DNA from: Devosia pacifica
GTDB lineage: Bacteria; Pseudomonadota; Alphaproteobacteria; Rhizobiales; Devosiaceae
Length of the DNA stretch: 64,000 nucleotides
NCBI RefSeq assembly: GCF_014652635.1
Contig: NZ_BMZE01000001.1
Location: 487,293-551,292 of the forward strand
Reading direction: 5' to 3'
Shown here: positions 1 through 64,000 of the stretch, in pieces
Layout of the letters: each line of letters begins with the position of its first letter
Position numbering within the stretch: position 1 is the stretch's first letter
Translations under genes and position numbers: made by a program
Notes under the pieces: model-generated
Seen by the model: only the letters and a program-made list of their open reading frames with translations
Databases searched by the model: none
Told to the model about the DNA's origin: nothing

Positions 1-109
1 TGTGGAGCACGAGGGCGTTTGGCAGCTGCGACCGCAACGCATGCAAACGCAACAGATTCGGTCGAAGTCCGAGCGGGCTAGGATCGCTGATCAACTGGCA
101 GCAGACTAA
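1..109 (+). CDS. 3' end of an unidentified gene (partial)
   Basis: The first bases read openly from the window edge to a TAA at 107-109, giving about 35 charged residues that end in IADQLAAD. A second frame also stays open, to a TAA ending at 183, so the frame is uncertain; the first has a more protein-like arginine/glutamine-rich helix. The start lies outside the window and no family can be recognised. Confidence 0.25.
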   Translation, partial: VEHEGVWQLRPQRMQTQQIRSKSERARIADQLAAD

Positions 110-226
110 GGTTGAAAAGCGGCCTGACCCCTTCACAGCGCCGTCGGCGGAGCTGTATCGACGGCGGACCAACGGACGGTAAGAAGCAATAGGCAACGCA
201 TTGCGGCACAATCGCAGGAGGTAACC

Positions 227-583
227 ATGCTACGCATAGGTTCAATCGTTTGGGGAGTCGACGATGTCCCACGGGCCATCGCATTCTGGTGTGAGGCCCT
301 CGACTACCGGCCACTGCGGGAGCCAGATGTTGACTGGGCTATTCTAGTGCCTTGCAATGGTGCCGGCGTGCAGATTGCCATAGATCAGGCTGATGTCAGA
401 GCTTCCAGGGAGCGCCCGCGCCACCATCTCGATCTTTATGCCAAGAACCAACAGGCCGAGGTCGAAAGACTGATCGCACTTGGGGCGACGCGTGTGGAGA
501 GAGATTATCCGGAAGACGCTGACTACGTTGTTTTGGCGGATCCCGATGGAAATCGGTTCTGTGTAATTCAGAAGCAAGTATAG
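227..583 (+). CDS. VOC-family (glyoxalase/bleomycin-resistance fold) protein
   Basis: This 118-residue protein has the single-module vicinal-oxygen-chelate pattern. It begins with a strand and helix (IGSIVWGVDDVPRAIAFWCE), has a mid-protein HHLDLYAKN metal-ligand-like strand, and ends with the VLADPDGNRFCVIQ strand typical of the glyoxalase/bleomycin-resistance superfamily. The start is set by a strong ribosome site (AGGAGG) 5 bases upstream of the ATG. Members bind a metal or a small ligand and include isomerases, dioxygenases and drug-sequestering proteins; the substrate cannot be told here. It lies in host DNA outside the prophage and has no operon partner in view. Confidence 0.85.
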   Translation: MLRIGSIVWGVDDVPRAIAFWCEALDYRPLREPDVDWAILVPCNGAGVQIAIDQADVRASRERPRHHLDLYAKNQQAEVERLIALGATRVERDYPEDADYVVLADPDGNRFCVIQKQV

Positions 584-893
584 GCACATCCGTCGCGGAT
601 CGATCGGACCGGAATAGCTTGGTCCGGCTCCGTGTCAAGCCTTCCGACGGCTCTTCTGCCCTGTGCCTAGTGCAGCGCTGTTTTCAGCCCCCTACCCACG
701 CTCTGCGCGATATCTACTCGTTGCGCGCTGACAAACGGATGGCGGTGGAATTTGAATGGCGGCACGCGGGCAGTGAGCCAGCTCCAACCCTTGCCGAGAA
801 TTAATCCCTAGGACAGATCGTCGTTAGATCGCAAGCAATAGCCTGATGCTGCGGTCGCTTGAGGCCGCGATCACTAAGCTCAGGACAAAATCA
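584..893. other. intergenic stretch with a weak hairpin
   Basis: No convincing gene is seen in these 310 bases. A 6-bp stem, CGGACC/GGTCCG at 605-626 with a 10-base loop, lies just after the VOC gene and could stop its transcription, although no T-run follows. The rest should hold the promoter of the interrupted dioxygenase gene, but no confident -35/-10 pair stands out. Confidence 0.4.
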
Positions 894-1241
894 ATGTCGC
901 ACGCACAAAAGCATGACCACGATCTCGGTTTTACACACGACCTTCACAAGATGATTGGACGCAGGCGGTTGCTATCGATCATGGGGGGACTAGGGCTGGC
1001 TTCTGGCTTGGGGCTGCCAGCGATGGCGCTCGATTTCGTGGCGTTGCCATGGGAAACCGCTGGTCCATATCGCGCTCGCCCTCGCGCTTGCACGTGTCAT
1101 TGGCTTCTCTCGCCTCATCGGCATCGGCCATCACGTCACGCGCCAAATTGTCAGCCTCGACACCCTCGGCGCCGAACTTTAGCGTCTCGGTCACGAACTG
1201 GGCCGACTTGCGGTCGAACCATTTTGCAGAGCCAGACTTGA
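894..1241 (+). pseudogene. intradiol ring-cleavage dioxygenase, 5' fragment cut at prophage junction
   Basis: From the ATG at 894 the product starts with a histidine/aspartate-rich leader, then GRRRLLSIMGGLGLASG, a twin-arginine-like hydrophobic signal, then the PWETAGPY motif seen just after the signal in secreted protocatechuate/catechol-type intradiol dioxygenases. The family match stops at that tyrosine (codon 1068-1070). The rest of the frame, to a stop near 1241, is antisense to the phage late control gene and is not dioxygenase-like. A full enzyme needs about 200 or more residues with two Tyr and two His iron ligands, all missing. The 3' part is not elsewhere in the window. Confidence 0.75.
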
Positions 1242-1863
1242 ACGCCCGCCGTGGCGCACGAGGGGTGATGTCCCAACTGATGACATTCTGCCCGACGATG
1301 CCGAGGACAGCACCGACAGACTCAGCGCCACGTTTCGCCAGCACCGCTCGATCGCCTCGGATCTTGAAGGTGCCGCCGAGCTTCTTCGCCATGCGGTTGC
1401 CGAGCGCCAGAAAGCTCTCACCTTCGGCTGACCAGTAGTCGCGAACGATCCCTGCAAAGTCCGGATCGATGTTGATCGTCATGCCGGCATGCCCGGCTGC
1501 GCGACTGAGGAACGCCTCGAGGCTGGCATCATCCATGTGAAAGCCCTGCGGCTCCTTCACCTTGCCGGTCGAGTCGAACCCCTTGGCACGGATTTTCAAC
1601 ACCCTGCCGGCACTGCGCGAGCCGCTCGATTGCGGCTGCTCGATAAAGCCCTCGAACACCTTGCCGCCTTCGAGAAAAACCATCAGCCGATCGCCCTTGT
1701 TGGGCAGGCGCACCTGGCCATCGGTGTCGTCGATCGTCAGGCTGCAGGTGTCAGACGAGGTGCCGTCGCGGTCCTCGATCTCTATGTCGATCAGCACTGG
1801 GCGCCAAGCCGAAGTGAGGTCACGGCCATTGATCAGCACGCGCCACGAAACGGTCCACGCCAT
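979..1863 (-). pseudogene. D: phage late control protein D (tail hub gpD), C-terminally truncated
   Basis: The N-terminal ~265 residues match the P2 gpD / Mu-tail-hub family: an OB-like start (RVLINGRDLTSAWRPVLIDIEIED), the IDDTDGQVRLPNKGDRLMVFL segment, and the GAESVGAVLGI and ISWDITPRAPRR regions. gpD forms the baseplate hub around which the spike gpV and the tail tube assemble. Homology ends at KREGERD (about 1069-1071). The remaining ~30 residues are antisense to the interrupted dioxygenase gene, so the usual C-terminal domain is gone. It is the last gene of the leftward tail operon and overlaps gpX by a TGATG junction. The prophage probably cannot make a functional hub. Confidence 0.85.
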
Positions 1864-2090
1864 CACGCGTCTCCGAACAGCGAAAGAACCTTGCGCGAGC
1901 GCTGCGCGGTCTCGAGCGGCGGCTCAGGCAGCGTCACGACGGTGCCGAGTGGAAGCACGGGGCCGAGTGCAGCAAGGCCGGGGTTGAGAGTGAGCGCAGC
2001 CGCAATCAGCGCGCGCCCTGCCCCGCCGAACCGGCGCCACAACAACAGGTCGAGCGTCATGCGCTCGCGGGTGATCGTCACGGTTTCCAT
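1863..2090 (-). CDS. X: phage tail protein X (LysM-like)
   Basis: The product is a 75-residue protein of the P2 gpX family, a small LysM-like domain that acts in tail completion near gpU and the hub. The TLDLLLWRRFG start and the GPVLPLGTVVTLPEPP turn are the family signature: a 'not one but several residues deep' groove followed by a PxGTxVxLP motif. The start ATG overlaps the gpU stop (TGATG). Its position between gpU and gpD is the standard P2-type order. Confidence 0.85.
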   Translation of the reverse strand: METVTITRERMTLDLLLWRRFGGAGRALIAAALTLNPGLAALGPVLPLGTVVTLPEPPLETAQRSRKVLSLFGDA

Positions 2091-2536
2091 CAAAGCGCCT
2101 CGAACAAACTGAGAAGCATGCCGACGATGCCGCCGGCGGGCGTTGCCACATTGCCGGCATCCGGCTCCACCTTCACCAGGGCCAGTTGATACTTGACCAC
2201 GAAACCCATGCCGTCGCGCAGCAGCTCTTCGTGCCCTTCGCTGACGCTCTCGATTGCGAACCAGCCGAACATCTTGCCGTCGCCGCGCATCACCGGCAGC
2301 GCCGTACCTTGCCGGCTCAACGCATGTGCCATCTCGAGTTCGGTCATCCCGCCGATCTTTGTCGGCAGCAGCTGGCCGGAAATCGAGATCTTCTCGTCTG
2401 CCTCGCCCATGAACTCACGGCCAGGCAACGCATTCATCAGCGGCTTGACAGCGAGATCTGCACCGCCAGCACGGCTCAACGAATCCGCAGAGAAGGGCCG
2501 GGTGTCGAGCGCGATCGGCCCGATCTGGTAAAGCAT
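2090..2536 (-). CDS. U: phage tail protein gpU (tail terminator type)
   Basis: This 148-residue product matches the P2 gpU family (MLYQIGPIALDTRPFSADS start; GQLLPTKIGG and LPVMRGDGKMFGWFAIESV motifs). gpU acts at the proximal end of contractile tails in assembly and completion. The gene is followed immediately by X and D. In a standard P2 order the tape measure precedes U directly, but here a plus-strand cargo gene with its own 260-bp leader lies between them. Confidence 0.88.
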   Translation of the reverse strand: MLYQIGPIALDTRPFSADSLSRAGGADLAVKPLMNALPGREFMGEADEKISISGQLLPTKIGGMTELEMAHALSRQGTALPVMRGDGKMFGWFAIESVSEGHEELLRDGMGFVVKYQLALVKVEPDAGNVATPAGGIVGMLLSLFEAL

Positions 2537-2797
2537 CGGATTCCTCCGCTCGATTGCTATGAGTTGGGGTTCAGCGCTTCGCTATCTGGCGGCTGATTAG
2601 CCGGGGGAAGCGAACTGGCGAGTCTTCGCAAACCAGCCGATGAGCAGACTCGCTAACTTTAGACTCTTAGCCTTGCGTAGACCCTGCCACTAGATTAGTG
2701 CCGAGTTACACTGCCCCTTAAGTGATCACATAATAGCGACAGCTAGAATATATTAACCGTTCGCGGGCAAGGTCTTAGGGTAATTTGGGAGGCTCTG

Positions 2798-3991
2798 ATG
2801 CGTGACCTCGCACGCTCTATCGACAAATACGACCTAGATAGCAGTTCGGGGAACGACCTCGTACAGAGAGCTCTTTCAACGATACGCAAACATCTCAACA
2901 TGGAAGTCGCTTATCTTTCGAGAATAGAAGGCGACAAAACTGTCTTTCAGCGCGTCGACGCACCGGGACTAGAGGCGGTCATCCAGCCGGGGCAAAGCAT
3001 GCCGCTGGATGCGGTATATTGCGGTCATATCCTCGAAGGGCGTTTGCCTCAGTTGATGCCGGACACCGCAGATTTTCCTTCTGCGCGCGAAATGCCGATT
3101 ACGCAGCAGGTGCCGATTGGCTCGCATGTCAGCATTCCAATCCGCCGCCCAAACGGAGAACCATATGGCATGTTCTGCTGCTTGAGCCGCAAAGCCAATG
3201 GCAGTCTCAACGATCGTGACCTCGACACTATGCGGATGTTTGCCGATCTTGCCGCCGAGGTGGTGATTGCCGAGGAAGAGCGAGACCATGTCCACAACAC
3301 TGCTCGCGAGCGCATCGCGGCACTTCTGGCGAGGGGTAGCTTCTATCCGGTCTTTCAGCCAATAATCGAGCTGGATACAGGCAGGCCGGTTTTTTTCGAA
3401 GCGCTGACTCGCTTCGATGCAGAGCCCATGCGCACTCCGGACCAGTGGTTTAAAGAGGCCGAGGCGGTCGGCATGGGCATTGCGCTTGAGGCGGAGACGA
3501 TGCGGTCGGCGCTAAATGGCCTTGAAACACTTCCCATGACTGCGCGCCTATCTCTCAACGTATCTCCAGCCGCGCTGCATGACCCTGAGATCGTTGAGCT
3601 GCTCGCCAACAACCGTCTTGAACGTGTCATGGTTGAGGTTACTGAGCATGCAATTGTCGAAGACTATCTCACTCTAATAGAGGCGCTTTCGAAATTGCGT
3701 GCCCGTGGTGCGTACATAGCCGTCGATGACGCCGGAGCGGGCTACTCGAGCTTTCAGCATATCGTCAACTTGCAGCCTGAGATCATAAAGCTCGACATGA
3801 ATCTCACGCGCGATATTGACAGCGATACGTCACGGCGCAGCCTCGCGAGCGCGATGGTATTCTTTGCCAACGAGACGGGCGCTCGCATCGTTGCAGAGGG
3901 GGTCGAGACAGAGGCAGAGGCGGCTACGTTGAAGACCTTAGGCATCGATTTGGCACAAGGCTACCTGTTTAGCCGCCCGCTCAAGAGGTGA
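2798..3991 (+). CDS. GAF-EAL cyclic-di-GMP phosphodiesterase, prophage cargo
   Basis: This is a 397-residue soluble two-domain protein. Residues ~15-160 form a GAF sensor domain (LGxxV-type core, GSHVSIPIRRPNGEPYGMFCC, LNDRDLDTMRMFADLAAEVV). Residues ~175-397 form an EAL domain with the signature FFEALTRFD, the VEVTEHAIVEDY strand, AVDDAGAGYSSF, IIKLDMNL, AEGVETEAEA and QGYLFSRPL, so the metal-binding acidic residues and the catalytic glutamate of active c-di-GMP phosphodiesterases are present. No GGDEF or transmembrane part is seen. It is transcribed against the tail operon and sits between gpU and the tape measure with an AT-rich promoter-like leader (2700-2790) and a GGGAGG ribosome site. 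It probably lowers host c-di-GMP from the prophage during lysogeny. Confidence 0.92.
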   Translation: MRDLARSIDKYDLDSSSGNDLVQRALSTIRKHLNMEVAYLSRIEGDKTVFQRVDAPGLEAVIQPGQSMPLDAVYCGHILEGRLPQLMPDTADFPSAREMPITQQVPIGSHVSIPIRRPNGEPYGMFCCLSRKANGSLNDRDLDTMRMFADLAAEVVIAEEERDHVHNTARERIAALLARGSFYPVFQPIIELDTGRPVFFEALTRFDAEPMRTPDQWFKEAEAVGMGIALEAETMRSALNGLETLPMTARLSLNVSPAALHDPEIVELLANNRLERVMVEVTEHAIVEDYLTLIEALSKLRARGAYIAVDDAGAGYSSFQHIVNLQPEIIKLDMNLTRDIDSDTSRRSLASAMVFFANETGARIVAEGVETEAEAATLKTLGIDLAQGYLFSRPLKR

Positions 3992-4051
3992 AACCAAGAC
4001 CCCAGTCGGGTTGACCGGCATGGATGGTTCAGGTTCTCAAACAGGCCCGTT

Positions 4052-6385
4052 CTACCCCCTGTACTCGATATCGGCATGTATACCGTCGAACGCCTGCCCA
4101 ACTCTGTCGTTGAGCTGACGGATCACCTCATCGACGATCGCTGTTGGGTTCTGAACGCCGTTGATCACAATGTCCCCGAACTGGATCGGCCCGAGCCCAC
4201 CCATCATTCGTGATGTCTGGTCAGCAGTGTGGACGAAGCCGGAGCGGTTCGGCGTGACCAGTTCGGGGCCGTGCTCGCCAACGAGATAGGTCTTGCCACC
4301 GAGGATCGGCCCGCCGGCAGCGCGGGTGCCATCAACACCTGCGCCATCCGGCAGGGAAAGGAAGTGCTCAGGGCTGTCAGGATTGGTTCCCGCTGGCGTT
4401 GCACCGCCAACTACACCGGCATCGCCGCCCATTCCGAGCAGTTTGGCCCCCTCGCCCATGAGCCATGTCAGCCATTCGGGGGGCTGTGGCCATTCAATGT
4501 TTATGCCGAACGTCGCGACCGATCCGATGATATCCATCAGCCATTGAATGACCTGAGGGATGGCAATCTGAGTGAACCCAATCGCCAAAGAGATGCCAGT
4601 CGCCGCCATATCCTTGATCCACTGGATGGCCTCAGGCAGCGTCAGACTGCCGAGCGCATTGGCCAGCTCGCCAGCCTTGGCCGCAGCACTACCAACCGCC
4701 GACATGATTGACTGGATGCCCTCGACCACGGTGCGAATGGCATTGCCTACAGTGCCGCCAAGGGTTTCGCCCCAGCTTCGCCATTCGCCCTCGCTGGCAT
4801 CGACCGGACCGACAAGTGCCTCAACCCACCCAAGCAGCTCGGAACCCGCGTCGACCACCGGCTGCAGCACCGGCATGATCGGCTCGATCGCCGCCATAAA
4901 GGCGGAGCCGAACCCTTCAAAGAAGGCGGTCAGACCCTTCCAGTTGTTGTAGATCCACATCCCGGCAAGCGCGATGCCGACAAGAATCGCCCCGATGCCA
5001 GTGCCGATCACCGCAAAGCGCAGCGCCACCATGGCGCCCTTCACGAGATTGATCGGGTTTAGTAGGCTCAGCATTGATGCCGCGCCACGGGTCGCAAACA
5101 GCGCGATATCGATCAGCCCGCCTTTGAGGAACAGAAAGCCCCAGCGCGCCGCAACGGAAGCAACGCGGACCGCAACCAGAGAACCTACCAAGGCAATGAT
5201 CGCCTGCACGATCGCCGGGTTCTGTGCGGCAAAATCGGCAATCGCGATCAGCACCGGCCCTATCGCATCAGCGAATGCATTGAGCGCCGGCAGCAGCGCG
5301 TTGCCAATCGCAATTGAGATTGCATGTGCTTTGTTCGCCAGCAGCTGCATGTTGTTGGCAGTGGTCGCGGCGCGGGCTGCGTATTCTTCCTCGGTAGAGC
5401 CGAGATAGGCCGTCTTATCCGCGACAGATTCGAGAGCGTTGTCGTAAAGCTCAACTTGCGTCACCAGAGGCTGCAGCGCTCGCGCCTCGTCACCGAAGAT
5501 CTCTGAGAGCGTGTTGGCGCGCAGATGCTCAGGCAGCCCGTTGATCCTGACGATGACATCGCGGAGGGTGCCGACGGCATCCTCGTTGAACTGGCGCGCC
5601 ACCTCCGTGACATCAAGCCCCAGTCGCTGAAATGCCTCTGCCTGCCGATCTGTCGCGGACGATCCTCGAGAAAGAGCCCTGCCGACATTACGGAACGAAG
5701 TTGCTGCAACTTCCGCCTCCGCGCCCGCCGCAATCATTGCCGAGCCAATCGCCGCAGTCTGTTCGGACGTGAAGCCGAAGAATTCACCGGCTGACGCGAC
5801 CCGCTTCATATACTCGATGAGATCAGGCGCAGCCGATGCCGAGTTGTTCGACAAATGGTTGATCGCATCCGCAAGCGCACCGGTCTCCGAAACCGTCAGG
5901 TTGAGCTGCGTCTTGATCTTGGCAAGCGCCTCGCCGACCTGATCGCCCGACATGTCGAACGCCACGCCGACCTTGCTGGCCATCTCGGCGAACGCCAGCA
6001 GCTCGTCGCCAGCCATCCCAGCCTGACCAGCGGCAGCGACGATCGCGGCGATATCATTCGCCGCCATCGGCAGGCGCATCGACATCGCAACAATGTCGTC
6101 ACTCATTGCCTTAAAGGCTTCTGGCGTTTCGAAGTCCACCACCTTGCGGATATCCGCCATGGCGCTTTCGAACTCGATTGCCGCTTTGACTGGCGCGGCA
6201 ACAGCGCGGGCCATGGCATAGGCAGCCGCTGCCGCATCGACCATGCGTCCACGCATGGCATCCATCTCGGCACGGTTGGCACGCTGAGCGGATTGCAGGT
6301 TGTGCACCGTTCCTGCGATTGAACGCGCAGGTGCCGTCACCTCATCGATCAGGCTGACGATGAGCTGAGAGGTAAGGGTTGCCAT
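4052..6385 (-). CDS. phage tail tape measure protein
   Basis: This 777-residue protein fits a tape measure protein of the TP901/P2-T type. It has an N-terminal helical part with QSAQRANRAEMDAMRGR, a conserved AIEFESAMADIRKVVDF segment, long alanine-rich helices, a hydrophobic middle region (residues ~370-480) and a glycine-rich C-terminus containing LVGEHGPELVTP, a recurrent motif near tape measure C-termini. It sets tail length and is threaded through the tube. It lies downstream of the E/E' chaperone pair, as expected, but two plus-strand cargo genes separate it from E'. Confidence 0.93.
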   Translation of the reverse strand: MATLTSQLIVSLIDEVTAPARSIAGTVHNLQSAQRANRAEMDAMRGRMVDAAAAAYAMARAVAAPVKAAIEFESAMADIRKVVDFETPEAFKAMSDDIVAMSMRLPMAANDIAAIVAAAGQAGMAGDELLAFAEMASKVGVAFDMSGDQVGEALAKIKTQLNLTVSETGALADAINHLSNNSASAAPDLIEYMKRVASAGEFFGFTSEQTAAIGSAMIAAGAEAEVAATSFRNVGRALSRGSSATDRQAEAFQRLGLDVTEVARQFNEDAVGTLRDVIVRINGLPEHLRANTLSEIFGDEARALQPLVTQVELYDNALESVADKTAYLGSTEEEYAARAATTANNMQLLANKAHAISIAIGNALLPALNAFADAIGPVLIAIADFAAQNPAIVQAIIALVGSLVAVRVASVAARWGFLFLKGGLIDIALFATRGAASMLSLLNPINLVKGAMVALRFAVIGTGIGAILVGIALAGMWIYNNWKGLTAFFEGFGSAFMAAIEPIMPVLQPVVDAGSELLGWVEALVGPVDASEGEWRSWGETLGGTVGNAIRTVVEGIQSIMSAVGSAAAKAGELANALGSLTLPEAIQWIKDMAATGISLAIGFTQIAIPQVIQWLMDIIGSVATFGINIEWPQPPEWLTWLMGEGAKLLGMGGDAGVVGGATPAGTNPDSPEHFLSLPDGAGVDGTRAAGGPILGGKTYLVGEHGPELVTPNRSGFVHTADQTSRMMGGLGPIQFGDIVINGVQNPTAIVDEVIRQLNDRVGQAFDGIHADIEYRG

Positions 6386-6443
6386 GAATGGACTTTCTTC
6401 TGCGCGTCAGCGTAATCTGCGGGACAAACAGGAGGGTGGTCGA

Positions 6444-6761
6444 ATGCGGGCTATTATTACTGGTCTACTCATGGCAGTCGCACTGCCGGCAGTCGGTCAG
6501 GACTTCGGCAGCATGAATACAGCCGTGGAACTCGGCACGGTTCTGGGCTCAGAAGAAGCCTGCGGTTTGTCCTATGACCAGGAGGCGATCACCGCATTTA
6601 TCGAGGCCGAAGTTGCGGCAGACGACATGAGCTTTGCCTCGACACTTCAAACCATGGTCATGGGCCAAGAGATGCAGATCAACGAACTTTCTGCCTCGGC
6701 CAAGACGGCGCACTGCGCACAGATTACTCGTGTCGCGCGGTCCTACGGTTTCATCGAATAG
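6444..6761 (+). CDS. small secreted protein, unknown function (cargo)
   Basis: The likely start is the ATG at 6444, behind a CAGGAGGG ribosome site; an in-frame upstream ATG at 6384 overlaps the tape measure start and is less likely. The 105-residue product begins with a signal peptide (MRAIITGLLMAVALPAVGQ) and then has two cysteines (EEACGLSYD and TAHCAQI) that could form a disulphide in the periplasm. It resembles small periplasmic proteins common in rhizobia, but no function is known. It is followed by a membrane protein gene 12 bp later, suggesting a two-gene cargo unit. Confidence 0.7.
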   Translation: MRAIITGLLMAVALPAVGQDFGSMNTAVELGTVLGSEEACGLSYDQEAITAFIEAEVAADDMSFASTLQTMVMGQEMQINELSASAKTAHCAQITRVARSYGFIE

Positions 6762-6773
6762 GAAACCGTAGAG

Positions 6774-7115
6774 ATGGACAATCGCGCCGTCAGCTTCAAA
6801 GCCGAATTCGGGATCATCGACACCATCGGCGTAGCGGTGATTTGGATATTGCTCACCATCGTCACCTTGGGCTTAGCCCTTGCCGTTTTCCCCTACTACT
6901 TCAACAAAGACGTGTTGAATAAGACCAAGGTTCTTGACGCCAACGGTCACGTCATCGGCAGGCTAAATTGCCGCTTCAGCCTCGTGTCTTCAGTTGGCCA
7001 CGTGATCATCTGGATTTTGCTGATCATCTTCACACTCGGCATTGCTGCGTTCTTCTATGCCTACCGTGTTCTGCGCGTCGTAATGAACGAAACCGAAATA
7101 GAATATTTCTCTTGA
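6774..7115 (+). CDS. small membrane protein, DUF6693-like (cargo)
   Basis: The 113-residue product has two tandem, internally similar halves. Each has a soluble lead followed by a strongly hydrophobic VIWILLxIxTLG segment (residues ~19-45 and ~78-103), so the protein is probably a duplicated two-helix membrane module. The pattern is reminiscent of DUF6693/DUF898-like inner-membrane proteins; that family name is a tentative assignment from memory. It is encoded 12 bp after the secreted protein and ends just before a convergent hairpin. Confidence 0.65.
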   Translation: MDNRAVSFKAEFGIIDTIGVAVIWILLTIVTLGLALAVFPYYFNKDVLNKTKVLDANGHVIGRLNCRFSLVSSVGHVIIWILLIIFTLGIAAFFYAYRVLRVVMNETEIEYFS

Positions 7116-7120
7116 GGGGG

Positions 7121-7156
7121 GGGGCGGGGCGCTAACGCCTCTTCCCGCCCCGTCCC
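7121..7156. terminator. GC-rich hairpin between convergent cargo and tail genes
   Basis: GGGCGGGGCG at 7122-7131 can pair with CGCCCCGTCCC at 7146-7156 with one bulged T. It starts right after the cargo membrane-protein stop (7115) and overlaps the E' 3' end on the other strand. A T-rich CCCTTGTTCT follows on the plus strand. It probably separates plus-strand cargo transcription from the tail operon. Confidence 0.5.
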
Positions 7157-7589
7157 TTGTTCTCCCGCGATAGCTGCCCGCTGAGCGCACGCGAGTAGTC
7201 GATCAGCTTGTCGATGTCCCAATCCTCGACCGCATCAACTGGCGAGTTGCCGTGTCGGGCCATGGCGAGGATCACGTCTCGCCAGGCGACGGGCTCTTCT
7301 CCATCGCGACTTCCAGTGCCGCCGCCGCGCGCTTTCCCATCAGGGGCGCCACCTTCGCACCGACTTCAGAGATGTCTTCCATGTCGAGCTCGAGGATTAC
7401 CTCGACAGGCACATCGGCGAGCGCGGCAAACATCTTGTAGCCCGCCATCACTTCGTTGGTCTCGCCTTCACCAACGAGAGTGTCGCGCGCCTTCATGCGG
7501 CGGAAGGTGAGCTCGGTGTAGGTCACCCCATCATAAGTGACGGGTTCGGACAGCGGCACGGTGGCCGACGTTGGTCGGGTCTCGGTCAT
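7132..7589 (-). CDS. E': tail assembly chaperone E-E' fusion (programmed -1 frameshift product)
   Basis: If translation slips -1 at the heptamer G GGA AAG (7332-7338), it continues past the gpE stop at 7272 into a second frame. That frame reads GKARGGGTGS..., then EEPVAWRDVILAMARHG, VDAVEDWDIDKLIDYSRAL, and ends at a TAG (7132-7134). The extension has the W-D-I/V-L and aromatic spacing of gpE' tails that bind the tape measure protein. In P2 and lambda the frameshifted chaperone coats the tape measure while the short form is in excess. The slippery sequence is identical to that of the lambda G-GT pair. Confidence 0.8.
7272..7589 (-). CDS. E: phage tail assembly protein gpE
   Basis: The short tail assembly chaperone has 105 residues. 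It contains the LSEPVTYDGVTYTELTFRR start typical of the P2 gpE / Mu gp41 family, followed by an acidic helix region (EVILELDMEDISEVG). It is encoded between the tail tube gene and the tape measure, its standard place. The C-terminal 20-odd codons overlap the E' frame. It acts in the cytoplasm with E-E' on the tape measure before tube polymerisation. Confidence 0.85.
   Translation of the reverse strand: MTETRPTSATVPLSEPVTYDGVTYTELTFRRMKARDTLVGEGETNEVMAGYKMFAALADVPVEVILELDMEDISEVGAKVAPLMGKRAAAALEVAMEKSPSPGET
7332..7338 (-). promoter_or_regulatory. ribosomal slippery heptamer GGGAAAG
   Basis: On the minus strand the gpE codons ATG GGA AAG contain G GGA AAG in the correct phase for simultaneous -1 slippage of the P- and A-site tRNAs. 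The -1 frame is open from here through E' with no stop. The site is 60 bases before the gpE stop. Confidence 0.8.
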
Positions 7590-7635
7590 ATCGGGTCTCG
7601 GTTTTTCAGAATGTCAGTGAGGGGCTGAGAGGCGG

Positions 7636-8154
7636 CTACGCGCCCAGCGCCCGGCGTTCATCGGCGAAGAGATCGACGCCGGCAACGCGGACGACCCGCT
7701 CCCAAAAATCCCAGTAGAACAGTTCTTCGTCGCCGAGCGTCAGCTCGTAGTGCGTCACCTCGGTGAAGCTGTGATTGCAGCCCTGGAACTCCGCCGGATC
7801 GCTCTCGTCGGGCTCCCACATGGTGATTGCACCTTCGATGATGCCGCGACCGCCGATCGAGACAGAGCCGCCGGAGCGCTTCTCACGGTAGGCGCCGGCA
7901 AAGGTCCAGCGTTCCGCTTGCCCCATGCCGCGAAAGATGTCGCGGTCGATGCCCTTGGCCGAAAACTTCGGCTCCGGCGCCTGAATACGTGGAATGGCGA
8001 AGTTCACGGCACCCACGCCGCCACCCGGGTTGTGCTCGGCATTGGCGAACTGGATGGATGGCAGGGTAAGCGACGAAATGGTCGCGGCGCGGGACGACCC
8101 GGTCTCGGTAGCACGGCGCAAATCGACGGCCGTCAGCAGGTAAAGCGGCTGCAT
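7636..8154 (-). CDS. FII: major tail tube protein (P2 FII type)
   Basis: The 172-residue product belongs to the P2 FII tail-tube family. It begins MQPLYLLTAVDLRR, has the LPSIQFANAEHNPGGGVGAVNFAIPRI stretch, and a central VSIGGRGIIEGAITMWEPDE strand pair. Hexamers stack to form the inner tube of the contractile tail. It directly follows the sheath gene. Confidence 0.92.
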   Translation of the reverse strand: MQPLYLLTAVDLRRATETGSSRAATISSLTLPSIQFANAEHNPGGGVGAVNFAIPRIQAPEPKFSAKGIDRDIFRGMGQAERWTFAGAYREKRSGGSVSIGGRGIIEGAITMWEPDESDPAEFQGCNHSFTEVTHYELTLGDEELFYWDFWERVVRVAGVDLFADERRALGA

Positions 8155-8219
8155 GGTGGTTCCTCAGATGGGATAGCAACAGGAATGGACGGCGAAGCGC
8201 AGCAGCGCCGTCAGAAGGG

Positions 8220-9443
8220 TCAGCTCACAGCATTGAGCCGGGCGATGATCTCGGAGACCAACCCCTCGACTGCCGGGCGATAGCGCCGCACCTCGTGGTG
8301 CGCCACCTTGAACGCCGGAGCTGGCTCGATGCCGAGGTTTACAGTCAGGTGACCAAGCCGAATCTGTTCGGGGCTGTTCTTGGCGGCACGGAAATCGACC
8401 TCATAACCGAGAATATCCTCGTCGGCCTTGTGGTCGCGCAGCGTGAACTTGATCGAGTTGAGCCACGCCTCGGCCATGTCGGCCGTGATCTTCTGGCCTA
8501 GGAACTGGCGGGTGATCTGCATCAGCTTGACGGTGATGTAGTCGGCGCCGCGCACCTGGTGGATCTGCTTCCAGAGTTCACCAGTCGTGGTGTTGTCGGT
8601 GCCGATGAACACGAACCCGCCATCGGCGATCGAGCCATCGACACCACTTTCACCTGAGGCGACGATCGACACCTCGCTTTCCAGGAGCTGCTGACCTTCC
8701 GTCGAGCCATCGAGCAGCGAGAACGGGATCTTGCGGCTGAGGGCAGCCAAGCCATAGACGGCACGGTTGGCGATCGGATCGAATGGCTTGCCCTCGTTGA
8801 GATTGTCGACGCGGATGAACAGCCCGATCACGCGCGGCGCCATAGGCCGGGTCACCAGGTCTGAATCTTCATAGACCCGCGCCGCAACACCCACCGGCAG
8901 TAGCCGCTCGGAGTTCATGGTCTCGCGGGCATCGATGGCATTCGCCGCCGAGGTGTCATCGACATCAACGACAGCAATTGCCAGCAACTTTTCGCAAGCC
9001 GCCGGTAGCGCCGCGACAATCGGGTTTGTCGTGTCGAGATCAACGCGCCAGGCCGTGCGTCCGCACCAGATGAGCCGAGGCGTCGCGTTCACCTGCGAGG
9101 GAATCGTCGCGATGTCAGCCAGCACATCGACGATATTGGCCGCAGTATCGGCAACCGCCGCCTCTTCCTTCACCCGCACCACCGTGATGTCGGCGCCGGC
9201 ATTGAGACCGGTCAGCTGCGCGTTGATGCCGGCAACAGCATCCGCAAGCAATCCGGTACCAAGCTTTGCCACCATCGCGGTGTCGCTCGAAGAGAGCCGG
9301 ACGGGCGTATCAAGCGGGAACGCCGTGGCATCTGCATCTTCGGAAGTTTCGATAAGAAGTGCCTTGGAAAAGTCGGCGCCGAGAACCGGTACCGGCTCAT
9401 CGGCCGGGCGCGAAAAGGTCATGCCGAAAACCGGTGCGGTCAT
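8220..9443 (-). CDS. FI: phage tail sheath protein (P2 FI type)
   Basis: This 407-residue protein matches the contractile sheath family. It has an N-terminal GADFSKALLIETSEDADA strand, an internal ITVVRVKEEA segment, and a C-terminal ADYITVKLMQITRQFLGQKITADMAEAWLNSIKFTLRDHKADEDILGYEVDF domain, the part conserved in all sheaths (also in type VI secretion). It contracts to drive the tube through the envelope. A minus-strand intrinsic terminator sits just upstream, so this gene may begin a separate FI-FII-E-T-U-X-D operon, as in P2. Confidence 0.93.
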   Translation of the reverse strand: MTAPVFGMTFSRPADEPVPVLGADFSKALLIETSEDADATAFPLDTPVRLSSSDTAMVAKLGTGLLADAVAGINAQLTGLNAGADITVVRVKEEAAVADTAANIVDVLADIATIPSQVNATPRLIWCGRTAWRVDLDTTNPIVAALPAACEKLLAIAVVDVDDTSAANAIDARETMNSERLLPVGVAARVYEDSDLVTRPMAPRVIGLFIRVDNLNEGKPFDPIANRAVYGLAALSRKIPFSLLDGSTEGQQLLESEVSIVASGESGVDGSIADGGFVFIGTDNTTTGELWKQIHQVRGADYITVKLMQITRQFLGQKITADMAEAWLNSIKFTLRDHKADEDILGYEVDFRAAKNSPEQIRLGHLTVNLGIEPAPAFKVAHHEVRRYRPAVEGLVSEIIARLNAVS

Positions 9444-9477
9444 CGGGTCTCTCCTGTGTTCAGAACTGGAATAGCGG

Positions 9478-9930
9478 TCAAGAAAAAGCCCGGCTCTGGG
9501 GCCGGGCCTTTGTGAGGTGACGATAAAGCCCCGAAGGGCTCATTCGCTGCGGCTCTGGTATCCCCAAAGCCGCCGCGCAGATCTCCGAGCAGAACCATCG
9601 GTTCGACCAGTGCCGATCGAGCGGAACGACCTGGCTAAGAACGATCCCCAGCCAGTCATAGCGGGCACCGATCCAGCCGCGAATGAACATGGCAGCGTGA
9701 TCGGCATCACCGGGCACGGTCACAAGCGTCCAGTGCTCCGGATCGAGCGCCAGGTGCTTCTCCCGCACACCACTATCGCGTGGAGACGACGAGAGGATGA
9801 TCACTTCGCCCGGCAACGTTTCGGAATCGCCGACGACAAGCTCGCAATGGCTATAGGCGCCACACGTCCACCAGCGGATAAGCTTATCGAACCAGTCGCC
9901 GTCGGCTTTGTAGAACGCGAGGGTGATCAC
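9478..9930 (-). CDS. permuted papain-like (NlpC/P60/YiiX-type) peptidase
   Basis: Starting at a GTG (9928-9930) that overlaps the upstream stop as GTGA, the 150-residue product has a conserved AYSHCELVV motif (possible catalytic His), then a late RWFCSEICAAALGIP motif (catalytic Cys) between segments with YDWLGIVLSQ. This is the permuted His-before-Cys order of YiiX/DUF830-like papain-fold enzymes. In phages such proteins may cleave peptidoglycan peptides or act in tail-tip entry. It lies after the fibre genes and before the sheath. It could be the only cell-wall enzyme of this prophage. Confidence 0.7.
   Translation of the reverse strand: MITLAFYKADGDWFDKLIRWWTCGAYSHCELVVGDSETLPGEVIILSSSPRDSGVREKHLALDPEHWTLVTVPGDADHAAMFIRGWIGARYDWLGIVLSQVVPLDRHWSNRWFCSEICAAALGIPEPQRMSPSGLYRHLTKARPQSRAFS
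9483..9507 (-). terminator. intrinsic terminator before the sheath operon
   Basis: Read on the minus strand, GCCCGGC and GCCGGGC pair as a 7-bp stem (9488-9507, loop 6) followed by five T residues (9483-9487). It overlaps the last codons of the papain-like gene and lies 40 bp before the sheath start. P2 also splits V-W-J-I-H-G and FI-to-D into separate late operons. Confidence 0.65.
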
Positions 9931-10349
9931 GGCGCCAGCACCTCTTGCGCGCGGGCCTCGGTCATCAGCTCTTGCTGCACGAGGTATCCCATTCCGGCCG
10001 TGAGGTTCGGATCGCCGAGCTCGATATAGGCGAGCCGCGGATCGTTGATGATCGCGAACCAATCCTCGATCACGAGGTCGGTTTTGGCCGCCTGGCGAAT
10101 ACCAATGCGCTCTTGTGGCGTGAAGCGCATGAGGAATAGCGGCGTGTCGATGCGAACCGGGTCTTTCGTTGTCGGCAGCTCAGGCGGTGCCTGCCATCCG
10201 CCCTCGCCGTCCGATACCCAGCCCGGGCCGACCTCGTCTGACGCAAAGACGCTGGCACCGGGAAACATCGACTGCGCGGCTTCGACGCTTTCAGCCTCGA
10301 TGACGTTATCAACGACGCCGTTGCTATCTTGGTCGATTGCTACTCGCAT
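9927..10349 (-). CDS. fibre-region protein, possibly tail fibre assembly
   Basis: This 140-residue protein begins MRVAIDQDSNGVVDNVIEAES and has a SDGEGGWQAPPE linker typical of proteins encoded just after tail fibres. A helical FTPQERIGIRQAAKTDLVIEDWFAII segment follows, shared with phage fibre-associated proteins. I infer a fibre assembly or baseplate accessory role from position (1-bp junction with the fibre-tip gene, GTGA overlap with the peptidase). No catalytic motif is seen. Confidence 0.55.
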   Translation of the reverse strand: MRVAIDQDSNGVVDNVIEAESVEAAQSMFPGASVFASDEVGPGWVSDGEGGWQAPPELPTTKDPVRIDTPLFLMRFTPQERIGIRQAAKTDLVIEDWFAIINDPRLAYIELGDPNLTAGMGYLVQQELMTEARAQEVLAP

Positions 10350-11080
10350 CAGACGCCGCCTTTCAAAACACGGATGATCACACGGCCATCGCCGCCTTTG
10401 CCTGCGTTTTCATTGCCAAACGAGGCACCGCCTCCCCCTCCCGGTGTCTCGCCATTGGTTGTCCCTCGCGTGCCGACGCGGGTTGTATTGTTCACAACAG
10501 TGTCGCCAGCTTGTCCGCCAAACATAGTTTCTTTCTGGCCATTGTATGAACCACTGCCTGTTACGTATCCGGGACCTCCACCGCAAAATACAAAGGACGT
10601 TTGTTCGCTTGAACTGAAGTAGGCGTCGACAAACTCAACCATTCTTCTCAATTTTTGAGAAGACGCGCTCTGAAAGTAAGCCTGGGAAGCACTTTCAACG
10701 TTGGCAATATATCCGTTGTTGTAGCTACCGCCTGCCCCGCCGTTCATGACTAGGGGCCCGAAAGACGTTATTCCCCCCGTTGATCCAGCAACGTAGGTTC
10801 CCGCCGCGCCGCCAGCGCCCACTTGAACAGTTTCGCTAGCTTCCAAATCTCGCGCAAAAAACCTAATACGCGCGTAGGCTCCAGGGCTGCCTCCCCATGC
10901 GTAGTAATTACTGCCAGCATACTTGCATCCGCCGCCGCCAGCGGCCCACATTTCGACTTCAACAACGTCCCAATCCTCGACACCATCGGGCTTGGTCCAA
11001 GTGCCAGAGGTATCGAACTGCTGTTGATCAATGACGCCGCTGCCGCCGCCGCCACCCATAAGCTCAGACAGATTGGCCAT
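10349..11080 (-). CDS. glycine-rich tail fibre tip / adhesin-like protein
   Basis: The 243-residue product opens MANLSELMGGGGGSG, then has a QFDTSGTWTKPDG strand (the F-x-x-S-G-T-W-T-x-P motif that precedes glycine-rich caps of fibres). Three or more polyglycine blocks follow (AAGGGG, AGGAAG, GGGGGAS). Polyglycine sandwich tips bind host receptors in T-even-like gp38 adhesins. The AT content is higher than in neighbouring tail genes, as is common for exchangeable receptor-binding genes. It directly follows the main fibre gene. Confidence 0.75.
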   Translation of the reverse strand: MANLSELMGGGGGSGVIDQQQFDTSGTWTKPDGVEDWDVVEVEMWAAGGGGCKYAGSNYYAWGGSPGAYARIRFFARDLEASETVQVGAGGAAGTYVAGSTGGITSFGPLVMNGGAGGSYNNGYIANVESASQAYFQSASSQKLRRMVEFVDAYFSSSEQTSFVFCGGGPGYVTGSGSYNGQKETMFGGQAGDTVVNNTTRVGTRGTTNGETPGGGGGASFGNENAGKGGDGRVIIRVLKGGV

Positions 11081-12276
11081 CAGGCGATACTCCCAGCAGT
11101 GACGCGCCAGGTGCTGCCGACATAGGTCAGCGACACGATGCGCAAATCTTCATCGATCACGAGGTTTTCCGAGAGCCCGGCAATGGTCTTGCCGTTGCGG
11201 TTGATGGTGACGAGGTTGGCGCCAACCCGCGCCACCTGCACTTCCGTGCCGGTAGATGGATTTGACGGCAGCGTCGCGGTGCGGGCTGCAGCATCCGACA
11301 TCACCCATGCCCGCTGACCCGGCACCAGGGTGACGTTCGTCGACACCTGCGTTGCAGCGATCGGCGCCTTGGTCGCAAGGCTGTTGAGCACTGTCGTCGC
11401 GAAGTTCGGATCGTTGCCGAATGCCGCGGCGAGTTCGTTCAGCGTATCGAGCGCACCAGGCGCACCGCTGATGAGAGCATTGACCGCATCGGCGATCAGC
11501 GTCTCGACCTGGCTCCTCGTGTAGGTCTCGCTCTTTGGATAGAACGAGGCCGGGTCGAACAGAGCCGCTGCAGCAGCCGAGGCCGCCGCTTCGTTCCGGA
11601 ACGTCTCCGCCGCGTTGCGATAGGTCAGTGTCTCGCTGCGCAGCGCGGTCACTGCCGCCTTGTCAGCCGCGACCGTTTGTTTATCGGCGGTGACAGCGGC
11701 ACGGTTCGCCGCAACCTCAGCTCGCGCCGTCTCCACGCGATCAAGCATCGCAAGTTGCGCGGCCGTCGAGCCCGCAAGCGCCCCGATGTCCCAATCGTCA
11801 TGCTCAAGCCCGTCACCGCTCGTGGCGACAACCTGAACCTGCAGTTCTCTCGTCGTCCGATTATACGGCGCCATCAGCTTGACGACCGCCCAATCGTCGA
11901 CCGAGCCGCGCCGCTGTACCGACAGCATCGGACTGGGCGTGAACAGCTCGCTTTGCACACCGGCATCGGTCACGAAGGTGATGTTCGCGCCCTCGCTGAG
12001 CGTTGCCGGCGTGCTGCTCGACACCACCAGAAAGCCGAGCTCGAGCACCTGCCCCAGCTTTTCGAAGGCTGGCGCCAGAACCACATCGATGCGGGTGAGC
12101 CCTTGGCGGGTGACGGTGTCGACCGCCTCAAGCCAGGAGGCACGCAGTTGCTCGACGACATGCAGGCGCCCGTCGAGCCGTGCAAAGATCGGATTGAAGT
12201 AGTCAGCACTGAGGATCGTGCCGTTCTTGCCGTCCCGCATTGCCGGCAGGTTCGGGCTTCCGAACTCGATGGCCAT
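11080..12276 (-). CDS. tail fibre protein
   Basis: This 398-residue protein has an N-terminal domain (FGSPNLPAMRDGKNGTILSADYFNPIF) that could attach to the baseplate. A long alanine-rich coiled-coil follows (RVETARAEVAANRAAVTADKQTVAADKAAV, about residues 175-235), then the SFYPKSETYTRSQVETLIADAVNALISGAPGALDTLNELAAA motif, a hallmark of phage fibres (P2 gpH, Mu). The end is a beta-rich tip. It is a trimeric fibre by analogy. It is encoded between the large baseplate/fibre protein and the glycine-rich tip. Confidence 0.88.
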   Translation of the reverse strand: MAIEFGSPNLPAMRDGKNGTILSADYFNPIFARLDGRLHVVEQLRASWLEAVDTVTRQGLTRIDVVLAPAFEKLGQVLELGFLVVSSSTPATLSEGANITFVTDAGVQSELFTPSPMLSVQRRGSVDDWAVVKLMAPYNRTTRELQVQVVATSGDGLEHDDWDIGALAGSTAAQLAMLDRVETARAEVAANRAAVTADKQTVAADKAAVTALRSETLTYRNAAETFRNEAAASAAAAALFDPASFYPKSETYTRSQVETLIADAVNALISGAPGALDTLNELAAAFGNDPNFATTVLNSLATKAPIAATQVSTNVTLVPGQRAWVMSDAAARTATLPSNPSTGTEVQVARVGANLVTINRNGKTIAGLSENLVIDEDLRIVSLTYVGSTWRVTAGSIA

Positions 12277-12282
12277 ATGGCG

Positions 12283-12435
12283 TTACTCCGCGAGTTTGCC
12301 CGCCGCTGCCAGCTCATCGCGCAGTTCGGGTGAGACCTTGATGGTGCCGGGGCGCAGCTTGAGCCCCGGAAGGTCGTGTTTTTCGATAAGCGTGACGCTC
12401 ACCAGCCCGGTCTCGGGCTGTTGTGATTTGGCCAT
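12283..12435 (-). CDS. 50-residue tail-region protein, unknown
   Basis: A short gene fills the gap between the fibre gene and the large fibre/baseplate gene. Its product begins MAKSQQPETGLVSVTLIEKH, continues LPGLKLRPGTIKVSPELRDELAAAGKLAE and stops at TAA (12283-12285). The pattern resembles the small DUF2635-like proteins found among contractile-tail genes, and the 67-residue product at 17644-17847 has a similar length and composition. No function is known. Confidence 0.65.
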   Translation of the reverse strand: MAKSQQPETGLVSVTLIEKHDLPGLKLRPGTIKVSPELRDELAAAGKLAE

Positions 12436-12465
12436 GGCCAATGATCTCCGATTGACGAAAGTGGG

Positions 12466-14658
12466 TTAGCTGATCGCGACGTCGACGCGTTCGAGCACCA
12501 GGAATGGGAAGGCCGGCGCCTGCCGGCTCCCCGAGATCGCGATCTTGTAGCTGGTGATCGGCGTGCCGGTATTGAACGAGAACCGTACCCGCTTGGTGCC
12601 GAGGATATCGTCCTCGACCACTTCCGCCGACGCGGTCGTCGTTGTCGCGTACCCGGCCCCGCGCTTCAGCGTCACCGTCAGATCCTGGTCCGGATCGTCC
12701 GGGCTGTAGTTCGTGAGGTGAAGGTCAACGACGAAGTTCTGCTTTCCGGCCGCAAGAATTCTTGCGGTCGAGAGGTGTTCGATCGTGTCCCCGACGCGGT
12801 GAAGCGTGATGAGATCCGCACCAAGCTTGAGCGAGGGTTGCAAGTCGGAGGTGCCGACAAACACCGCGCGCAGCTCAAGAGTATCAGGCTCGTCGTCGAG
12901 GAAGCCGTGATCGTAGAGCGTGTACCAGTGCCCGGCCTTGCGCGCCTCAAGGTAGATCTGCGTGCCTTCCGGCTCGATCACGTCCGTGCCCCAGCTGATG
13001 TCGGAGATCCCGCCAGCAAGGGTCACCGTACCGAGGGCTACCTCGGTACGGGTCCGATCGAACTTGTTGGCATAGAGCTTAAGCTTCACGTCCCTCGTGG
13101 CATCGGTCGATACCCACGCCCCATCCTGGCCATAATAGAACTGGCCTTCGGTCGAGCCGGCTTCGGCCACGGTGATCTTGTGGCCACCCTGGGTGATAAA
13201 GACGAAGGCATAGAGCTGGCCAGCTTCGAGAAGCGTCGGCTGGATCGCCGCCACCGTTTCGCCGCCCCCGATTAGGTTGGCACGCGCCACGGTGACACGG
13301 TTGATCACCGCATCGAGATCCGGCTTGCCGTCCTTTGTCTTGGTCACCAGCACCGTCACGTCGCCGCTGGCGTCGAGCTCGGCGAGGAAGAACCCAAGCT
13401 GCGACATGACGAAGGTGCGCGGCGCCAGAACGGTTTGCGACAATTGTGCACCGGTATGGGTGGTAACCGGCCCCGGGACAGTCACATACGTCGTGACGTC
13501 CTTGTACTCTTTTGTGATGTAGTAGTAGCCGCGGGAGCCGTCAGCCAACGTGATGCCTCGGCGAACCTTCCTCCCCGCATCAAGCTGCCTGTTGACGTAG
13601 TCCGCCATGAAGCCCTGATACTTCACCTCCTTCCTGCTCACGACCGCCTTCTGGGTGTCGGCACCCTGCGTCTGATAGGACGACATGGTGATCGTCCCGC
13701 TCTCGCCAAGCACCTCGAGCATCACCTTAGGAGAGTAGCTCGGCTGGATCCAGTCGGCCTCGTAACGCTTGACCTTGGGGTCTGTCGGGTTGAGGAGGCT
13801 CAGTGCCCGCGTGGCAGTGACCGAAGCGAACCCGAGGCCGTCGCCTGCAATGGTGTGGCCGCTTGCCGAGGCCGGATCGGTCTCGTCGGCATCGGTGAAC
13901 TTGTCGGAGCCATAGTCGTAATAATCGTCCGGCAGGTTCACCCGCTCCTTGATCCGCGCCAGATCGAGCTGCATTGGCAGCAGCTCCTCGCGGTCGAGCT
14001 TGTCTTCGGTGCGATCGGCAATATTGGCAAGCTGCGTGGTGAGGGCGCCGATCTGCGGTTCGGCGCGCTTTCTGAAGTTGTCGAGGTCGATCAGTCGCTC
14101 GGCATGCCGCTTCAGCGAAGGCAGCCGGGTCTCCTCATGCATCTTGACCGACTGAATGCCGGACGTGCTCATCAGCACCGTGGCGACAAGAATGGCGCCA
14201 GGTGGAATGGTCGGCACCTGCGGATCAATATTCTCGGTGCCGACAACCTTCGACACGCCACCGAGCCGCACGGTGCGCATCGGCACTGCCTGCGGCTCGA
14301 CCTCGTCGCTGTCGGCATCGATCAGGAAGTCGCGTTCCTCGACCCGGTCGTTCACATCGTCCTGACCGGACGCGACAATCGCGATGTACCTGCGGTGATT
14401 GATCGGCAGGTTCTCATAGAGATTGATCGGCGCGGGTTCTGAGACGGCATAGACCCGACCCTCGTTGAAGAAGGCACCGGGTCCAACAGACACACTGGTT
14501 ACCGTCGCGGCAGCGACCTGCAAACCGGCATAGCGCGCGTCGCTGGTGACAGCTTCGCGCACGATCCGGTCGAGCGAGGTGCGCGCGATCGTCTCGATGC
14601 CATTGAGGTCGGCTGGATCGAGCTCCTGGCGGTCGCGAAAGACGACGAGCTGTTCCAT
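12466..14658 (-). CDS. large baseplate/tail fibre-attachment protein (DUF4815-like)
   Basis: This 730-residue protein starts with FRDRQELDPADLNGIETIARTSLDRIV. It has a VGPGAFFNEGRVYAVSEPAPINLYENLPINHRRYIAIVASGQD region resembling DUF4815 N-terminal domains of tail-associated proteins, then a coiled-coil (residues ~190-235) and a large beta-rich remainder. Its stop/start junctions couple it to gpI (1-bp overlap). I infer a structural fibre or baseplate-adaptor role; the family name is tentative. Confidence 0.7.
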   Translation of the reverse strand: MEQLVVFRDRQELDPADLNGIETIARTSLDRIVREAVTSDARYAGLQVAAATVTSVSVGPGAFFNEGRVYAVSEPAPINLYENLPINHRRYIAIVASGQDDVNDRVEERDFLIDADSDEVEPQAVPMRTVRLGGVSKVVGTENIDPQVPTIPPGAILVATVLMSTSGIQSVKMHEETRLPSLKRHAERLIDLDNFRKRAEPQIGALTTQLANIADRTEDKLDREELLPMQLDLARIKERVNLPDDYYDYGSDKFTDADETDPASASGHTIAGDGLGFASVTATRALSLLNPTDPKVKRYEADWIQPSYSPKVMLEVLGESGTITMSSYQTQGADTQKAVVSRKEVKYQGFMADYVNRQLDAGRKVRRGITLADGSRGYYYITKEYKDVTTYVTVPGPVTTHTGAQLSQTVLAPRTFVMSQLGFFLAELDASGDVTVLVTKTKDGKPDLDAVINRVTVARANLIGGGETVAAIQPTLLEAGQLYAFVFITQGGHKITVAEAGSTEGQFYYGQDGAWVSTDATRDVKLKLYANKFDRTRTEVALGTVTLAGGISDISWGTDVIEPEGTQIYLEARKAGHWYTLYDHGFLDDEPDTLELRAVFVGTSDLQPSLKLGADLITLHRVGDTIEHLSTARILAAGKQNFVVDLHLTNYSPDDPDQDLTVTLKRGAGYATTTTASAEVVEDDILGTKRVRFSFNTGTPITSYKIAISGSRQAPAFPFLVLERVDVAIS

Positions 14659-15905
14659 TAAACGGTCTCCACGATTTGGCCGGCATAGAGCGCACCGGCG
14701 CGGCGCTGAACGCCGGCCGTCACGGCAGCGACGGTCCTGGTGTTGATGAGGATGCGATCCGATAGCCGCTTGGCGGAACGGATCGCGCTTTTGGTCAGGT
14801 CAAGCTCGGGACGCCCGCGCGCCATCAGATAGCCGGCGACATGGCCACGCACCGCGAATGGGTGCCGGCGATAGCGCAGCTCGACAGTGATCTCCGCCGT
14901 GTGGTGCGGCATGCCGAGCCGCCCGACCCCGACAAAGGTGGTGGCGCCACGTCGCCGAAGCGGACGCGATGGATCAAAGATGTAGGTGCGCCGATAGACA
15001 CGCTCCTTGGCCCGCGAGCGTTGCAGGAAGCCGGTGAACCGATTGGCACCAGGATAGGCACGTCCGAGCATGGCCGTTCTGCGAACGCCACGCTCGCGCA
15101 CCATATCGGCGACGACATTGATCGGCGTGATCGATGGATGCACCATTCGGCGTGCGAGACGATCATCACCCGGCACCTCGAGAGACTGCCGCGTGTGAAT
15201 CGAGTAAATCCGGCGCGGCGCCGTCGAGGTCAGGGCAAAGACCTTGCGATTGCCCACCGGGGCATAGTGGTTCGGACGCGCCCTGCTCTTCTGGCGCAGG
15301 TCGATCCGTTCCTCGATCTCGGCGGTCCTGGTTTCGTGCCGGCGCTCGAGCACCGTGAGTTCAGTCTCCGTGCCCTTGTCCCAGATGAAGGCGCGCGGCA
15401 GTGCCCGGAAGAACGCATCACTCGGCATCGGGAAGTGCCGTTCGACATAGCCCCGGCGTGTTCCCAGGAAAAGACCCCTGGCCTGCCCCCGTGACCGCTG
15501 CGGATAGATCCGCAGCTGGGCATAGCGCGCGAGGAACGCCGCTCGCTGTTCCGGCGTGGTGTTCGGTGACAGGAACGTCTTGGCCGGCGGCACGATCACG
15601 TCGCGCAGCCGGGCATCCGTCAACGCGATCGCATTCTCAAGTCCGCGCCGCGTACCCTTCAGGCGATGCAGACGCGGCGCACGGTCGATGACCTCGCGCT
15701 TTCGCTCTTCGCTCCAGTCCGGGCTCCAGATATCGACCGAGCGCTCGAAGGCCAGAAAGTTCAGCAGATGCGGCGGGCAAGCCCAGGGATCCTTGAACCG
15801 GCGCACGAGGTCGACGTCGAGATCGTCCCAGCGTTCGCCTGATGTCTGTTCAAGTGAGCGCTCAAAGGCCGTACTGTTCGTCGGCAGGATTGTCTGGAAC
15901 GACAT
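14658..15905 (-). CDS. I: phage tail protein I with long C-terminal extension
   Basis: The first ~150 residues match P2 gpI: ILPTNSTAFERSLEQTSGERWDDLDVDLVRRFKDPWACPPHLLNFLAFERSVDIWSPDWSEERKREVIDRA, then the HRLKGTRRGLENAI motif. gpI is a baseplate wedge component beside gpJ. The usual length is 180-220 residues, so the ~200-residue arginine-rich C-terminal part is an extension. It perhaps forms the attachment for the fibre encoded next. Confidence 0.85.
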   Translation of the reverse strand: MSFQTILPTNSTAFERSLEQTSGERWDDLDVDLVRRFKDPWACPPHLLNFLAFERSVDIWSPDWSEERKREVIDRAPRLHRLKGTRRGLENAIALTDARLRDVIVPPAKTFLSPNTTPEQRAAFLARYAQLRIYPQRSRGQARGLFLGTRRGYVERHFPMPSDAFFRALPRAFIWDKGTETELTVLERRHETRTAEIEERIDLRQKSRARPNHYAPVGNRKVFALTSTAPRRIYSIHTRQSLEVPGDDRLARRMVHPSITPINVVADMVRERGVRRTAMLGRAYPGANRFTGFLQRSRAKERVYRRTYIFDPSRPLRRRGATTFVGVGRLGMPHHTAEITVELRYRRHPFAVRGHVAGYLMARGRPELDLTKSAIRSAKRLSDRILINTRTVAAVTAGVQRRAGALYAGQIVETV

Positions 15906-15983
15906 CTTTTTACCTTCATCCTCGACTCTTCACCGCAAAGCGCGCACATAGATTGTTGCCGAGCCGGTTGGAGTGTTTCGGAT

Positions 15984-16348
15984 ATGGACGACTACGACAG
16001 ACGGCTACTGCTGCTCGAACAGCGTCTCATTGGCCTAGAGCGCATGCGCGCGAACAGGATGCCGCAACCGCGCAAGCCATGCGGTCAATCGCCGGGCATG
16101 GGCAGGCGCAGCTGGAACGCAGTACCGAACTGGCGGCGGCTGTGTCAGCAGCGTTGGCAGACATTGCTGCCCAGACCGGTGCCGATAAAGTCCAGTTGGT
16201 GCGCAGCCTCGAGGCACATCTGGTAACCCAGAGCCATCTTTATCCCGATCGGGACTATACCCTCGTGCGCCGTTTGATCTGCGCCCTCGACGAGCGCCCT
16301 GGTGCTCCCGAGCATGATGCACTCCCGGAACTGCCCGAGACTGTCTAG
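15984..16348 (+). pseudogene. small helical cargo gene with an apparent -1 frameshift
   Basis: Behind a GGAG site, the ATG at 15984 opens MDDYDRRLLLLEQRLIGLER. The rest of a coherent helical protein (REQDAATAQAMRSIAGHG, QLERSTELAAAVSAALADIA, YTLVRRLICALDERPG) is in the -1 frame and ends at TAG 16346-16348. One missing base near 16040 would restore a ~121-residue gene. It lies alone on the plus strand between gpI and gpJ, as the other cargo genes do. It is either a decayed gene, a sequencing error, or a programmed shift (no classic slippery site seen). Confidence 0.5.
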
Positions 16349-16353
16349 TCATC

Positions 16354-17259
16354 TCAACCGTCATGCGTCGTTACCCGAACGTCCATGGCCTGCAGCACCG
16401 CAACTTCGCCATTGCCGCGCGCCAGATCGACAGCCGGCGATACCAGAGTCACCCTGTCGACCATGGAACGCTGCGCGGCGCCGATAATGGCCGATCTCGG
16501 CATGTCACGAGATGGCGTCCGCCGGTCAGCGACCGCCTTGAGGATCGCCTCTTCGATCTCGGCCTTGACTGCCACCGGATCCGGGCCAGGCTGCACGTAA
16601 GCGTCGAGCGAGATCGAGAACGGATGGTTCGTGACCGACCGGACCGAGACCATGTCAGTGATCGGCTTGATGTCATCGCGGTTGAGATGCCGGCGCACGG
16701 CATCGACAAGTTCGGCCGAGGCACTACCGTCCCCCTCGCGGGACTGGATGGCCACCTGCACTTCGCCCGGTGCCGGCGACCAGACATCAGCATTGAGCAC
16801 ACGCGGATCAGCATTGAGCGCGTGAAAGACATACGCCCCGTGCGGCCCCGCCGCAGCGAAGGCTTCGGGCGCCAGCAGTGCCCGGCGCCGCAGCTCGGCA
16901 TCGCTTTCCATCACCGCCGGCTGGCCATTCTGCGCCGGCGTGATCACCCGGCGAGACAAGCCATAGAATGCGGCCAAATGTTCCAAGTCCGAACCGATGG
17001 CGAACGCCACCATGACGGCGCGCACCGCATCATTGAGTGCAGCCCGGACCAGCAGCTCGCGATAGGAGTCGGCGCGCTCGAGGATGGCGGCCGGATTGCC
17101 GACCAGCTGGTCGACATCCCAGTCGATACCCTCGGCCGCAAACAACGACTTCAGCCGCGCCAGCCGTTCGGCCAACACCGTGTCGAGATCGAGCGCCTTG
17201 ATCGCAAATGGCGGCGGAAAGCGTGACAGGTCGAGCGTCGCAGCAGAAAACCGCGTCAT
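16354..17259 (-). CDS. J: baseplate assembly protein J
   Basis: This 301-residue protein of the P2 gpJ family has the DLSRFPPP start, AVMVAFAIGSDLEHLAAFYGLSRRVITP and ESDAELRRRALLAPEAFAAAGPHGAYVFHAL motifs, and the VEVAI-like GEVQVAIQSREGDGSAS strand. gpJ forms baseplate wedges with gpW and gpI. It overlaps the gpW stop by 4 bases (ATGA). Confidence 0.93.
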   Translation of the reverse strand: MTRFSAATLDLSRFPPPFAIKALDLDTVLAERLARLKSLFAAEGIDWDVDQLVGNPAAILERADSYRELLVRAALNDAVRAVMVAFAIGSDLEHLAAFYGLSRRVITPAQNGQPAVMESDAELRRRALLAPEAFAAAGPHGAYVFHALNADPRVLNADVWSPAPGEVQVAIQSREGDGSASAELVDAVRRHLNRDDIKPITDMVSVRSVTNHPFSISLDAYVQPGPDPVAVKAEIEEAILKAVADRRTPSRDMPRSAIIGAAQRSMVDRVTLVSPAVDLARGNGEVAVLQAMDVRVTTHDG

Positions 17260-17651
17260 GCCAGCACCCTCGCCTGTCCATTACCAAAGTTGACGCCGAA
17301 GGCGCGAACGCCCTCGACCCGAAAGTCTCCGAGGTGACCGCGCGGGCGCCAATCGACCTCGATGCGGAAGCCGGCGCGTCCGAGCCGGATCTCGTCGACG
17401 CTGCCGTCGACACTCACCCGTCGCACTCGGAAGCGCGGCTCCCAAAGATCGATGCCGACGACCATCAGCGTCTGAAACGCTGCGATCAGCTTCGGCGTCA
17501 GCGCCCGGCCCAGCAGCTCGACCAGCCCTGCCCCAAAATCTCGGGCCAGCACCACCTCACCGAGCCGGGTCGAGAAGATCAGCTCGACCGACTGCAGCGC
17601 CGACGAAAAGTTGTCGATGACGGCACCGGTGTGCCGGTCGATGTCAGCCAT
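17256..17651 (-). CDS. W: baseplate assembly protein W (gp25-like)
   Basis: The start at 17651 gives MADIDRHTGAVIDNFSSALQ, the usual beginning of GPW/gp25 proteins; longer upstream frame extensions overlap the preceding gene and look non-coding. The 131 residues include LIFSTRLGEVVLARDFG, the conserved TRxGERVxxRDFG-type motif of gp25. The protein initiates sheath polymerisation at the baseplate. It lies between the small 67-residue gene and gpJ. Confidence 0.9.
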   Translation of the reverse strand: MADIDRHTGAVIDNFSSALQSVELIFSTRLGEVVLARDFGAGLVELLGRALTPKLIAAFQTLMVVGIDLWEPRFRVRRVSVDGSVDEIRLGRAGFRIEVDWRPRGHLGDFRVEGVRAFGVNFGNGQARVLA

Positions 17652-17847
17652 TGTTTTGGGCTTGCGCCGGCTCATCCAGCTTGTCGCCAGACTTCGGCTT
17701 CGCCTTGCTGCCAACTGGCGCAATCCGCCCGAGCGACAGATCATATCCGGCCTCGGCTTCGGTCAGTTCGACCCGCCGGTTCTTTGGCACAGGCTTTCCA
17801 TTGACCCAGGCCACATCCGGCCGAGCCTCATAGGTTGTTTTCGTCAT
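17644..17847 (-). CDS. 67-residue tail-region protein, unknown
   Basis: The product starts MTKTTYEARPDVAWVNGKPV and continues RRVELTEAEAGYDLSLGRIAP with a charged tail. It is translationally linked to gpW by an 8-bp overlap and lies 12 bp after gpV. Small proteins with this pattern (DUF2635-like) occur beside baseplate genes in Mu- and P2-like elements; no function is known. Confidence 0.6.
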   Translation of the reverse strand: MTKTTYEARPDVAWVNGKPVPKNRRVELTEAEAGYDLSLGRIAPVGSKAKPKSGDKLDEPAQAQNNG

Positions 17848-17858
17848 TTGAGCTTTCC

Positions 17859-18407
17859 CTAGTCTACCGCGAACACGGTCCCAGACCCTTCAACAATCGG
17901 CCATTCGCCGGCCGATGAGCCTGTGCCGACAGCGACTTTGTCGCCGATGCGAGCAACAGGCTTTCCGCCCTCGCCGCCGAGGTTCACCTGTGGTGTAATG
18001 ACCGTCACCGGCCCCGCCGCGTCGACTGTCACAGCCCCATCAGCGCTGATGGTGATGGTCACGCCACCGAACCGAAACACGTTCTCATCGAGGCTCTGGC
18101 TCGGCGGCGGGTTGAGGTCAGAAAACCCGCCCCTCAACAGAATGCCCTGCCGTGGATCGCCATCCGGGTTGATGATCCCCACGACCTGCCCTTCGCTCAA
18201 CGGCATCCAGGTCGAGGTGCGGCCACCGGATTCCGGATGCGGATACCAGGGCGACAGGAACGGCTCGCCGCGTGCATCCTGCCCCCAACTGACCCGGAAG
18301 CCCTTTTCGGCATCGACCTTGTCAACAGGTCCAACCCGCAGCGCGGTCCCGAACTGCGTCTTCAGCGCCTCAAGGTCGGCCTTCATTGTTACGATTTCGC
18401 GGATCAT
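17859..18407 (-). CDS. V: baseplate spike protein V
   Basis: This 182-residue protein matches the P2 gpV spike family. An N-terminal OB-fold (GPVDKVDAEKGFRVSWGQDARGEPFLSPWYPHPESGGRTSTWMPLSEGQVVGIINPDGDPRQGILLRGGFSD) is followed by a beta-helix with repeated ITI/VTV strands and a C-terminal GGKPVARIGDKVAVGTGSS-like tip. It is the trimeric membrane-piercing tip of the tail, carried by gpD. It is the first of the V-W-J-I order. Confidence 0.92.
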   Translation of the reverse strand: MIREIVTMKADLEALKTQFGTALRVGPVDKVDAEKGFRVSWGQDARGEPFLSPWYPHPESGGRTSTWMPLSEGQVVGIINPDGDPRQGILLRGGFSDLNPPPSQSLDENVFRFGGVTITISADGAVTVDAAGPVTVITPQVNLGGEGGKPVARIGDKVAVGTGSSAGEWPIVEGSGTVFAVD

Positions 18408-19219
18408 GGCGTCACGTCCGTTTCGTCCGCACCCTCGACTTCAAGCGAGCCTACTTCGAATTCAGGAGCCGACAGATCATCCTTCACAGCCAGAGGGCCA
18501 AGCCCAACTGCCAGCAGTTCGTCGGCTGTCAGCCCATGCCGCTTCAGGATGTCCTGCCACGGCGTGTTCTGACCTTCGATAAGCGAGCGGATCATCGCCG
18601 CCTGTGTCTGGTAAGTAACGTCTTCGGTAGCATCTAGACGGTCGAGGAACCGCATGAACGGCGCGTCCTCATCCATCTGCTCGCCTTTGACCGGATCATC
18701 CGCCAAGGCGATCGTTACCCGCATCTGATGCCCGGCAAGACGCTGGCCGTCATCGGTATTGCGGGCGCCGGCATACTCGACCTTCACGACATGATAGTGC
18801 AGGCCTCGATAGATCTCAGCCCACTCATTGGCCGGATCGTTTAGCGCATCCGCAATCTGGCGCTGCACCACATCAAGGAAGAACTCGAAAGTGCGGTCTG
18901 TCGCCGGCACCGTAATGCCGACTAACCGAGATTCCTTCGTTTCCGGATCATGCTCGAGCATTGCCGTCGAAAGGCCGATCTCAAACACGATGTCGACAAG
19001 GCCGTTCTCGACGAGGCTGCGATTGGTCACGCCCTCGGCCTTGCCCTGGTCGGTGAAGACCGAGACGAATGGCTTATCCTTCTCCGTCCGCAACGTTCCA
19101 TCAGCCTGAATGTCGAGCGCACCATTCGGAGAATCGAGAACGTTCTGTCCGACCAGAGTGTGACCCTTGATCGCCTCGACAGCCGCAATGCGTAGTGCGA
19201 TGCGGGCCAGTGACATCAA
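18404..19219 (-). CDS. head-tail region protein, unknown (271 residues)
   Basis: The protein is encoded between the head-tail joining gene and gpV and is linked to both (4-bp overlaps). It has an N-terminal ALRIAAVEAIKGHTLVGQNVLDSP, an FVSVFTDQGK strand and a long helical middle, with ILKRHGLTADELLAVGLGPLAV near the end. In related Alphaproteobacteria prophages this slot is held by conserved hypothetical proteins of about this length. A tail terminator or neck role is inferred from position only. Confidence 0.55.
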   Translation of the reverse strand: MMSLARIALRIAAVEAIKGHTLVGQNVLDSPNGALDIQADGTLRTEKDKPFVSVFTDQGKAEGVTNRSLVENGLVDIVFEIGLSTAMLEHDPETKESRLVGITVPATDRTFEFFLDVVQRQIADALNDPANEWAEIYRGLHYHVVKVEYAGARNTDDGQRLAGHQMRVTIALADDPVKGEQMDEDAPFMRFLDRLDATEDVTYQTQAAMIRSLIEGQNTPWQDILKRHGLTADELLAVGLGPLAVKDDLSAPEFEVGSLEVEGADETDVTP

Positions 19220-19599
19220 GCTTCTCCAAGTTCAGCGACAAGCCGAGTGTCGCCACGATCATCGACACGCAGAATGCCCCAGAGCGGCTTCCCATGACGC
19301 GAGATCGCCTCGACCTTGTCGCCAGTTTTCAGCGGCGGGCCATCATAAGTTGCTCGGTCGATATGCAGTTCTGCCTTGCCGGCGGCGAGCTGTGTCCGCC
19401 ACGACTGTGCAAATCCACCAGCGATGTTGCTTTCGTCTCCGCCGCCAACGGCCAGCACTGCCTTAATCTCGACCGGCTGCCGGCCTGGATCGGTCACGCC
19501 GTCATGGAAGAAGTAAATCTTCACCGGCTCGGCCCGGAAGCGATCGACCGAGGCAACGACTTTTTGTCTCGCCTCGGCCATGTTTCCAGCGATCGGCAT
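19216..19599 (-). CDS. head-tail joining protein-like
   Basis: The start at 19599 (MPIAGNMAEARQKVVASVDRFRAEP) is 4 bases downstream of the preceding stop. The 127-residue product has strands VKIYFFHDGVTDPGRQPVEIKAVLAVGG and DRATYDGPPLKTGDKVEAISRHGKPLWGILRVDDRG, matching the small head-tail attachment (lambda FII-like) pattern. It probably joins the head completion complex and tail tube. Confidence 0.6.
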   Translation of the reverse strand: MPIAGNMAEARQKVVASVDRFRAEPVKIYFFHDGVTDPGRQPVEIKAVLAVGGGDESNIAGGFAQSWRTQLAAGKAELHIDRATYDGPPLKTGDKVEAISRHGKPLWGILRVDDRGDTRLVAELGEA

Positions 19600-19603
19600 G
19601 GCT

Positions 19604-19837
19604 TTAGGACGCCGGCTGCTCAGCCGCCGCAATGGCCGCGAGAATGTCCGCCTTGGTGTCGGACGCCTTGATCTCGACGCCGCGGCGCTCGGCCTCGGCG
19701 ATCAGCTCGTCCTTGTTCATCCGGTCGAGCGGCTTGTCCTTCGGCAGGTCTTGTTCGGTCGACTGACCGTCTGGCACCGATTGTCCGGCCTTATAGAACT
19801 TGCCGCCATAAAATCCCGATTTTGCGATCATGGCCAT
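19604..19837 (-). CDS. small HeH/LEM-domain head protein
   Basis: This 77-residue product contains a C-terminal MNKDELIAEAERRGVEIKASDTKADILAAI segment, which matches the helix-extension-helix (HeH/LEM, SAP-like) pattern common in small proteins after phage capsid genes. The N-terminus (KSGFYGGKFYKAGQSVP) is a short beta domain also seen in such proteins. The role is unknown, perhaps capsid-associated nucleic-acid contact. Confidence 0.65.
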   Translation of the reverse strand: MAMIAKSGFYGGKFYKAGQSVPDGQSTEQDLPKDKPLDRMNKDELIAEAERRGVEIKASDTKADILAAIAAAEQPAS

Positions 19838-19838
19838 G

Positions 19839-20864
19839 TTACTGAGCCCTTCCGCGCAGCAGCATCTCCGGGCGGGTCGCGATGAACAGCGGGTAGCTGT
19901 AGATCTCGACCCGGTCCCAGGCCTCCCGGCCAGAATTGTCGGCCAGGATCAGCCCGTAATATTCACGGGCCCGCTGGTTGAGATACGGCTTGAACTCGTT
20001 GGCAGGCGAGAACCCGACCTTGAAGGCGCCGCGCGCATTCATCGGAAAGAACCGGGCCTTTGCCGTATCGATGGCGATCTTCGAGCCATCATCAGTACCG
20101 CGATAATTGATGAAGGTGATGCCTTCGATCTCGATCGCGGAATAGCCCTCGATGTTCTCGAGGCTTGCGGCGCGCTCGGTACCGAGCTTGGTCTCCTTGA
20201 TCTGCTTGTGGTTGACCAAGAGGTCAAAGAACGTGTCGCCAACAAGCGCACCGATCCGTGTCGCCGGCGTCCAGATACCCTTCGAGGCGCGCTGCATGGT
20301 CCGCTTCAGGTCGCGGCACTTCTTGCGCACATCGGTGGTTTCGACATTGAGCTCGAAGTTGATCTCGGCAGGCTGCTCAATGCCCCATTCCTGGAACCAG
20401 TCGATAATGGTCGAGCCGTTGGCGTCCAAAACCTTGCCCTGGATGGCGCCGAACCGCATGTGCTCCCAGGTCAGCTCCAGATCATCCATGATCTGGGCGG
20501 TGCGGTCGGAGACCTCCTGCGAGATGTCGATGGTCTGGACATCGAAGGGTAGCGCCGTGACGCCTGCGAGCTCGGCCGCATAGATGGTCGAGCCCTTGGC
20601 GAGCCGCGTGGTGTTGAACGGGCGGACCTTCGCGCCTTGCGGGATCAGTTCTTCCGGCGGTGCGCCCATCTCCGAGGTCGGGATCAGCGACAGCGTGCGG
20701 TCGCGATCGGCGATTGCAATGGTGCGCGAGCGCGAATAGATCGGCTCGAACAGGCCAAGCTGGCCCAAGAGCTGCGGCCGAAACTCAGTGCGCTCGACCA
20801 CCTCCTCCTGAAAGTCGACAACGCCCCAGGCATTGGCGGTAAAGACGTCTGTAACCAGACCCAT
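19839..20864 (-). CDS. E: major capsid protein E family
   Basis: The start MGLVTDVFTANAWGVVDF at 20864 is preceded by AAGGAGG; the frame upstream is a shadow. The 341 residues match the lambda gpE capsid family: EFRPQLLGQLGLFEPIYSRSRTIAIADRDRTLSLIPTSEMGAPPEE, then AAELAGVTALPFDV, DDGSKIAIDTAKARFFPM and the C-terminal PLFIATRPEMLLRGR. It forms the T=7 shell. It follows the decoration protein and the protease, as in lambda-type heads. Confidence 0.93.
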   Translation of the reverse strand: MGLVTDVFTANAWGVVDFQEEVVERTEFRPQLLGQLGLFEPIYSRSRTIAIADRDRTLSLIPTSEMGAPPEELIPQGAKVRPFNTTRLAKGSTIYAAELAGVTALPFDVQTIDISQEVSDRTAQIMDDLELTWEHMRFGAIQGKVLDANGSTIIDWFQEWGIEQPAEINFELNVETTDVRKKCRDLKRTMQRASKGIWTPATRIGALVGDTFFDLLVNHKQIKETKLGTERAASLENIEGYSAIEIEGITFINYRGTDDGSKIAIDTAKARFFPMNARGAFKVGFSPANEFKPYLNQRAREYYGLILADNSGREAWDRVEIYSYPLFIATRPEMLLRGRAQ

Positions 20865-20878
20865 GGTGTCAGCCCTCC

Positions 20879-21253
20879 TTAGCGGCCGATAATGCCGGCG
20901 GCGGCCAGGTCGGCGAGCGCGGCGGTCTTTTCGATGTCCGTGGTGCCATCCGCCCACACCAGCACATCGGCATGGACTTCCGTGTCGCGGACGCTGGCGG
21001 TGCGCCGCACATCTGTGTCGGTGGCGTCGCACCCCTCATAGAGGATCGCGGCCGCCGTCTCAGCGCCGGTCTCGGCATCCGGATCGAAGGCAACGTACTT
21101 GCCCGATGCCGTAACCTTGCCGAGCACTGCGCCGGGCTTCAGCTTGCCGGCGCCCGAGGCAATGACGATCTGCTCGCGCGAGCGATAGCCGGTGGCTTCC
21201 GAGACGATGTAGTGCGCTGCCCCTGAAAACCGGTCTTCTGTCAGAATGGTCAT
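20879..21253 (-). CDS. D: head decoration protein D
   Basis: The 124-residue product begins MTILTEDRFSGAAHYIVSEATGYRSREQIVIASGAGKLKPGAVLG, the standard lambda gpD-type decoration domain, with ILYEGCDATDTDVRRTASVRDTEVHADVLVW in the core. Trimers bind the capsid lattice after expansion. It is encoded between the protease/scaffold and capsid genes. Confidence 0.92.
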   Translation of the reverse strand: MTILTEDRFSGAAHYIVSEATGYRSREQIVIASGAGKLKPGAVLGKVTASGKYVAFDPDAETGAETAAAILYEGCDATDTDVRRTASVRDTEVHADVLVWADGTTDIEKTAALADLAAAGIIGR

Positions 21254-21270
21254 GTCGAAACGATCTCCAG

Positions 21271-22317
21271 TTAGCGGCGCTTGTTGGTGCGGGCGACGGC
21301 GGCAGCGAGGGCAGACTTGTCACCCTTCGCCTTCGGCTTGCCGTCACTGCCATTGACGTTGAGACCCTCGCCATTGAGGCGGCGGCGCTCGTGATCGGCA
21401 GCAGGATCGGGCTCGTCGGCTTTCGCCTCGGCCTTTGGCGCTGCAGCGAGCGTTGCCCGGATGGCGTCCTCATCGAGATCGGTATCGACGAGATGCTCGG
21501 CGAGACCTTCGCGGCCCTTGGCCTCGTCCATTGCCAGCACCGTCTTGCGGCGCTCGCGATAGGCCGTTACCGCCGCCTTGCCGGCATCGGCTTTTGTCTT
21601 TTCGAGATCGGCGGTCTTGTCCCCGCCGGCATTATTGTCCGTCATGGATTGTTCCTCTGTTGGACTGTCCTGTGCGGCGGGTGCCGCAGGGTGCTTGCTG
21701 GTCGCCATCGACCAGTTCTTCTTGCTGGCGAGGGCTCTGAGGCGCTGTGGCGCCTCGGCGTAGAGCCGGTAGTCAAAGGCTGCGACCATCGGCGCTGCCT
21801 CATCACGGGCAGCGTCGGCAAAGCCCTCTTCGACCGCCTCGTCAGGCGCGTACCAGCGTTCCGCCTTCATGATGGCGCGGCACTCGTCGATGCTCTTGCC
21901 GGATTTTCTGGCGTAGATCTTCGCCCAGGACTGGGCGAGCGCCTCGAGGTGCTCGAGCGTCTTGTTGTGCTCGTCGGCATTGCCGATCGTGACGGTCGAC
22001 GGCCCATGGATCATCATCAAGGAGCCGGCGGACATAGTGACAGTGTCGCCTGCCATGGCGATCAGCGATGCGGCCGATGCCGCAATGCCGTCGACGACGA
22101 TGTCCGTCTTGCCGGGCCGGCGATCGAGCAGCGCATGAATGGCGGCGCCCTCATCGGTGTAACCGCCACCACTATTGAGAAAGACTGTGAGGTCCGCCTC
22201 GTCGTCGATCTGCGCCAGGGCGATGACGACATCGGTGTGGGTAAAGCACTCACCGAAGTAAAAGTCGCCGACATCGCCGGAAAGCGTCAGCTTCCCGTCG
22301 TTGAGGATACAAGCCAT
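21271..22317 (-). CDS. ClpP-type head maturation protease with C-terminal scaffold
   Basis: Residues 1-200 form a ClpP/S49-like serine protease: FLNSGGGYTDEGAAIHALL, the catalytic serine in DGIAASAASLIAMAGD, the catalytic histidine in MMIHGPS, and the YAPDEAVEEGFAD helix. Residues ~210-348 are charged and helical (KTADLEKTKADAGKAAV, HLVDTDLDEDAIRATLAAAP), as expected for a fused scaffold removed during prohead maturation (compare lambda C/Nu3). It is 348 residues long, and an internal start for a scaffold-only product may exist at MTDNNAGGD. Confidence 0.9.
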   Translation of the reverse strand: MACILNDGKLTLSGDVGDFYFGECFTHTDVVIALAQIDDEADLTVFLNSGGGYTDEGAAIHALLDRRPGKTDIVVDGIAASAASLIAMAGDTVTMSAGSLMMIHGPSTVTIGNADEHNKTLEHLEALAQSWAKIYARKSGKSIDECRAIMKAERWYAPDEAVEEGFADAARDEAAPMVAAFDYRLYAEAPQRLRALASKKNWSMATSKHPAAPAAQDSPTEEQSMTDNNAGGDKTADLEKTKADAGKAAVTAYRERRKTVLAMDEAKGREGLAEHLVDTDLDEDAIRATLAAAPKAEAKADEPDPAADHERRRLNGEGLNVNGSDGKPKAKGDKSALAAAVARTNKRR

Positions 22318-22332
22318 GGTAAGAACTCTCGG

Positions 22333-22590
22333 TCAGTAAGGCCGCATGCGGCCGCGAATGGCGTAGCGGGCACGTGCCGGTGTCTCGCCGCGGGCGATCT
22401 GGCAGTTGCGGATCGCCTCGTTGAGCGCCCGCTGCACCTCGCCAAGCGAGGCCGTGGCATAGCGCGCCATGTCGGCGCCGAACCGCGCTTCGGTGACCAA
22501 CTCACCGGTCAGCAGCGCCTCTTCGACCTTCCGCAGCGTCGCAGCCCGGCCGCACCAGTCGACCGCCAGTTCGTCCTGCTCATCAGGCAT
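22333..22590 (-). CDS. gpW-like head-tail joining protein
   Basis: The start at 22590 overlaps the end of the portal gene by 8 bp and gives an 85-residue basic/helical protein (MPDEQDELAVDWCGRAATLRKVEEALLTGE, then ARFGADMARYATASLGEVQRALNEAI). Length, place (between portal and protease) and pattern fit the small lambda gpW head-completion family. Its longer upstream frame is the antisense of the portal and not real. Confidence 0.65.
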   Translation of the reverse strand: MPDEQDELAVDWCGRAATLRKVEEALLTGELVTEARFGADMARYATASLGEVQRALNEAIRNCQIARGETPARARYAIRGRMRPY

Positions 22591-24238
22591 CTGTCGTCTC
22601 CCGGCTCGGTTCGCGATTGCCATCGGCGGCGCCGCCGAGCGGCCCGCCACTGCCACCGGTCGAGCGCCCATATGGCGAGGGGATATCGCGCTCGCTGAAC
22701 CAGCGGTGCCCGCGCTCGATCGCCGCCAGCGTCTCGGTATGGTTCTGGCCAGAGGCCGCGTGAATGTCCTCGAGCGAGGCCTGTCCGGTTTCGAGCTTGA
22801 CCTTGTTGGCCATGGCCGATTTGTAGTCGTCAGCCGTTGGCTGCGAGGGCCCCTGGAACTCTGCCTGGAACACCGATTCCTTGTCACGCAGGAATGCTCG
22901 TGCGCCGCCGCGGAACGGGATCCGGCCCTCGACGATGCTCTCCTCGAGCCAGCGTTCGTAGATCGCCTGGACGAATGGCGCGGCAATACGCGAGCGGCGG
23001 CGCATCACCACTGGCCAGATTGAGGCCATCGACATGCGAACGCTCGAATAGGTCGCGCTCGAATGATCGCCGGTAAAACTCTCGAAGGTGACGCCGAGGC
23101 ATCGGGCCAGTTCCCGCTGTAGGTTCTGCGAGAACGGAATGTATTGCGACCCCGGTGTCGATGCCGTGTGCATCTGGAATTCTTCGCCGGGTCCTAGATG
23201 ATTGATGCGGGCCGGATCAGACATCGAGATGCCTTTTTCCTTGAGGGCATCGATGCGCATGCCCCACACGTCGATCAGGTCCTGGGCAATGGCGCCGACA
23301 TGTTCGGCCCAGTTGCCATCAAAGCCCGCCGGGGGCTGGGTATCCGCCAGTGTCTGGATTGCCTCGAACGCCTGTTCACTGGCTTCCGGGCTTTTGATCG
23401 TTGCCGCGAAGATCGTCTGCATCAGTGCCGTCGCGAGGGTGGCGTCGGCCAGCTGGTCGAATTGTGCGGCAACCTTCAGCGCCGGCGTCATTGGCGAGAT
23501 GCCGCGCGGACTGTTGAGGTTCTCGCCGCGATCCATCACATGCACCACGTCGACCGCCGGCACATCCTTGTCGCGCTCGATGCCGTCCGAGAGCTCGCGG
23601 AACCGATAGCGCTGAGGACGCCCAAAACTGTCCTTGACGATGCCCTGGTCGATCCCTTCGAAAAGGTTCGAGGTCCGCCGGCAGCGATGTGGCGCCACCA
23701 GCGACACTTTGAGGCCAGTCCCAACACCGAGCCGCCGGCGCTCCCGGGTTGTCAGAAAGTCCATGACGCCGAACGCTTCGCCATAGGCGAGATAGGAGCG
23801 CACAACACCATCGAGCATCTCGGCAATGGTCGACACACCAGCGAGATCGCATTCCTTCGGATTCCAGGCCCAGCGGCGCCAGGCCGCCTCGACATCTCGG
23901 CACCAGGCACGGGCCTCGTCGTCAGAATACCCGAACCGCGTCAGCTGCGCCCGACAGTTGAGCTTGAGCTCCTCGCCGATCGTATCGCAGAGGATTTGGA
24001 CGGCGGCACCCGAGAGCCAGCCGGAGTTGTGCAGAAAATCGAGAGCGAGGGCTGTAGCCCGGTCTGCAGCCTCACGGACCTCATGACCTGCATCTCGAGT
24101 AATTGCCCGGCGCATATGCAGGATGCCGGAGTTGTCTCCGCGAAGGTACCGAGCCGTTGCCTTTTTCGGCGAGCTTTTAAGTGCAGCTACTCCGCTACCC
24201 GTCTTCACACGGACACGCGGCTTGTCGATCGATGACAT
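22583..24238 (-). CDS. B: portal protein, lambda gpB family
   Basis: This 551-residue protein has lambda-type portal motifs: NCRAQLTRFGYSDDEARAWCRDVEAAWRRWAWNPKECDLAGVSTI, VVHVMDRGENLNSPRGISPM, GPGEEFQMHTASTPGSQYIPFSQNLQRELARCLGVTFESFTGDHSSATYSSVRMSMA. It forms the dodecameric DNA gate at the capsid vertex. The N-terminal ~30 residues are charged. It is 10 bp downstream of the large terminase. Confidence 0.93.
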   Translation of the reverse strand: MSSIDKPRVRVKTGSGVAALKSSPKKATARYLRGDNSGILHMRRAITRDAGHEVREAADRATALALDFLHNSGWLSGAAVQILCDTIGEELKLNCRAQLTRFGYSDDEARAWCRDVEAAWRRWAWNPKECDLAGVSTIAEMLDGVVRSYLAYGEAFGVMDFLTTRERRRLGVGTGLKVSLVAPHRCRRTSNLFEGIDQGIVKDSFGRPQRYRFRELSDGIERDKDVPAVDVVHVMDRGENLNSPRGISPMTPALKVAAQFDQLADATLATALMQTIFAATIKSPEASEQAFEAIQTLADTQPPAGFDGNWAEHVGAIAQDLIDVWGMRIDALKEKGISMSDPARINHLGPGEEFQMHTASTPGSQYIPFSQNLQRELARCLGVTFESFTGDHSSATYSSVRMSMASIWPVVMRRRSRIAAPFVQAIYERWLEESIVEGRIPFRGGARAFLRDKESVFQAEFQGPSQPTADDYKSAMANKVKLETGQASLEDIHAASGQNHTETLAAIERGHRWFSERDIPSPYGRSTGGSGGPLGGAADGNREPSRETTDA

Positions 24239-24248
24239 TCAAACAATC

Positions 24249-26288
24249 CTATCGATAAGCGTTCCAGCGGGAGCGCTGACGAGATGGGCGGGCAATTGGC
24301 GCAGGAGCCACTTCAGGAGTAGCGTTTGCCGCTACTGGCTCCTTTTGCTCGGTCACTGGTTCTTCGTCCGTCGTCGGCTTTGGCTGTGGCTTTGCCCTCA
24401 GCTTATTCGGCAATGAAAGCCGTGCCGCCAGGCCATACACAAAGCAATCGAGCGCCTCGTTTCGGATGCCCTCGGCTTTCGGCCTCCAGACGCGGTACTC
24501 GCGACCGTGCTGAATGACCGTGACGGCCTTTTCCGCCGTCAGCTGTTCAAAGTAGTCAGCGCTCAATCCGTCATGCGGGAAGTGAATTGCAAACGGCGTC
24601 GGCTGATCTTCACCAACGATCTCTATTGCGAGGCGCGAGGCCAACGCATCTTTGGCTGTGTCGACGCCGACCAGATAGAGTTTGTCGCCACTGTTTTTGG
24701 TTCGCGACGGCGTCTTTGGCCAGATCAGCTTTGAGCCACGCGGATCGTTACCCTGACCCTTCACGGCGTAGACCCGGCGATTGCGTTTGCTGCGGCAGAA
24801 GGCGTGAACCATTTCGCCGCGGTGCCCTTGGCTGTCGATGCATCCGGCTTGCGGCACAAGCCGGTGCCCGTCGACGGTCAGAAACGGCTCCTTGATCAGT
24901 TCGTCGAGCTGATCCCACACCGCCTTCTTGGCAGTGTCGCCGAGCAGTACCCCATGCTTGAGCACCCAGCACTCTTCATCGGCGCCCCAGCCTTGGAACG
25001 TCACCTCAATGCGATCGTCCTGAGTGTCGCCGCCCCATGTGACGAGTTGCACATCCGCCGGCACCGCATCGGCCGTATATGGCTCAACACGCTCGGCAAG
25101 CGCCTTCGGGTCCAGCCGCTCGACCTTTTCTTTCCAGGTCTCGGCCAGTGCAGTGTTCACGAACTTGCGCAGCTTCTCCTTGCTCTTGTGCGCCTGCAGC
25201 CATTCCTTGACGACATCGGCCAGCTTGTGGCGCGTCGAATAAAGCTTCGACACATGAAAGCCGGCGTGGCCACTGTAGTGCGAAGGCGTTCCGCAATCAG
25301 GGCAGAGCGATCGGCCTTTCTCGGTCCAGACACTGGGCTGATGCTCTCGACCGCAGCAGCGAAACGGCTTGGTCTGACGCCATCCCTTGTCTGGCTTGTC
25401 GAGTAGCGAGCGCAATGCCCTGATCCGCTCTGCCTCACTCCAGCCGGCACCACAACCTTCGCAGTAGTATTGCGCCGTCTGCGGCTTGTGGTTGCCGTCG
25501 TCGTCCTTGTCCCAGATCACAGTCTCAGGCGTGAACCGAAGGATCTGCTCATGGCCGCAATGCGGACATGGAACAAAGCACCTTCGCTGATCTGAAGACT
25601 GATATTCAGTTGCCACCCGCGACGATTGCTCGTCGGTCGGCGAGCAGGCCCGTACCTTCTTGCGATTCCAGAACGTCGAGGCGCGCTCTTCGGCGAGGCT
25701 TAGAGGATCGCCTTCGGACCCAGCCGAGGCCGGATACTTGTCGATCTCATCCGACAGCACGATCCGTTTCGGACGCGAGGCCAGATCCACCGGTGAGTTC
25801 GCGCCGACGAAGTCGAGCGTACCACCCGGGTATTCCTTGTGGGTAATCGTCACCCCGCTATCGCGCGCCTTGGCGTCAGGGATCAGTTCGCGAAGGACCG
25901 GCGTCGATTCCCGTGTCGGTGCAAACCGCTCTTTCGAAAAATCTTCTGCAAGCTTCTGCGTCGGTTGCACGAAGAGGATCGACGCCGGGTCCTGATGGAT
26001 GAAGTAGCTGGCGATATTCAGCAGCAGCTCGGTCTTCACCATTTGGGTGGACGCCATCACGGTGATGGTGTCCGTGTCTTTCTCGGTCACCGCCAGATAA
26101 GGGCCGTAGGCACAGGGCACCCTGCCCGTCTGCCATAGCCCCGGATTGGCCGAGTTCTTCTTCGAGACAAACCTGTAGCTATCGGCCCACTCAATCAGGT
26201 TCAGTTTCGGTGGCGGACGCAGTGCCTCCCGGCGCGCCCGCTTCAGCCTCGCCATCAATCGCGAAACTGTCGTCTGCTGAAAGTCCAT
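24249..26288 (-). CDS. A: terminase large subunit, GpA family
   Basis: The 679-residue product has the GpA layout. RPPPKLNLIEWADSYRFVS is at the N-terminus, then the ATPase part with the Walker A-like ASTQMVKTELLLN, Walker B RIVLSDEIDKYP, a zinc-ribbon CPHCGHEQ and a second cysteine set (CCGREH...LCPDCG). The C-terminal nuclease domain contains the acidic GGDTQDDRIEV strand. It cuts and translocates DNA. The annotated start overlaps the small subunit gene by 98 bp; a downstream start at MARLKRARREAL would shorten this. Confidence 0.93.
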   Translation of the reverse strand: MDFQQTTVSRLMARLKRARREALRPPPKLNLIEWADSYRFVSKKNSANPGLWQTGRVPCAYGPYLAVTEKDTDTITVMASTQMVKTELLLNIASYFIHQDPASILFVQPTQKLAEDFSKERFAPTRESTPVLRELIPDAKARDSGVTITHKEYPGGTLDFVGANSPVDLASRPKRIVLSDEIDKYPASAGSEGDPLSLAEERASTFWNRKKVRACSPTDEQSSRVATEYQSSDQRRCFVPCPHCGHEQILRFTPETVIWDKDDDGNHKPQTAQYYCEGCGAGWSEAERIRALRSLLDKPDKGWRQTKPFRCCGREHQPSVWTEKGRSLCPDCGTPSHYSGHAGFHVSKLYSTRHKLADVVKEWLQAHKSKEKLRKFVNTALAETWKEKVERLDPKALAERVEPYTADAVPADVQLVTWGGDTQDDRIEVTFQGWGADEECWVLKHGVLLGDTAKKAVWDQLDELIKEPFLTVDGHRLVPQAGCIDSQGHRGEMVHAFCRSKRNRRVYAVKGQGNDPRGSKLIWPKTPSRTKNSGDKLYLVGVDTAKDALASRLAIEIVGEDQPTPFAIHFPHDGLSADYFEQLTAEKAVTVIQHGREYRVWRPKAEGIRNEALDCFVYGLAARLSLPNKLRAKPQPKPTTDEEPVTEQKEPVAANATPEVAPAPIARPSRQRSRWNAYR

Positions 26289-26745
26289 CGAGGATTTCCG
26301 ATACCTTCGCGGCCAGCGCTTCTTGGATCTCGACTGCCGTTAGGTTCTCGAGGTCAGCGGCGATGTCTCCCGGCAATGAGGTGAAGTTGGCGCGGATCGT
26401 TGCGTATTCATCAGCGACGATCGCCCCGACCTCCTCGATCAGAACATAGGCGCCGCGGCGAACCGACAGATCGAGTTCCGCAATCGCTGCCTCAGCCGCC
26501 GTCTTTCGACGCCGGGCCTCTTCCATATCCATTGCGGCAGTATCGCCTGAAGCCGACAGCACTGCTTGCTCTTCACGCCAGCGGATTACTTCCGCGGTGT
26601 TGTAAAGCGAGCTCTTGCCTCGGCTGCCCTTCTTCTCGACCGGGCAGCCCTGGCGCTCCCAGGCTCGGATCGTGACCGCCGAATATCCGAGGATCTGCGA
26701 CAGCTCAGTCTGGGTAACGAGCCTGCCTTCGTTCTTCGCCATCAC
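26191..26745 (-). CDS. terminase small subunit, Nu1-like
   Basis: This 184-residue product has an N-terminal winged helix-turn-helix (LVTQTELSQILGYSAVTIRAWERQGCPVEKKGSRGKSSLYNTAEVIRWR), the DNA-recognition fold of lambda Nu1. A helical linker (EARRRKTAAEAAIAELDLSVRRGAYV) follows and then an acidic C-terminus that would contact the large subunit. It recognises the packaging site, probably in the AT-richer gap just upstream. Confidence 0.9.
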   Translation of the reverse strand: MMAKNEGRLVTQTELSQILGYSAVTIRAWERQGCPVEKKGSRGKSSLYNTAEVIRWREEQAVLSASGDTAAMDMEEARRRKTAAEAAIAELDLSVRRGAYVLIEEVGAIVADEYATIRANFTSLPGDIAADLENLTAVEIQEALAAKVSEILDGLSADDSFAIDGEAEAGAPGGTASATETEPD

Positions 26746-26883
26746 TTTCCAACCTGAGCAAAAAGAGTGTGACAGCCAAAATCGGCACTAGAGCGTTGAG
26801 AGCGCTGGCGAAAGCACTTTCCTCAAATCACTGTTTTTGCTGCTATTTCCTGCAAAGCAAAGTGCGATTTGGAGGTTCTGGAC
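26746..26883. other. gap upstream of terminase, candidate cos/packaging region
   Basis: This 138-bp gap has lower GC than its flanks, with repeated CACTTT/AAAGTG and CAAATC-type elements (GCACTTTCCTCAAATCAC and, inverted, GCAAAGTGCGATTTGGAGG). In lambda-type phages the cos site and Nu1-binding sites lie just before the small terminase gene. The assignment is inference only; no cut site can be read. Confidence 0.3.
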
Positions 26884-27120
26884 CTAGCCAGATTTCGCGG
26901 CTGCGCGCCCGCTAACGGCTGTGACGCTGCAAACGGTCCCTGAACCGGGGGGCGTCGCGACCATCGATGGCTTGCTCGACTGACCAACCGATTTAGCAAG
27001 ATCGAGCAGATCGCGAACGATCTCTGACTTGTCTTCGTGGAAGCGATCGGGATTGCGCGGCGATGGTGACAGTCTCTCTATGCGGCGAGCGACTGACTGG
27101 AGTTCTTCGTTGATCGTCAC
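26884..27120 (-). CDS. 78-residue protein after gpZ-like gene, unknown
   Basis: The start is a GTG at 27118-27120 overlapping the preceding stop as GTGA, a junction type used repeatedly in this prophage. The product starts VTINEELQSVARRIERLSPSP and has a charged helix FHEDKSEIVRDLLDLAKSVGQ. Function is unknown; it is probably made with the gpZ-like protein. Confidence 0.55.
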   Translation of the reverse strand: MTINEELQSVARRIERLSPSPRNPDRFHEDKSEIVRDLLDLAKSVGQSSKPSMVATPPGSGTVCSVTAVSGRAAAKSG

Positions 27121-27686
27121 GATAGCGCGCCATTGCTCATCAGCTTGAGGAGGCGGTTGACCTCCGGTGCCAACTCGGTGCGGACGACGCGATCGAACGT
27201 TGCCGCGCTTTCGTCTCTCACCATCTCCTTCGGCACTGCTGGTCCCCATAGCTTCTCGATGGCGTTGTGACGGCCAGAGGCAGGACTGAACTTGCCTGTG
27301 CGACGAAAGACGTTGCCACCAAGCTTTGCGATGATGAAAGTGCCACGGAAGATCCGGCGTGTTGCCCAAGGCGCAGCGGAAGCACCAGCACCGACCTGGC
27401 GAGACTTGAAGTCGCTCAGTGGCAGGTAATTGCCTTTGGCTTCGATCGTCGTAACAAGATGAGCACCCGATGCCGGGACGCGCTTCATGCCACCGTGCTT
27501 CACCACATTGCGTTGCGATGTGCCCATCTGTTTGGCTACGCTGCGCTTGACCTGAGTGAAAACCTTCTTGCCGGTGGAGTTCAGAGCCTTGCGGTATGCG
27601 CTGGTGGCTTTGCCTTCACCAAGAGCTTCAACAGCATCTTGAAACTTGGGCAGGCCTTCGCCGTGGAATTCGATCTTGATGGACAT
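27117..27686 (-). CDS. minor tail protein Z-like
   Basis: This 189-residue protein begins MSIKIEFHGEGLPKFQDAVEALGEGKATSAYRKALNSTGKKVFTQVKRSVAKQMGTSQRNVVK. That is the helix-rich start of the prophage minor tail protein Z / head-tail connector family, in which paired basic helices precede a beta domain (GAHLVTTIEAKGNYLPLSDF). Its usual place is between capsid and tail genes; here it lies upstream of the terminase, at the beginning of the late operon. It probably acts at the neck. Confidence 0.7.
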   Translation of the reverse strand: MSIKIEFHGEGLPKFQDAVEALGEGKATSAYRKALNSTGKKVFTQVKRSVAKQMGTSQRNVVKHGGMKRVPASGAHLVTTIEAKGNYLPLSDFKSRQVGAGASAAPWATRRIFRGTFIIAKLGGNVFRRTGKFSPASGRHNAIEKLWGPAVPKEMVRDESAATFDRVVRTELAPEVNRLLKLMSNGALS

Positions 27687-27747
27687 CTCAGCACATTGAA
27701 TAGGATAGGTTCACGTCAGTCGCTCGCTCTGCCGAAGGACAATGTGA

Positions 27748-29184
27748 ATGATTAAGTGGGCGCCCAGTGTGCTTGCGCGCGCGGAGCGCGCCTTTGACCT
27801 ACCAAAGTTTGTTGGCATTTGCGGGCCAATTACAGGCATAACCGCCACATTAGTGGCCACCGAAATCCCCGGGATCCCTTACACCGTTGTTGGATCCGCC
27901 GTGGGTTTATCGCTTTTAGGCCTAGGCTTATTTTATCTTGTACTTCAGCCTCAACATTTCCGCGCTTACGCGACTGCCTTTATTCTCTTCGCATCGCTGC
28001 ACGCAATGCTCGTGGCTTGGTGGCTCTACTTTGCGACGTCTCAGGAACAAACACCGCAAGGTCGACCTCCAGCTGGTGCAATTGCAAGTACTTCGGTCGC
28101 TGTAGACTCGGACACTCCCCCTGAAGTCGCTACAAAGTTTTTCTATCTAAGCGATGACCCAGCACACTTATACTATCTCTTAGAGCCGGAGCAGATAGAG
28201 GCTGGAGACCATGTTGTTCAGATATCGACTTGGACAGAGGCGGTCACCATCGACCGCGCACGGGGGTACGTGAGAGCCGATTACGGTACGTTTAATGTGT
28301 GGCCAGACGGGACACTAGCGTATCGCAACAGATCTCCCTCATCAGTCTCAACTGTGGACTCGCTCACTATCACGATAGCCAACAAGAACCAGATCTCGAG
28401 CACTATCCTTGTAAGCGTTGTTACAGATCCGCACGAGCTGCGTGGCGACGATGAGGTCCGAGGGTCGAATGGAGACGACCTAATCTACGGCATGGAGGGC
28501 GATGACATCCTGCATGGTCGCGCAGGTTGGGACACCATGGAGGGAGGATTGGGCAGCGACGTACTATTTGGCGGAGAAGGCAACGATAAACTCTTCGGCC
28601 GCCACCATGATGACACGATTTGGGGCGGAGCCGGCAGAGATGACATTTATGGAGATGGAGGGGATTCAGCCGCTTACGAGGGCAATGACACACTGTATGG
28701 CGGAACTGATAGAGACTACATCTTTGGGGGTGGCGGGGAAGATATTCTCTACGGAGAGGAAGGAAACGATACCCTCCTTGGTGGTGCTGGAGACGACATC
28801 CTGGACGGAGGCCCAGGCGCTGACGAGTTAGTCGGCCAGTCGGGTTATGACGTTCTCACCGGCGGAAGTGGAGCGGATAGTTTCTGGTTTATGAACTTTA
28901 CCTCTGATCCCGACACGGTTTTGGATTTCTCGCTTTTTGACGGCGACACCCTAGAGCTAAGTAATCTTTTGTCTAACTATACCGCCCCTTCAATCTATAA
29001 TATTCGGCGTTTTGTCAAAATAGAGCGCAGTGGTCAGGGATCAGAGGTCTATGCACTTGAAGACGAGCGGGATATGAGTTCCTGGTCACTTATTGTGACA
29101 CTCAAAGATACTTGGCTGACGCTCGATCAACTCATACTCATCGATGGCATCATCACTGTATCTCCTAAGGGCGTCAGGAAATAA
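27748..29184 (+). CDS. membrane-anchored RTX (hemolysin-type Ca2+ repeat) protein, cargo
   Basis: The 478-residue product has three hydrophobic segments near the N-terminus (residues ~20-42, 47-66, 74-96). A middle beta domain follows (ATKFFYLSDDP to VSVVTDPHELRG), then about ten nonapeptide RTX repeats of the GGxGxDxL type (NGDDLIYGMEGDDILHG ... GGAGDDILDGGPGADELVG) in residues ~235-375, and the SFWFMNFTSDPDTVLDFSLFDGDTLELS cap typical of the repeat end. RTX domains fold on calcium and occur in secreted toxins and adhesins; N-terminal membrane anchoring is unusual. The gene is AT-richer than its neighbours, lies on the opposite strand to the late operon and has hairpins on its 3' side. Confidence 0.85.
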   Translation: MIKWAPSVLARAERAFDLPKFVGICGPITGITATLVATEIPGIPYTVVGSAVGLSLLGLGLFYLVLQPQHFRAYATAFILFASLHAMLVAWWLYFATSQEQTPQGRPPAGAIASTSVAVDSDTPPEVATKFFYLSDDPAHLYYLLEPEQIEAGDHVVQISTWTEAVTIDRARGYVRADYGTFNVWPDGTLAYRNRSPSSVSTVDSLTITIANKNQISSTILVSVVTDPHELRGDDEVRGSNGDDLIYGMEGDDILHGRAGWDTMEGGLGSDVLFGGEGNDKLFGRHHDDTIWGGAGRDDIYGDGGDSAAYEGNDTLYGGTDRDYIFGGGGEDILYGEEGNDTLLGGAGDDILDGGPGADELVGQSGYDVLTGGSGADSFWFMNFTSDPDTVLDFSLFDGDTLELSNLLSNYTAPSIYNIRRFVKIERSGQGSEVYALEDERDMSSWSLIVTLKDTWLTLDQLILIDGIITVSPKGVRK

Positions 29185-29203
29185 CAGCAGGGACAGACGC
29201 GGA

Positions 29204-29233
29204 TGCGGACCATGTTCACTTACGCGGTCCGCA
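29204..29233. terminator. hairpin after the RTX gene
   Basis: TGCGGACC (29204-29211) and GGTCCGCA (29226-29233) form an 8-bp stem with a 14-base loop, 20 bp after the stop. There is no clear T-run, only ATTCAATCT. Confidence 0.4.
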
Positions 29234-29348
29234 ATTCAATCTAGTGCTTTCAGGCTGCTGCTCGCCCAGGGTCGAAAAGGCCGGCAGTGAACAGGTGCGC
29301 TTCCGGCTAGACTGCACGGACCGTAAAGATCCAAGTGAATCAAATGCA

Positions 29349-29374
29349 AAAGGCTCCCGACAAGCGGAGCCTTT
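29349..29374. terminator. bidirectional intrinsic terminator
   Basis: AAAGGCTCC (29349-29357) pairs perfectly with GGAGCCTTT (29366-29374) with an 8-base loop, in the gap between the rightward RTX gene and the leftward regulator gene. The terminal AAA/TTT arms make a short U-run on either strand. Confidence 0.7.
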
Positions 29375-29441
29375 ACGCGAGCGCTAATATGGCGAATAAC
29401 ACTTCATACGCCGATTTGGCCCAACCGCGCAAGGGGCCAGA

Positions 29442-30305
29442 TTAGGCCTCCTCAGGACCATACGCTAACGGCAGTCCGTCGAGGTCTCTCAAGATCCTTG
29501 CCCGGCTGCCATCGCTCCACCTTCTCTGCCTTACTTGCGCGTTGGGCTGCATCGCAAAATAGTCGACTAATACGTCGAGTGCATCAAGCAGCGCAGCCTC
29601 AGCTTTTCGCCGGCCAGATCCGCTCTGGCCATTTCCAAGCCGTTTGGCCACCGTTCGGATCGACTCCCCACCGATGACTACGGCGTCCACTATGCTCGCA
29701 TGATGTACACCAAGGACCTTACGGGCACCAGCCAGTTCTGCTCGCGCGTCATCTTGGGATGCCGAGAGGGCGTCTTGCTTCGGACCTGACGTGTCCACAC
29801 GCTCTTTCGAATAATCCACCGCTCGCGCACCGCCAATTTGAGACCGGTCGTGCAGATTGGAGTAGCGGATCGCAGCGGCGGTCTGGAGTTCGGTCTTGTT
29901 GCGCACACGCGCTAGCCCGCCAACGAGCAGCGTCAGATTCATAGCCGCCATCTGACTGGCTTCGTGCTTGGTTTCCACCTCGTCGCTAGCCACCGCGTCG
30001 ATCAGGCCTTGAGTGATGTAGGGATTGGGTATCGACCGATAGACTACCGCCGGTCGACCTTCGCCGTCTCCCCTGTCTATCACAGCGCGCAACTGATCGA
30101 CACGCACCTTAGTCTGGAGGTGTCGCGCCCGCTCCCTTGCCATAATACCGTGCAGGCGGTGGAGTTCGGTTATGCACTGCTCATAGGCCCGCGCGTACTC
30201 TGTCGACTCCGCGCGCAGTTTCGCTTCGGCGTCCGGCAACTCGGCAATGGCCTGTTCGAATGTGATCTGAGCTGGCTTACCCGTGCGGGGCTTAGGCATA
30301 TGCAA
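29442..30305 (-). CDS. putative phage transcription regulator with C-terminal HTH
   Basis: This 287-residue protein has a helical N-terminus (QAIAELPDAEAKLRAESTEYARAYEQCITELHRLH), a conserved middle part (AAAIRYSNLHDRSQIGGARAVDYSKERVD) and a C-terminal helix-turn-helix-like region (SIVDAVVIGGESIRTVAKRLGNGQSGSGRRKAEAALLDALDVLV). The order matches phage late-gene activators of the ArpU/DUF6456-like kind. It sits upstream of the late operon, on the same strand. An activator role is inferred from position and HTH. Confidence 0.5.
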   Translation of the reverse strand: MHMPKPRTGKPAQITFEQAIAELPDAEAKLRAESTEYARAYEQCITELHRLHGIMARERARHLQTKVRVDQLRAVIDRGDGEGRPAVVYRSIPNPYITQGLIDAVASDEVETKHEASQMAAMNLTLLVGGLARVRNKTELQTAAAIRYSNLHDRSQIGGARAVDYSKERVDTSGPKQDALSASQDDARAELAGARKVLGVHHASIVDAVVIGGESIRTVAKRLGNGQSGSGRRKAEAALLDALDVLVDYFAMQPNAQVRQRRWSDGSRARILRDLDGLPLAYGPEEA

Positions 30306-30487
30306 CCTCTCGATAACGAAGGAGAGGTCGGGCAGGCAGAGTGGGATACAGGTAATCTGGCTGAAATCGACCGCTTCGTCAACAGCTTGGTCCTCGAAGA
30401 TTGACCCACTGATGAAGTAGATCGTGACGAGCTGCGCCTAATTGTGGCACGATCTAGGCGAAGACTTTGGCCGTTGGGGGAATCGAC

Positions 30488-31855
30488 TTGGCCGATTGGT
30501 ATTTTGCTGCAGAGGGTGCGGCCGATGGTCCGCACAATGAAGAATACATCCGTAACCTGTTCCTGACCGGTCGCTTGGACGGTGACACCCTTGTCTGGAG
30601 CGAAGGCATGCCGCAGTGGGCACCCCTCCGGCTGCAGCTGCCTTTCCAAAATCTTCGCGCATCTCCGCCACCGTTACCGCCTCAACAACCGGTCGAGGGG
30701 AATAGCCCCGAACCTGCGCCTGCTGCTCTCGTAGTCGAGGATCTGAGGCCACACTCTGTGCTCAAATCCCGTGGCTCACGGGCGCCGGCGATGGATGAGC
30801 CCACCGTATCCGAGGACGAGAGGCCCGATGGTTGGGGAGAACCCATTTTCGTGCCGGCTGCCGAGCGACGCGAGTTGAACAAAAACAGCCCTTGGTCTCG
30901 ATACTTTGCTCGCGCGCTGGACCTCACGATCACCAGCTACCTTGCCGGCTTAGGCGTCGGATATGCCTTGGCATATTGGGCGCCAAGCCTCTACCTGCAG
31001 CTTGTGAGCCAGCAGGCTCAGGTCCAGAACGTTATCCTGTTGCCGGTCGCGTTGATCCTCAATGGCATCGTGACGGGCATCTTCGGCACGACGATCGGCA
31101 AATCGGTTATGGCGCTACGCTTCGCCTATCTCAACGGTCACCTTGGTCTTATCGGCCAGATCGTCCGCGAACTCAAGGTATGGGTTCAAGGCCTCGCCTT
31201 CGGCATTCCGATCGTGTCGATCTTCTCGCTCGTCTTCCAATACCGCCGTGCGACCAAGGGCCTGCCGGCGAGCTACGACGAAGGCATCGTGCTGGTGAAG
31301 CAAGACGACATCCCCGGATGGCGTCGGGCCAGCGGCATGCTCTTCTGCGCCTTGGTATTCGTCGGTGGGATCGCATACAGCGTCTGGCCCAAGCCCGTAG
31401 CGTACAGCCCACCCAATCCGACTTCAGTCATCTCGATGGAGTGGACCAACCCAGTCACCGGCAAGCGCATGATGCTGCCTGCTGGTTGGACCGCTTCCGC
31501 TCAGGACAATGGCCAAGGCGCAACGGTCCACGTCTTTAACAATGCAGATGGTACCAAGCAGGCGATCTTCGGCGCCGAGGATGAGGTTGCCGATGTCACC
31601 GACTTGGCGACCTATGGCCGGGCCCTGAAGGCTGGTGTCGCCGGCACGATGACGTTCGGAGACTTTGCCCAGACCCTGACGCCGGGCGTGCTACGCGCGG
31701 ATGGCACTTTCGACAGTGAGGGCTGGCGGGCCTCCATGCTGATCAACAAAGTCGGCACCACGTTCTGGCGCATCGTCAGCATCGACACGGCTGCCTCGGG
31801 CGGCGACGTATCCGATCCCGCTCTCGCCAGTGCGCTGTGGAGCACGACAAGATAG
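30488..31855 (+). CDS. GYF_2-RDD domain membrane protein, cargo
   Basis: The likely start is the TTG at 30488, just after GGGGGA; it gives the classic ADWYFAAEGAADGPHNEEYIRNLFLTGRLDGDTLVWSEGMPQWAPL GYF_2 start. A TTG at 30467 is in frame too. After a proline-rich linker an RDD membrane domain follows (SPWSRYFARALDLTITSYL, GTTIGKSVMALRFAYLNGHLGLI, VRELKVWVQGLAF), then another transmembrane helix and an extracytoplasmic domain with PAGWTASAQDNGQG and VHVFNNADGTKQAIFGAED. RDD proteins are often transporters or envelope proteins; the function here is unknown. It is transcribed against the phage operons. Confidence 0.85.
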   Translation: MADWYFAAEGAADGPHNEEYIRNLFLTGRLDGDTLVWSEGMPQWAPLRLQLPFQNLRASPPPLPPQQPVEGNSPEPAPAALVVEDLRPHSVLKSRGSRAPAMDEPTVSEDERPDGWGEPIFVPAAERRELNKNSPWSRYFARALDLTITSYLAGLGVGYALAYWAPSLYLQLVSQQAQVQNVILLPVALILNGIVTGIFGTTIGKSVMALRFAYLNGHLGLIGQIVRELKVWVQGLAFGIPIVSIFSLVFQYRRATKGLPASYDEGIVLVKQDDIPGWRRASGMLFCALVFVGGIAYSVWPKPVAYSPPNPTSVISMEWTNPVTGKRMMLPAGWTASAQDNGQGATVHVFNNADGTKQAIFGAEDEVADVTDLATYGRALKAGVAGTMTFGDFAQTLTPGVLRADGTFDSEGWRASMLINKVGTTFWRIVSIDTAASGGDVSDPALASALWSTTR

Positions 31856-32244
31856 GTCGAGCCTCATGGGATGACTCCAATCTGACTGTCAGAAATCTTA
31901 TGCAGGATAGAGAGGGGTGGTTCTGGGCATACGTCCCCCCGCCGGAGAATCGGTGAGGGGGACGCTGTCATGCAGGACCGAGCCGGGTATGGCAACGAGC
32001 ATGAGCTGGGCGCTGGATTTCTCAAGTAGAGCGCGATGGGGTTGCCCGGTCATCGCTACCAGTGCGTCACAAGCAGACGGTTCACGCGCAGAGCCGACCA
32101 GCCGACAATGCGCGCAAGGAGTATCCTCCTTCCATGGACGGCGGTATCCCGCTTCGTTCATTTGGTGTGCCGTCCGTAGCCTCCACTTTCGCTTGGCCGG
32201 ACCCCCGACAGACGGGCTGGGCGTATGTAACTAGGCGGCTGAGG
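31856..32244. other. intergenic region with strong hairpin
   Basis: About 390 bp separate the convergent RDD and early genes. CGTCCCCC (31932-31939) and GGGGGACG (31957-31964) form an 8-bp stem, a possible terminator without a T-run. A palindrome AAGGAG-TATC-CTCCTT lies at 32116-32131. A leftward frame of 87 codons (31898-32161) is present, but its composition is weak and no family is seen. I see no confident gene. Confidence 0.4.
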
Positions 32245-32451
32245 CTAAGCTTTGCGCTTCTTTCTCGATCGCTTGCTGGATCCATTCCAAGCTTTCGCAG
32301 ATGACGCGGATTTGGACGCTCCCCATCCCGATGCTCGGGCGCCACGGAAGCCCTCAGCGGTCAAGACGCCCTTGGCGGCACCGGGCCGGCAGACCGTCAC
32401 CCACGCCTGCAATCCTTCGTCGTAATAACGCTCTGTCACTTCGGCACCCAC
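32245..32451 (-). CDS. small early-region protein, frame uncertain
   Basis: A GTG at 32449-32451, overlapping the previous gene's end, opens VTERYYDEGLQAWVTVCRPGAAKGVLTAEGF. After about 40 codons the plausible coding signal moves to another frame (VQIRVICESLEWIQQAIEKEAQSLASAA, stop just downstream at 32233-32235), while the original frame ends in a lysine/arginine-rich tail. Either two tiny genes or a frameshift is present. No function is recognised. Confidence 0.35.
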   Translation of the reverse strand: MGAEVTERYYDEGLQAWVTVCRPGAAKGVLTAEGFRGARASGWGASKSASSAKAWNGSSKRSRKKRKA

Positions 32452-32657
32452 TCATAACGGTTGTACTTGTCGAGGCGCGCGAAGCCGCGCCGGATGAAAC
32501 GATTGCCCAGCATCACGCCGAGACTTCCGGAATCCTTCATGTGTTCCCGACGCACCTCGCCGTCCGTGGCTGCGCGTGCCAGATCGATTGCGTTGGCGAC
32601 GCGGCGAGACATTAGAAACTTGAGCGCCTGACGCTCTCTCTTGTCTCGCAACCTCAT
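32436..32657 (-). CDS. 73-residue basic early protein, unknown
   Basis: The product begins MRLRDKRERQALKFLMSRRVANAIDLARAATDGEVRREHM, a strongly basic helix followed by SLGVMLGNRFIRRGFARLDKYNRYEWVPK. It overlaps the primase stop by 4 bases (ATGA). It is likely translated as part of the early operon. No family is recognised. Confidence 0.55.
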   Translation of the reverse strand: MRLRDKRERQALKFLMSRRVANAIDLARAATDGEVRREHMKDSGSLGVMLGNRFIRRGFARLDKYNRYEWVPK

Positions 32658-33573
32658 GTCGACCGCTCTCGCAAAATACTGAGGATCAGCCGCTGAACGG
32701 CAAAGATCCCTTCCGCGGCATGCAGGTCGTTGAGGTCCATCTTCTCGCCCGGAGGCATGGTGTAGGGCTTGCCGGTCTGGCGCGCGAAGTGCTCGCCTGC
32801 ACCGAGGCCGCCGAACTGTTCAGGGTTGGCGCTCGGCGGCATGTCATGGTCTGCAGCGACAAAGCAGCGGCCCCGGACTGAGCCCGACACTTTCACGATA
32901 TTTGCGGCGGAGAAGCAGACCAGCACGGTATCGCGGCGACCGAGCCCTTTGAGTGCCATACGGATAGACAGCGCTGTGGCGTATCCCTCACACAACCAAG
33001 TATCGGCGCCGGTCGCGATGCGGTGCCATGCGCCGCCCATCTGTCCACCAGCGAGGAATTTTTTGGTGCCATCTTCCCAGATCAACTGGACGCTCGCCAG
33101 TCGAACTCCGACGCGCGCCGGTACCACGATTGCCGACATAGCGCGGTCCGGTACGAGATACTCGCCGCCGATCTCTCGGACGGCGTCGGCGCCAATTACC
33201 AGTGCCTTCTCGGTCTGAAAGCCTTTGCGGCGCAGATATGGATGGCCGTCCATCTTGGCGGTCGTCACGAGCCGCTCAGCGATATTCGAAGCGCGCTCTG
33301 AGCGCTCACGGTCACGCTTCTCATCGCGCGCCTTGCGCTCTGCAAACCGGCGCTTGTCTTCTGCAGTGCGCTGCTCCTTGAGCCACACTGTCGCCTTGTC
33401 GCCCGTTGCCAGTTGAAGGCCGATACCCTGTCGTCATCCATGATCACCCGGCCATCGCCTTTGCTGCGCTTGCCGACAACATCAGCCAGCAGCCACCGGC
33501 GAGGCGTGCGCTCTTTCGGCGGCAAGATGCCGACCGACGCGCAGGCCTGTTGGAGAGCCTCCTCGAGCGTCAC
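32654..33573 (-). pseudogene. Toprim-type phage primase split by a single-base deletion
   Basis: The downstream part (about 245 codons) has the Toprim acidic motifs: WLCEGYATALSIRMAL with its glutamate and FVAADHDMPPSANP with the paired aspartates. The first part, VTLEEALQQACASVGILPPKERTPRRWLL to MDDDRVSAFN, is encoded in another frame. It begins at a GTG (33571-33573) that overlaps the helicase stop as GTGA. Inserting one C after the codons TTC AAC near 33410 joins the two into VSAFNLATGDKATVWLKEQ, the usual 'DGxxGxFxNWxTGE' primase N-domain ending. Thus a single-base deletion, in the genome or in sequencing, splits the gene. Confidence 0.75.
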
Positions 33574-35153
33574 GCTGCGCGCCTCCGCGGACGTTTGCGG
33601 AACCGCGTGACTTCGCGCTCGATCAGTCCGTACTGATCGGGCGTCACGAGGTGATGGGTGCACGGGGCGTCGAATAGCCCGTTCGGCAATTTCGCCTCGG
33701 GATAGATGCCCCGCCAAACGCCATATGCCCACTTCCGAGCCTTGTCTTCGCCGTTCCGGCAATTTGAGAGGCAGTACGCGAGCGCTGCGTTCCAGACCCC
33801 GCGCGGGTTGCTAAGACAGGCTGCCCGCAGCCCCTTCCTCGGCGCGAAAGCATCGGGGGCACTGAGGTTCAGGTCGACAAGTTCGCCCTCGACGATCTGG
33901 ATCTCACCGCGCTTTGGACGCTCCCACCCGCATAGAGAGCAGGGGGCATCTCCGGGCTCCATCTGTCCACCGCACCCGCCGCAGAAACGCTCCTGCTTTA
34001 CGCGCTCGGTCGGCTCACGAACTTCAGTGTCACGCTTCTGCGCAGTGGAGAGGTTGTCGACCCCATACTCAAACAGCCAAGCCGTATCCTCTGCGAAAGA
34101 AACGCAATTTCCGGAGTGATCGAGCCAGAGCCCAAACTCTTTGCCTGGAAAGGTGCGCATGACCCGCCCCATCTCCTGAACATGAGACGAGAAGGATTTG
34201 CGGTATGGCCGGCACGAGATACCGCACAGCACGTCGGGGACGTCGAACCCCTTTGTCAGCACCGCGCAAGAGACCAGCCCGTCAATCGCGCTGTCTGGCT
34301 TGCGGAACTCGCTGATCTTTTCGCGGCGCTCGTCATCATCCTTGTCGAGGTAGCTGATCTGCTGGAAGTTGAAGCCTGCATCGGCGAACTGGCGGCACAA
34401 CTCTTCGCCGTGTCTCACCGATGGCGAAAAGACGATGGTTTTCACCGGACCGCCAAAGTGCTTCGCTGTCTGCGACACCCAGGTCTGCACCACGTCACCG
34501 ATGATGGTGATGCCGCGCTGACCTGCCTCTTCGTCCTCATATTCGCCGGTGAACTTCTTCTTGGTGCCTGCCATGTCCGGCGTCACGCAGGCCTTGACCT
34601 TCAGCGGCGCAAGGTAGCCTTCCGAGAGTAACTGGTTGACGGTTGTGCTGTTGACCAGCCCATCCCAGTGATCGGCCATTCCGGCAGTGAACGGAGTTGC
34701 CGTGAGGCCGATTGCGTTGGCGAACTCAGCCCGCTCGATGAGATCGACGATCGCCTTGTATATCGCATGACACTCGTCCCAGATAATCAGGTCTGGGAGG
34801 TCGCGGATCGACCGGCGGGCAATCGTCTGTGCGCTGGCAATCTGGATCGGTTTCGAATAGTCGGTGAGGAAATGGTCGGCCTGAATAACGCCGTGGTCGA
34901 TGCCGTAAGACGAGAAGCGGTCACTGGTCTGGTCGATCAGCGCGACGCGATCGACAATAAACCAGGCCCTTGACCCTTTCGCTTCGGCACCTTGGACGAT
35001 CTTCATCGCCATTTCCGTTTTGCCAGCGCCGGTTGGAGCAACGAGGATTTGCCGTCGGCGCTTCTCCCGGATGCCCTCGCGGAGTTTTTGTACCGCGCTA
35101 TCCTGATACGGACGGAGGTTTATGTCCCTGCTGATTGGAGCGAACAGGTTCAT
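33570..35153 (-). CDS. SF2 DEAD/DEAH-box helicase with zinc ribbon
   Basis: This 527-residue protein has motif Ia-type QILVAPTGAGKTEMAMKIV (Walker A), motif II LIIWDECHAIY (DECH), motif III IGLTATPF, and later motifs KTIVFSPSVRHGEELC, SCAVLTKGFDVPDV and QEMGRVMRTFPGKE. A C4 zinc ribbon (FCGGCGGQMEPGDAPCSLCGWER) lies in the C-terminal third, followed by a long tail. It probably unwinds DNA during phage replication. It overlaps the primase and the upstream 118-residue gene by 4 bp each. Confidence 0.9.
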   Translation of the reverse strand: MNLFAPISRDINLRPYQDSAVQKLREGIREKRRRQILVAPTGAGKTEMAMKIVQGAEAKGSRAWFIVDRVALIDQTSDRFSSYGIDHGVIQADHFLTDYSKPIQIASAQTIARRSIRDLPDLIIWDECHAIYKAIVDLIERAEFANAIGLTATPFTAGMADHWDGLVNSTTVNQLLSEGYLAPLKVKACVTPDMAGTKKKFTGEYEDEEAGQRGITIIGDVVQTWVSQTAKHFGGPVKTIVFSPSVRHGEELCRQFADAGFNFQQISYLDKDDDERREKISEFRKPDSAIDGLVSCAVLTKGFDVPDVLCGISCRPYRKSFSSHVQEMGRVMRTFPGKEFGLWLDHSGNCVSFAEDTAWLFEYGVDNLSTAQKRDTEVREPTERVKQERFCGGCGGQMEPGDAPCSLCGWERPKRGEIQIVEGELVDLNLSAPDAFAPRKGLRAACLSNPRGVWNAALAYCLSNCRNGEDKARKWAYGVWRGIYPEAKLPNGLFDAPCTHHLVTPDQYGLIEREVTRFRKRPRRRAA

Positions 35154-35506
35154 GCTGCCCTCCGGCCAGGCGCTTCATCAATCATGCGGCCACATGCAGT
35201 CATGAACCACGACCACTCGAGGTCACTGACGCCGTCAGGGCGCTGGCTGTAAAGGACGCGGGCGAACTGCTCTGCCCACTGTCGCGGGGCTCCACCGTCG
35301 AACTCTATGAGAGCAGCGCGCTCCTCGATCTCAAAGTCTCGCTCAGCCTCGAGATATGCTCGTACCTCTTGGCGGTGCTGCATGATGTAGTCGCGGGCGG
35401 TACTATCGAGCCGATTGCCATTGACAATACGCAGCGCGCCATTGACCAGCCTGAGGTCAGCGCCACGCGATCGAACTCGGGCCATGATGCTTGCACCATC
35501 AGGCAT
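35150..35506 (-). CDS. early protein with TubC_N-like docking domain
   Basis: The 118-residue product contains MARVRSRGADLRLVNGALRIVNGNRLDSTARDYIMQHRQEVRAYLEAE. This closely follows the 'L-x-x-R-G-v-x-L-x-x-g-x-x-L-r-v' pattern of TubC N-terminal docking domains, short helix-beta modules that mediate protein-protein docking. Its role may be to couple helicase/primase partners. It is linked by 4-bp and 8-bp overlaps to the genes on either side. Confidence 0.55.
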   Translation of the reverse strand: MPDGASIMARVRSRGADLRLVNGALRIVNGNRLDSTARDYIMQHRQEVRAYLEAERDFEIEERAALIEFDGGAPRQWAEQFARVLYSQRPDGVSDLEWSWFMTACGRMIDEAPGRRAA

Positions 35507-36398
35507 CGGTGATCTCGCCCGTTTCCAGGTCCATGATCAGGTCGCGGCTGTATCCGAGCCTCTCGGCCTCCGCTTTCCAGTGGTCTGCAGATCTCTTCCA
35601 TCCGACCTTATCGCGGCTTTCGGACTCGACCCGTGTTTTCAGGACGCGGATTTCCTCGTCCTTATCTGCGACCACCTTCTCGAACCCGCCCTTTTCGAAC
35701 TGGACGCGCATGCCTTCCCATTTTGCGTGACCTGACCTGAGGGTGGCAATTTCGGTTTCGAGGGCGTTGTTGGTCTCACGAAGCTCTTCGTTCTCGGCCT
35801 CGAGTGCGGCGATGCGGTCGATGCCCACCTCAGTCCTCTGCTGGCGCCGTTCGCCCATAGCTTCAGCCTTGCGGGCCTGCTGCTCTTTAACGGCATCCGG
35901 TAGCGCATCAGCGTTTCTGGCTCGCTCCTTATCGTGCTTGGCTTGCTCGGCTTCGCGCTCAACCTTCCTGACGGATTTCTCTGCATCAGCTCTCTTCTTA
36001 TTCGCGCGCTTCGCCTCAACAACCTCCGATGCGGCCCTGCCTGGGTGCTCTCCGCTTTCAACGCGCGACCGTATTTCGGAGGTCACTTCGCCGATGATTG
36101 GTTTGAGATCGCGGGCCTCGCGCTCGGATATTTGTGACCCATGGGTCACATCCTGCCCCGAGGCATCGGCTATGGCGCGGTTCACCATGCCTTGATCCAA
36201 GAGGCGATAGGAATGACGCCGAGACATGTTGAATTCGCCGGCGATATAGGCGTCCCAAGTCGGATACCCCATGGCCTTCCATGCCTGCCGCTCATGTGCC
36301 TCGAGCAGCAATTCCCAGAGCTGATCGACGGCTACACGGATCTGATCCGTGAGGATTTGCGCGTCAGAGCGACTGATCTGATTAAGCGCTGTCCTCAT
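35499..36398 (-). CDS. early coiled-coil protein with HTH-like N-terminus
   Basis: This 299-residue product starts with a helical domain (AVDQLWELLLEAHERQAWKAMGYPTWDAYIAGEFNMSRRHSYRLLDQGMV), a DUF3102/ParB-accessory-like helix-turn-helix pattern found in phage replication proteins. It has a long charged coiled-coil (ANKKRADAEKSVRKVEREAEQAK to LEAENEELRETNNALETEIATL). It may bind DNA and recruit partners. The gene overlaps its neighbours by 4 and 8 bp. Confidence 0.55.
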   Translation of the reverse strand: MRTALNQISRSDAQILTDQIRVAVDQLWELLLEAHERQAWKAMGYPTWDAYIAGEFNMSRRHSYRLLDQGMVNRAIADASGQDVTHGSQISEREARDLKPIIGEVTSEIRSRVESGEHPGRAASEVVEAKRANKKRADAEKSVRKVEREAEQAKHDKERARNADALPDAVKEQQARKAEAMGERRQQRTEVGIDRIAALEAENEELRETNNALETEIATLRSGHAKWEGMRVQFEKGGFEKVVADKDEEIRVLKTRVESESRDKVGWKRSADHWKAEAERLGYSRDLIMDLETGEITDA

Positions 36399-36625
36399 GT
36401 GCGGGCGAGCCCCGTCACGTCAGCCAAGACATTCCATGCACGAACGAGCTCGGCGGCATGCGCCAAATTTGGTTCCCTTTCATTCGCTCGGAACGCCGCT
36501 TGGTAGCTGTCGAAGGCCGCACGCTGCGGGCCCACCTGCATATCCAGCAGGTTCACGATCACCCCGTCGGGGCATTGTCCCTCGACGGCAGACATAGCTT
36601 CGCCGTCCACGGTCAACTCGCGCAT
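36395..36625 (-). CDS. 76-residue early protein, unknown
   Basis: The start at 36625 (MRELTVDGEAMSAVEGQ) follows GGAG; the frame further upstream has no ribosome site. The ATGA overlap links it to the next gene. The helical FDSYQAAFRANEREPNLAHAAELVRAWNVLADVTGLA part is seen, with no known family. It is probably the second gene of the early operon. Confidence 0.5.
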   Translation of the reverse strand: MRELTVDGEAMSAVEGQCPDGVIVNLLDMQVGPQRAAFDSYQAAFRANEREPNLAHAAELVRAWNVLADVTGLART

Positions 36626-36699
36626 GGTCGATCTCCGATTGGTTGGTGACGGCCGGACAAAGGATCCCACTCCACCTGCCCGACCGAACTGCTTAAGGG

Positions 36700-36948
36700 C
36701 TAGGCACTCACAGCTTCCGGCTGGAGCGCGAAATCAGGTTTGACGGTTCCGTCCGGCCAGTTGGCGTCGAACCAAGCCACCACCTCGTCAAAAGTGCGAG
36801 CGGTAAAGCTACTGTCGGCGTCAGCTATCCGGGTGAAGAACGAACTGTCGCGGCGGCACCGCCGCCCAACTGTCGATATTCCTACCCCTGCCGCATCCGC
36901 ATACTGACGGGCCAAAGAGAGCAGATGTTCGCGTAGCGCTGTTTCCAT
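36700..36948 (-). CDS. Cro-like/early regulator, first gene of the leftward operon
   Basis: The 82-residue product, METALREHLLSLARQYADAAGVGISTVGRRCRRDSSFFTRIADADSSFTARTFDEVVAWF, has a small helix-turn-helix-like pattern with a basic stretch. The length is typical of Cro or other early switch proteins. It is the first gene of the leftward operon and diverges from the repressor. Its ATG is practically at the predicted transcription start of the operator-overlapped promoter. Confidence 0.55.
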   Translation of the reverse strand: METALREHLLSLARQYADAAGVGISTVGRRCRRDSSFFTRIADADSSFTARTFDEVVAWFDANWPDGTVKPDFALQPEAVSA

Positions 36949-37026
36949 GCTGTTTACTATGCCGGAAACATCCGCCTATCGCAAGTGGTATAAGCCGGAT
37001 TTTTCTGATTTGAATCCGTCAAGCCA
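36949..37026. promoter_or_regulatory. divergent early promoter/operator region
   Basis: On the minus strand TTGCGA (36979-36984) and CATAGT (36956-36961) are 17 bp apart, a sigma-70-like promoter for the leftward early operon. Its spacer contains GGAAACATCC (36964-36973). Related boxes lie nearby on the plus strand: GGATTTTTCT (36997-37006) and GGATATTCAC (37032-37041). They share GGA-N4-TCC-like symmetry with boxes downstream of the repressor, so they are likely repressor operators. Confidence 0.65.
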
Positions 37027-37803
37027 ATGACGGATATTCACTACATGACAAGATCGACAGTCGCAGATCGCATTCAAGCGAGGCTTGACGCCCTTAATAA
37101 GAACCCATCAGCGGTGGCGCTTGAGGCGGGGCTAAGTAGGTCGTCGGTGCTGGACATCCTCAAAGGGAAGGCGGCGCATCCTCGGGTAGACACCCTCAAG
37201 AAGTTGACTGGGCCACTACAATGCAGCCTCGCCTATCTCACCGGCGATCGAGACGACCCAAAGCCCGACAGGCTGTCTAGAGAGGAATACGCTCTCTTGG
37301 ACACCGAAATCCGAACTTCAGCGATAGTTCTGGCGACAGGGATATATCGTGAGCGCGGCTCCGGCTTGGAGCGAACGATCTCCCCGACGATTGTGTATAG
37401 AAACCCAAGCCACCCGAAACAGGCAGTGAGCTTGGCAATCATGGACGATGACAGTCTGGCCGGAATTGGTATTCTAGAGGGCGACCAGCTTACGTTTGTG
37501 GCGGATCACTTTGGCGATATAGACCTGCCGTTGTCTTCCGGCTCCATCGCCATCGTTCGGAGGGACCTTGGCACTGAAGCCAGTGAATACAGCGCTCGCC
37601 AGATAGAGATCGCAGGCGGCGACGTCTACCTCACTACCCGACCGGCAGTAGGCGAACCGAAAGCGATCAAGATATGGTCGCACGAGATTTTAGACGACGA
37701 GCCTGGCACCCTCCGCAACAACTACCTTACCGGTCCAGGAAATACGCTGACGATTGAGGGTCTGGCCATTCGAGTGACGAGGATTCTGCGCGACCCATTC
37801 TGA
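37027..37803 (+). CDS. CI-like phage repressor (HTH + S24-like domain)
   Basis: The first ~70 residues form an XRE helix-turn-helix (TVADRIQARLDALNKNPSAVALEAGLSRSSVLDILKGKAAHPRVDTLKKL). The C-terminal region has the S24/LexA-like pattern with the DDDSLAGIGILEGDQLTFV segment, in which the serine sits in the usual nucleophile position. The partner lysine is not evident (LTTRPAVGEPKAIKI is the nearest). It could thus be a non-cleavable or differently induced repressor. Alternative starts: 37027 or 37045. It diverges from the early operon; operator boxes flank both sides. Confidence 0.85.
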   Translation: MTDIHYMTRSTVADRIQARLDALNKNPSAVALEAGLSRSSVLDILKGKAAHPRVDTLKKLTGPLQCSLAYLTGDRDDPKPDRLSREEYALLDTEIRTSAIVLATGIYRERGSGLERTISPTIVYRNPSHPKQAVSLAIMDDDSLAGIGILEGDQLTFVADHFGDIDLPLSSGSIAIVRRDLGTEASEYSARQIEIAGGDVYLTTRPAVGEPKAIKIWSHEILDDEPGTLRNNYLTGPGNTLTIEGLAIRVTRILRDPF

Positions 37804-37804
37804 C

Positions 37805-37853
37805 GGATATTTCACGCAAAGCTGTTGACGCAGGATATTTCCGGCATTAGGGT
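37805..37853 (+). promoter_or_regulatory. promoter with operator in its spacer, for the lysogeny operon
   Basis: TTGACG (37825-37830), a 17-bp spacer and TAGGGT (37848-37853) form a good sigma-70-type promoter. The spacer itself contains GGATATTTCC (37833-37842), and a second box GGATATTTCA is at 37805-37814 just after the repressor stop. The arrangement mirrors the early promoter on the other side of the repressor gene, so both may be shut by the repressor. The transcript would begin near 37860 and read to the integrase. Confidence 0.65.
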
Positions 37854-37886
37854 TAACTTCAAGCTCACAGAGCGATGGAGACCCAA

Positions 37887-38180
37887 ATGCCGTTGCCTTC
37901 GACTGCTCAGACCATCTACAGGTTGATCGCACAGCACGCGGCGGCGCTAGCCGACCTCGAGTGCACGGTCGACAACGAAGATGCCGTTACAGAAGCATAC
38001 GATGAGGCAGAGCGGCAGGCCTTCGACGCTCTGGTAATGTATGTGCCGACCAGCACCATCGAGCTGCGGCGCAAGATCGGCTACCTGCTTCTCCACATCA
38101 AGCACACCGAAACGCTAGATAGAGATCAGGTGGAAGCTCTGCTGCACTCGTTCGATAGCGTCCGGATAAAGTCCGCCTGA
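37887..38180 (+). CDS. 97-residue lysogeny-region protein, unknown
   Basis: The ATG at 37887 is preceded by GGAG at good distance; an in-frame ATG at 37875 is also possible. The protein is helical and acidic, with MPLPSTAQTIYRLIAQHAAALADLECTVD and PTSTIELRRKIGYLLLHIKHTE. No family is recognised. It is the first gene behind the operator-overlapped promoter. Confidence 0.5.
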   Translation: MPLPSTAQTIYRLIAQHAAALADLECTVDNEDAVTEAYDEAERQAFDALVMYVPTSTIELRRKIGYLLLHIKHTETLDRDQVEALLHSFDSVRIKSA

Positions 38181-38252
38181 CCCATTAAAACGGGCCCAGG
38201 CGGGCGGCCACCCGTCCTGAGCCCTCTACCACCCGATCCGTTGGAGGCTCAA

Positions 38253-38771
38253 ATGGCATGTCCCCTTCCTATACCCGAACACACCGCGTTGCCAGCGGCG
38301 GCTGCGACGATCGCAGAAGCCTATGCAGACTGGCTGAATGTGCGCAAAGCCGCTGCCAGCAGCGAGAATGCCGTACAACGTGAGGAGCAATACCGGCGCT
38401 GTCGCGAACTGCAGGTGTCGATCGTGGAGCAGATGGCTCCGTTGACCGCCCGGGACCTGGCGATCCAACTCCTTGTTTCCACCGACTACGGAGACTCGGA
38501 CTGCAGCGACGACTTTATAGATCGCGCGAAAGCTCTCGCCAATCGGCTGCAGGAGGCGCCGTCGGCCAACGCCCGGCGCGCGAAGCTCGATAAGGCGATC
38601 GCCGCTCTGCGTGATGCTGCTCAAGAATACGACCCCACCATACTCGGGGTCTGGGTGTCGCGCACCGAGGGGGATGAGCCAGGCTGCTTCACGCAACTGC
38701 AAGGCGTTCATTTCAATCGGTCGAGAAAGATCCAAGACAGCGCCGCACGAGCACGGGGAGAGATGGCGTGA
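38253..38771 (+). CDS. 172-residue lysogeny-region protein, unknown
   Basis: The start at 38253 follows GGAGG. The product is helical: ALPAAAATIAEAYADWLNVRKAAASSENAVQREEQYRRCRELQVSIVEQMAPLTARDLAIQLLVSTDYGD. No conserved motif is recognised. It overlaps the next gene as GTGA, so the two are probably made together. Confidence 0.5.
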   Translation: MACPLPIPEHTALPAAAATIAEAYADWLNVRKAAASSENAVQREEQYRRCRELQVSIVEQMAPLTARDLAIQLLVSTDYGDSDCSDDFIDRAKALANRLQEAPSANARRAKLDKAIAALRDAAQEYDPTILGVWVSRTEGDEPGCFTQLQGVHFNRSRKIQDSAARARGEMA

Positions 38772-39130
38772 CCCAAGCATTGCAATCGATACCCATGCAA
38801 GGCCCTACGCCTGCACTGCTGGCCCTCGCTGTGCGTGGCGACCTTATGTCTCCTCGTCTTCGGGACGGACAAGACGCCGTCTATTACGCACGCTCTGGCT
38901 TTGTCGCTGACGATATATATGTCTTGGACTACGGCGACGGGCACCTCTTTGTCTGCCATGTCCAGTACACCGGGCACGGCACATATCGGTTGTTTGGCGA
39001 GAAAGATGGCTGGGAGGTCACAGGCGTTGCCAGGCATCAACTCCAGCAGATCATGGTGGGCATCGTGGTCTGCGAGATGCACGTGCGTGACCGAGAGATG
39101 CTGCTTCGTTTGCTCGGGCGACTTCCATGA
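38768..39130 (+). CDS. S24/LexA-like fold protein lacking the catalytic serine
   Basis: The 120-residue protein has no DNA-binding domain. It consists of an S24-like core: LALAVRGDLMSPRLRDGQDAVYYARSG resembles the VxGDSMxPxxxDGD motif but has leucine in place of serine, and the strands GHLFVCHVQYTGHGTYRLFGE and WEVTGVARHQLQQIMVGIVVCEMHV follow as in LexA/UmuD C-domains. It may be a dimerisation or regulatory partner rather than a protease. It starts at GTG (38768), overlapping the upstream stop, and ends in an ATGA overlap with the ParB-like gene. Confidence 0.6.
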   Translation: MTQALQSIPMQGPTPALLALAVRGDLMSPRLRDGQDAVYYARSGFVADDIYVLDYGDGHLFVCHVQYTGHGTYRLFGEKDGWEVTGVARHQLQQIMVGIVVCEMHVRDREMLLRLLGRLP

Positions 39131-39975
39131 CGGAAACCCCTGCCCCGCTACGCCAGGTCCGTCCGATTGCGCTGACCGGGCTCATCCCCGCTGCACCGAC
39201 TACCGGCGCGCCGATATGCGAAATGGTCGATCCGCGCGACCTGTGGGTCGATCCGGCCTACCAGCGCTCCGTCGGCGAGAAAGGCCTGAAGCAAGTTCGG
39301 CGCATCGTCGAAGGTTTCGACTGGGCCAAATTCAAGCCTCCGATTTGTGCATTCGCGGAAGACGGCCAAGGCCAGAGCGTGCTCAAGGTACTCGACGGCC
39401 AGCACACTGCGATCGCCTGCGCCAGCAATCCTCACATAGAAACGATCCCAGTCATGATCGTAGAGGCACCGGATACGCAATCGCAGGCCGTGGCCTTTAT
39501 CGGGCAGAACAAGGAACGGCTGAACGTCACCCCTCTGCAGATCCATTTTGCAGCATTGGCCGCTCAAGACCCTGAAGCCATTACGGTAGCTCAGGTATGC
39601 GATCGTGCCGGCCTTCGCATTCTCCGCTCTACGCCAAAGGTCTATGCGCCTCGGGATACGGTCGCGATCGCCGCAATCAATGGCCTGACATCGCGGCGGG
39701 GGGCGATGCGCGCTCGGCAGATCCTCGAGGTTCTGGCGAAGGCAGAGCTCGCTCCGGTCACCGCGCCGCATATCAAATCGGCCGAGTACCTGCTGACCGA
39801 CCCCGAGTTTCGCGAAACGCTTTATCCTGAGGCGCTCACCGAATGCATCCAAGCGCAGGAAATGACAATCGACGATGAGGCCAAACTTTGGGCAGCGACG
39901 CATCGCGTGCCGGTATGGAAGGCGATGGCTTCGATCTGGTTCCGGAAATGCCGGAAGAAGCGGAGACCGGCATGA
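39127..39975 (+). CDS. ParB/Srx-like nuclease-domain protein (DUF6551-like)
   Basis: This 282-residue protein has a ParB-like N-terminal domain: CEMVDPRDLWVDPAYQRSVGEKGLKQVRRIVEGFDWAKFKPPICA, then VLKVLDGQHTAIACASNPHIETIPVMIVEAPD. The DGQHTAIA segment corresponds to the sulfiredoxin/ParB box II (normally GxxR/HR), here with histidine rather than arginine. The helical C-terminal part may bind DNA. Its role in the phage (stability, regulation) is unknown. It overlaps the S24-like gene and the excisionase gene by 4 bp each. Confidence 0.75.
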   Translation: MTETPAPLRQVRPIALTGLIPAAPTTGAPICEMVDPRDLWVDPAYQRSVGEKGLKQVRRIVEGFDWAKFKPPICAFAEDGQGQSVLKVLDGQHTAIACASNPHIETIPVMIVEAPDTQSQAVAFIGQNKERLNVTPLQIHFAALAAQDPEAITVAQVCDRAGLRILRSTPKVYAPRDTVAIAAINGLTSRRGAMRARQILEVLAKAELAPVTAPHIKSAEYLLTDPEFRETLYPEALTECIQAQEMTIDDEAKLWAATHRVPVWKAMASIWFRKCRKKRRPA

Positions 39976-40202
39976 CGGACCATGTCCCTCGCTTCATGTC
40001 CGACGAGCAGCTGCGACATCACTTTGGCCTAAGCGAAAGGGCGCTTCGCCGACTGCGCTCGATGCGTAGCTTCCCTCGCCGAGACGCCATCACCAATCGC
40101 ACTGACAGCAGAATGGTCGACAGGTTCTTTGACAACCGCGCTGGCATAGACGCACCTTCCACTGGCAGCGCTCTTGCTGCCGATGGAAAGGAGAACTTCT
40201 AA
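39972..40202 (+). CDS. xis: putative excisionase (AlpA-like HTH)
   Basis: The start at 39972 overlaps the ParB-like gene as ATGA and gives 76 residues: MTDHVPRFMSDEQLRHHFGLSERALRRLRSMRSFPRRDAI. This is a small HTH (winged) pattern of the MerR/AlpA excisionase kind, followed by a charged tail. It directly precedes the integrase by a single base, the usual Xis-Int pairing. The function is inferred from position and size. Confidence 0.6.
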   Translation: MTDHVPRFMSDEQLRHHFGLSERALRRLRSMRSFPRRDAITNRTDSRMVDRFFDNRAGIDAPSTGSALAADGKENF

Positions 40203-40203
40203 A

Positions 40204-41379
40204 ATGTCAGAACGACGGTCAAAGCGGCCTGGCTATAAGGGCCGCAAGCGAAAGGATGGTTCGATTGCTCACTACTGGATACCGCAACGCGCTTTAGCAG
40301 ATGCACCGAAGTACCTGAAAGCGAAGCAAATTGAAGATCGGGCAAGCGACGCGCAAATAGAAGACCTGTGTCAGCGGTGGACCGACGAACTGATTGGCGA
40401 GCTTGCAGACCTTCAAGCTACGCCGGGGTATGATGGAACCATCAAAAGCCTCATCCGGCTTTACCGTACGGATGAGGATTCCTCTTATCAGGCGCTAAAG
40501 CTCTCCACCAGGAAACGGGATTACGATCCAATCCTGAAGGTAATCAGCGACACTGTCGGCGATCGTGCCATTCATGCTCTGCGCGGAAGAGACTTTCGGC
40601 GCTGGCACGCGAACTGGTCGACTGAAGGCCGCACTCACCGCGGGCACAACGCGATACGCAAGCTACGCACCGTGCTCAGCTTCGGCGTGGAACAGCGCTT
40701 CGAGGATTGCCGGCTTGCACGCGAGATCTTGTCTCTTATCGAATTCGAGGCGCCCAAGGCACGCTCGATCAAGATGGAGTTCGAGCACGCTAAGGCGATT
40801 GTTGAGAAGGCGCTCGAGCTTGGCCGTGCTTCTATTGCACTCACGCAAGCTCTACAGTGGGACACCGCTCTCCGACGCATCGACTTGATTGGTGAATGGC
40901 TGCCGGCGGCAGAAGGTGAAGGCGGCATCATCCGGGGCAAGACCCGATGGCATGGCCCGTCGGTGACTGTGATCTCTAAAGACCATGTGCTCACGATCGA
41001 GGCTACTTCAAAAACGGGTGCTCGATCCGTTCACGACCTGACACTCTGTTCGCTCACATCACTGGTTCTCGACAAGATCGATCTGCCGGCGGTTGGTCCG
41101 CTGATCGTATCCGAAGACACGGGAGTGCCGTATCGCGAAAACTACTATGCACAGGACTGGCGAGCGATCGCTCGAGCAGCCGGTGTGCCTGACACGGTGT
41201 GGTCAATGGATAGCCGGGCCGGCGCGATCTCAGAAGCCGAGGCAGCTACGGGGAACCTCGACGCTGCGAGGAAACTGGCAACGCACTCGAACGTCAAGAC
41301 GACAATGCGCTATGTGCGGAACGACGTCTTGGAGAGCAACAGGGCGACTGCTCGCGCAAGACAAGGTTTGCGGAGCTAA
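40204..41379 (+). CDS. int: tyrosine recombinase/integrase
   Basis: The start at 40204 (MSERRSKRPGYKGRKRKDGS) gives 391 residues. Catalytic elements: ALQWDTALRRIDLIGEWL (arginine I region), GKTRWHG strand, box II WSMDSRAGAISEAEAATG (second arginine; the usual histidine of HxxR is absent), and the ATHSNVKTTMRYVRNDV histidine and tyrosine nucleophile region. This box II pattern is typical of a family of Rhizobiales prophage integrases. It ends 83 bp from the 3' end of tRNA-Gly and so is the source of the integration there. Confidence 0.9.
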   Translation: MSERRSKRPGYKGRKRKDGSIAHYWIPQRALADAPKYLKAKQIEDRASDAQIEDLCQRWTDELIGELADLQATPGYDGTIKSLIRLYRTDEDSSYQALKLSTRKRDYDPILKVISDTVGDRAIHALRGRDFRRWHANWSTEGRTHRGHNAIRKLRTVLSFGVEQRFEDCRLAREILSLIEFEAPKARSIKMEFEHAKAIVEKALELGRASIALTQALQWDTALRRIDLIGEWLPAAEGEGGIIRGKTRWHGPSVTVISKDHVLTIEATSKTGARSVHDLTLCSLTSLVLDKIDLPAVGPLIVSEDTGVPYRENYYAQDWRAIARAAGVPDTVWSMDSRAGAISEAEAATGNLDAARKLATHSNVKTTMRYVRNDVLESNRATARARQGLRS

Positions 41380-41389
41380 CGAGTCGTTC

Positions 41390-41416
41390 TGGAACGGCTC
41401 TGGAACGCATTGGAAC
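41390..41416 (+). repeat. three TGGAAC repeats between int and tRNA
   Basis: TGGAAC occurs at 41390, 41401 and 41411, spaced 11 and 10 bases, about one helical turn. The cluster sits between integrase and tRNA, where arm-type integrase binding sites are expected. No experimental support; the coincidence of position and phasing is the only evidence. Confidence 0.45.
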
Positions 41417-41462
41417 AGTCGACTGGCTTAATCGTAAAACAGCAGCAATATCAGGTAGATAT

Positions 41463-41536
41463 TGGAGCGGGTAGCGGGAATCGAACCCGCATATTCAGCT
41501 TGGAAGGCTGCTGCTCTACCATTGAGCTATACCCGC
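41463..41536 (-). tRNA. tRNA-Gly(TCC), likely phage attachment site
   Basis: The minus-strand sequence folds as a tRNA: the 7-bp acceptor stem GCGGGTA/TACCCGC, D-arm GCTCAATGGTAGAGC, anticodon loop CTTCCAA (TCC), T-arm with GGTTCGATTCC and an encoded CCA. The 3' end points to the integrase. Its last ~20 bases are the expected core (attR). No second copy of this core was found at the left end. Confidence 0.93.
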
Positions 41537-41600
41537 GAGCCTTTGGCGCTATAGCCCGAGATGCGGCCCTAAGGCAAGTGCCGGGCGCACGCGTGGATGC

Positions 41601-42377
41601 TTATTCACCACCCATTCCGACCATGCGCTCGTAAGTATCTTCGACGACCAGAATGTGCTTTCGCATGGCGTCGGCGGCTCCCCGCGCATCTGCCCGGAAG
41701 ATCGCGGCCAGGATCTGGTCATGTTCCTGATAGGACTGCGCAAGACGGCCAGGAGAGAGGAATTGCGCGCGCCTGAACGGCGAGAGCCGCTTGCGTGTCG
41801 TTGTCGTGATCTCGGCAAGATAAGCATTGTGGCTGCCCGCATAGATCCCGGCATGAAACTGCTCGTTGATGAGCTTGTATCTATCGAGACTGCTGTCGCG
41901 CACCACCTGCGCCATCTGCTCATGGATGGCTCTCATCGCATTGCGCTCGTCCGGGCGCATGCGCACCGCAGCGTTCGAGGCACACGTCGCCTCGAGTTCG
42001 GCCATGACCTCGAACATATCACGCAGCCGTTCCGTTGATGGCCGCGTCACCACGGCCGAGCGATGAGGCCGGGTTTCGACCAGACCCATCGCGGCGAGAT
42101 CACGAATAGCCTCGCGCACCGGTGTGCGAGACACGCCGTAACGACTTGCGATCTCTGTTTCGTCAATCGACATGCCCGGCGCCAACTTGCCCTCGGCGAT
42201 ATCATCTGCAAGCCGCTGGCTGACCTCTTCGGCACGCGTGAGCTTGCGCAATACGGCACTTTCCGGGAGAAGCGCTTCACTTCCATCCATCCCCTGCTCT
42301 CGCCGCCTCCGCTTGTCACCGCCCGATTCCTCGTTGTGAGTGTCAACTGAGGCGGAGAAGTTATCAAGCGAGTGCAT
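41601..42377 (-). CDS. FCD-type GntR transcription regulator
   Basis: The start at 42377 (MHSLDNFSASVDTHNEE) is the first ATG after the MATE gene ends; a longer frame overlaps that gene. The winged helix (SQRLADDIAEGKLAPGMSIDETEIASRYGVSRTPVREAIRDLAAMGLVETRPHRSAVVT) is followed by an FCD domain (MFEVMAELEATCASNAAVRMRPDERNAMRAIHEQM). FCD regulators bind TTGTATACAA-like palindromes; two TTGTATGCAA sites lie in this locus (45506 and 55872). It may thus control the pot operon and the MBL gene; its ligand is unknown. Confidence 0.9.
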   Translation of the reverse strand: MHSLDNFSASVDTHNEESGGDKRRRREQGMDGSEALLPESAVLRKLTRAEEVSQRLADDIAEGKLAPGMSIDETEIASRYGVSRTPVREAIRDLAAMGLVETRPHRSAVVTRPSTERLRDMFEVMAELEATCASNAAVRMRPDERNAMRAIHEQMAQVVRDSSLDRYKLINEQFHAGIYAGSHNAYLAEITTTTRKRLSPFRRAQFLSPGRLAQSYQEHDQILAAIFRADARGAADAMRKHILVVEDTYERMVGMGGE

Positions 42378-42391
42378 GGTCTGTCTTTGCT

Positions 42392-43801
42392 CTAGCGTTG
42401 CGCGGGCTCCGGCGTCAGGGCCTGGAGCGGCACCGCCTTGATAGCGGTGCGCTTGTGCCAACGATAAAGCAAGAGGCATGCCACGGTGCCGATGCCACCG
42501 AGAATGCCGATCCAGATTCCGGCGGGGCCCAGACCCAGATGGAAGGCGGTCAACAACGCGAGCGGCAGCCCGATCACCCAGTAAGAGAACACACCGAGCA
42601 GCATCGGCACTCGCGTATCCTTCAGGCCGCGCAACGCGCCGCTGGCGACGGCCTGGAACCCATCAAAGATCAGGAACAACGCCAGGATGACGTTGAGCGT
42701 CCGGGTGATCGCCATGATGCGCCCGGCATCCGGATTGTCAGCGCCGATGAAGAGCAGAGTTATCTGATCCGAGAACAGAACCACCGCAACGCCCAAGAGA
42801 CTCATTTGTACGGCGACAACGACAAGCGCCAGATTGCCTGCAGCGCGCGCCGCATCGGCACGCCGCCGCCCCATGTGGTAGGCGACACGGACTGTAACCG
42901 CCTGGCCCAGAGCCACTGCCGGCATGAACGCAACGGAGTTGATGGAATGCGTGACCTGATGCGCCGCCATCGACATCGTTCCGAAACTGCCAACAAGCAG
43001 AGCAAGCACAGTGGTCAGCCCCAGTTCCGCCCCATAGATCACGGCGATCGGCCAGCCTATACCGAACACAGCGAGCACGCCGGCCTTTAGATCCGCCACT
43101 GACAGTTCTGCAAGGCCCGCCGGAAAGAGCCTGCCAACCCAAAGATAAAGGGCAACGGCCGCGGTTATCAGCCACCAGGTTATGGTAAGGGCGAGCCCTG
43201 CCCCGGCAATGCCAAGCGTCATCGGGCCGAACACCAGCAGCATCAGCAGACCGCTATAGACGGCAACGCCGCCGCACGCTGCGAGCATGATCACCCATGT
43301 GCGCTGCTCGACGGCAAGATGAAATCGCATCGGCGCCAGCAACAGCACCGCTGGAAGGCTCCAAGCAGCGGGCCGCACGAAACGCTCGGCCTTTTCGATA
43401 ACCAGCGGATCGAACTGAAACAGGACGAGGAGTTGTCCCAGATTGTAGAGCGCGATGACCGCTAGCAGCGACAGGGCAAGCGCCAGCACGTAGGCGCCAG
43501 CAAACCCCTTTACGCCAAGACCATCGCCTTCAATGCGCTCGAACCGCGCACCACGATCGGCAGCGAGCAATGGTTGCACCCCGGCGATAAGCCCTTGGCT
43601 GACAACGGTAATGGTCTGGATGATGATTGCGCATATTCCGCCGGCTGCGAAAGCTGCGCTATCGAGCCGACCGAGCGCAAAGCTGGCGATGAGGGACATC
43701 GCCAGCTGGCTCAACTGCGTCGCCGCAAGCGGCGCTGCGATGACCAGCAGCGCTGCGAGCTCGGACTGTTCGGGTCTTTCCGAACGCGCCTTGAGGATCA
43801 T
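42392..43801 (-). CDS. MATE family multidrug/metabolite exporter
   Basis: The start at 43801 (MILKARSERPEQSELAALLVIAAPLAATQLSQ) gives 469 residues with about 12 transmembrane segments, the usual size. The MATE N-lobe (GGICAIIIQTITVVSQGLIAGVQPLLAADRGAR) and C-lobe (GAELGLTTVLALLVGSFGTMSMAAHQVTHSINSVAFMPAVALGQAVTVRVAYHMGRRRADAA) signatures are clear. Driven by Na+ or H+, it would export a cation or drug. It is 8 bp downstream of the hydrolase gene and may remove a toxic guanidino compound, which is inference. Confidence 0.9.
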   Translation of the reverse strand: MILKARSERPEQSELAALLVIAAPLAATQLSQLAMSLIASFALGRLDSAAFAAGGICAIIIQTITVVSQGLIAGVQPLLAADRGARFERIEGDGLGVKGFAGAYVLALALSLLAVIALYNLGQLLVLFQFDPLVIEKAERFVRPAAWSLPAVLLLAPMRFHLAVEQRTWVIMLAACGGVAVYSGLLMLLVFGPMTLGIAGAGLALTITWWLITAAVALYLWVGRLFPAGLAELSVADLKAGVLAVFGIGWPIAVIYGAELGLTTVLALLVGSFGTMSMAAHQVTHSINSVAFMPAVALGQAVTVRVAYHMGRRRADAARAAGNLALVVVAVQMSLLGVAVVLFSDQITLLFIGADNPDAGRIMAITRTLNVILALFLIFDGFQAVASGALRGLKDTRVPMLLGVFSYWVIGLPLALLTAFHLGLGPAGIWIGILGGIGTVACLLLYRWHKRTAIKAVPLQALTPEPAQR

Positions 43802-43809
43802 GGAGAGTA

Positions 43810-44448
43810 TCAGGCGGCTTTGTCGGAGCGAGAAGAAAACGCCGCAATAATCTCTTCTGCAGAGCGCCGTGCTCCGGCCTGCAGATATTCCATCGCGTTG
43901 AGGGCTGCATCGTGCGCGGTGCGGCTTGACCCGGAAACGCAATCTTCCACCACGCGGCAGTAATAGTCGCCCTGGTGGGCATCAACGAAGCTGTAGTGGA
44001 TGCAGACATCGGTGAAGCCGCCAACCAGGATCAGCGTTTCCGCCTTGAGGCCACGCAGCAAGATCTCGAGGTCCGTGCCGTAAAAGACGGAGTAGCGGCG
44101 CTTTGTAATCTTGTAGTCATCCGGCCGCATCTCCAGTTCCTCATACGGAAAGTCCGTGCCGGGAGAACTCTCGAGGCAGTGGACGCTCTCCATACCGTCA
44201 AGTTCGCGACCGAAATCGATCATGTCGTTACGGTGTTCCTCCTTGACGAACACGATCGGGATGTCCGCATCGCGGGCAGCATCAATCACGGTCTTGGCGC
44301 GCCACATACGCTCGATACCGTCGGACATGAATTCAAGCCGGGACGTGTCGGGGCGTGTCATGAAGCCGCCCTTTTGGATATCGACCGAAATCACCACCGG
44401 ACGCCCGACAATCATCGGCTTTGCAGTAACGGGATTGCTGTCGTTCAT
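43810..44448 (-). CDS. isochorismatase-like cysteine hydrolase (copy 1)
   Basis: The start at 44448 (MNDSNPVTAKPMIVGRPVVISVDIQKGGF) has AAAGGAG in front. The 212-residue enzyme shows the family triad: Asp in VISVDIQ, Lys in ITKRRYSVFYGTDLE, Cys in GGFTDVCIHYSFVDAHQ. The family includes biuret hydrolase and guanylurea hydrolase, which split ureido amides. It closely resembles copy 2 at 49590 (KRRYSxFxGTDLEILLRGL, VVEDCVxGSS, AALNxMEYLQxGARR). It is the first of three leftward genes: hydrolase, MATE, GntR. Confidence 0.9.
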   Translation of the reverse strand: MNDSNPVTAKPMIVGRPVVISVDIQKGGFMTRPDTSRLEFMSDGIERMWRAKTVIDAARDADIPIVFVKEEHRNDMIDFGRELDGMESVHCLESSPGTDFPYEELEMRPDDYKITKRRYSVFYGTDLEILLRGLKAETLILVGGFTDVCIHYSFVDAHQGDYYCRVVEDCVSGSSRTAHDAALNAMEYLQAGARRSAEEIIAAFSSRSDKAA

Positions 44449-44512
44449 CACGAACTCCTTTTGACGGGTTTCGCAATGAGATGGGCTCGATACTGAGCAC
44501 GGGAAAATAGCG

Positions 44513-44544
44513 TTGCGCGCAATCATACTTGCGCCACAGCGCAA
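44513..44544. promoter_or_regulatory. paired TTGCGC dyads upstream of cysteine hydrolase 1
   Basis: The palindrome TTGCGCGCAA (44513-44522) and the dyad TTGCGC-N4-GCGCAA (44529-44544) lie back to back in the 96-bp gap between the LysR gene and the hydrolase gene. They could be operators of the local regulators. No promoter pair is clear. Confidence 0.4.
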
Positions 44545-45525
44545 CTATGCGACGTTCTGGCTATTCTGGGCAATTTCCATCAACAGCCGGGCCATTGCCG
44601 GAGGCTGGTCGGCTTTTATTGCAAGTTCCATGCGGGCGCGGGCGCGAAACAGGCGAGGCATGACAGGCACGGCACCCGCAAGCGCCGGAGTCGTGTCGAC
44701 ATAGTGGTCCGGCAGGAAGCCGATATAGCGTCCGCTTGCCACCAGTACAGCCAGTGCCTCCACATGATCCACACTGGCTGTCCGTTTGAGGAACTGCGTG
44801 TATTTCGTGCGCGGGCCGCCCTGTGCCGAGGTAAACCCGGCGTAGTCATACTCACTGAGTTGCTCTGGCGCCTCGACCCCTGCCGCTAGCGGGTGCGTGT
44901 GGGCGCAGTAGAGGTTGCTTGCCTCTTCGTAGAGCGTGTAGCGCGTCAGATGCCGGGACTGCCTTTGCCGCGCTGCAACAATCCCCGCATCAAAGCGCCC
45001 CTCGGTCACACCCTGTTCGACATCGAGCACACGCGCGATAGAGATCTCAATATCGAGGCTCGGCACTTGCCCCTTGATGCGATCGATGAGAGCCGGCACG
45101 GCGCCTGAGGGGTGACCCAGGACACAATCCACCATGCCCAGCCGCAAGCGACCGCTCATCGCTTGGTGCAGGTGCCGCATCTCCCTCTCGAAGCGATCGA
45201 GATCACCAAGCAGCCGCCCGCCCATCTCGAGTACCTGCAAGCCAGCGTCGGTGAGCATGAAGCCGCGGCGGCCGCGCGTGCAGAGACGGCTGTCCAGCCG
45301 GGCTTCAAGGCCGGACACCGCACGGCTAATTGCCGGCATGCTCATCTGCAGTTCGCTTTGCGCTGCCGAAAAGCCCCCTGCTTCCGCCACTGCGCAGAAG
45401 ATACGGATAAGTCGGATATCCGCTTCCCCCAGCCGAAAACCCAGGAAGCGTTTCGAATAGCCCAATTGAGACAACACCGCCTCCGCCCATCCACCGCATG
45501 CAACATTGTATGCAACGCCGCACAA
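44545..45525 (-). CDS. LysR-type regulator
   Basis: The 326-residue product has the LysR N-terminal HTH (EADIRLIRIFCAVAEAGGFSAAQSELQMSMPAISRAVSGLEARLDSRLC), then the effector-binding domain (SGRLRLGMVDCVLGHPSGAVPALIDRIKGQVPSLDIEISI, LVASGRYIGFLPDHYVD). The start is uncertain; the HTH begins only ~33 residues in, so a downstream start is possible. It diverges from the pot operon and is likely its regulator or that of the co-directional hydrolase. The inducer is unknown. Confidence 0.88.
   Translation of the reverse strand: MCGVAYNVACGGWAEAVLSQLGYSKRFLGFRLGEADIRLIRIFCAVAEAGGFSAAQSELQMSMPAISRAVSGLEARLDSRLCTRGRRGFMLTDAGLQVLEMGGRLLGDLDRFEREMRHLHQAMSGRLRLGMVDCVLGHPSGAVPALIDRIKGQVPSLDIEISIARVLDVEQGVTEGRFDAGIVAARQRQSRHLTRYTLYEEASNLYCAHTHPLAAGVEAPEQLSEYDYAGFTSAQGGPRTKYTQFLKRTASVDHVEALAVLVASGRYIGFLPDHYVDTTPALAGAVPVMPRLFRARARMELAIKADQPPAMARLLMEIAQNSQNVA
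45506..45515. promoter_or_regulatory. TTGTATGCAA palindrome-like box (FCD-GntR site candidate)
   Basis: TTGTATGCAA fits the TTG-N4-CAA pattern of FCD-GntR operators. The same ten bases, inverted, occur before the MBL gene at 55872-55881. It lies between the LysR gene and the pot operon, upstream of the sigma-54 promoter. Confidence 0.5.
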
Positions 45526-45560
45526 ATGGTGGTATTTATGCCTAAGTTTTAGTCATAGAT

Positions 45561-45584
45561 GCCGATGCTCATGAAAGCATCGGC
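45561..45584. promoter_or_regulatory. 9-bp hairpin upstream of sigma-54 promoter
   Basis: GCCGATGCT (45561-45569) pairs with AGCATCGGC (45576-45584), loop CATGAA. It is in the non-coding region between LysR and the transporter operon, about 50 bp before the -24/-12 promoter, so it may be a protein-binding dyad (activator site) rather than a terminator. Confidence 0.4.
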
Positions 45585-45629
45585 GATCCGTCCCGCTGAT
45601 TTTGTGGATAGTTTCGCTCGAAAGCAAGT

Positions 45630-45645
45630 TGGCACGCATGTTGCA
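45630..45645 (+). promoter_or_regulatory. sigma-54 (RpoN) promoter of the pot/cgd operon
   Basis: TGGCACGCATGTTGCA matches the -24/-12 consensus TGGCAC-N5-TTGCA exactly, with GG and GC separated by 10 bases. It would start transcription near 45656, about 35 bp before the TTG start of the binding-protein gene. It implies control by RpoN with an enhancer-binding protein such as NtrC. Confidence 0.85.
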
Positions 45646-45690
45646 ACCGCCTTGACGGGAGCCCTGACATCCGTTGCAAGGAGAACACCG

Positions 45691-46806
45691 TTGCCCTCCA
45701 AGATCCTCTTTCCCAATTCCCGGCCCCGCTCCGGTCAAAACCTGTCTCGCCGTTCTGTGCTTAAGGGCATGGGTAGCGCCGCCCTCGTCGGCAGCGTCAG
45801 CATGCCATTCATCAGCCGTGCCGCGGCACAAACGCCCCTGCGGATTTCGAACTTCGGCGGCTTTTTCGAGCAGGCGTTCGCCGAACACGTCTACCCGGCT
45901 TTCACCGAAGCAACGGGCATACCGGTCCAATCCATTCCGCAATCCGGGGGCGCGCAGTTCCTGATCCAGCTGGCACAGGCCAACCAGGCCGGCGCAGCCC
46001 CAATGGATATTTGCTGTGCTGGCCAGGCGGAAGTCATCCGCGGCCGTGCCCAGAACCTTTGGGCAAGTGTCGACGAAGCCAGCCTGCCCAACCTGTCCAA
46101 CCTGATGACACCCTATGTCTATCGTAGCGATGAAGGCGTGGATGGTGTCGGCGCGATGGGATGGTACATGACCTTCCTCGCCAACCCCAACGAGTTCGAA
46201 ACGCTGCCGACAAGCTGGAAAGAGCTGTGGGGCGACCACCCCGGCGCCTGGGGCATCAATAGCGGCGGCACCTCGCCGATCCTCGACATCACAGCCGCGA
46301 CCTATTTCGACGGCGCATCGACCCTCGACACCGAAGAAGGCTGCGCTGAAGTTCTCGCCAAGATCGGAGAGCTAAAGCCAAACACGCGACTGTGGTGGAG
46401 CGATGAAGGCTCGATGCAGAGCGCCTACCAGAACGAGGAAGTCATCGGCGGCACCTATTATCATGACGTCGCGATGATCATGAAGAGTGAAGGCACTCCA
46501 ATCGAGTCGATCTTCCCGGAGGAAGGCGCGGTCCAAGGATACAACGCATGGTGCATTCCGTCCTCCAATGAGGTGACTGACTCGATGATCGAGTTCCTCA
46601 ACTGGAGCGCGACCCCGGAAGCGCACGAGCTAATCGCACGCCACGTGTCAGCCGCACCGTTGATCGATCGCTCGCAGCTCGATCTGACGGATGAAGAGTT
46701 CGCAGCAGTGTCCTCGCAGTCCGAGCCGATCCTGATCGCTTCGGAGGCCAAGGTGAAGAACGCCGATTTCCTCGCGCAGGAATTCATCCGCATCCTGTCG
46801 TCGTGA
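45691..46806 (+). CDS. ABC transporter substrate-binding protein, PotD-like
   Basis: The TTG at 45691 follows AAGGAG and is preferred over in-frame ATGs further up, which would lie upstream of the sigma-54 promoter. The 371-residue product has a Tat-type signal (LSRRSVLKGMGSAALVGSVSMPFISRAAAQ) and the family body (LRISNFGGFFEQAFAEHVYPAFTEATGIPV, GINSGGTSPI, AWCIPSSNEVTDSMIEFLNW). PotD-like proteins bind polyamines and other cations. Here a guanidino or ureido compound is plausible from the neighbours. Confidence 0.9.
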   Translation: MPSKILFPNSRPRSGQNLSRRSVLKGMGSAALVGSVSMPFISRAAAQTPLRISNFGGFFEQAFAEHVYPAFTEATGIPVQSIPQSGGAQFLIQLAQANQAGAAPMDICCAGQAEVIRGRAQNLWASVDEASLPNLSNLMTPYVYRSDEGVDGVGAMGWYMTFLANPNEFETLPTSWKELWGDHPGAWGINSGGTSPILDITAATYFDGASTLDTEEGCAEVLAKIGELKPNTRLWWSDEGSMQSAYQNEEVIGGTYYHDVAMIMKSEGTPIESIFPEEGAVQGYNAWCIPSSNEVTDSMIEFLNWSATPEAHELIARHVSAAPLIDRSQLDLTDEEFAAVSSQSEPILIASEAKVKNADFLAQEFIRILSS

Positions 46807-46813
46807 GGTCAAG

Positions 46814-47857
46814 ATGATCGGACTGGAAGTCGCAAATCTCAGCAAATCGTTCGGTGCCGGCAAGGTGGTCGACGATGTCTCGCTCAGCATCGAGGACGGC
46901 AAGTTCGTCTGTTTTCTCGGTCCATCAGGCTGCGGCAAGACCACACTCCTGCGCATGATCGCCGGGCTGGAGCAGCCGACCTCCGGTTCGATCATCCTCA
47001 ATGGTCGTGACATTACCGGAACGCCGACCCATGCGCGCAATTTCGGCATGGTGTTCCAGGCACTGGCGCTGTTTCCGCATCTCAACGTGGGCCAGAACAT
47101 CGGCTACAGCCTGCGCCTGAGGAACATGGAGCAGAAATTCCGCCGCGAGCGTGTGTCGGAACTGCTCGACCTCGTCGCCCTTCCGGGCGTCGAGGATCGC
47201 AGCGTCAATCAGCTGTCGGGCGGCCAGCGTCAGCGTGTGGCGATTGCCCGCGCGCTGGCACAGGAGCCGCGCCTGTTCCTGATGGATGAGCCCCTGTCCG
47301 CCCTCGACGCGAAACTGCGCGACCATATGCAGGTCGAACTTCGCCAACTTCAGCAGAAACTCAAGATCACGACGGTGTTCGTCACGCACGACCAGCGCGA
47401 GGCGATGACCATTGCCGATACGATCGTCGTCATGTCCGAAGGCAAGGTGCAGCAGGTCGGCTCCCCCGTCGATATCTACCGGCGTCCAGCCAACAAATTC
47501 GTCGCCAACTTCATAGGTCAGTCCAACCTGATCGATGTCGAGCAGGTCGCACCAGGCACGGTCCGCTTTGGCGAGACGACCTTCCCAGTTGCATCGAATG
47601 AGAACCAGCTCGAGGGAACGACACTGTGCGTGCGTCCCGAGGATGTCATCCTCACGGCTCCGGGCGACAGCGCTTCCGGTCTGATTGGCGATGTCTCGTT
47701 CGTGCGCGATGTCGGCTCGAGCGTCGAGGTCTGGCTCCAGTGCAATGGCCGGGAAATTCTCGCCACCGCCAGCCCTGCCCGTTGGGCCGAGATTTCAGGC
47801 AATGAGCGCCTTGGCATCGATTTCAGCGCCAATTCGGCCACCCTACTCGCAAGCTAG
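46814..47857 (+). CDS. potA-like: ABC transporter ATP-binding protein, PotA-like
   Basis: This 347-residue ATPase has Walker A GPSGCGKTTLLRMI, Q-loop, signature LSGGQRQRVAIARAL, Walker B LFLMDEPLSALD, the H-loop histidine in FVTHDQREAMTIAD, and a C-terminal TOBE domain (NLIDVEQVAPGTV, LCVRPEDVILTAPG). It energises the Pot-like transporter. It lies 7 bp after the binding-protein gene. Confidence 0.95.
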   Translation: MIGLEVANLSKSFGAGKVVDDVSLSIEDGKFVCFLGPSGCGKTTLLRMIAGLEQPTSGSIILNGRDITGTPTHARNFGMVFQALALFPHLNVGQNIGYSLRLRNMEQKFRRERVSELLDLVALPGVEDRSVNQLSGGQRQRVAIARALAQEPRLFLMDEPLSALDAKLRDHMQVELRQLQQKLKITTVFVTHDQREAMTIADTIVVMSEGKVQQVGSPVDIYRRPANKFVANFIGQSNLIDVEQVAPGTVRFGETTFPVASNENQLEGTTLCVRPEDVILTAPGDSASGLIGDVSFVRDVGSSVEVWLQCNGREILATASPARWAEISGNERLGIDFSANSATLLAS

Positions 47858-47866
47858 GAAGCCCAT

Positions 47867-48763
47867 ATGGCAACCATAAGTGAAATGCGCCCCAGCGGCC
47901 TGAATATCCGCGGGCTGAAAAATGTCCCCGGCGGGCTCTCGCAGCTGCCACTGATCTGGCCGGCGCTCATGATCCTGGGGTTCTTTGCGATCCCGCTATT
48001 TTTCCTGTTCCGGGTAAGCCTCGCAAACCGGGACCCGGCCGTATATCAGGGCACCGGGTTCAGCCTTCAGGCGTTCACGCAACTCGGCCAGCCGATGGTG
48101 CTCAACGCGGTGAGCTTTTCGGTGATGCTGTCGCTGATCGTTGCCAGCATCAGCATGCTGGTCACCTTTCCAGCGACCTACTTCATCACCCGCCTCAGCC
48201 GACGTGCCCAAGTGGCCTGGCTGATCGGGTTTTTAAGCACGCTTGCGCTATCCGAGGTGCTGATAACCTTCTCCTGGCAGATCCTGCTTTCGAAAAAGGC
48301 GGGCATGTCCAACGTGTTGGTAATGCTGGGCATCCTCGATGAGTCGATGTCGCTCGCACCGAGCTTCGGCGGTGTCGTCGCCTGCATCATCTATCTCGTC
48401 ATACCGTTCAATTTCATGACGCTTTATCCAGGCCTTTCGCGCCTCGATACGTCTTATCTCGAGGCGGCTCGCACTCTTGGCGCTCGCCCGACCCGGGCGT
48501 TCTTCGAGATCCTGCTGCCGTTGATGCGCAAGCCCATCGCCACGGCGTTCCTGACCACGGTGATCATGACGATCGGCGCCTATGTCGCCCCTATCGTGCT
48601 CGGAGGCCCGGCGAACTGGACCATTGGCGTCGTCATCAGCGAGGTGGCGATAACGGGACAGAACCTGCCGCTCGCCTCGGCCATAGCAATCCTGTTGATG
48701 CTAGTCACTGCAATGCTGGTTCTCGGCATCAACCGCATCGGCGGAAAGGGGTACGTATCATGA
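47867..48763 (+). CDS. ABC transporter permease 1, PotB-like
   Basis: The 298-residue membrane protein has six predicted helices and the EAA motif (YLEAARTLGARPTRAFFEILLPLMRKPIATAF) in the cytoplasmic loop that docks the ATPase. It overlaps the second permease by 4 bp (ATGA). Confidence 0.93.
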   Translation: MATISEMRPSGLNIRGLKNVPGGLSQLPLIWPALMILGFFAIPLFFLFRVSLANRDPAVYQGTGFSLQAFTQLGQPMVLNAVSFSVMLSLIVASISMLVTFPATYFITRLSRRAQVAWLIGFLSTLALSEVLITFSWQILLSKKAGMSNVLVMLGILDESMSLAPSFGGVVACIIYLVIPFNFMTLYPGLSRLDTSYLEAARTLGARPTRAFFEILLPLMRKPIATAFLTTVIMTIGAYVAPIVLGGPANWTIGVVISEVAITGQNLPLASAIAILLMLVTAMLVLGINRIGGKGYVS

Positions 48764-49563
48764 TGACCGATAAAGCCGCCTGGCTCGCCCGGTTCGTCTT
48801 CCTGACCCTCGTTGCGATATTTCTCGCCATGCCGTTGATCGTGGTGTCCAGCGTCAGCTTCAACGACACGGCGCAGATGGTCTTCCCGCCGCAAGGCCTG
48901 AGCCTTCGCTGGTACGAGGAGTTCTTCAATGATCCGACATGGGTCGGTGCATTCGAACGCTCGGTCATAATTGCGCTTTCGGCTTCCGTGCTGTCCACCA
49001 GTCTTGCGCTGCCGATCGCCTACGCACAATGGAAGCACCGCTCGAAGGTCGCGGATGCGCTGGCCGCACTCGGCGGCCTGCCGTTCATCCTGCCGCCAGT
49101 GGTGATTGCTATCGTCTTTCTGCTGTTCTGGGGCATTGTCCAGCACGTCGGACGGATCGAAAACATCATCGTCAGCCATGCCATCACCTTCGTTGCGATG
49201 CCGCTTGTGATGATCACGCTGGGCTTCGCCTCGGTCGAGCAGACGCTGGTGGAAGCCGCGGAAACCATGGGCGCGCGGGAGGACCAGGTGTTCCGTTCCA
49301 TCGCCTTGCCGATTGTGCTGCCGTTCATCATCGCGAGCCTGATCTTTGTGACGATCTTTTCGCTCAATGAGTACCTCATCGCCTACATGGTGGGCGGCTT
49401 CGCGACCCAAACTCTGCCGGTCAAGATATTCTCCAGCATGCGAACAGGCTTCACCCCCACCATGTGCGTGGCTGCGGTGCTGTTCCTCACGCTTGGTCTT
49501 GCCGGTTTCCTCGCAATCGCGCGCCTCGGCAATCTGCCTAAGCTGATGGGCGCCAAAGGCTAA
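48760..49563 (+). CDS. ABC transporter permease 2, PotC-like
   Basis: The 267-residue protein has the PotC layout: first helix FVFLTLVAIFLAMPLIVVSSVSF and the EAA loop LVEAAETMGAREDQVFRSIALPIVLPFIIASLIF. With PotB it would form the channel. It is the last transporter gene, 26 bp before the hydrolase. Confidence 0.93.
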   Translation: MMTDKAAWLARFVFLTLVAIFLAMPLIVVSSVSFNDTAQMVFPPQGLSLRWYEEFFNDPTWVGAFERSVIIALSASVLSTSLALPIAYAQWKHRSKVADALAALGGLPFILPPVVIAIVFLLFWGIVQHVGRIENIIVSHAITFVAMPLVMITLGFASVEQTLVEAAETMGAREDQVFRSIALPIVLPFIIASLIFVTIFSLNEYLIAYMVGGFATQTLPVKIFSSMRTGFTPTMCVAAVLFLTLGLAGFLAIARLGNLPKLMGAKG

Positions 49564-49589
49564 TCCCTCACACGAACAAGAGTAGTTCC

Positions 49590-50222
49590 ATGCAGAAAAA
49601 ACAGATCCCCCTCATCGTTGATCAGCCCGTCCTGATCGTCGTCGACATCCAAAAATCCGGTATCGGCGATGTCAGCACGGCAATCCCGATCATGCCGGGC
49701 GCCGACGAGAACACCTATCGCGCGCGCTCCGTGATCGATGCCGCGCGTGAAAACGACATTCCGATCGTCTTCTTGCAGGAAATCCACCGCAAGTCCGGCG
49801 TCGACTATGGCCGTGAGATGGACGGCGACGAGGACGAGCACCTGCGCGAAGACTGGCCGGAAACCGAGATCGCTGCCGATGTCGTTGGCCTGCGTGAGGA
49901 CGACTATGTCGTACAAAAGCGCCGCTACTCGGGCTTCATCGGCACGGACCTCGAGATCCTCCTGCGCGGGCTTCGCGCTCAGACCCTGTTCCTCGTCGGC
50001 GGGCTGACGAACATCTGCGTTCACTACACTTTCGCCGACGCTCACCAGAAAGACTTCCATGTCCGCGTGGTCGAGGACTGCGTGTGCGGCTCCAGTATCG
50101 ATGCGCACAATGCCGCTTTGAACAACATGGAGTATCTCCAGCACGGTGCGCGGCGTACAGCGGCCGAGATCATCGACGCCTTCAACACCTACGGCGCATC
50201 AGCAAAATCCAAGGTGGCGTGA
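49590..50222 (+). CDS. isochorismatase-like cysteine hydrolase (copy 2)
   Basis: This 210-residue enzyme has the triad Asp (VLIVVDIQKSG), Lys (VQKRRYSGFIGTDLE) and Cys (VGGLTNICVHYTFADAH). It is strongly related to copy 1. In known pathways cysteine hydrolases of this family convert biuret to allophanate or guanylurea to guanidine; both products feed enzymes present in this locus. Substrate is inferred, not shown. It is coupled to the M20 gene by a GTGA overlap. Confidence 0.9.
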   Translation: MQKKQIPLIVDQPVLIVVDIQKSGIGDVSTAIPIMPGADENTYRARSVIDAARENDIPIVFLQEIHRKSGVDYGREMDGDEDEHLREDWPETEIAADVVGLREDDYVVQKRRYSGFIGTDLEILLRGLRAQTLFLVGGLTNICVHYTFADAHQKDFHVRVVEDCVCGSSIDAHNAALNNMEYLQHGARRTAAEIIDAFNTYGASAKSKVA

Positions 50223-51616
50223 TCGTGGCCGCCAGCAACACCGAAACCGCGACGCGCGCCATCTGGCAACGCTATCGCGCTCGCATCGAAGAGCTGTTCG
50301 CCGAAATGTGGGCCGAGCCTGAAATGCCGGCGATGGAGTACGCATCGATGGCGCGCCTCGCGGAGTTTCTCGAACGCAACGGGTTCGCGGTCGAGCGTGG
50401 TGCCGGCGGCGTCCCCACCGCCTTCAAGGCGCGCAGCGGAAACGGCAAAGGGCCACGCATCGGCATTCTGGCTGAGTACGATGCCCTGCCCTCGCTGGAC
50501 AATGAGGCGGTTCCTTATCGCAAGGGATCAGGTCGCAAGCCAGGCCACGGATGCGGCCACAACCATATCGGCCCCGCCAATACAGGGGCCGGCATCGCTG
50601 CCGCTGCCGCATTGGCTGAACTCGGCCTCGATGGCGAGATCATCGTGGTCGGCTGCCCGGCGGAAGAAATCGGCTGGGGAAAGCTGGCGCTGCAGGATGC
50701 CGGCGTGTTCGACGAACTCGACGTCATTCTGACCTCGCACGGTGACTACCAGAACGGTTCGCTGGCGCGTCCCTGCCACGGTGTCGCTTCGGGTGAGTTT
50801 CGATTCACTGGCGACAGCGCTCATGGCGGTATGGGCACCACCCGCAACGCCCTTGCAGCCGCAGAAGCCGCGATCGCCGCATTCGAAGCAAAGCGGTCCG
50901 AGGCCGACCCGGACTTGCAATTCAAACACATCTTCCGCGTCGCCGGAGTTGCCCCCGGCGTGATGCCGGAAGAAGTTCGCGTCTGGTGCTCGGTGCGCCA
51001 TCTCGACTTCGATCGGCTGACCGCTGGCTATGACCTGATGCATGAGACGTTCGAGGAGATCGCGGAGGTCGAAAATGTCGGCTTCTCCGCGCACCTGATC
51101 AATATGTGCAGGGGCTATCTGGGCAATGACACAATCGGCCATGTGCTGGCCGAAGCACTTGAAGTCATCGGCCCGCCGGCATGGAGCGAGGACGATATCG
51201 CATTCATGACCGAGCTCAGCGCGAACAGCGCACCGGGCACCGAATTCGACCTGCATCGGGAGCTCGATTACTTCGATACCGGCGTCGACTATTATGGCCA
51301 GGACGATGGCGATGTGAGCTGGGCGATCCCGCTTGGTCGCGTCAACTGGGCGTACCCCAAGAACGTGCCGATCCACCATTGGGCGTGGACAGCGCTGTCC
51401 GGGCATTCGGCCAGCACTCCCGGCCCGATGATGGCTTCGGAAGCGCTGGCGCTCGGTGCCGTGGCTCTGGCTCAGCAACCCGAACTGATCGACGGTGCAA
51501 AGGCCGAACTGGCGCGGCGGACAGAGGGCCAGACGATTGCTCCACCCCGTTACGGCGCGCGCGCGATACTGACGACCGACCCCGCTGCATTCTGGGATGC
51601 GAGTTGGACTGCCTAG
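50219..51616 (+). CDS. M20-family amidohydrolase (AbgB-like)
   Basis: The start is GTG at 50219, overlapping the hydrolase stop (GTG at 50225 is another option); the longer frame is the hydrolase's antisense. The 465 residues have M20 features: GILAEYDALPSLDNE (metal-bridging Asp and helix), PGHGCGHNHIGPANTGAGIAAAAAL, the VVGCPAEEIGWGKL catalytic Glu pair, and THGDYQN/ASGEFRFTGDSAHGG His of the dimerisation domain. It resembles aminobenzoyl-glutamate amidohydrolase B. It probably cleaves an amide of an imported guanidino- or ureido-acid. Confidence 0.85.
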   Translation: MIVAASNTETATRAIWQRYRARIEELFAEMWAEPEMPAMEYASMARLAEFLERNGFAVERGAGGVPTAFKARSGNGKGPRIGILAEYDALPSLDNEAVPYRKGSGRKPGHGCGHNHIGPANTGAGIAAAAALAELGLDGEIIVVGCPAEEIGWGKLALQDAGVFDELDVILTSHGDYQNGSLARPCHGVASGEFRFTGDSAHGGMGTTRNALAAAEAAIAAFEAKRSEADPDLQFKHIFRVAGVAPGVMPEEVRVWCSVRHLDFDRLTAGYDLMHETFEEIAEVENVGFSAHLINMCRGYLGNDTIGHVLAEALEVIGPPAWSEDDIAFMTELSANSAPGTEFDLHRELDYFDTGVDYYGQDDGDVSWAIPLGRVNWAYPKNVPIHHWAWTALSGHSASTPGPMMASEALALGAVALAQQPELIDGAKAELARRTEGQTIAPPRYGARAILTTDPAAFWDASWTA

Positions 51617-51625
51617 GAGAACGCC

Positions 51626-52450
51626 ATGAGTAAGATGGATACGCAAACGCTGATCGCGAAGAACCGTGAACGCTACGAAGCGCTAAAGGCGGCCGGAACA
51701 GACCAGTCACCCAAGGCAATGCCGCAACCCACTGCGCTGGGCGAGGCGCGGATCAACGATGATGACGTGATATTCGCCGAGACCATTCCCGGTGGCTGGT
51801 ATGCAAACTACCGCCTCAAAACCGGCGAACGGTTGCGCCTCGAGAATACCGAGGGCACTGCCGCTGCAGCCCTTCTCGCCTGGAACGCCGCCGATACATC
51901 TGAGCGGCTGAACCACGCCGACAGCATCAAGGTGCAATGGACCTCAAAGCTGGCAAAGGGCCGGGTGGTATTCTCCGATATGGGTCGGGTTCTGCTCTCG
52001 ATTGTCGAGGATAGCTCAGGAGCGCACGATGTGCTGGCGGGCGGTCTTAATAAGGCCGGCGTCGCAGCGAAATATGGCGATGACCCCGATCTGCGGAACA
52101 CACGAACAAACATGATCCTGGCCGCTGCCAAGTTTGGCCTCGATCCGCGCGATATTCCGCCGCTGCTGACATTCTTCGCGCCGGTCTCTGTCGCCGAAGG
52201 CGGAGAACTGAGCTGGCGCGACGGTATCCGCAAGCCAGGCGACTTCATCGAAGTGCGCGCCGAAATGGATTTGCTGGTTGCCGTCTCGAATTGCCCGCAT
52301 CCGCTCGACCCGTCGCCGGACTATGCGCCGGGCCCACTTGGCGTAACGGTCCTCAAAGCCAAGGACATCGAGGCCGAGGACTTCTGCCGCACCGCGACGC
52401 CCGAAGCCGTTCGCGGATTCGAAAACACCGACACCTACCGGAACATGTGA
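51626..52450 (+). CDS. cgdA: carboxyguanidine deiminase subunit (DUF1989, UAAP1)
   Basis: This 274-residue DUF1989 protein starts MDTQTLIAKNRERYEALKAAG and has the FAETIPGGWYANYRLKTGERLRLENTEGTAAAALLAWNAADTSERLNHADSIKVQWTSK core and the DLLVAVSNCPHPLDP strand. This family was long called urea carboxylase-associated protein 1; the pair of such proteins was shown to form carboxyguanidine deiminase, turning carboxyguanidine to allophanate. Which subunit is A or B by the published naming is uncertain. It lacks the cysteine cluster present in the partner gene. Confidence 0.88.
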   Translation: MSKMDTQTLIAKNRERYEALKAAGTDQSPKAMPQPTALGEARINDDDVIFAETIPGGWYANYRLKTGERLRLENTEGTAAAALLAWNAADTSERLNHADSIKVQWTSKLAKGRVVFSDMGRVLLSIVEDSSGAHDVLAGGLNKAGVAAKYGDDPDLRNTRTNMILAAAKFGLDPRDIPPLLTFFAPVSVAEGGELSWRDGIRKPGDFIEVRAEMDLLVAVSNCPHPLDPSPDYAPGPLGVTVLKAKDIEAEDFCRTATPEAVRGFENTDTYRNM

Positions 52451-52460
52451 GGCAAGAGCC

Positions 52461-53093
52461 ATGACCGACACTACCGAAAACGGCCTGGTTTACGAACATG
52501 AGATACCCGCGCGCGAGCCATGGTCCGGGATCATCAAGAAGGGTCAACGCTTCCGCCTGATCGACACCTGCGGTCAGCAGGCCGTCGACACCTTGTTCTA
52601 CGCTGCTGCCGACACCGCCGAGCGCTATAGCGCCCAGGATACGCTGCAGGCGCAAGCCGCCGCCTATATCACCACCGGCACGCGGCTGATGTCCAACGAA
52701 GGCAATGTCATGCTGACGGTGACCGACGATTCATGCGGGCGGCACGACACCTCCGCCGGCGCCTGCTCATGCGAGTCGAACACCGTGCGCTTCGGACATC
52801 ACACAAAGTTCGAGCACGCTTGCCGTGAAAACTTCGTCACCGAGGTCACCCGCCACGGCATGTCTAAGCGCGATATCGTGCCCAACATCAATTTCTTCAT
52901 GAACGTGCCGATCGCCCCGAATGGCGACCTGATCATCGACGATGGCATTTCCACACCGGGATCATACGTCGAGATGGTGGCGGAGATGGATGTCCTGTGC
53001 GTCATCTCGAATTGCCCGCAAATCAACAATCCCTGCAACGGCTTCAACCCCACCCCGGTTGGCGTGCGCATCTATGAGGGTAAGACGGCGTGA
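52461..53093 (+). CDS. cgdB: carboxyguanidine deiminase subunit (DUF1989, UAAP2)
   Basis: The 210-residue second DUF1989 protein has the HEIPAREPWSGIIKKGQRFRLIDTCGQQAVDTLFYAAADTAERY start, then the CGRHDTSAGACSCESNTVRFG cysteine/histidine cluster that the first subunit does not have (likely a metal or catalytic site), and the VLCVISNCPQINNPCNGFNPTP end. With the first subunit it would form the deiminase. It overlaps the hydrolase gene by 4 bp. Confidence 0.88.
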   Translation: MTDTTENGLVYEHEIPAREPWSGIIKKGQRFRLIDTCGQQAVDTLFYAAADTAERYSAQDTLQAQAAAYITTGTRLMSNEGNVMLTVTDDSCGRHDTSAGACSCESNTVRFGHHTKFEHACRENFVTEVTRHGMSKRDIVPNINFFMNVPIAPNGDLIIDDGISTPGSYVEMVAEMDVLCVISNCPQINNPCNGFNPTPVGVRIYEGKTA

Positions 53094-54907
53094 GCGACGA
53101 AGACATGACCCTGCCTATCACCCTTGATTTCACGGCACTGCGCGCGGCATTCGCATCCGGCCTGACCCCGGTGGCTCTCGTCGAGACCGTGATCGAGCGC
53201 ATGAACGCCTCGCCAGATCCGGCGATCTTCATTGCCCGCGTCGACGATGCCGAACTGAAAAAGGCCGCTGAAGAGTTGATGGCGCGCGCACCCGAGCCCA
53301 ACTCGCTGCCGCTGTGGGGCATGCCGTTCGCGGTCAAGGACAATATCGACGTCGCCGGCATGCCAACCACGGCCGCCTGTCCGGAATTCGCTTACACCGC
53401 CGAGCGCGATGCAACGGTGGTTGCGCGGTTGAAGGCGGCTGGCGCCTTGCTTATCGGCAAGACCAATCTCGACCAGTTCGCAACCGGTCTCAATGGCACC
53501 CGTTCGCCCTATGGCGCACCACGCTCGGTGTTCAATTCCGAGTATGTCTCAGGCGGATCGAGCTCCGGCTCGTCGGTGACGGTCGCCTCGGGCCTTGCGG
53601 CCTTTGCTCTCGGCACCGATACCGCCGGTTCCGGCCGCGTGCCCGCAGCCTTCAACAACATCGTCGGCGTCAAACCCAGCCCGGGCCGCGTGCCGAACAC
53701 AGGGGTTCTGCCCGCCTGCCGCAGTGTCGACGTCGTCACGGTGTTCGCCAATACCGTGGCTGACGGCATCGCCACGCGCGCCATCATGGATGGCTACGGC
53801 GCCGAGGACCCGTTCTCCCGCGAAGCCAGTCAGGCTGCCCTGCCGGCAACGCTGCGCGTCGGCGTACTGATGGACAAAGACCGCGAATTCTACGGCAATG
53901 GCGGCTACGCCAAGCTCTATGAGCAGGCTATCGAGCGTGCGCGCACGCTTGGCGCCGAGATCGTCGAATTCGACTACGCCCCGTTTCGTGAGGCTGCAGC
54001 CCTCCTCTACCAAGGCCCCTGGGTGGCCGAGCGCCTGGCCGCGATCGAATCCTTCTTCAACGCGCATGCCGACGCCATGGACCCGACCGTGCGTGACATC
54101 ATCGCCGGTGGCGCGAACTACTCTGCCGTCGATGCCTTCAACGCCCGCTACGAGCTTGAGCGCCTTCGTCAGCTATCGCTGAAGGAATGGGCGAAGGCCG
54201 ACGTGCTTCTGCTCCCCACATCGCCCGATATCCAGACGGTGGAGGCGATGAAGGCCGATCCGGTCGCATTGAACTCGCGCTTCGGGCTTTACACCAATTT
54301 CGCAAACCTCCTCGGCTACAGCGCCATCGCCGTACCCGCGGGCTTTACCGAAGCTGGTCTGCCGTTCGGCGTCACGCTTGTGGGTCCGCAGGACGCCGAC
54401 GATGCCCTCGCGCCGTTCGCGTCTCGCCTCCATCGGGTTGCCGAAACGGGCAGCGGCCTCGATCGCAGCAAAGCAATCGAAGATATTCCGCACAACGCCA
54501 ACGATCGGTTGGAGATCGCGGTCGTTGGCGCTCATCTCACTGGCATGCCCCTCAACCCGCAGTTGACCAGTCGCGGCGGCACCCTGGTCGAGGAAACCCG
54601 CACCGCGCCCTTCTACAACTTTTACGCGCTGGCCGGCACAACGCCCGCGAAGCCCGGCCTCCAGCGCACCAGCGAGCAGCAAGACAGTGGGATCATCGTT
54701 GAAGTCTGGTCCCTGCCCCGGGCCGAACTGGCGGATTTCATAGCCGCAATCCCGGCTCCGCTTGGCGTCGGCAAGCTCGAACTCGCTGATGGCCGTCACG
54801 TCATGGGCTTTTTGTGCGAAGCCATAGGCCTCGCCGGGGCCCAGGATATCACCGAGTTCGGCGGTTGGCGTGCCTACGTCGCGAGCACAACGAAAAAGGC
54901 AAGCTGA
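53090..54907 (+). CDS. atzF: allophanate hydrolase
   Basis: The 605-residue enzyme has an amidase-signature domain: the Lys of FAVKDNIDVAGMPTTAACPEFAY, then SGGSSSGSSVTVASGLAAFALGTDTAGSGRVPAAFNNIVGVKPSPGRV with the cis-Ser and nucleophile Ser. A C-terminal region (VGAHLTGMPLNPQLTSRGG, TAPFYNFYALAGTTPAKPGLQR, AIGLAGAQDITEFGGWRAYVA) matches the AtzF C-domain. It hydrolyses allophanate to CO2 and ammonia, the last step for guanidine, biuret or urea routes. It starts at the ATGA-like overlap with cgdB; a longer N-extension is absent. Confidence 0.95.
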   Translation: MSDEDMTLPITLDFTALRAAFASGLTPVALVETVIERMNASPDPAIFIARVDDAELKKAAEELMARAPEPNSLPLWGMPFAVKDNIDVAGMPTTAACPEFAYTAERDATVVARLKAAGALLIGKTNLDQFATGLNGTRSPYGAPRSVFNSEYVSGGSSSGSSVTVASGLAAFALGTDTAGSGRVPAAFNNIVGVKPSPGRVPNTGVLPACRSVDVVTVFANTVADGIATRAIMDGYGAEDPFSREASQAALPATLRVGVLMDKDREFYGNGGYAKLYEQAIERARTLGAEIVEFDYAPFREAAALLYQGPWVAERLAAIESFFNAHADAMDPTVRDIIAGGANYSAVDAFNARYELERLRQLSLKEWAKADVLLLPTSPDIQTVEAMKADPVALNSRFGLYTNFANLLGYSAIAVPAGFTEAGLPFGVTLVGPQDADDALAPFASRLHRVAETGSGLDRSKAIEDIPHNANDRLEIAVVGAHLTGMPLNPQLTSRGGTLVEETRTAPFYNFYALAGTTPAKPGLQRTSEQQDSGIIVEVWSLPRAELADFIAAIPAPLGVGKLELADGRHVMGFLCEAIGLAGAQDITEFGGWRAYVASTTKKAS

Positions 54908-54912
54908 TCGTC

Positions 54913-54940
54913 GTGGCCGGGCGTTTCGACGCCCGGCCAC
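54913..54940. terminator. 12-bp hairpin with TTCG loop between convergent genes
   Basis: GTGGCCGGGCGT (54913-54924) and ACGCCCGGCCAC (54929-54940) form a perfect stem capped by the stable TTCG tetraloop. It lies between atzF and the convergent MBL gene, so it can end transcripts from both sides; no T-run follows, so it may rely on stem strength. Confidence 0.65.
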
Positions 54941-54946
54941 CAGTAC

Positions 54947-55843
54947 TCAGGCGCGTTTGCGCCCGGCCTCGAGCACAGATTTTACATTGCTCTGGTGTAC
55001 CGCCTCATAGGCTTCGAAATACTCCACCCCGCCCGTTGCCAGCGCCTCGGCAGCAAATGTCTGGAGATCCTGCTGCGCCAAATCCGGGTGCGCTTCGAGC
55101 TGCAACAGCTTTTCGACGTAGATGCGGGTCGCCTCGATGAAGTTACGATCGTACCCGCCCGCCTGAATGCGCTCGACAGAGCCGTGGTTCGGCAGGATCT
55201 TGTTGAACGACCACCCCGCGAAACGCTCCAGGTCCACAAGGTGCGCATCAAGCCGGTCCGGCTCGGAAACATAGGTCACCGTGTCTTCCAGCGTGTCACC
55301 GGCGAACACCACGTCATGCTCGGGCATATACAAAACCGTCTCATCGAAACTGTGAATATCGAGGTGCCGCAATTCCACTGTGAGCCCCCCGATCTGCAAG
55401 GTCATTTCGGTCTCGAAGATCCGGTTCGGCATGATTAGCGGGTTGATTGGCGGATCGCCGCCTTCAAGGGCGTCGCGGTTTGCCTTGAGCGCCTGCTCGG
55501 TAAATGTATTGGCGATGATCTCGCAGTCTGAGAACACCGCGTTACCGGCGACGTGGTCGGTGTGCCAGTGGCTCAAGACCACCGTCATGCGCTCCACTCC
55601 CAGGCGCTCGAGGGTTTCGCGGACGATCTGCGCATGCGCAATCGACATATGCGTGTCGTAGACCAGGGCCTCACTACCATCGACGATCGCATAGGACGCG
55701 GTCCCCAGGGTAAAGGCGCCATCATCGAGCCAGTTCGGACCCTCGGAATGCGCCCGCACTCCGGGAATACGCCCATCATAGAACGCCAAGACATTCGGGT
55801 ATGGACGCAGGACCTTCATGGTGGAACCCAGCTGAACGCTCAT
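54947..55843 (-). CDS. metallo-beta-lactamase-fold hydrolase
   Basis: The 298-residue enzyme has the fold's metal motif LSHWHTDHVAGN (HxHxDH), preceding GTASYAIVDGSEALVYDTHMSIAHAQI, and later LDIHSFDETVLYMPEHDVVFAGDTLE and LPNHGSVERIQAGG with metal-binding His and Asp. It is a hydrolase of unknown substrate. It may act on a cyclic or amidine compound of this locus. It has a ribosome site AAGGAG, and a TTGTATGCAA box sits upstream. It points leftward against the two operons. Confidence 0.88.
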   Translation of the reverse strand: MSVQLGSTMKVLRPYPNVLAFYDGRIPGVRAHSEGPNWLDDGAFTLGTASYAIVDGSEALVYDTHMSIAHAQIVRETLERLGVERMTVVLSHWHTDHVAGNAVFSDCEIIANTFTEQALKANRDALEGGDPPINPLIMPNRIFETEMTLQIGGLTVELRHLDIHSFDETVLYMPEHDVVFAGDTLEDTVTYVSEPDRLDAHLVDLERFAGWSFNKILPNHGSVERIQAGGYDRNFIEATRIYVEKLLQLEAHPDLAQQDLQTFAAEALATGGVEYFEAYEAVHQSNVKSVLEAGRKRA

Positions 55844-55871
55844 CGTACTCTCCTTCGATTTGCGCCAAGCT

Positions 55872-55881
55872 TTGCATACAA
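55872..55881. promoter_or_regulatory. TTGTATGCAA box before the MBL gene
   Basis: The plus strand reads TTGCATACAA, exactly the inverse of the box at 45506-45515. It sits 28 bp before the MBL start, inside its probable promoter, so binding here would control that gene. It may be the site of the FCD-GntR regulator. Confidence 0.5.
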
Positions 55882-56011
55882 CAACTCAATTTCAAGCCGA
55901 TTTATGATTTACTTTTCATCTGAGCCTAAAAAGTAATCATTCTGCCAGCCAGATGCGCACCACCCTTCTCGAGCACCTTCCCGAGTGTCGATCACAAGGG
56001 GTTTTTGCCTC

Positions 56012-56027
56012 TGGCACGTGTCTTGCA
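56012..56027 (+). promoter_or_regulatory. sigma-54 promoter of the guanidine operon
   Basis: TGGCACGTGTCTTGCA matches TGGCAC-N5-TTGCA exactly. Its expected start site is near 56038-56040, directly in front of the riboswitch aptamer. It is the second perfect sigma-54 promoter of this locus. Confidence 0.85.
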
Positions 56028-56044
56028 GCATTGGGTGCACGAGT

Positions 56045-56146
56045 TCGCGGCTAGGGTTCCGGCGCCATCGGCGTGACTGGTCCGAGAGCTGCCACCATAC
56101 GGGAGACATCCGTACGGTCGCACGGCGGGACAAAAGCCCGGGAGAC
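56045..56146 (+). promoter_or_regulatory. guanidine-I (ykkC) riboswitch aptamer
   Basis: The 5' leader holds the conserved strings of the ykkC class in order: CTAGGGTTCCGG (56051-56062), GGTCCGAGAGCT (56079-56090) and, after the ACGGCGG lead, GGGACAAAAGCCCGGGAGA (56128-56146). These form the guanidinium pocket of the guanidine-I class. It controls the operon for the guanidine transporter and carboxylase. Confidence is high from motif identity and gene context; an exact P1 boundary was not drawn. Confidence 0.95.
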
Positions 56147-56158
56147 CTCTGTGGCCAA

Positions 56159-56216
56159 GGGATTGGCGGCACGATGGTCGTCACCAATCCCAATGAAACA
56201 TAAGGTGAGGGATTGG
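56159..56216 (+). promoter_or_regulatory. two-state expression platform sequestering the ribosome site
   Basis: GGGATTGG occurs at 56159-56166 and again at 56209-56216, the latter overlapping the end of the AAGGTGAGG ribosome site and lying next to the ATG at 56218. A single CCAATCCC (56184-56191) lies between them, 17 bases from each copy, and can pair with either. Pairing with the first frees the ribosome site; with the second hides it. This looks like a translational ON/OFF switch driven by the aptamer. Confidence 0.75.
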
Positions 56217-56217
56217 C

Positions 56218-57282
56218 ATGAAAACAATCAGCAGAACTGTACTGGCATTGATGGCGGGCGTCGCGAGCATCGCGACACCGGCAATCGCTCAGGAACGCAC
56301 GCAATTCAACGTCGCGTGGTCCATCTACGTCGGCTGGATGCCCTGGGGCTATGCCGAGGACCACGGCATCGTCGATGAATGGGCCGAAAAATATGGCCTC
56401 GAAATCGAGGTGACCCAGTTCAACGACTACGTTGAATCGATGAACCAGTTTACCGCTGGCGACTATGACGCGGTGACGCTGACCAACATGGATGCGCTGT
56501 CGATCCCGGCAGCCGGAGGTGTCGATACCACGGCCCTGATCATCGGAGATTTTTCCGCCGGCAACGATGCCGTCATCCTCAAGGATAGCGATGACCTCGC
56601 CTCGATCGCTGGACAGGACGTCAATCTCGTTGAGTTTTCGGTCTCCCACTACCTGCTGGCCCGTGCGCTCGACAGCGTCGGCCTGACAGAGCGCGATCTT
56701 AACGTCGTCAACACCGCGGACCCCGACATGGTCGGCGCCTTCCAGACGGATGACGTCACGGCAATGGTCACCTGGAACCCGATGGTCTCGGAAATCCTAT
56801 CCATGCCGAACGCCAACAACGTCTTCGACAGCTCGCAGATTCCCGGCGAGATCATCGATATGATGGCGGTCAAGACCGACGTGCTCGAAGCCAATCCGGA
56901 TTTCGGAAGGGCACTGACGGGCATCTGGTATGACACCATGCAGATCATGACTGCAGACACGCCGGAAGGCGCCGAAGCGCGTGCCGCCATGGGCGCCGCC
57001 TCCGGCACCGATCAGGAAGGCTACGAGGCGCAGCTTGCCGCCACCAAGCTGTTCTCGACCCCAAGCGAAGCCGTTGAGTTCGTTACATCGCCGGATCTCG
57101 AAACAACCATGGATAACGTTCGCAGCTTCCTGTTCGACAAGGGTCTGCTTGGCTCGGGTGCACCCTCAGCGGACGTGATCGGCATCGAACTGCCGGACGG
57201 CACCGTTCTCGGCGATGAGAACAACATCAAGCTTCGGTTCACGGACAGCTACATGCAGCAAGCCGCTGACGGCGACCTGTAG
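56218..57282 (+). CDS. ABC transporter substrate-binding protein (NMT1/Tau-type), guanidine uptake
   Basis: The 354-residue product has a signal peptide (MKTISRTVLALMAGVASIATPAIAQ) and an NMT1-like body: FNVAWSIYVGWMPWGYAEDHGIVDEWAEKYGLEIEVTQFNDYVESMNQFTAGDYDAVTLTNMDAL, then SIAGQDVNLVEFSVSHYLLARAL. Such binding proteins capture nitrate, taurine or cyanate; here a riboswitch for guanidine directly in front makes guanidine the likely ligand. It is the first gene of the operon. Confidence 0.93.
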   Translation: MKTISRTVLALMAGVASIATPAIAQERTQFNVAWSIYVGWMPWGYAEDHGIVDEWAEKYGLEIEVTQFNDYVESMNQFTAGDYDAVTLTNMDALSIPAAGGVDTTALIIGDFSAGNDAVILKDSDDLASIAGQDVNLVEFSVSHYLLARALDSVGLTERDLNVVNTADPDMVGAFQTDDVTAMVTWNPMVSEILSMPNANNVFDSSQIPGEIIDMMAVKTDVLEANPDFGRALTGIWYDTMQIMTADTPEGAEARAAMGAASGTDQEGYEAQLAATKLFSTPSEAVEFVTSPDLETTMDNVRSFLFDKGLLGSGAPSADVIGIELPDGTVLGDENNIKLRFTDSYMQQAADGDL

Positions 57283-57294
57283 AACCACGCGCTT

Positions 57295-57316
57295 TGGGGC
57301 GCTTTGAAGCGCCCCA
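57295..57316. promoter_or_regulatory. hairpin between binding protein and permease genes
   Basis: TGGGGCGCT (57295-57303) pairs with AGCGCCCCA (57308-57316), loop TTGA. A 9-bp GC-rich stem in the 62-bp intergenic gap is typical of mRNA stabilisers that keep binding-protein mRNA more abundant than permease mRNA. No T-run is present. Confidence 0.5.
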
Positions 57317-57344
57317 CTCTTCCCACAAGCTCAGGTGGTCCTTC

Positions 57345-58160
57345 ATGCGCTGGATCAACGCAACGCCCACGCGAAGCGCTCGGCTGGCCCTTGCCTTGGT
57401 GCCGTTTGTCCTCGTGCTCGTCGTCTATGCCATGGGCTCGGCGGCGCGCCTCGCAGACAATCCAAGCGACAAATTGCTGCCTGGCCTCGCTGCATTCGCC
57501 CAAGCCATCGAGCGCATGGCGTTCATGCCGGACCAGCGAACCGGTGAACTGCTGCTGGTGAGCGATACCATCGCCAGCCTGACGAGACTTGGCGCCGGCC
57601 TTGCGATCGCTACCGCCATCGCCCTTGCGACCGGCATGGTCCTCGGCATGTTTCCTTACGTTCGCAGCCTGTTAGGCTCGTTTGTTGCGGTAATCTCTAT
57701 GGTGCCGCCGCTGGCGCTGTTACCGATTCTCTTCATTCTCATGGGGCTTGGTGAAGCCGCGAAGATTGCGCTTATTGCCATCGGCGTGACACCGATCTTG
57801 ATCCGTGACCTCGCCTTCAAGGTCACGGACCTGCCGCATGAGCAGCTGGTAAAGGCGCAAACCCTGAGCGCCTCATCCTGGCAGATCGGCATGCGCGTGG
57901 TGCTGCCGCAGGTTCTGCCGCGGCTTCTCACAAGCCTGAAGCTGCAGCTTGGCCCCGCCTGGCTGTTCCTCATTGCCGCCGAAGCCATCTCGTCGGATTC
58001 GGGGCTCGGCTATCGCATCTTTCTCGTCAGGCGATATCTGTCGATGGACATCATCTTTCCCTACGTCGCCTGGATCACGCTGCTGGCGGTGATCATGAAC
58101 CTGCTGCTTGATTGGCTGCGCTGGGGTGCGTTCCCCTGGGCGCGCGGGAGCGCAGGATGA
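57345..58160 (+). CDS. ABC transporter permease (TauC/SsuC-type)
   Basis: The start at 57345 (MRWINATPTRSARLALALVPFVLVLVVY) gives 271 residues with about six helices. The cytoplasmic motif is LPHEQLVKAQTLSASSWQIGMRVVLPQVLPRLLTSLKLQLGPAWLFLIAAEAI, which is the EAA region. It overlaps the ATPase gene by ATGA. Confidence 0.92.
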   Translation: MRWINATPTRSARLALALVPFVLVLVVYAMGSAARLADNPSDKLLPGLAAFAQAIERMAFMPDQRTGELLLVSDTIASLTRLGAGLAIATAIALATGMVLGMFPYVRSLLGSFVAVISMVPPLALLPILFILMGLGEAAKIALIAIGVTPILIRDLAFKVTDLPHEQLVKAQTLSASSWQIGMRVVLPQVLPRLLTSLKLQLGPAWLFLIAAEAISSDSGLGYRIFLVRRYLSMDIIFPYVAWITLLAVIMNLLLDWLRWGAFPWARGSAG

Positions 58161-58984
58161 GCGAGATCGTCATTTCCGATGTCTGGAAGGAGTACGACGA
58201 GCAGATCGTACTGGAGCAGATATCCCTCACCATCGCGCCGCGCGCCTTCGTAGCGCTTGTCGGCCCCTCCGGCTGTGGCAAGAGCACCTTCTTGCGCATG
58301 CTGCTCGGCGACGAACGTCCGACGCGCGGCACCATCACCCTCGATGGTCATCCATTGCCATCAGAGCCCGGGCCAGATCGGGGCGTGGTGTTTCAAAAGT
58401 ACTCGGTGTTTCCGCACCTGACGGTGCTCGGCAATGTGCTCTTGGGCCTCGAACTGCAAGGCTCATCAGTGCGGATATGCCTGCGCGGTGAGGCACGCCG
58501 GCGCGCCATCGACACGGCGCGCGAAATGATTGCCGAAGTCGGCCTCGCCGGAAGCGAAACCAAGTACCCCGCGCAGCTTTCAGGCGGCATGCAGCAAAGG
58601 CTGGCGCTGGCCCAGGCGCTTGTCATGCGACCCAAGGTCCTGCTGCTGGATGAGCCCTTCGGCGCACTCGATCCTGGCATACGCGCCGACATTCACGTGC
58701 TGATGCGCCGGCTATGGCATGAAACTGCGCTCACCGTCGTGATGGTGACGCATGACATGCGCGAAGCCTTCACCCTCGCCAACCGTGTCATCGCGTTCGA
58801 ACGGCCGCGCGACCGGCCCGAAGAGCGCGAGCGCTACGGAGCGCGGCTTAGCCAGGACATTTCCATCTGGCCAGCCCGCCTCGCTGGTGAACCAGATCCC
58901 TACAGCCCGGATCGGGACGGCCCGATCCTTTCCGAGGCTTTCAGCCGGGACGACCTGGCACTCGAGACTGTGCCCGGAGACTAA
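58157..58984 (+). CDS. ABC transporter ATP-binding protein (TauB/SsuB-type)
   Basis: The 275-residue ATPase has Walker A GPSGCGKSTFLRML, signature LSGGMQQRLALAQAL, Walker B VLLLDEPFGALD and the H-loop MVTHDMREA. It energises guanidine uptake. The start at 58157 follows the ATGA overlap. Confidence 0.94.
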   Translation: MSEIVISDVWKEYDEQIVLEQISLTIAPRAFVALVGPSGCGKSTFLRMLLGDERPTRGTITLDGHPLPSEPGPDRGVVFQKYSVFPHLTVLGNVLLGLELQGSSVRICLRGEARRRAIDTAREMIAEVGLAGSETKYPAQLSGGMQQRLALAQALVMRPKVLLLDEPFGALDPGIRADIHVLMRRLWHETALTVVMVTHDMREAFTLANRVIAFERPRDRPEERERYGARLSQDISIWPARLAGEPDPYSPDRDGPILSEAFSRDDLALETVPGD

Positions 58985-58985
58985 G

Positions 58986-61900
58986 ATGTTCAAAAAGGTT
59001 CTCGTCGCAAACCGTGGCGAAATCGCCGTGCGTGTCATCAGAACGCTGCAGCGGCTCGGGATCGGCGCCGTGGCCGTCTATTCGGATGCGGACCGCTTCA
59101 CGCCCGCTGTCAGACTGGCGGACGAAGCCATTCGGCTCGGCCCCGCGCCCGCAACCGAGAGCTATCTCGATGTCGAGACGGTCATCGCCGCCTGTAAAAG
59201 CAGCGGTGCCGAAGCTGTCCACCCCGGCTACGGGTTTCTGTCCGAGAACGCACACTTTGCCCGTCGTTTGTCCGAGGAAGGCATCGCCTTCATCGGACCA
59301 CGCCCGGAACATCTAGAAACCTTCGGGCTGAAGCACACCGCGCGCGCACTGGCGCAGGAAGCCGGTGTGCCGCTCTTGCCGGGCACCGATCTGCTGGATA
59401 GCGCAGAGGCCGCGCTCGAGGGCGCACAAAGCATAGGCTACCCGGTCATGCTCAAAAGCACCGCCGGCGGCGGCGGCATCGGCATGCAGCTGTGCCATGA
59501 CGCGGACACGTTGCGTCAACGCTTCGAGTCCGTGCAGCGCACCGCCAGCGCCAGCTTTGGCGATGCCCGTGTTTATCTCGAGCGGTTCGTTGCAAAAGCC
59601 AGGCACGTGGAAGTGCAACTGTTCGGTGACGGCAAGGGCCATGTCATCGCTCTTGGCGAACGCGATTGCTCCCTGCAGCGGCGCAACCAGAAAGTCGTCG
59701 AGGAAACCCCTGCCCCCGGCCTGTCGTCAGAGGTTCGCGCGCGCATGCACCAGGCCGCGATCGATCTCGGCGCCACGGCGCAATATGAATCCGCCGGCAC
59801 TGTCGAGTTCATTTACGACCCGCAACGCGAAGAGTTCTACTTCCTCGAGGTCAATACCCGGCTGCAGGTCGAACACCCGGTCACCGAGGCTGTCTTCGGG
59901 ATAGACCTTGTGGAATGGATGGTTCGGCAGGCCGCCGGCGAACCAGTTCTTCAAAATGCAGGAAACCTGGAGCCAAGCGGCCACGCCATCGAAGTGCGCC
60001 TTTATGCTGAAAAGCCGAATTCCGGCTTCCAGCCCAGTGCCGGTCGGCTGACCGAAGTGCGTTTTTCCGATACCGCCCGCATCGACGGATGGATCGAGAC
60101 CGGCGCCGACGTCACCCCCTATTATGACCCGATGCTGGCCAAGATCATCGTCACCGGCGCGGACAGGCCCGCTGCGCTGAAAGCTTTACGCCAAGCGCTC
60201 GATGATACTGAGATCGCCGGCATCGAGACCAATCTCGATTATCTACGCGCCATCGCCCGGTCCAATCTTCTCGTCTCTGGCGATGTCGCGACGACGGCGC
60301 TCGACCAGTTCGAGTTCACCTCTGACAGCATCGACATCCTGATCCCAGGCGCCCAATCGAGCGTTCAGGAGCTGCCGGGACGCATTGGCCTGTGGCATGT
60401 CGGCGTACCACCCAGTGGCCCGATGGACGAGCGGTCTTTCCGCCACGCCAATCGCCTCGTTGGCAACGCCGATGGCACCGCCGCACTCGAGCTGACGGTC
60501 TCCGGCCCAAAACTTCTGTTTCATGCCCTCGCCCGCGTGGCTCTGGCCGGCGCAAGCATGCCGGCACGGCTCGACGGCACCCTCATGCCGCACGGCCAAC
60601 CCTTCGAAGTCGAGGCCGGCTCAGTTCTGGAAGTCGGCTCCGTCGAAGGCCCCGGCCAACGCTCCTATCTCGCCATTGAAGGCGGCATCAAGGCTCCGGA
60701 AATCCTCGGCTCTCGCGCCACGTTTGCACTCGGCGCCTTTGGCGGCCATGCCACCGGAACTCTCAAGGCCGGCGAGACCCTGCACTTCGCCAGGGCCACG
60801 CAGACGGGACCGAAGCCGCCGGAAGCCCCCGCCGAATTGACCAACCATTGGCAGGTCTCAGTGGTCTACGGACCGCACGGCGCCCCCGACTTCTTCCAGG
60901 AGGCGGATATCGATGATTTGTTCTCGGCGGAATACGAGGTGCATTACAACAGCGCCCGCACCGGCGTTCGGCTCCTCGGGCCGACACCGCGCTGGGCCCG
61001 CGACGACGGCGGCGAGGCTGGCCTTCACCCCTCGAATCTTCACGACAATGCCTACGCTGTCGGGGCCATCGACTTCACCGGCGACATGCCGATCATTCTC
61101 GGCCCTGATGGCCCGAGCCTGGGCGGATTCGTCTGCCCCGCCGTGATCGCGCGTTCCGAGCAGTGGAAAATGGGCCAGTTCAAGCCCGGCGACACGATCC
61201 GCTTCGTGCCCGCCGCGCGCCCGGACGATCCGATCCCGACACCTGAAGTCCACCGCCCCGGTCCCGATATCGGTTCCGCCATTGTTGGTCTCGGCGACTC
61301 TGGACCGGTCCCGGTGGTCTATCGCCGCCAGGGCGACGACAATTTGCTGGTCGAATACGGTGCGATGACCCTCAACGTCGCCCTAAGGCTACGCGTCCAC
61401 CTGTTGATGCAGGCGCTACGCGAAGCCAACCCGCCCGGCCTGATCGATCTGACCCCCGGCATCCGCTCGCTCCAGATCCACTATGACGGGACAGCGCTCA
61501 CCCGCCAGCGCCTCCTTGGTCTCTTGGCTGAGATCGAAAGCTCCTTGCCTCCCGCAGAGGAGGTCAAGGTCCCAAGCCGCATTCTGCATTTACCGCTGTC
61601 CTGGAACGACGTCGACGCGCAGCTCGCCATGCGCAAATATCAGGAACTCGTCCGCCCCAACGCACCCTGGTGCCCGGACAATATCGAGTTCATCCGCCGC
61701 ATTAACGGCCTGCCCGATATCGATGCCGTGAAATCGATCATCTTTGATGCCAGCTACCTGGTGATGGGCCTCGGCGATGTGTATCTCGGCGCGCCGGTGG
61801 CAACGCCGATCGACCCGCGGCATCGGCTAGTCACCACCAAATACAACCCGGCCCGCACCTGGACGCCGGAGAACGCCGTCGGCATCGGCGGCGCCTATAT

Positions 61901-62519
61901 GTGCATTTACGGTATGGAGGGTCCCGGCGGCTACCAGCTGTTCGGACGCACGATTCAAGTCTGGAACACCTGGCGCTCGACGCCCTATTTCCCGCAGGAA
62001 AAACCGTGGCTGCTCGACTTCTTCGACCAGATCCGGTTCTTCCCGGTCTCACACGATGAGCTGACGGAAGCGCGCGCCAGTTTTCCCTATGGCGATTATC
62101 CCATGCGCATCGAAGAAACCAGATTTGATTACGCTGAATATGCGCAGTTTCATCGGCGAGAAGCTGAGTCTATTTCCGCCTTCAAGCAGACCCAGCAGGC
62201 AGCGTTCGAGGCTGAGCGGCAGCGCTGGAAGGATGAGGGCCTCGACAGCTTTACCTCAAGCGAACCTCTGGCTGCTGAGGCAGAGTTAGAGGTCCCCGCT
62301 GGCTGCATAGGACTGACAAGCACGGTGCCTGGCAGCGTGTGGAAAGTTCTGGTGGAAGACGGCGCTGCGGTTGCCGCCGGCGAAACTGTCGCAATCATCG
62401 AGTCGATGAAGATGGAGTTCACCGTCGTTGCCACCGAGGCCGGGAGGGTTCGCTCGATCCGGGCCAGACCGGGTAGCGCCGTGCGTGGCGGTGACCTTAT
62501 AGCGGTACTTGAGCCTTAA
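58986..62519 (+). CDS. uca: guanidine carboxylase (urea carboxylase family)
   Basis: The 1177-residue biotin enzyme starts MFKKVLVANRGEIAVRVIRTL one base after the ATPase stop. Residues 1-450: biotin carboxylase with HPGYGFLSENAHFAR, KSTAGGGGIGMQ, ERDCSLQRRNQKVVEE and FLEVNTRLQVEHPVTEAV. Residues ~470-1090: KipI/KipA-like carboxyltransferase (LPGRIGLWHVGVPPSGPMDERSFRHANRLVGN; GPSLGGFVCPAVI; PWCPDNIEFIRRINGLPDIDAVKSI). Residues ~1105-1177: biotinyl domain with ESMKMEF (K1142). It makes carboxyguanidine from guanidine, bicarbonate and ATP; the riboswitch and the deiminase genes favour guanidine over urea. The deciding carboxyltransferase residue was not aligned. Confidence 0.95.
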   Translation: MFKKVLVANRGEIAVRVIRTLQRLGIGAVAVYSDADRFTPAVRLADEAIRLGPAPATESYLDVETVIAACKSSGAEAVHPGYGFLSENAHFARRLSEEGIAFIGPRPEHLETFGLKHTARALAQEAGVPLLPGTDLLDSAEAALEGAQSIGYPVMLKSTAGGGGIGMQLCHDADTLRQRFESVQRTASASFGDARVYLERFVAKARHVEVQLFGDGKGHVIALGERDCSLQRRNQKVVEETPAPGLSSEVRARMHQAAIDLGATAQYESAGTVEFIYDPQREEFYFLEVNTRLQVEHPVTEAVFGIDLVEWMVRQAAGEPVLQNAGNLEPSGHAIEVRLYAEKPNSGFQPSAGRLTEVRFSDTARIDGWIETGADVTPYYDPMLAKIIVTGADRPAALKALRQALDDTEIAGIETNLDYLRAIARSNLLVSGDVATTALDQFEFTSDSIDILIPGAQSSVQELPGRIGLWHVGVPPSGPMDERSFRHANRLVGNADGTAALELTVSGPKLLFHALARVALAGASMPARLDGTLMPHGQPFEVEAGSVLEVGSVEGPGQRSYLAIEGGIKAPEILGSRATFALGAFGGHATGTLKAGETLHFARATQTGPKPPEAPAELTNHWQVSVVYGPHGAPDFFQEADIDDLFSAEYEVHYNSARTGVRLLGPTPRWARDDGGEAGLHPSNLHDNAYAVGAIDFTGDMPIILGPDGPSLGGFVCPAVIARSEQWKMGQFKPGDTIRFVPAARPDDPIPTPEVHRPGPDIGSAIVGLGDSGPVPVVYRRQGDDNLLVEYGAMTLNVALRLRVHLLMQALREANPPGLIDLTPGIRSLQIHYDGTALTRQRLLGLLAEIESSLPPAEEVKVPSRILHLPLSWNDVDAQLAMRKYQELVRPNAPWCPDNIEFIRRINGLPDIDAVKSIIFDASYLVMGLGDVYLGAPVATPIDPRHRLVTTKYNPARTWTPENAVGIGGAYMCIYGMEGPGGYQLFGRTIQVWNTWRSTPYFPQEKPWLLDFFDQIRFFPVSHDELTEARASFPYGDYPMRIEETRFDYAEYAQFHRREAESISAFKQTQQAAFEAERQRWKDEGLDSFTSSEPLAAEAELEVPAGCIGLTSTVPGSVWKVLVEDGAAVAAGETVAIIESMKMEFTVVATEAGRVRSIRARPGSAVRGGDLIAVLEP

Positions 62520-62526
62520 GCCTCAT

Positions 62527-62691
62527 TTACACCAAAAGCACGAGGAGCGCGATGCCGCAGGCGAACAGAAGCAGCCCCCCTATCAAAAGGGGGCGGCGCA
62601 TCGTGCCGCCAAGCACGTGCTTCATGACACTGATGGCAACAAGGCTGGCGCCCGCGCCGACTAGCAGCGCAATGATGAGGATAATGGCCAT
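62527..62691 (-). CDS. 54-residue two-helix membrane protein
   Basis: The minus strand encodes MAIILIIALLVGAGASLVAISV, then a basic turn (KHVLGGTMRRPLL) and a second helix (LLLFACGIALLVLLV) ending at TAA (62527-62529). Both helices are strongly hydrophobic, a typical small inner-membrane protein; function unknown. It is convergent with the carboxylase, starting after the chemoreceptor gene on the same strand. Confidence 0.5.
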   Translation of the reverse strand: MAIILIIALLVGAGASLVAISVMKHVLGGTMRRPLLIGGLLLFACGIALLVLLV

Positions 62692-62799
62692 GAACGAGTC
62701 TCTTTATTGCGAACAGGCCAACGAAAAGGCCCCCTCGCGATAGACGCCTGGAGGCCCACTACGTTCCCTGATTTCCTTAGACGCAGAGCGCGACGAGGA

Positions 62800-64000
62800 T
62801 CAGAATTCGTTCCACTGTCTGTCAGTGTCGACTGCCGCATTGCCGTGATTCAGATAGGATTTTGCAGCAGCGGTGACCCTGTCCTGAAGTCCTCGAATCC
62901 CGGACCGGCCGCCTTTCGGGCGTGTATCGTTGGCAGGCCTTGCAACATCCCCCAGCGTGAAGACTTCAACGATACGATCGAGCTCCGAGGCTTGAGATTC
63001 CGTCTGTTCGATTGCGGCATTCGTCTCCTCGACAAGCGCAGCATTGTGCTGTGTCATCTCGTCCATCTGCCGCACGGCGGTGTTGACCTCCTCGATCGCC
63101 GAGGCCTGCTCGGTGCTGGCTTTCGATATCTGCTTCATCAGCTCGGCGTTTCGCTGAACGGCATCGAGCATAGCGACCAACTTGCTGGCAGCCTCGTCTA
63201 CGAGCTTCGAGCCGTCGCCAACTTCGCTGGAGCTCGTCTCGATCAGCGCCTTGACCTCCGAAGACGCTTCGGCGGCGCTTTGCGCCAGACGTCTTACTTC
63301 CACGGCAACCACGGCAAAGCCCTTGCCAGCCTCGCCCGCTCGGGCAGCTTCAACTGAAGCGTTCAGCGCAAGCAGATTGGTCTGGAAAGCGATATCGTCG
63401 ATCATTCCGATAATGTTCGATATCTTGGCAGACGAGGTTGTGATGCGTTGCATCGCGCCAGTCACACGCTCCATGACCGCCCCACTCTGCTCGGCAAGTT
63501 CGGACGCGGCAACAGTCTTGTTGGAGGCTTCCTGGGCCTGGCGTGAGTTCTGGGCCACGTTGGCGGAGAGTTGCTCCATCGCCGCCGACGTTTCTTCAAT
63601 CGTCGCCGCCTGCTTGGTTGTGCGCTCGGAAAGGTCGTTTGCCCCGGCAAGAATTTCGCCGGTCGCAGTTTTCAGCGCACGGCTGGTATCCTTGAGCTGG
63701 CCGACAATCTCGGTGAGCTTGTCGGCGACCGCGTTCGTATCCGTCTTGAGCGCATTGAAGGCGCCCTTGTAGTCGCCGCGCATACGCTGACCGAGTTCCG
63801 CGCGGGCCAGCGCGGACAACACCTGCCCGGCTTCCTCCAGCCCGGTATTCACGACGTCCAGCATGCCATTGAAATTCGCTGAAATCCGATCGATATCGGT
63901 GTCGCCAAAACGCTTGTCGATACGTTGCGTGAAATCACCATTACTAGTGGCGGAGATCACCTCATCGAAGGAGTGTTGGAACGACTCCATCATGGCTGCA
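62800..64000 (-). CDS. methyl-accepting chemotaxis protein (partial)
   Basis: The C-terminal ~400 residues are present; the gene continues past the right edge. It includes a HAMP-like region ([46 protein letters not shown]), methylation helices ([29 protein letters not shown]) and the conserved signalling tip [50 protein letters not shown]. It ends with RQWNEF, not the NWETF-type CheR tether. It signals to CheA; its sensor domain and ligand lie outside the window. Confidence 0.93.

What the first reader, a model, noticed from the sequence alone, without database searches (positions are those of the whole stretch)
43810..62519. A guanidine/ureide catabolic superlocus with two transporters and paralogous cysteine hydrolases
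Guanidine carboxylase, both carboxyguanidine deiminase subunits and allophanate hydrolase form a complete guanidine-to-ammonium route. Around it are two near-paralogous isochorismatase-like hydrolases (a family that contains biuret and guanylurea hydrolases), an M20 amidohydrolase, a PotDABC transporter, an MBL hydrolase and a MATE exporter. Together they suggest import of a larger guanidino or ureido compound that is trimmed to guanidine or allophanate. The substrate of the upstream half is unknown.
Basis: partly seen in the sequence, partly recalled or inferred. Interest (0 to 1): 0.85.

Follow-up and report, generated by a model that had tools for sequence, protein, structure and literature searches.

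The report
Front-end module that frees guanidine
This bacterium carries genes for using guanidine as nitrogen, marked by two guanidine riboswitches, and beside them a transporter with predicted amide-cutting enzymes that is predicted to take up a larger, still unknown guanidine-containing compound and likely cut it down to guanidine, which would make the unsettled natural source of guanidine testable.

Summary
In detail: guanidine carboxylase, CgdA, CgdB, AtzF, two ABC transporters, two 57%-identical isochorismatase-type hydrolases (ICH1, ICH2), an M20 hydrolase, an MBL hydrolase and a MATE exporter are where stated. The guanidine part is a known pathway with its signature residues. The new part is the PotDABC-ICH-M20 front end. 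Related ICH/PotDABC modules lie next to either of two unrelated guanidine routes (carboxylase or Ni-guanidinase); 27 of 34 searched genomes with an unlinked module-group ICH still carry one route, against 1 of 15 genomes with a sister ICH clade. Marine versions carry homologues of the methylguanidine enzymes MgdH and MgdL. In two same-genus genomes CgdAB-AtzF follow a Dpp/MBL importer operon; here they follow PotDABC-ICH2-M20. So the module most likely imports a guanidine conjugate and releases guanidine. Its substrate is unknown; by sequence the hydrolases are neither biuret hydrolases nor close to the guanylurea hydrolase compared. New variant of a known kind.

The parts
42392..43942 (-). 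MATE exporter (true start likely inside, near 43801)
   Evidence: TIGR00797 169 bits, cut-off 147; recurs beside ICH1 in relatives
43810..44448 (-). ICH1, isochorismatase-type cysteine hydrolase
   Evidence: PF00857 120.8 bits; 57% identical to ICH2
44545..45525 (-). LysR regulator; homologue (35-39%) near ICH1-type genes in Caulobacter/Acetobacter relatives
45691..46806 (+). PotD-like substrate-binding protein; twin-arginine-like signal by eye
   Evidence: best solved relatives, weakly, spermidine/putrescine and mannopine binding proteins
46814..47857 (+). PotA-like ATPase
47867..48763 (+). PotB-like permease
48760..49563 (+). PotC-like permease
49590..50222 (+). ICH2, isochorismatase-type cysteine hydrolase
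   Evidence: PF00857 125.2 bits; family alignment A1
50225..51616 (+). M20 amidohydrolase; closest solved relative by sequence Xaa-Arg dipeptidase
51626..52450 (+). CgdA, carboxyguanidine deiminase subunit
   Evidence: TIGR03425 283 bits
52461..53093 (+). CgdB, carboxyguanidine deiminase subunit
   Evidence: TIGR03424 332 bits
53090..54907 (+). AtzF, allophanate hydrolase
   Evidence: TIGR02713 781 bits
54947..55843 (-). MBL-fold hydrolase
   Evidence: PF00753; 67% relative beside the guanidine importer in G810
56040..56146 (+). guanidine-I riboswitch aptamer
   Evidence: RF00442 78.2 bits
56218..57282 (+). guanidine-type substrate-binding protein
   Evidence: TIGR03427 536.5 bits
57294..58160 (+). 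NitT/TauT-type permease
58157..58984 (+). NitT/TauT-type ATPase; codons near its 3' end are the guanidine-II aptamer
58909..58958 (+). guanidine-II riboswitch aptamer, inside the ATPase coding sequence
   Evidence: RF01068 40.5 bits; same position in same-genus genomes
58986..62519 (+). guanidine carboxylase
   Evidence: TIGR02712 1799 bits; Asp at both signature positions

Best explanation
The window carries a riboswitch-marked guanidine import and carboxylation operon whose deiminase and allophanate-hydrolase genes lie in a predicted second operon behind genes of a PotDABC-type transporter, an isochorismatase-type hydrolase and an M20 hydrolase, and this front end is predicted to import a larger guanidine-containing compound and likely to cut it to free guanidine. 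Shown by sequence: the genes, both riboswitches, the guanidine-carboxylase signature residues, and the recurrence of ICH/PotDABC modules with guanidine-degrading genes in other genomes. Inferred: ICH2, ICH1 and M20 would hydrolyse amide- or ureide-type bonds of an imported N-substituted guanidine; the guanidine set free would bind the guanidine-I and guanidine-II riboswitches, raise the carboxylase operon, and be turned by carboxylase, CgdAB and AtzF into carbon dioxide and three ammonia. MBL may open a further bond and MATE may expel excess cation; both are guesses from neighbourhood. The front end was most likely acquired horizontally and set in front of the genus's own CgdAB-AtzF genes.
For: (1) 19 of 54 non-control ICH loci hold carboxylase, CgdB, guanidine SBP or guanidinase (45% identity or more) in the fetched flank; 0 of 25 loci of a sister ICH clade do (Fisher p=3.8e-4). 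(2) Of the 35 module-group loci without such a neighbour, 34 genomes could be searched whole: 15 have CgdB over cut-off, 12 have a guanidinase relative (E<=1e-80), none has both over those limits, 7 have neither; of 15 of the 25 control genomes 0 have CgdB over cut-off and 1 has guanidinase (Fisher 2e-6). Rate in 230 alphaproteobacteria, the window's own included: 8 CgdB and 8 guanidinase, no overlap. (3) The route differs while the module stays: six loci have guanidinase and no AtzF in the flank; the guanidinase of L026 is closest to solved 7oi1/7esr and 9fek. Hence the shared product is most likely guanidine. (4) A 2-oxoglutarate dioxygenase is in 26 of 79 loci and an MgdL-like protein with a D-x-R motif follows ICH in many; in L115 the same two families stand between carboxylase and AtzF, as published for mgdH/mgdL (PMC12508155 passages). 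(5) In same-genus G814 and G878 CgdA-CgdB-AtzF follow a Dpp-type importer operon with an MBL gene (guanidine-I before it in G814); the window's CgdA/CgdB/AtzF are closest to these (70-72/84-90/73-74%) but follow PotDABC-ICH2-M20. ICH family in 0 of 48 other same-genus genomes searched.
Against: No riboswitch precedes PotD or ICH in the window or in the 19 relatives with ICH among 21 loci scanned. ICH active-site residues are equally conserved in the sister clade without guanidine link, so the ICH reaction need not be guanidine-specific. 7 of 34 unlinked genomes have neither route (L011, L012, L030, L059, L065, L066, L071; two are isolates). Two guanidinase genomes, L036 and L076, do have an AtzF-like stretch (47%) in the locus. 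L029, weakly grouped with the control clade in the tree (93/71), carries PotD and dioxygenase and was counted with the module group. Loci are related, and control loci are shorter on average (13.9 against 17.9 kb). No substrate, activity or expression has been tested. The window genome shows no MgdL-like protein.
Confidence: 0.62

Rival explanations
1. The front end imports and hydrolyses a ureido compound (biuret-like) to allophanate, and shares only AtzF with the guanidine route.
For: AtzF follows ICH2-M20 directly in MAG contig L012 and lies on the same strand after them here; L036 and L076 hold an AtzF-like stretch; ICH belongs to the superfamily of biuret hydrolase.
Against: Six relatives keep the module with guanidinase and no AtzF in the flank; BiuH model 54 and 45 bits against 370.
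Confidence: 0.13
2. The two halves are only neighbours: a polyamine or opine/amide scavenging module placed next to other nitrogen-scavenging genes, with no shared intermediate.
For: PotD-like SBP weakly resembles polyamine and mannopine binders; the sister ICH clade is unlinked to guanidine and an ICH relative stands beside amino-acid-type ABC genes in L122.
Against: Repeated linkage in different gene orders and with two unrelated guanidine routes, and strong co-occurrence when unlinked; position before CgdAB-AtzF in this genome.
Confidence: 0.17
3. The front end detoxifies or exports guanidino compounds (MATE, MBL) and nitrogen gain is incidental.
For: MATE beside ICH1; MepA/MATE proteins are linked to guanidine-IV riboswitches (PMC12186494 passages).
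Against: A PotDABC-type importer with a substrate-binding protein, followed by ammonia-releasing enzymes, points to uptake and use.
Confidence: 0.06

Closest known systems
Guanidine carboxylase pathway operon with guanidine-I and guanidine-II riboswitches (Raoultella, Klebsiella, Vreelandella)
   Same: Importer, carboxylase, CgdAB, AtzF, guanidine-I before the importer and guanidine-II before the carboxylase (PMC12186494 and PMC12508155 passages)
   Different: CgdAB-AtzF stand behind PotDABC-ICH2-M20; guanidine-II lies in the ATPase coding sequence, not in an intergenic region as stated for V. boliviensis
MgdH/MgdL methylguanidine extension of the operon (V. boliviensis, PMC12508155)
   Same: A guanidine operon extended by enzymes that make guanidine from a substituted guanidine; homologues of both accompany the marine PotDABC-ICH module
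   Different: No MgdL-like protein found in the window genome; ICH and M20 hydrolases and a separate importer instead
Guanylurea hydrolase GuuH (P. mendocina GU and MET)
   Same: Isochorismatase-like hydrolase feeding guanidine to carboxylase-CgdAB-AtzF (PMC9800807 passages)
   Different: ICH1/ICH2 29%/27% identical to the enzyme of strain MET (that of strain GU was not compared); different importer type; substrate unknown
Ni-guanidinase GdmH operon
   Same: Alternative guanidine sink beside the module in marine relatives
   Different: Not found in the window genome at E<=1e-80

Membership tests
Guanidine carboxylase pathway | Asp at K. lactis positions 1330 and 1584 of the carboxylase (criterion in PMC11410670 passage) | tested here: met
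   Window Asp696 aligns with Asn1330 and Asp931 with Asp1584 of 5i8i (positions counted on the printed alignment)
Guanidine carboxylase pathway | CgdA, CgdB and AtzF | tested here: met
   TIGR03425, TIGR03424, TIGR02713 over cut-off
Guanidine carboxylase pathway | Growth on guanidine as nitrogen source | not testable with these tools
   needs culture
Guanidine-I riboswitch | RF00442 over gathering score | tested here: met
   78.2 against 63
Guanidine-II riboswitch | RF01068 over gathering score, two hairpins | tested here: met
   40.5 against 32
Guanidine-II riboswitch | Covariation of the two hairpins in relatives | tested here: inconclusive
   14 sequences: changes on both sides in 3 of 14 pairs, 85.7% of cells paired; but the number of such pairs was reached by 79 of 500 shuffles and the +2 slide scores higher on covariation (0.127 against 0.113)
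Guanylurea hydrolase GuuH | Close sequence relation to an assayed GuuH | tested here: not met
   29% and 27% to GuuH of strain MET; GuuH of strain GU not compared
Guanylurea hydrolase GuuH | Activity on guanylurea | not testable with these tools
   needs assay
Biuret hydrolase BiuH | NF050097 curated cut-off | tested here: not met
   54.0 (ICH1) and 44.8 (ICH2) against 370
Ureidoacrylate amidohydrolase RutB | TIGR03614 curated cut-off | tested here: not met
   48.4 and 52.0 against 378
PotD polyamine-binding protein | NF007048 curated cut-off | tested here: not met
   26.3 against 582
MgdH/MgdL methylguanidine route | MgdL-like protein in the genome | tested here: not met
   G000 without match at E<=1e-5
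MATE family efflux | TIGR00797 curated cut-off | tested here: met
   169 against 147

The most novel reading that the evidence does not exclude
PotDABC-ICH is a mobile guanidine-liberating front end that many alphaproteobacteria plug into whichever guanidine sink they own (carboxylase or Ni-guanidinase), so a conjugated guanidine compound taken up from the environment, not free guanidine, is a main natural source of the guanidine that guanidine riboswitches sense.
Probability: 0.4. Interest if true: 0.8.

Novelty: new variant of a known kind. Interest (0 to 1): 0.62.

Why it matters
A 2025 review calls the natural source of guanidine a major gap (PMC12186494, abstract passage). A recurring importer-plus-hydrolase set that travels with guanidine-degrading genes names genes whose substrate would answer part of it, and gives a ready assay: the neighbouring guanidine riboswitches would report guanidine set free. 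The guanidine-II aptamer inside the ATPase coding sequence, kept in related species whether CgdA or the carboxylase follows, is also a clean case for studying a riboswitch that is itself translated.

Tried and rejected
GuuH and BiuH identities for ICH1/ICH2: rejected on sequence. Allophanate as the shared product: disfavoured by guanidinase loci without AtzF in the flank. Genomic island at tRNA-Gly 41463-41536: the last 16-24 bases of the tRNA occur only once in the window and the neighbouring ORF 40174-41379 matches no Pfam family, so no island boundary is claimed. Proof that the marine proteins are MgdH/MgdL by the termini encoded in primers of PMC12508155: the script printed no such motif in the loci then held (V. 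boliviensis itself is not known to be among them); the assignment rests on operon order, pairing and the D-x-R motif. Co-occurrence in the random class sample alone is weak: ICH family in 10 of 385 alphaproteobacteria, guanidine SBP in 31 of 385, both in 3. Plasmid loci L121-L123 gave no guanidine genes; L120, a Rhizobium plasmid, has the whole GntR-MATE-ICH1/PotDABC-ICH2-M20-MBL set but no guanidine gene apart from a 30% ATPase match. Structure prediction was not run. Literature: guanidine with riboswitch and cysteine hydrolase, with riboswitch and isochorismatase, and with riboswitch, Rhizobium and allophanate hydrolase gave 0 papers each; carboxyguanidine deiminase/guanidine carboxylase/isochorismatase gave 2 papers holding all three, of which passages were read; the passages do not describe this module. 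Guanidine with riboswitch, MBL and ABC transporter gave 2 papers, seen as listing only. The library is open-access only and two papers tried, on guanylurea hydrolase and on guanidine use, are not held, so absence from print is not shown.

Full report
WHAT IS THERE. From left to right the locus reads GntR, MATE, ICH1 and LysR on the minus strand, then on the plus strand PotD, PotA, PotB, PotC, ICH2, M20, CgdA, CgdB and AtzF, then MBL on the minus strand, then on the plus strand a guanidine-I riboswitch, a guanidine-type substrate-binding protein, a permease, an ATPase, a guanidine-II riboswitch (inside the ATPase gene) and the carboxylase. The pathway assignment was tested: the carboxylase has Asp where K. 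lactis urea amidolyase has Asn1330, and Asp at 1584, the two residues required of a guanidine carboxylase in PMC11410670 (passages seen). CgdA, CgdB, AtzF and the binding protein exceed curated cut-offs.

THE HYDROLASES. ICH1 and ICH2 are 57% identical and belong to a distinct isochorismatase-type family with invariant stretches around the putative catalytic D19, K110 and C143 of ICH2 (triad roles recalled from the family; alignment). They fail the BiuH, RutB and nicotinamidase models and are 29% and 27% identical to the guanylurea hydrolase assayed from P. mendocina MET (enzyme described in PMC9800807, passages seen). M20 is nearest to solved Xaa-Arg dipeptidases (65.5 bits). The substrate cannot be read from homology.

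RELATIVES. One scan of genome contigs kept 79 distinct loci of the family, the best of 532. I blasted the window proteins against them and built a tree of 92 rows. PotDABC stands directly before an ICH mainly in three groups: Rhizobiaceae-type loci (with M20, and ICH1, MATE and MBL in most), Roseibium, and Rhodobacteraceae-type loci. PotD is present in 34 of 54 non-control loci and in 0 of 25 loci of a sister ICH clade, which serves as control; 11 of these 25 are labelled Paracoccaceae or Roseobacteraceae. L029 groups weakly with the control clade (93/71) but has PotD and a dioxygenase; I counted it with the module group. The 54 also include loci of uncertain position without PotD.

LINK TO GUANIDINE. 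In 19 of the 54 loci the fetched flank holds carboxylase, CgdB, guanidine SBP or guanidinase at 45% identity or more, against 0 of 25 controls (mean locus length 17.9 and 13.9 kb). For the 35 loci without such neighbours whole genomes were searched (34 held, L047 not): 15 have CgdB over cut-off, 12 have a guanidinase relative at E<=1e-80, none has both over those limits (L032 and L036 have guanidinase plus a below-cut-off CgdB relative), and 7 have neither. The guanidinase hit of L013's genome carries one in-frame stop and that of L032's genome is partial. Of 15 control genomes (15 of the 25, because of the 50-locus limit) none has CgdB over cut-off, two have below-cut-off relatives, and one has guanidinase. 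In 230 alphaproteobacteria, the window's own included, the rates are 8 and 8 with no genome in both. Of 19 unlinked, searched loci with PotD, 18 have one of the two routes.

WHY GUANIDINE AND NOT ALLOPHANATE. The six guanidinase-linked loci (L015, L021, L026, L028, L033, L052) have no AtzF in the fetched flank; their whole genomes were not searched for AtzF, and two unlinked guanidinase genomes, L036 and L076, do have an AtzF-like stretch (47%) in the locus. The intermediate shared by the carboxylase and guanidinase routes is guanidine itself. The L026 guanidinase is closest to solved 7oi1/7esr (548 bits) and 9fek (536 bits) and keeps the Thr, His and Trp that PMC11410670 requires, judged by eye on the alignment; the other guanidinases were not checked residue by residue.

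MARINE VERSIONS. 26 of 79 loci hold a 2-oxoglutarate dioxygenase and 24 MgdL-like proteins were aligned. The MgdL-like family is in 13 of 398 Pseudomonadota genomes sampled, several beside guanidine importer genes or a dioxygenase, and in L115 dioxygenase and MgdL-like genes stand between carboxylase and AtzF, the order published for V. boliviensis mgdH and mgdL (PMC12508155 passages). L027 holds M20 (62%), dioxygenase, PotDABC, ICH and the MgdL-like protein together, joining the two versions. L118, an unnamed alphaproteobacterial region from the class sample, shows carboxylase, PotCBAD, LysR, ICH, MBL, guanidine-I and guanidine SBP within 18 kb.

THE GENUS. The ICH family is in 0 of the 48 other same-genus genomes searched (the genus sample has 75 genomes), so the front end looks acquired. 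Guanidine-I is in 16 of 75 genus genomes, 15 over cut-off. Of 14 guanidine-SBP regions fetched, 12 read ATPase-CgdA-CgdB, followed by the carboxylase in 11 (in L166 the contig ends); in the other two, G814 and G878, the carboxylase follows the ATPase and CgdA-CgdB-AtzF lie after a Dpp-type importer operon with an MBL gene; in G814 that operon has its own guanidine-I. The window genome has a like Dpp/MBL locus about 21 kb beyond the window, with two guanidine-I riboswitches and two MBL-fold genes but no CgdAB-AtzF in the stretch read; here these follow PotDABC-ICH2-M20. The window's CgdA, CgdB and AtzF are closest to those of G814/G878 among the loci compared. I read this as a front-end swap onto a native back end.

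A RIBOSWITCH INSIDE A GENE. The guanidine-II aptamer lies wholly within the ATPase reading frame; one base separates the stop codon from the carboxylase start. In all 15 ATPases inspected (window plus 14 regions) the frame runs through the aptamer stretch, translated as a tail with two (R/Q)D(D/G)-type motifs; 14 of 15 show both loops by my pattern, L176 has a one-base variant. Rfam scores the aptamer over its gathering score in 6 of 7 such loci scanned (not L170). Across 14 sequences 85.7% of cells pair, against 47-49% when slid by one, and 3 of 14 pairs change on both sides; but 79 of 500 shuffles reach that number and the +2 slide has the higher covariation score (0.127 against 0.113), so covariation is not decisive. 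More distant ATPases have other tails, by eye. The predicted fold pairs the GGAG before the carboxylase start but is not unusually stable (z -1.18). PMC12508155 places the aptamer in an intergenic region in V. boliviensis; a library search on riboswitches within the coding sequence of an upstream gene gave 7 papers, seen as listing only.

LIMITS. No expression or activity is known; the loci are related to one another; the ICH active site is as conserved in the unlinked sister clade; no riboswitch precedes PotD or ICH in the window or in the 19 relatives with ICH among 21 loci scanned. The substrate and the order of the ICH, M20 and MBL steps remain open.

Noticed in passing
58909-58958: Guanidine-II aptamer is entirely inside the ATPase coding sequence and so would be translated; the same holds in 14 same-genus regions (one with a variant loop) whichever gene follows.
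   Followed up: yes
L140:2766-11182 (own genome, about 21 kb beyond the window end): Second guanidine locus: guanidine-I, an MBL-fold gene, Dpp-type importer, a second guanidine-I, SBP family 5 and another MBL gene related (30%) to the window's MBL.
   Followed up: partly
L017, L020, L041, L051, L054: Acetobacter/Caulobacter relatives hold ICH1-type genes with MFS, LysR and secretory-lipase-like genes (TonB receptor in the Acetobacteraceae pair); in the three Caulobacteraceae ICH1 is followed by CgdA-CgdB-AtzF.
   Followed up: partly
L021, L022, L040, L047, L048, L050: A second ureohydrolase (agmatinase model 209 bits, cut-off 174, tested on L021 only) stands near the marine PotDABC-ICH module.
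   Followed up: no
L122:10751-16552: On a Sulfitobacter pontiacus plasmid an ICH relative lies between ABC transporter genes and an ornithine cyclodeaminase gene.
   Followed up: no
40174-41536: tRNA-Gly(tcc) next to a 401-aa ORF without Pfam match that looks recombinase-like by eye; no second copy of the tRNA end in the window.
   Followed up: partly
L019:6062-13424: Pseudomonas syringae GR12-2 carries PotDABC-ICH with MATE and an M20 relative (30%); its genome also has CgdB.
   Followed up: no
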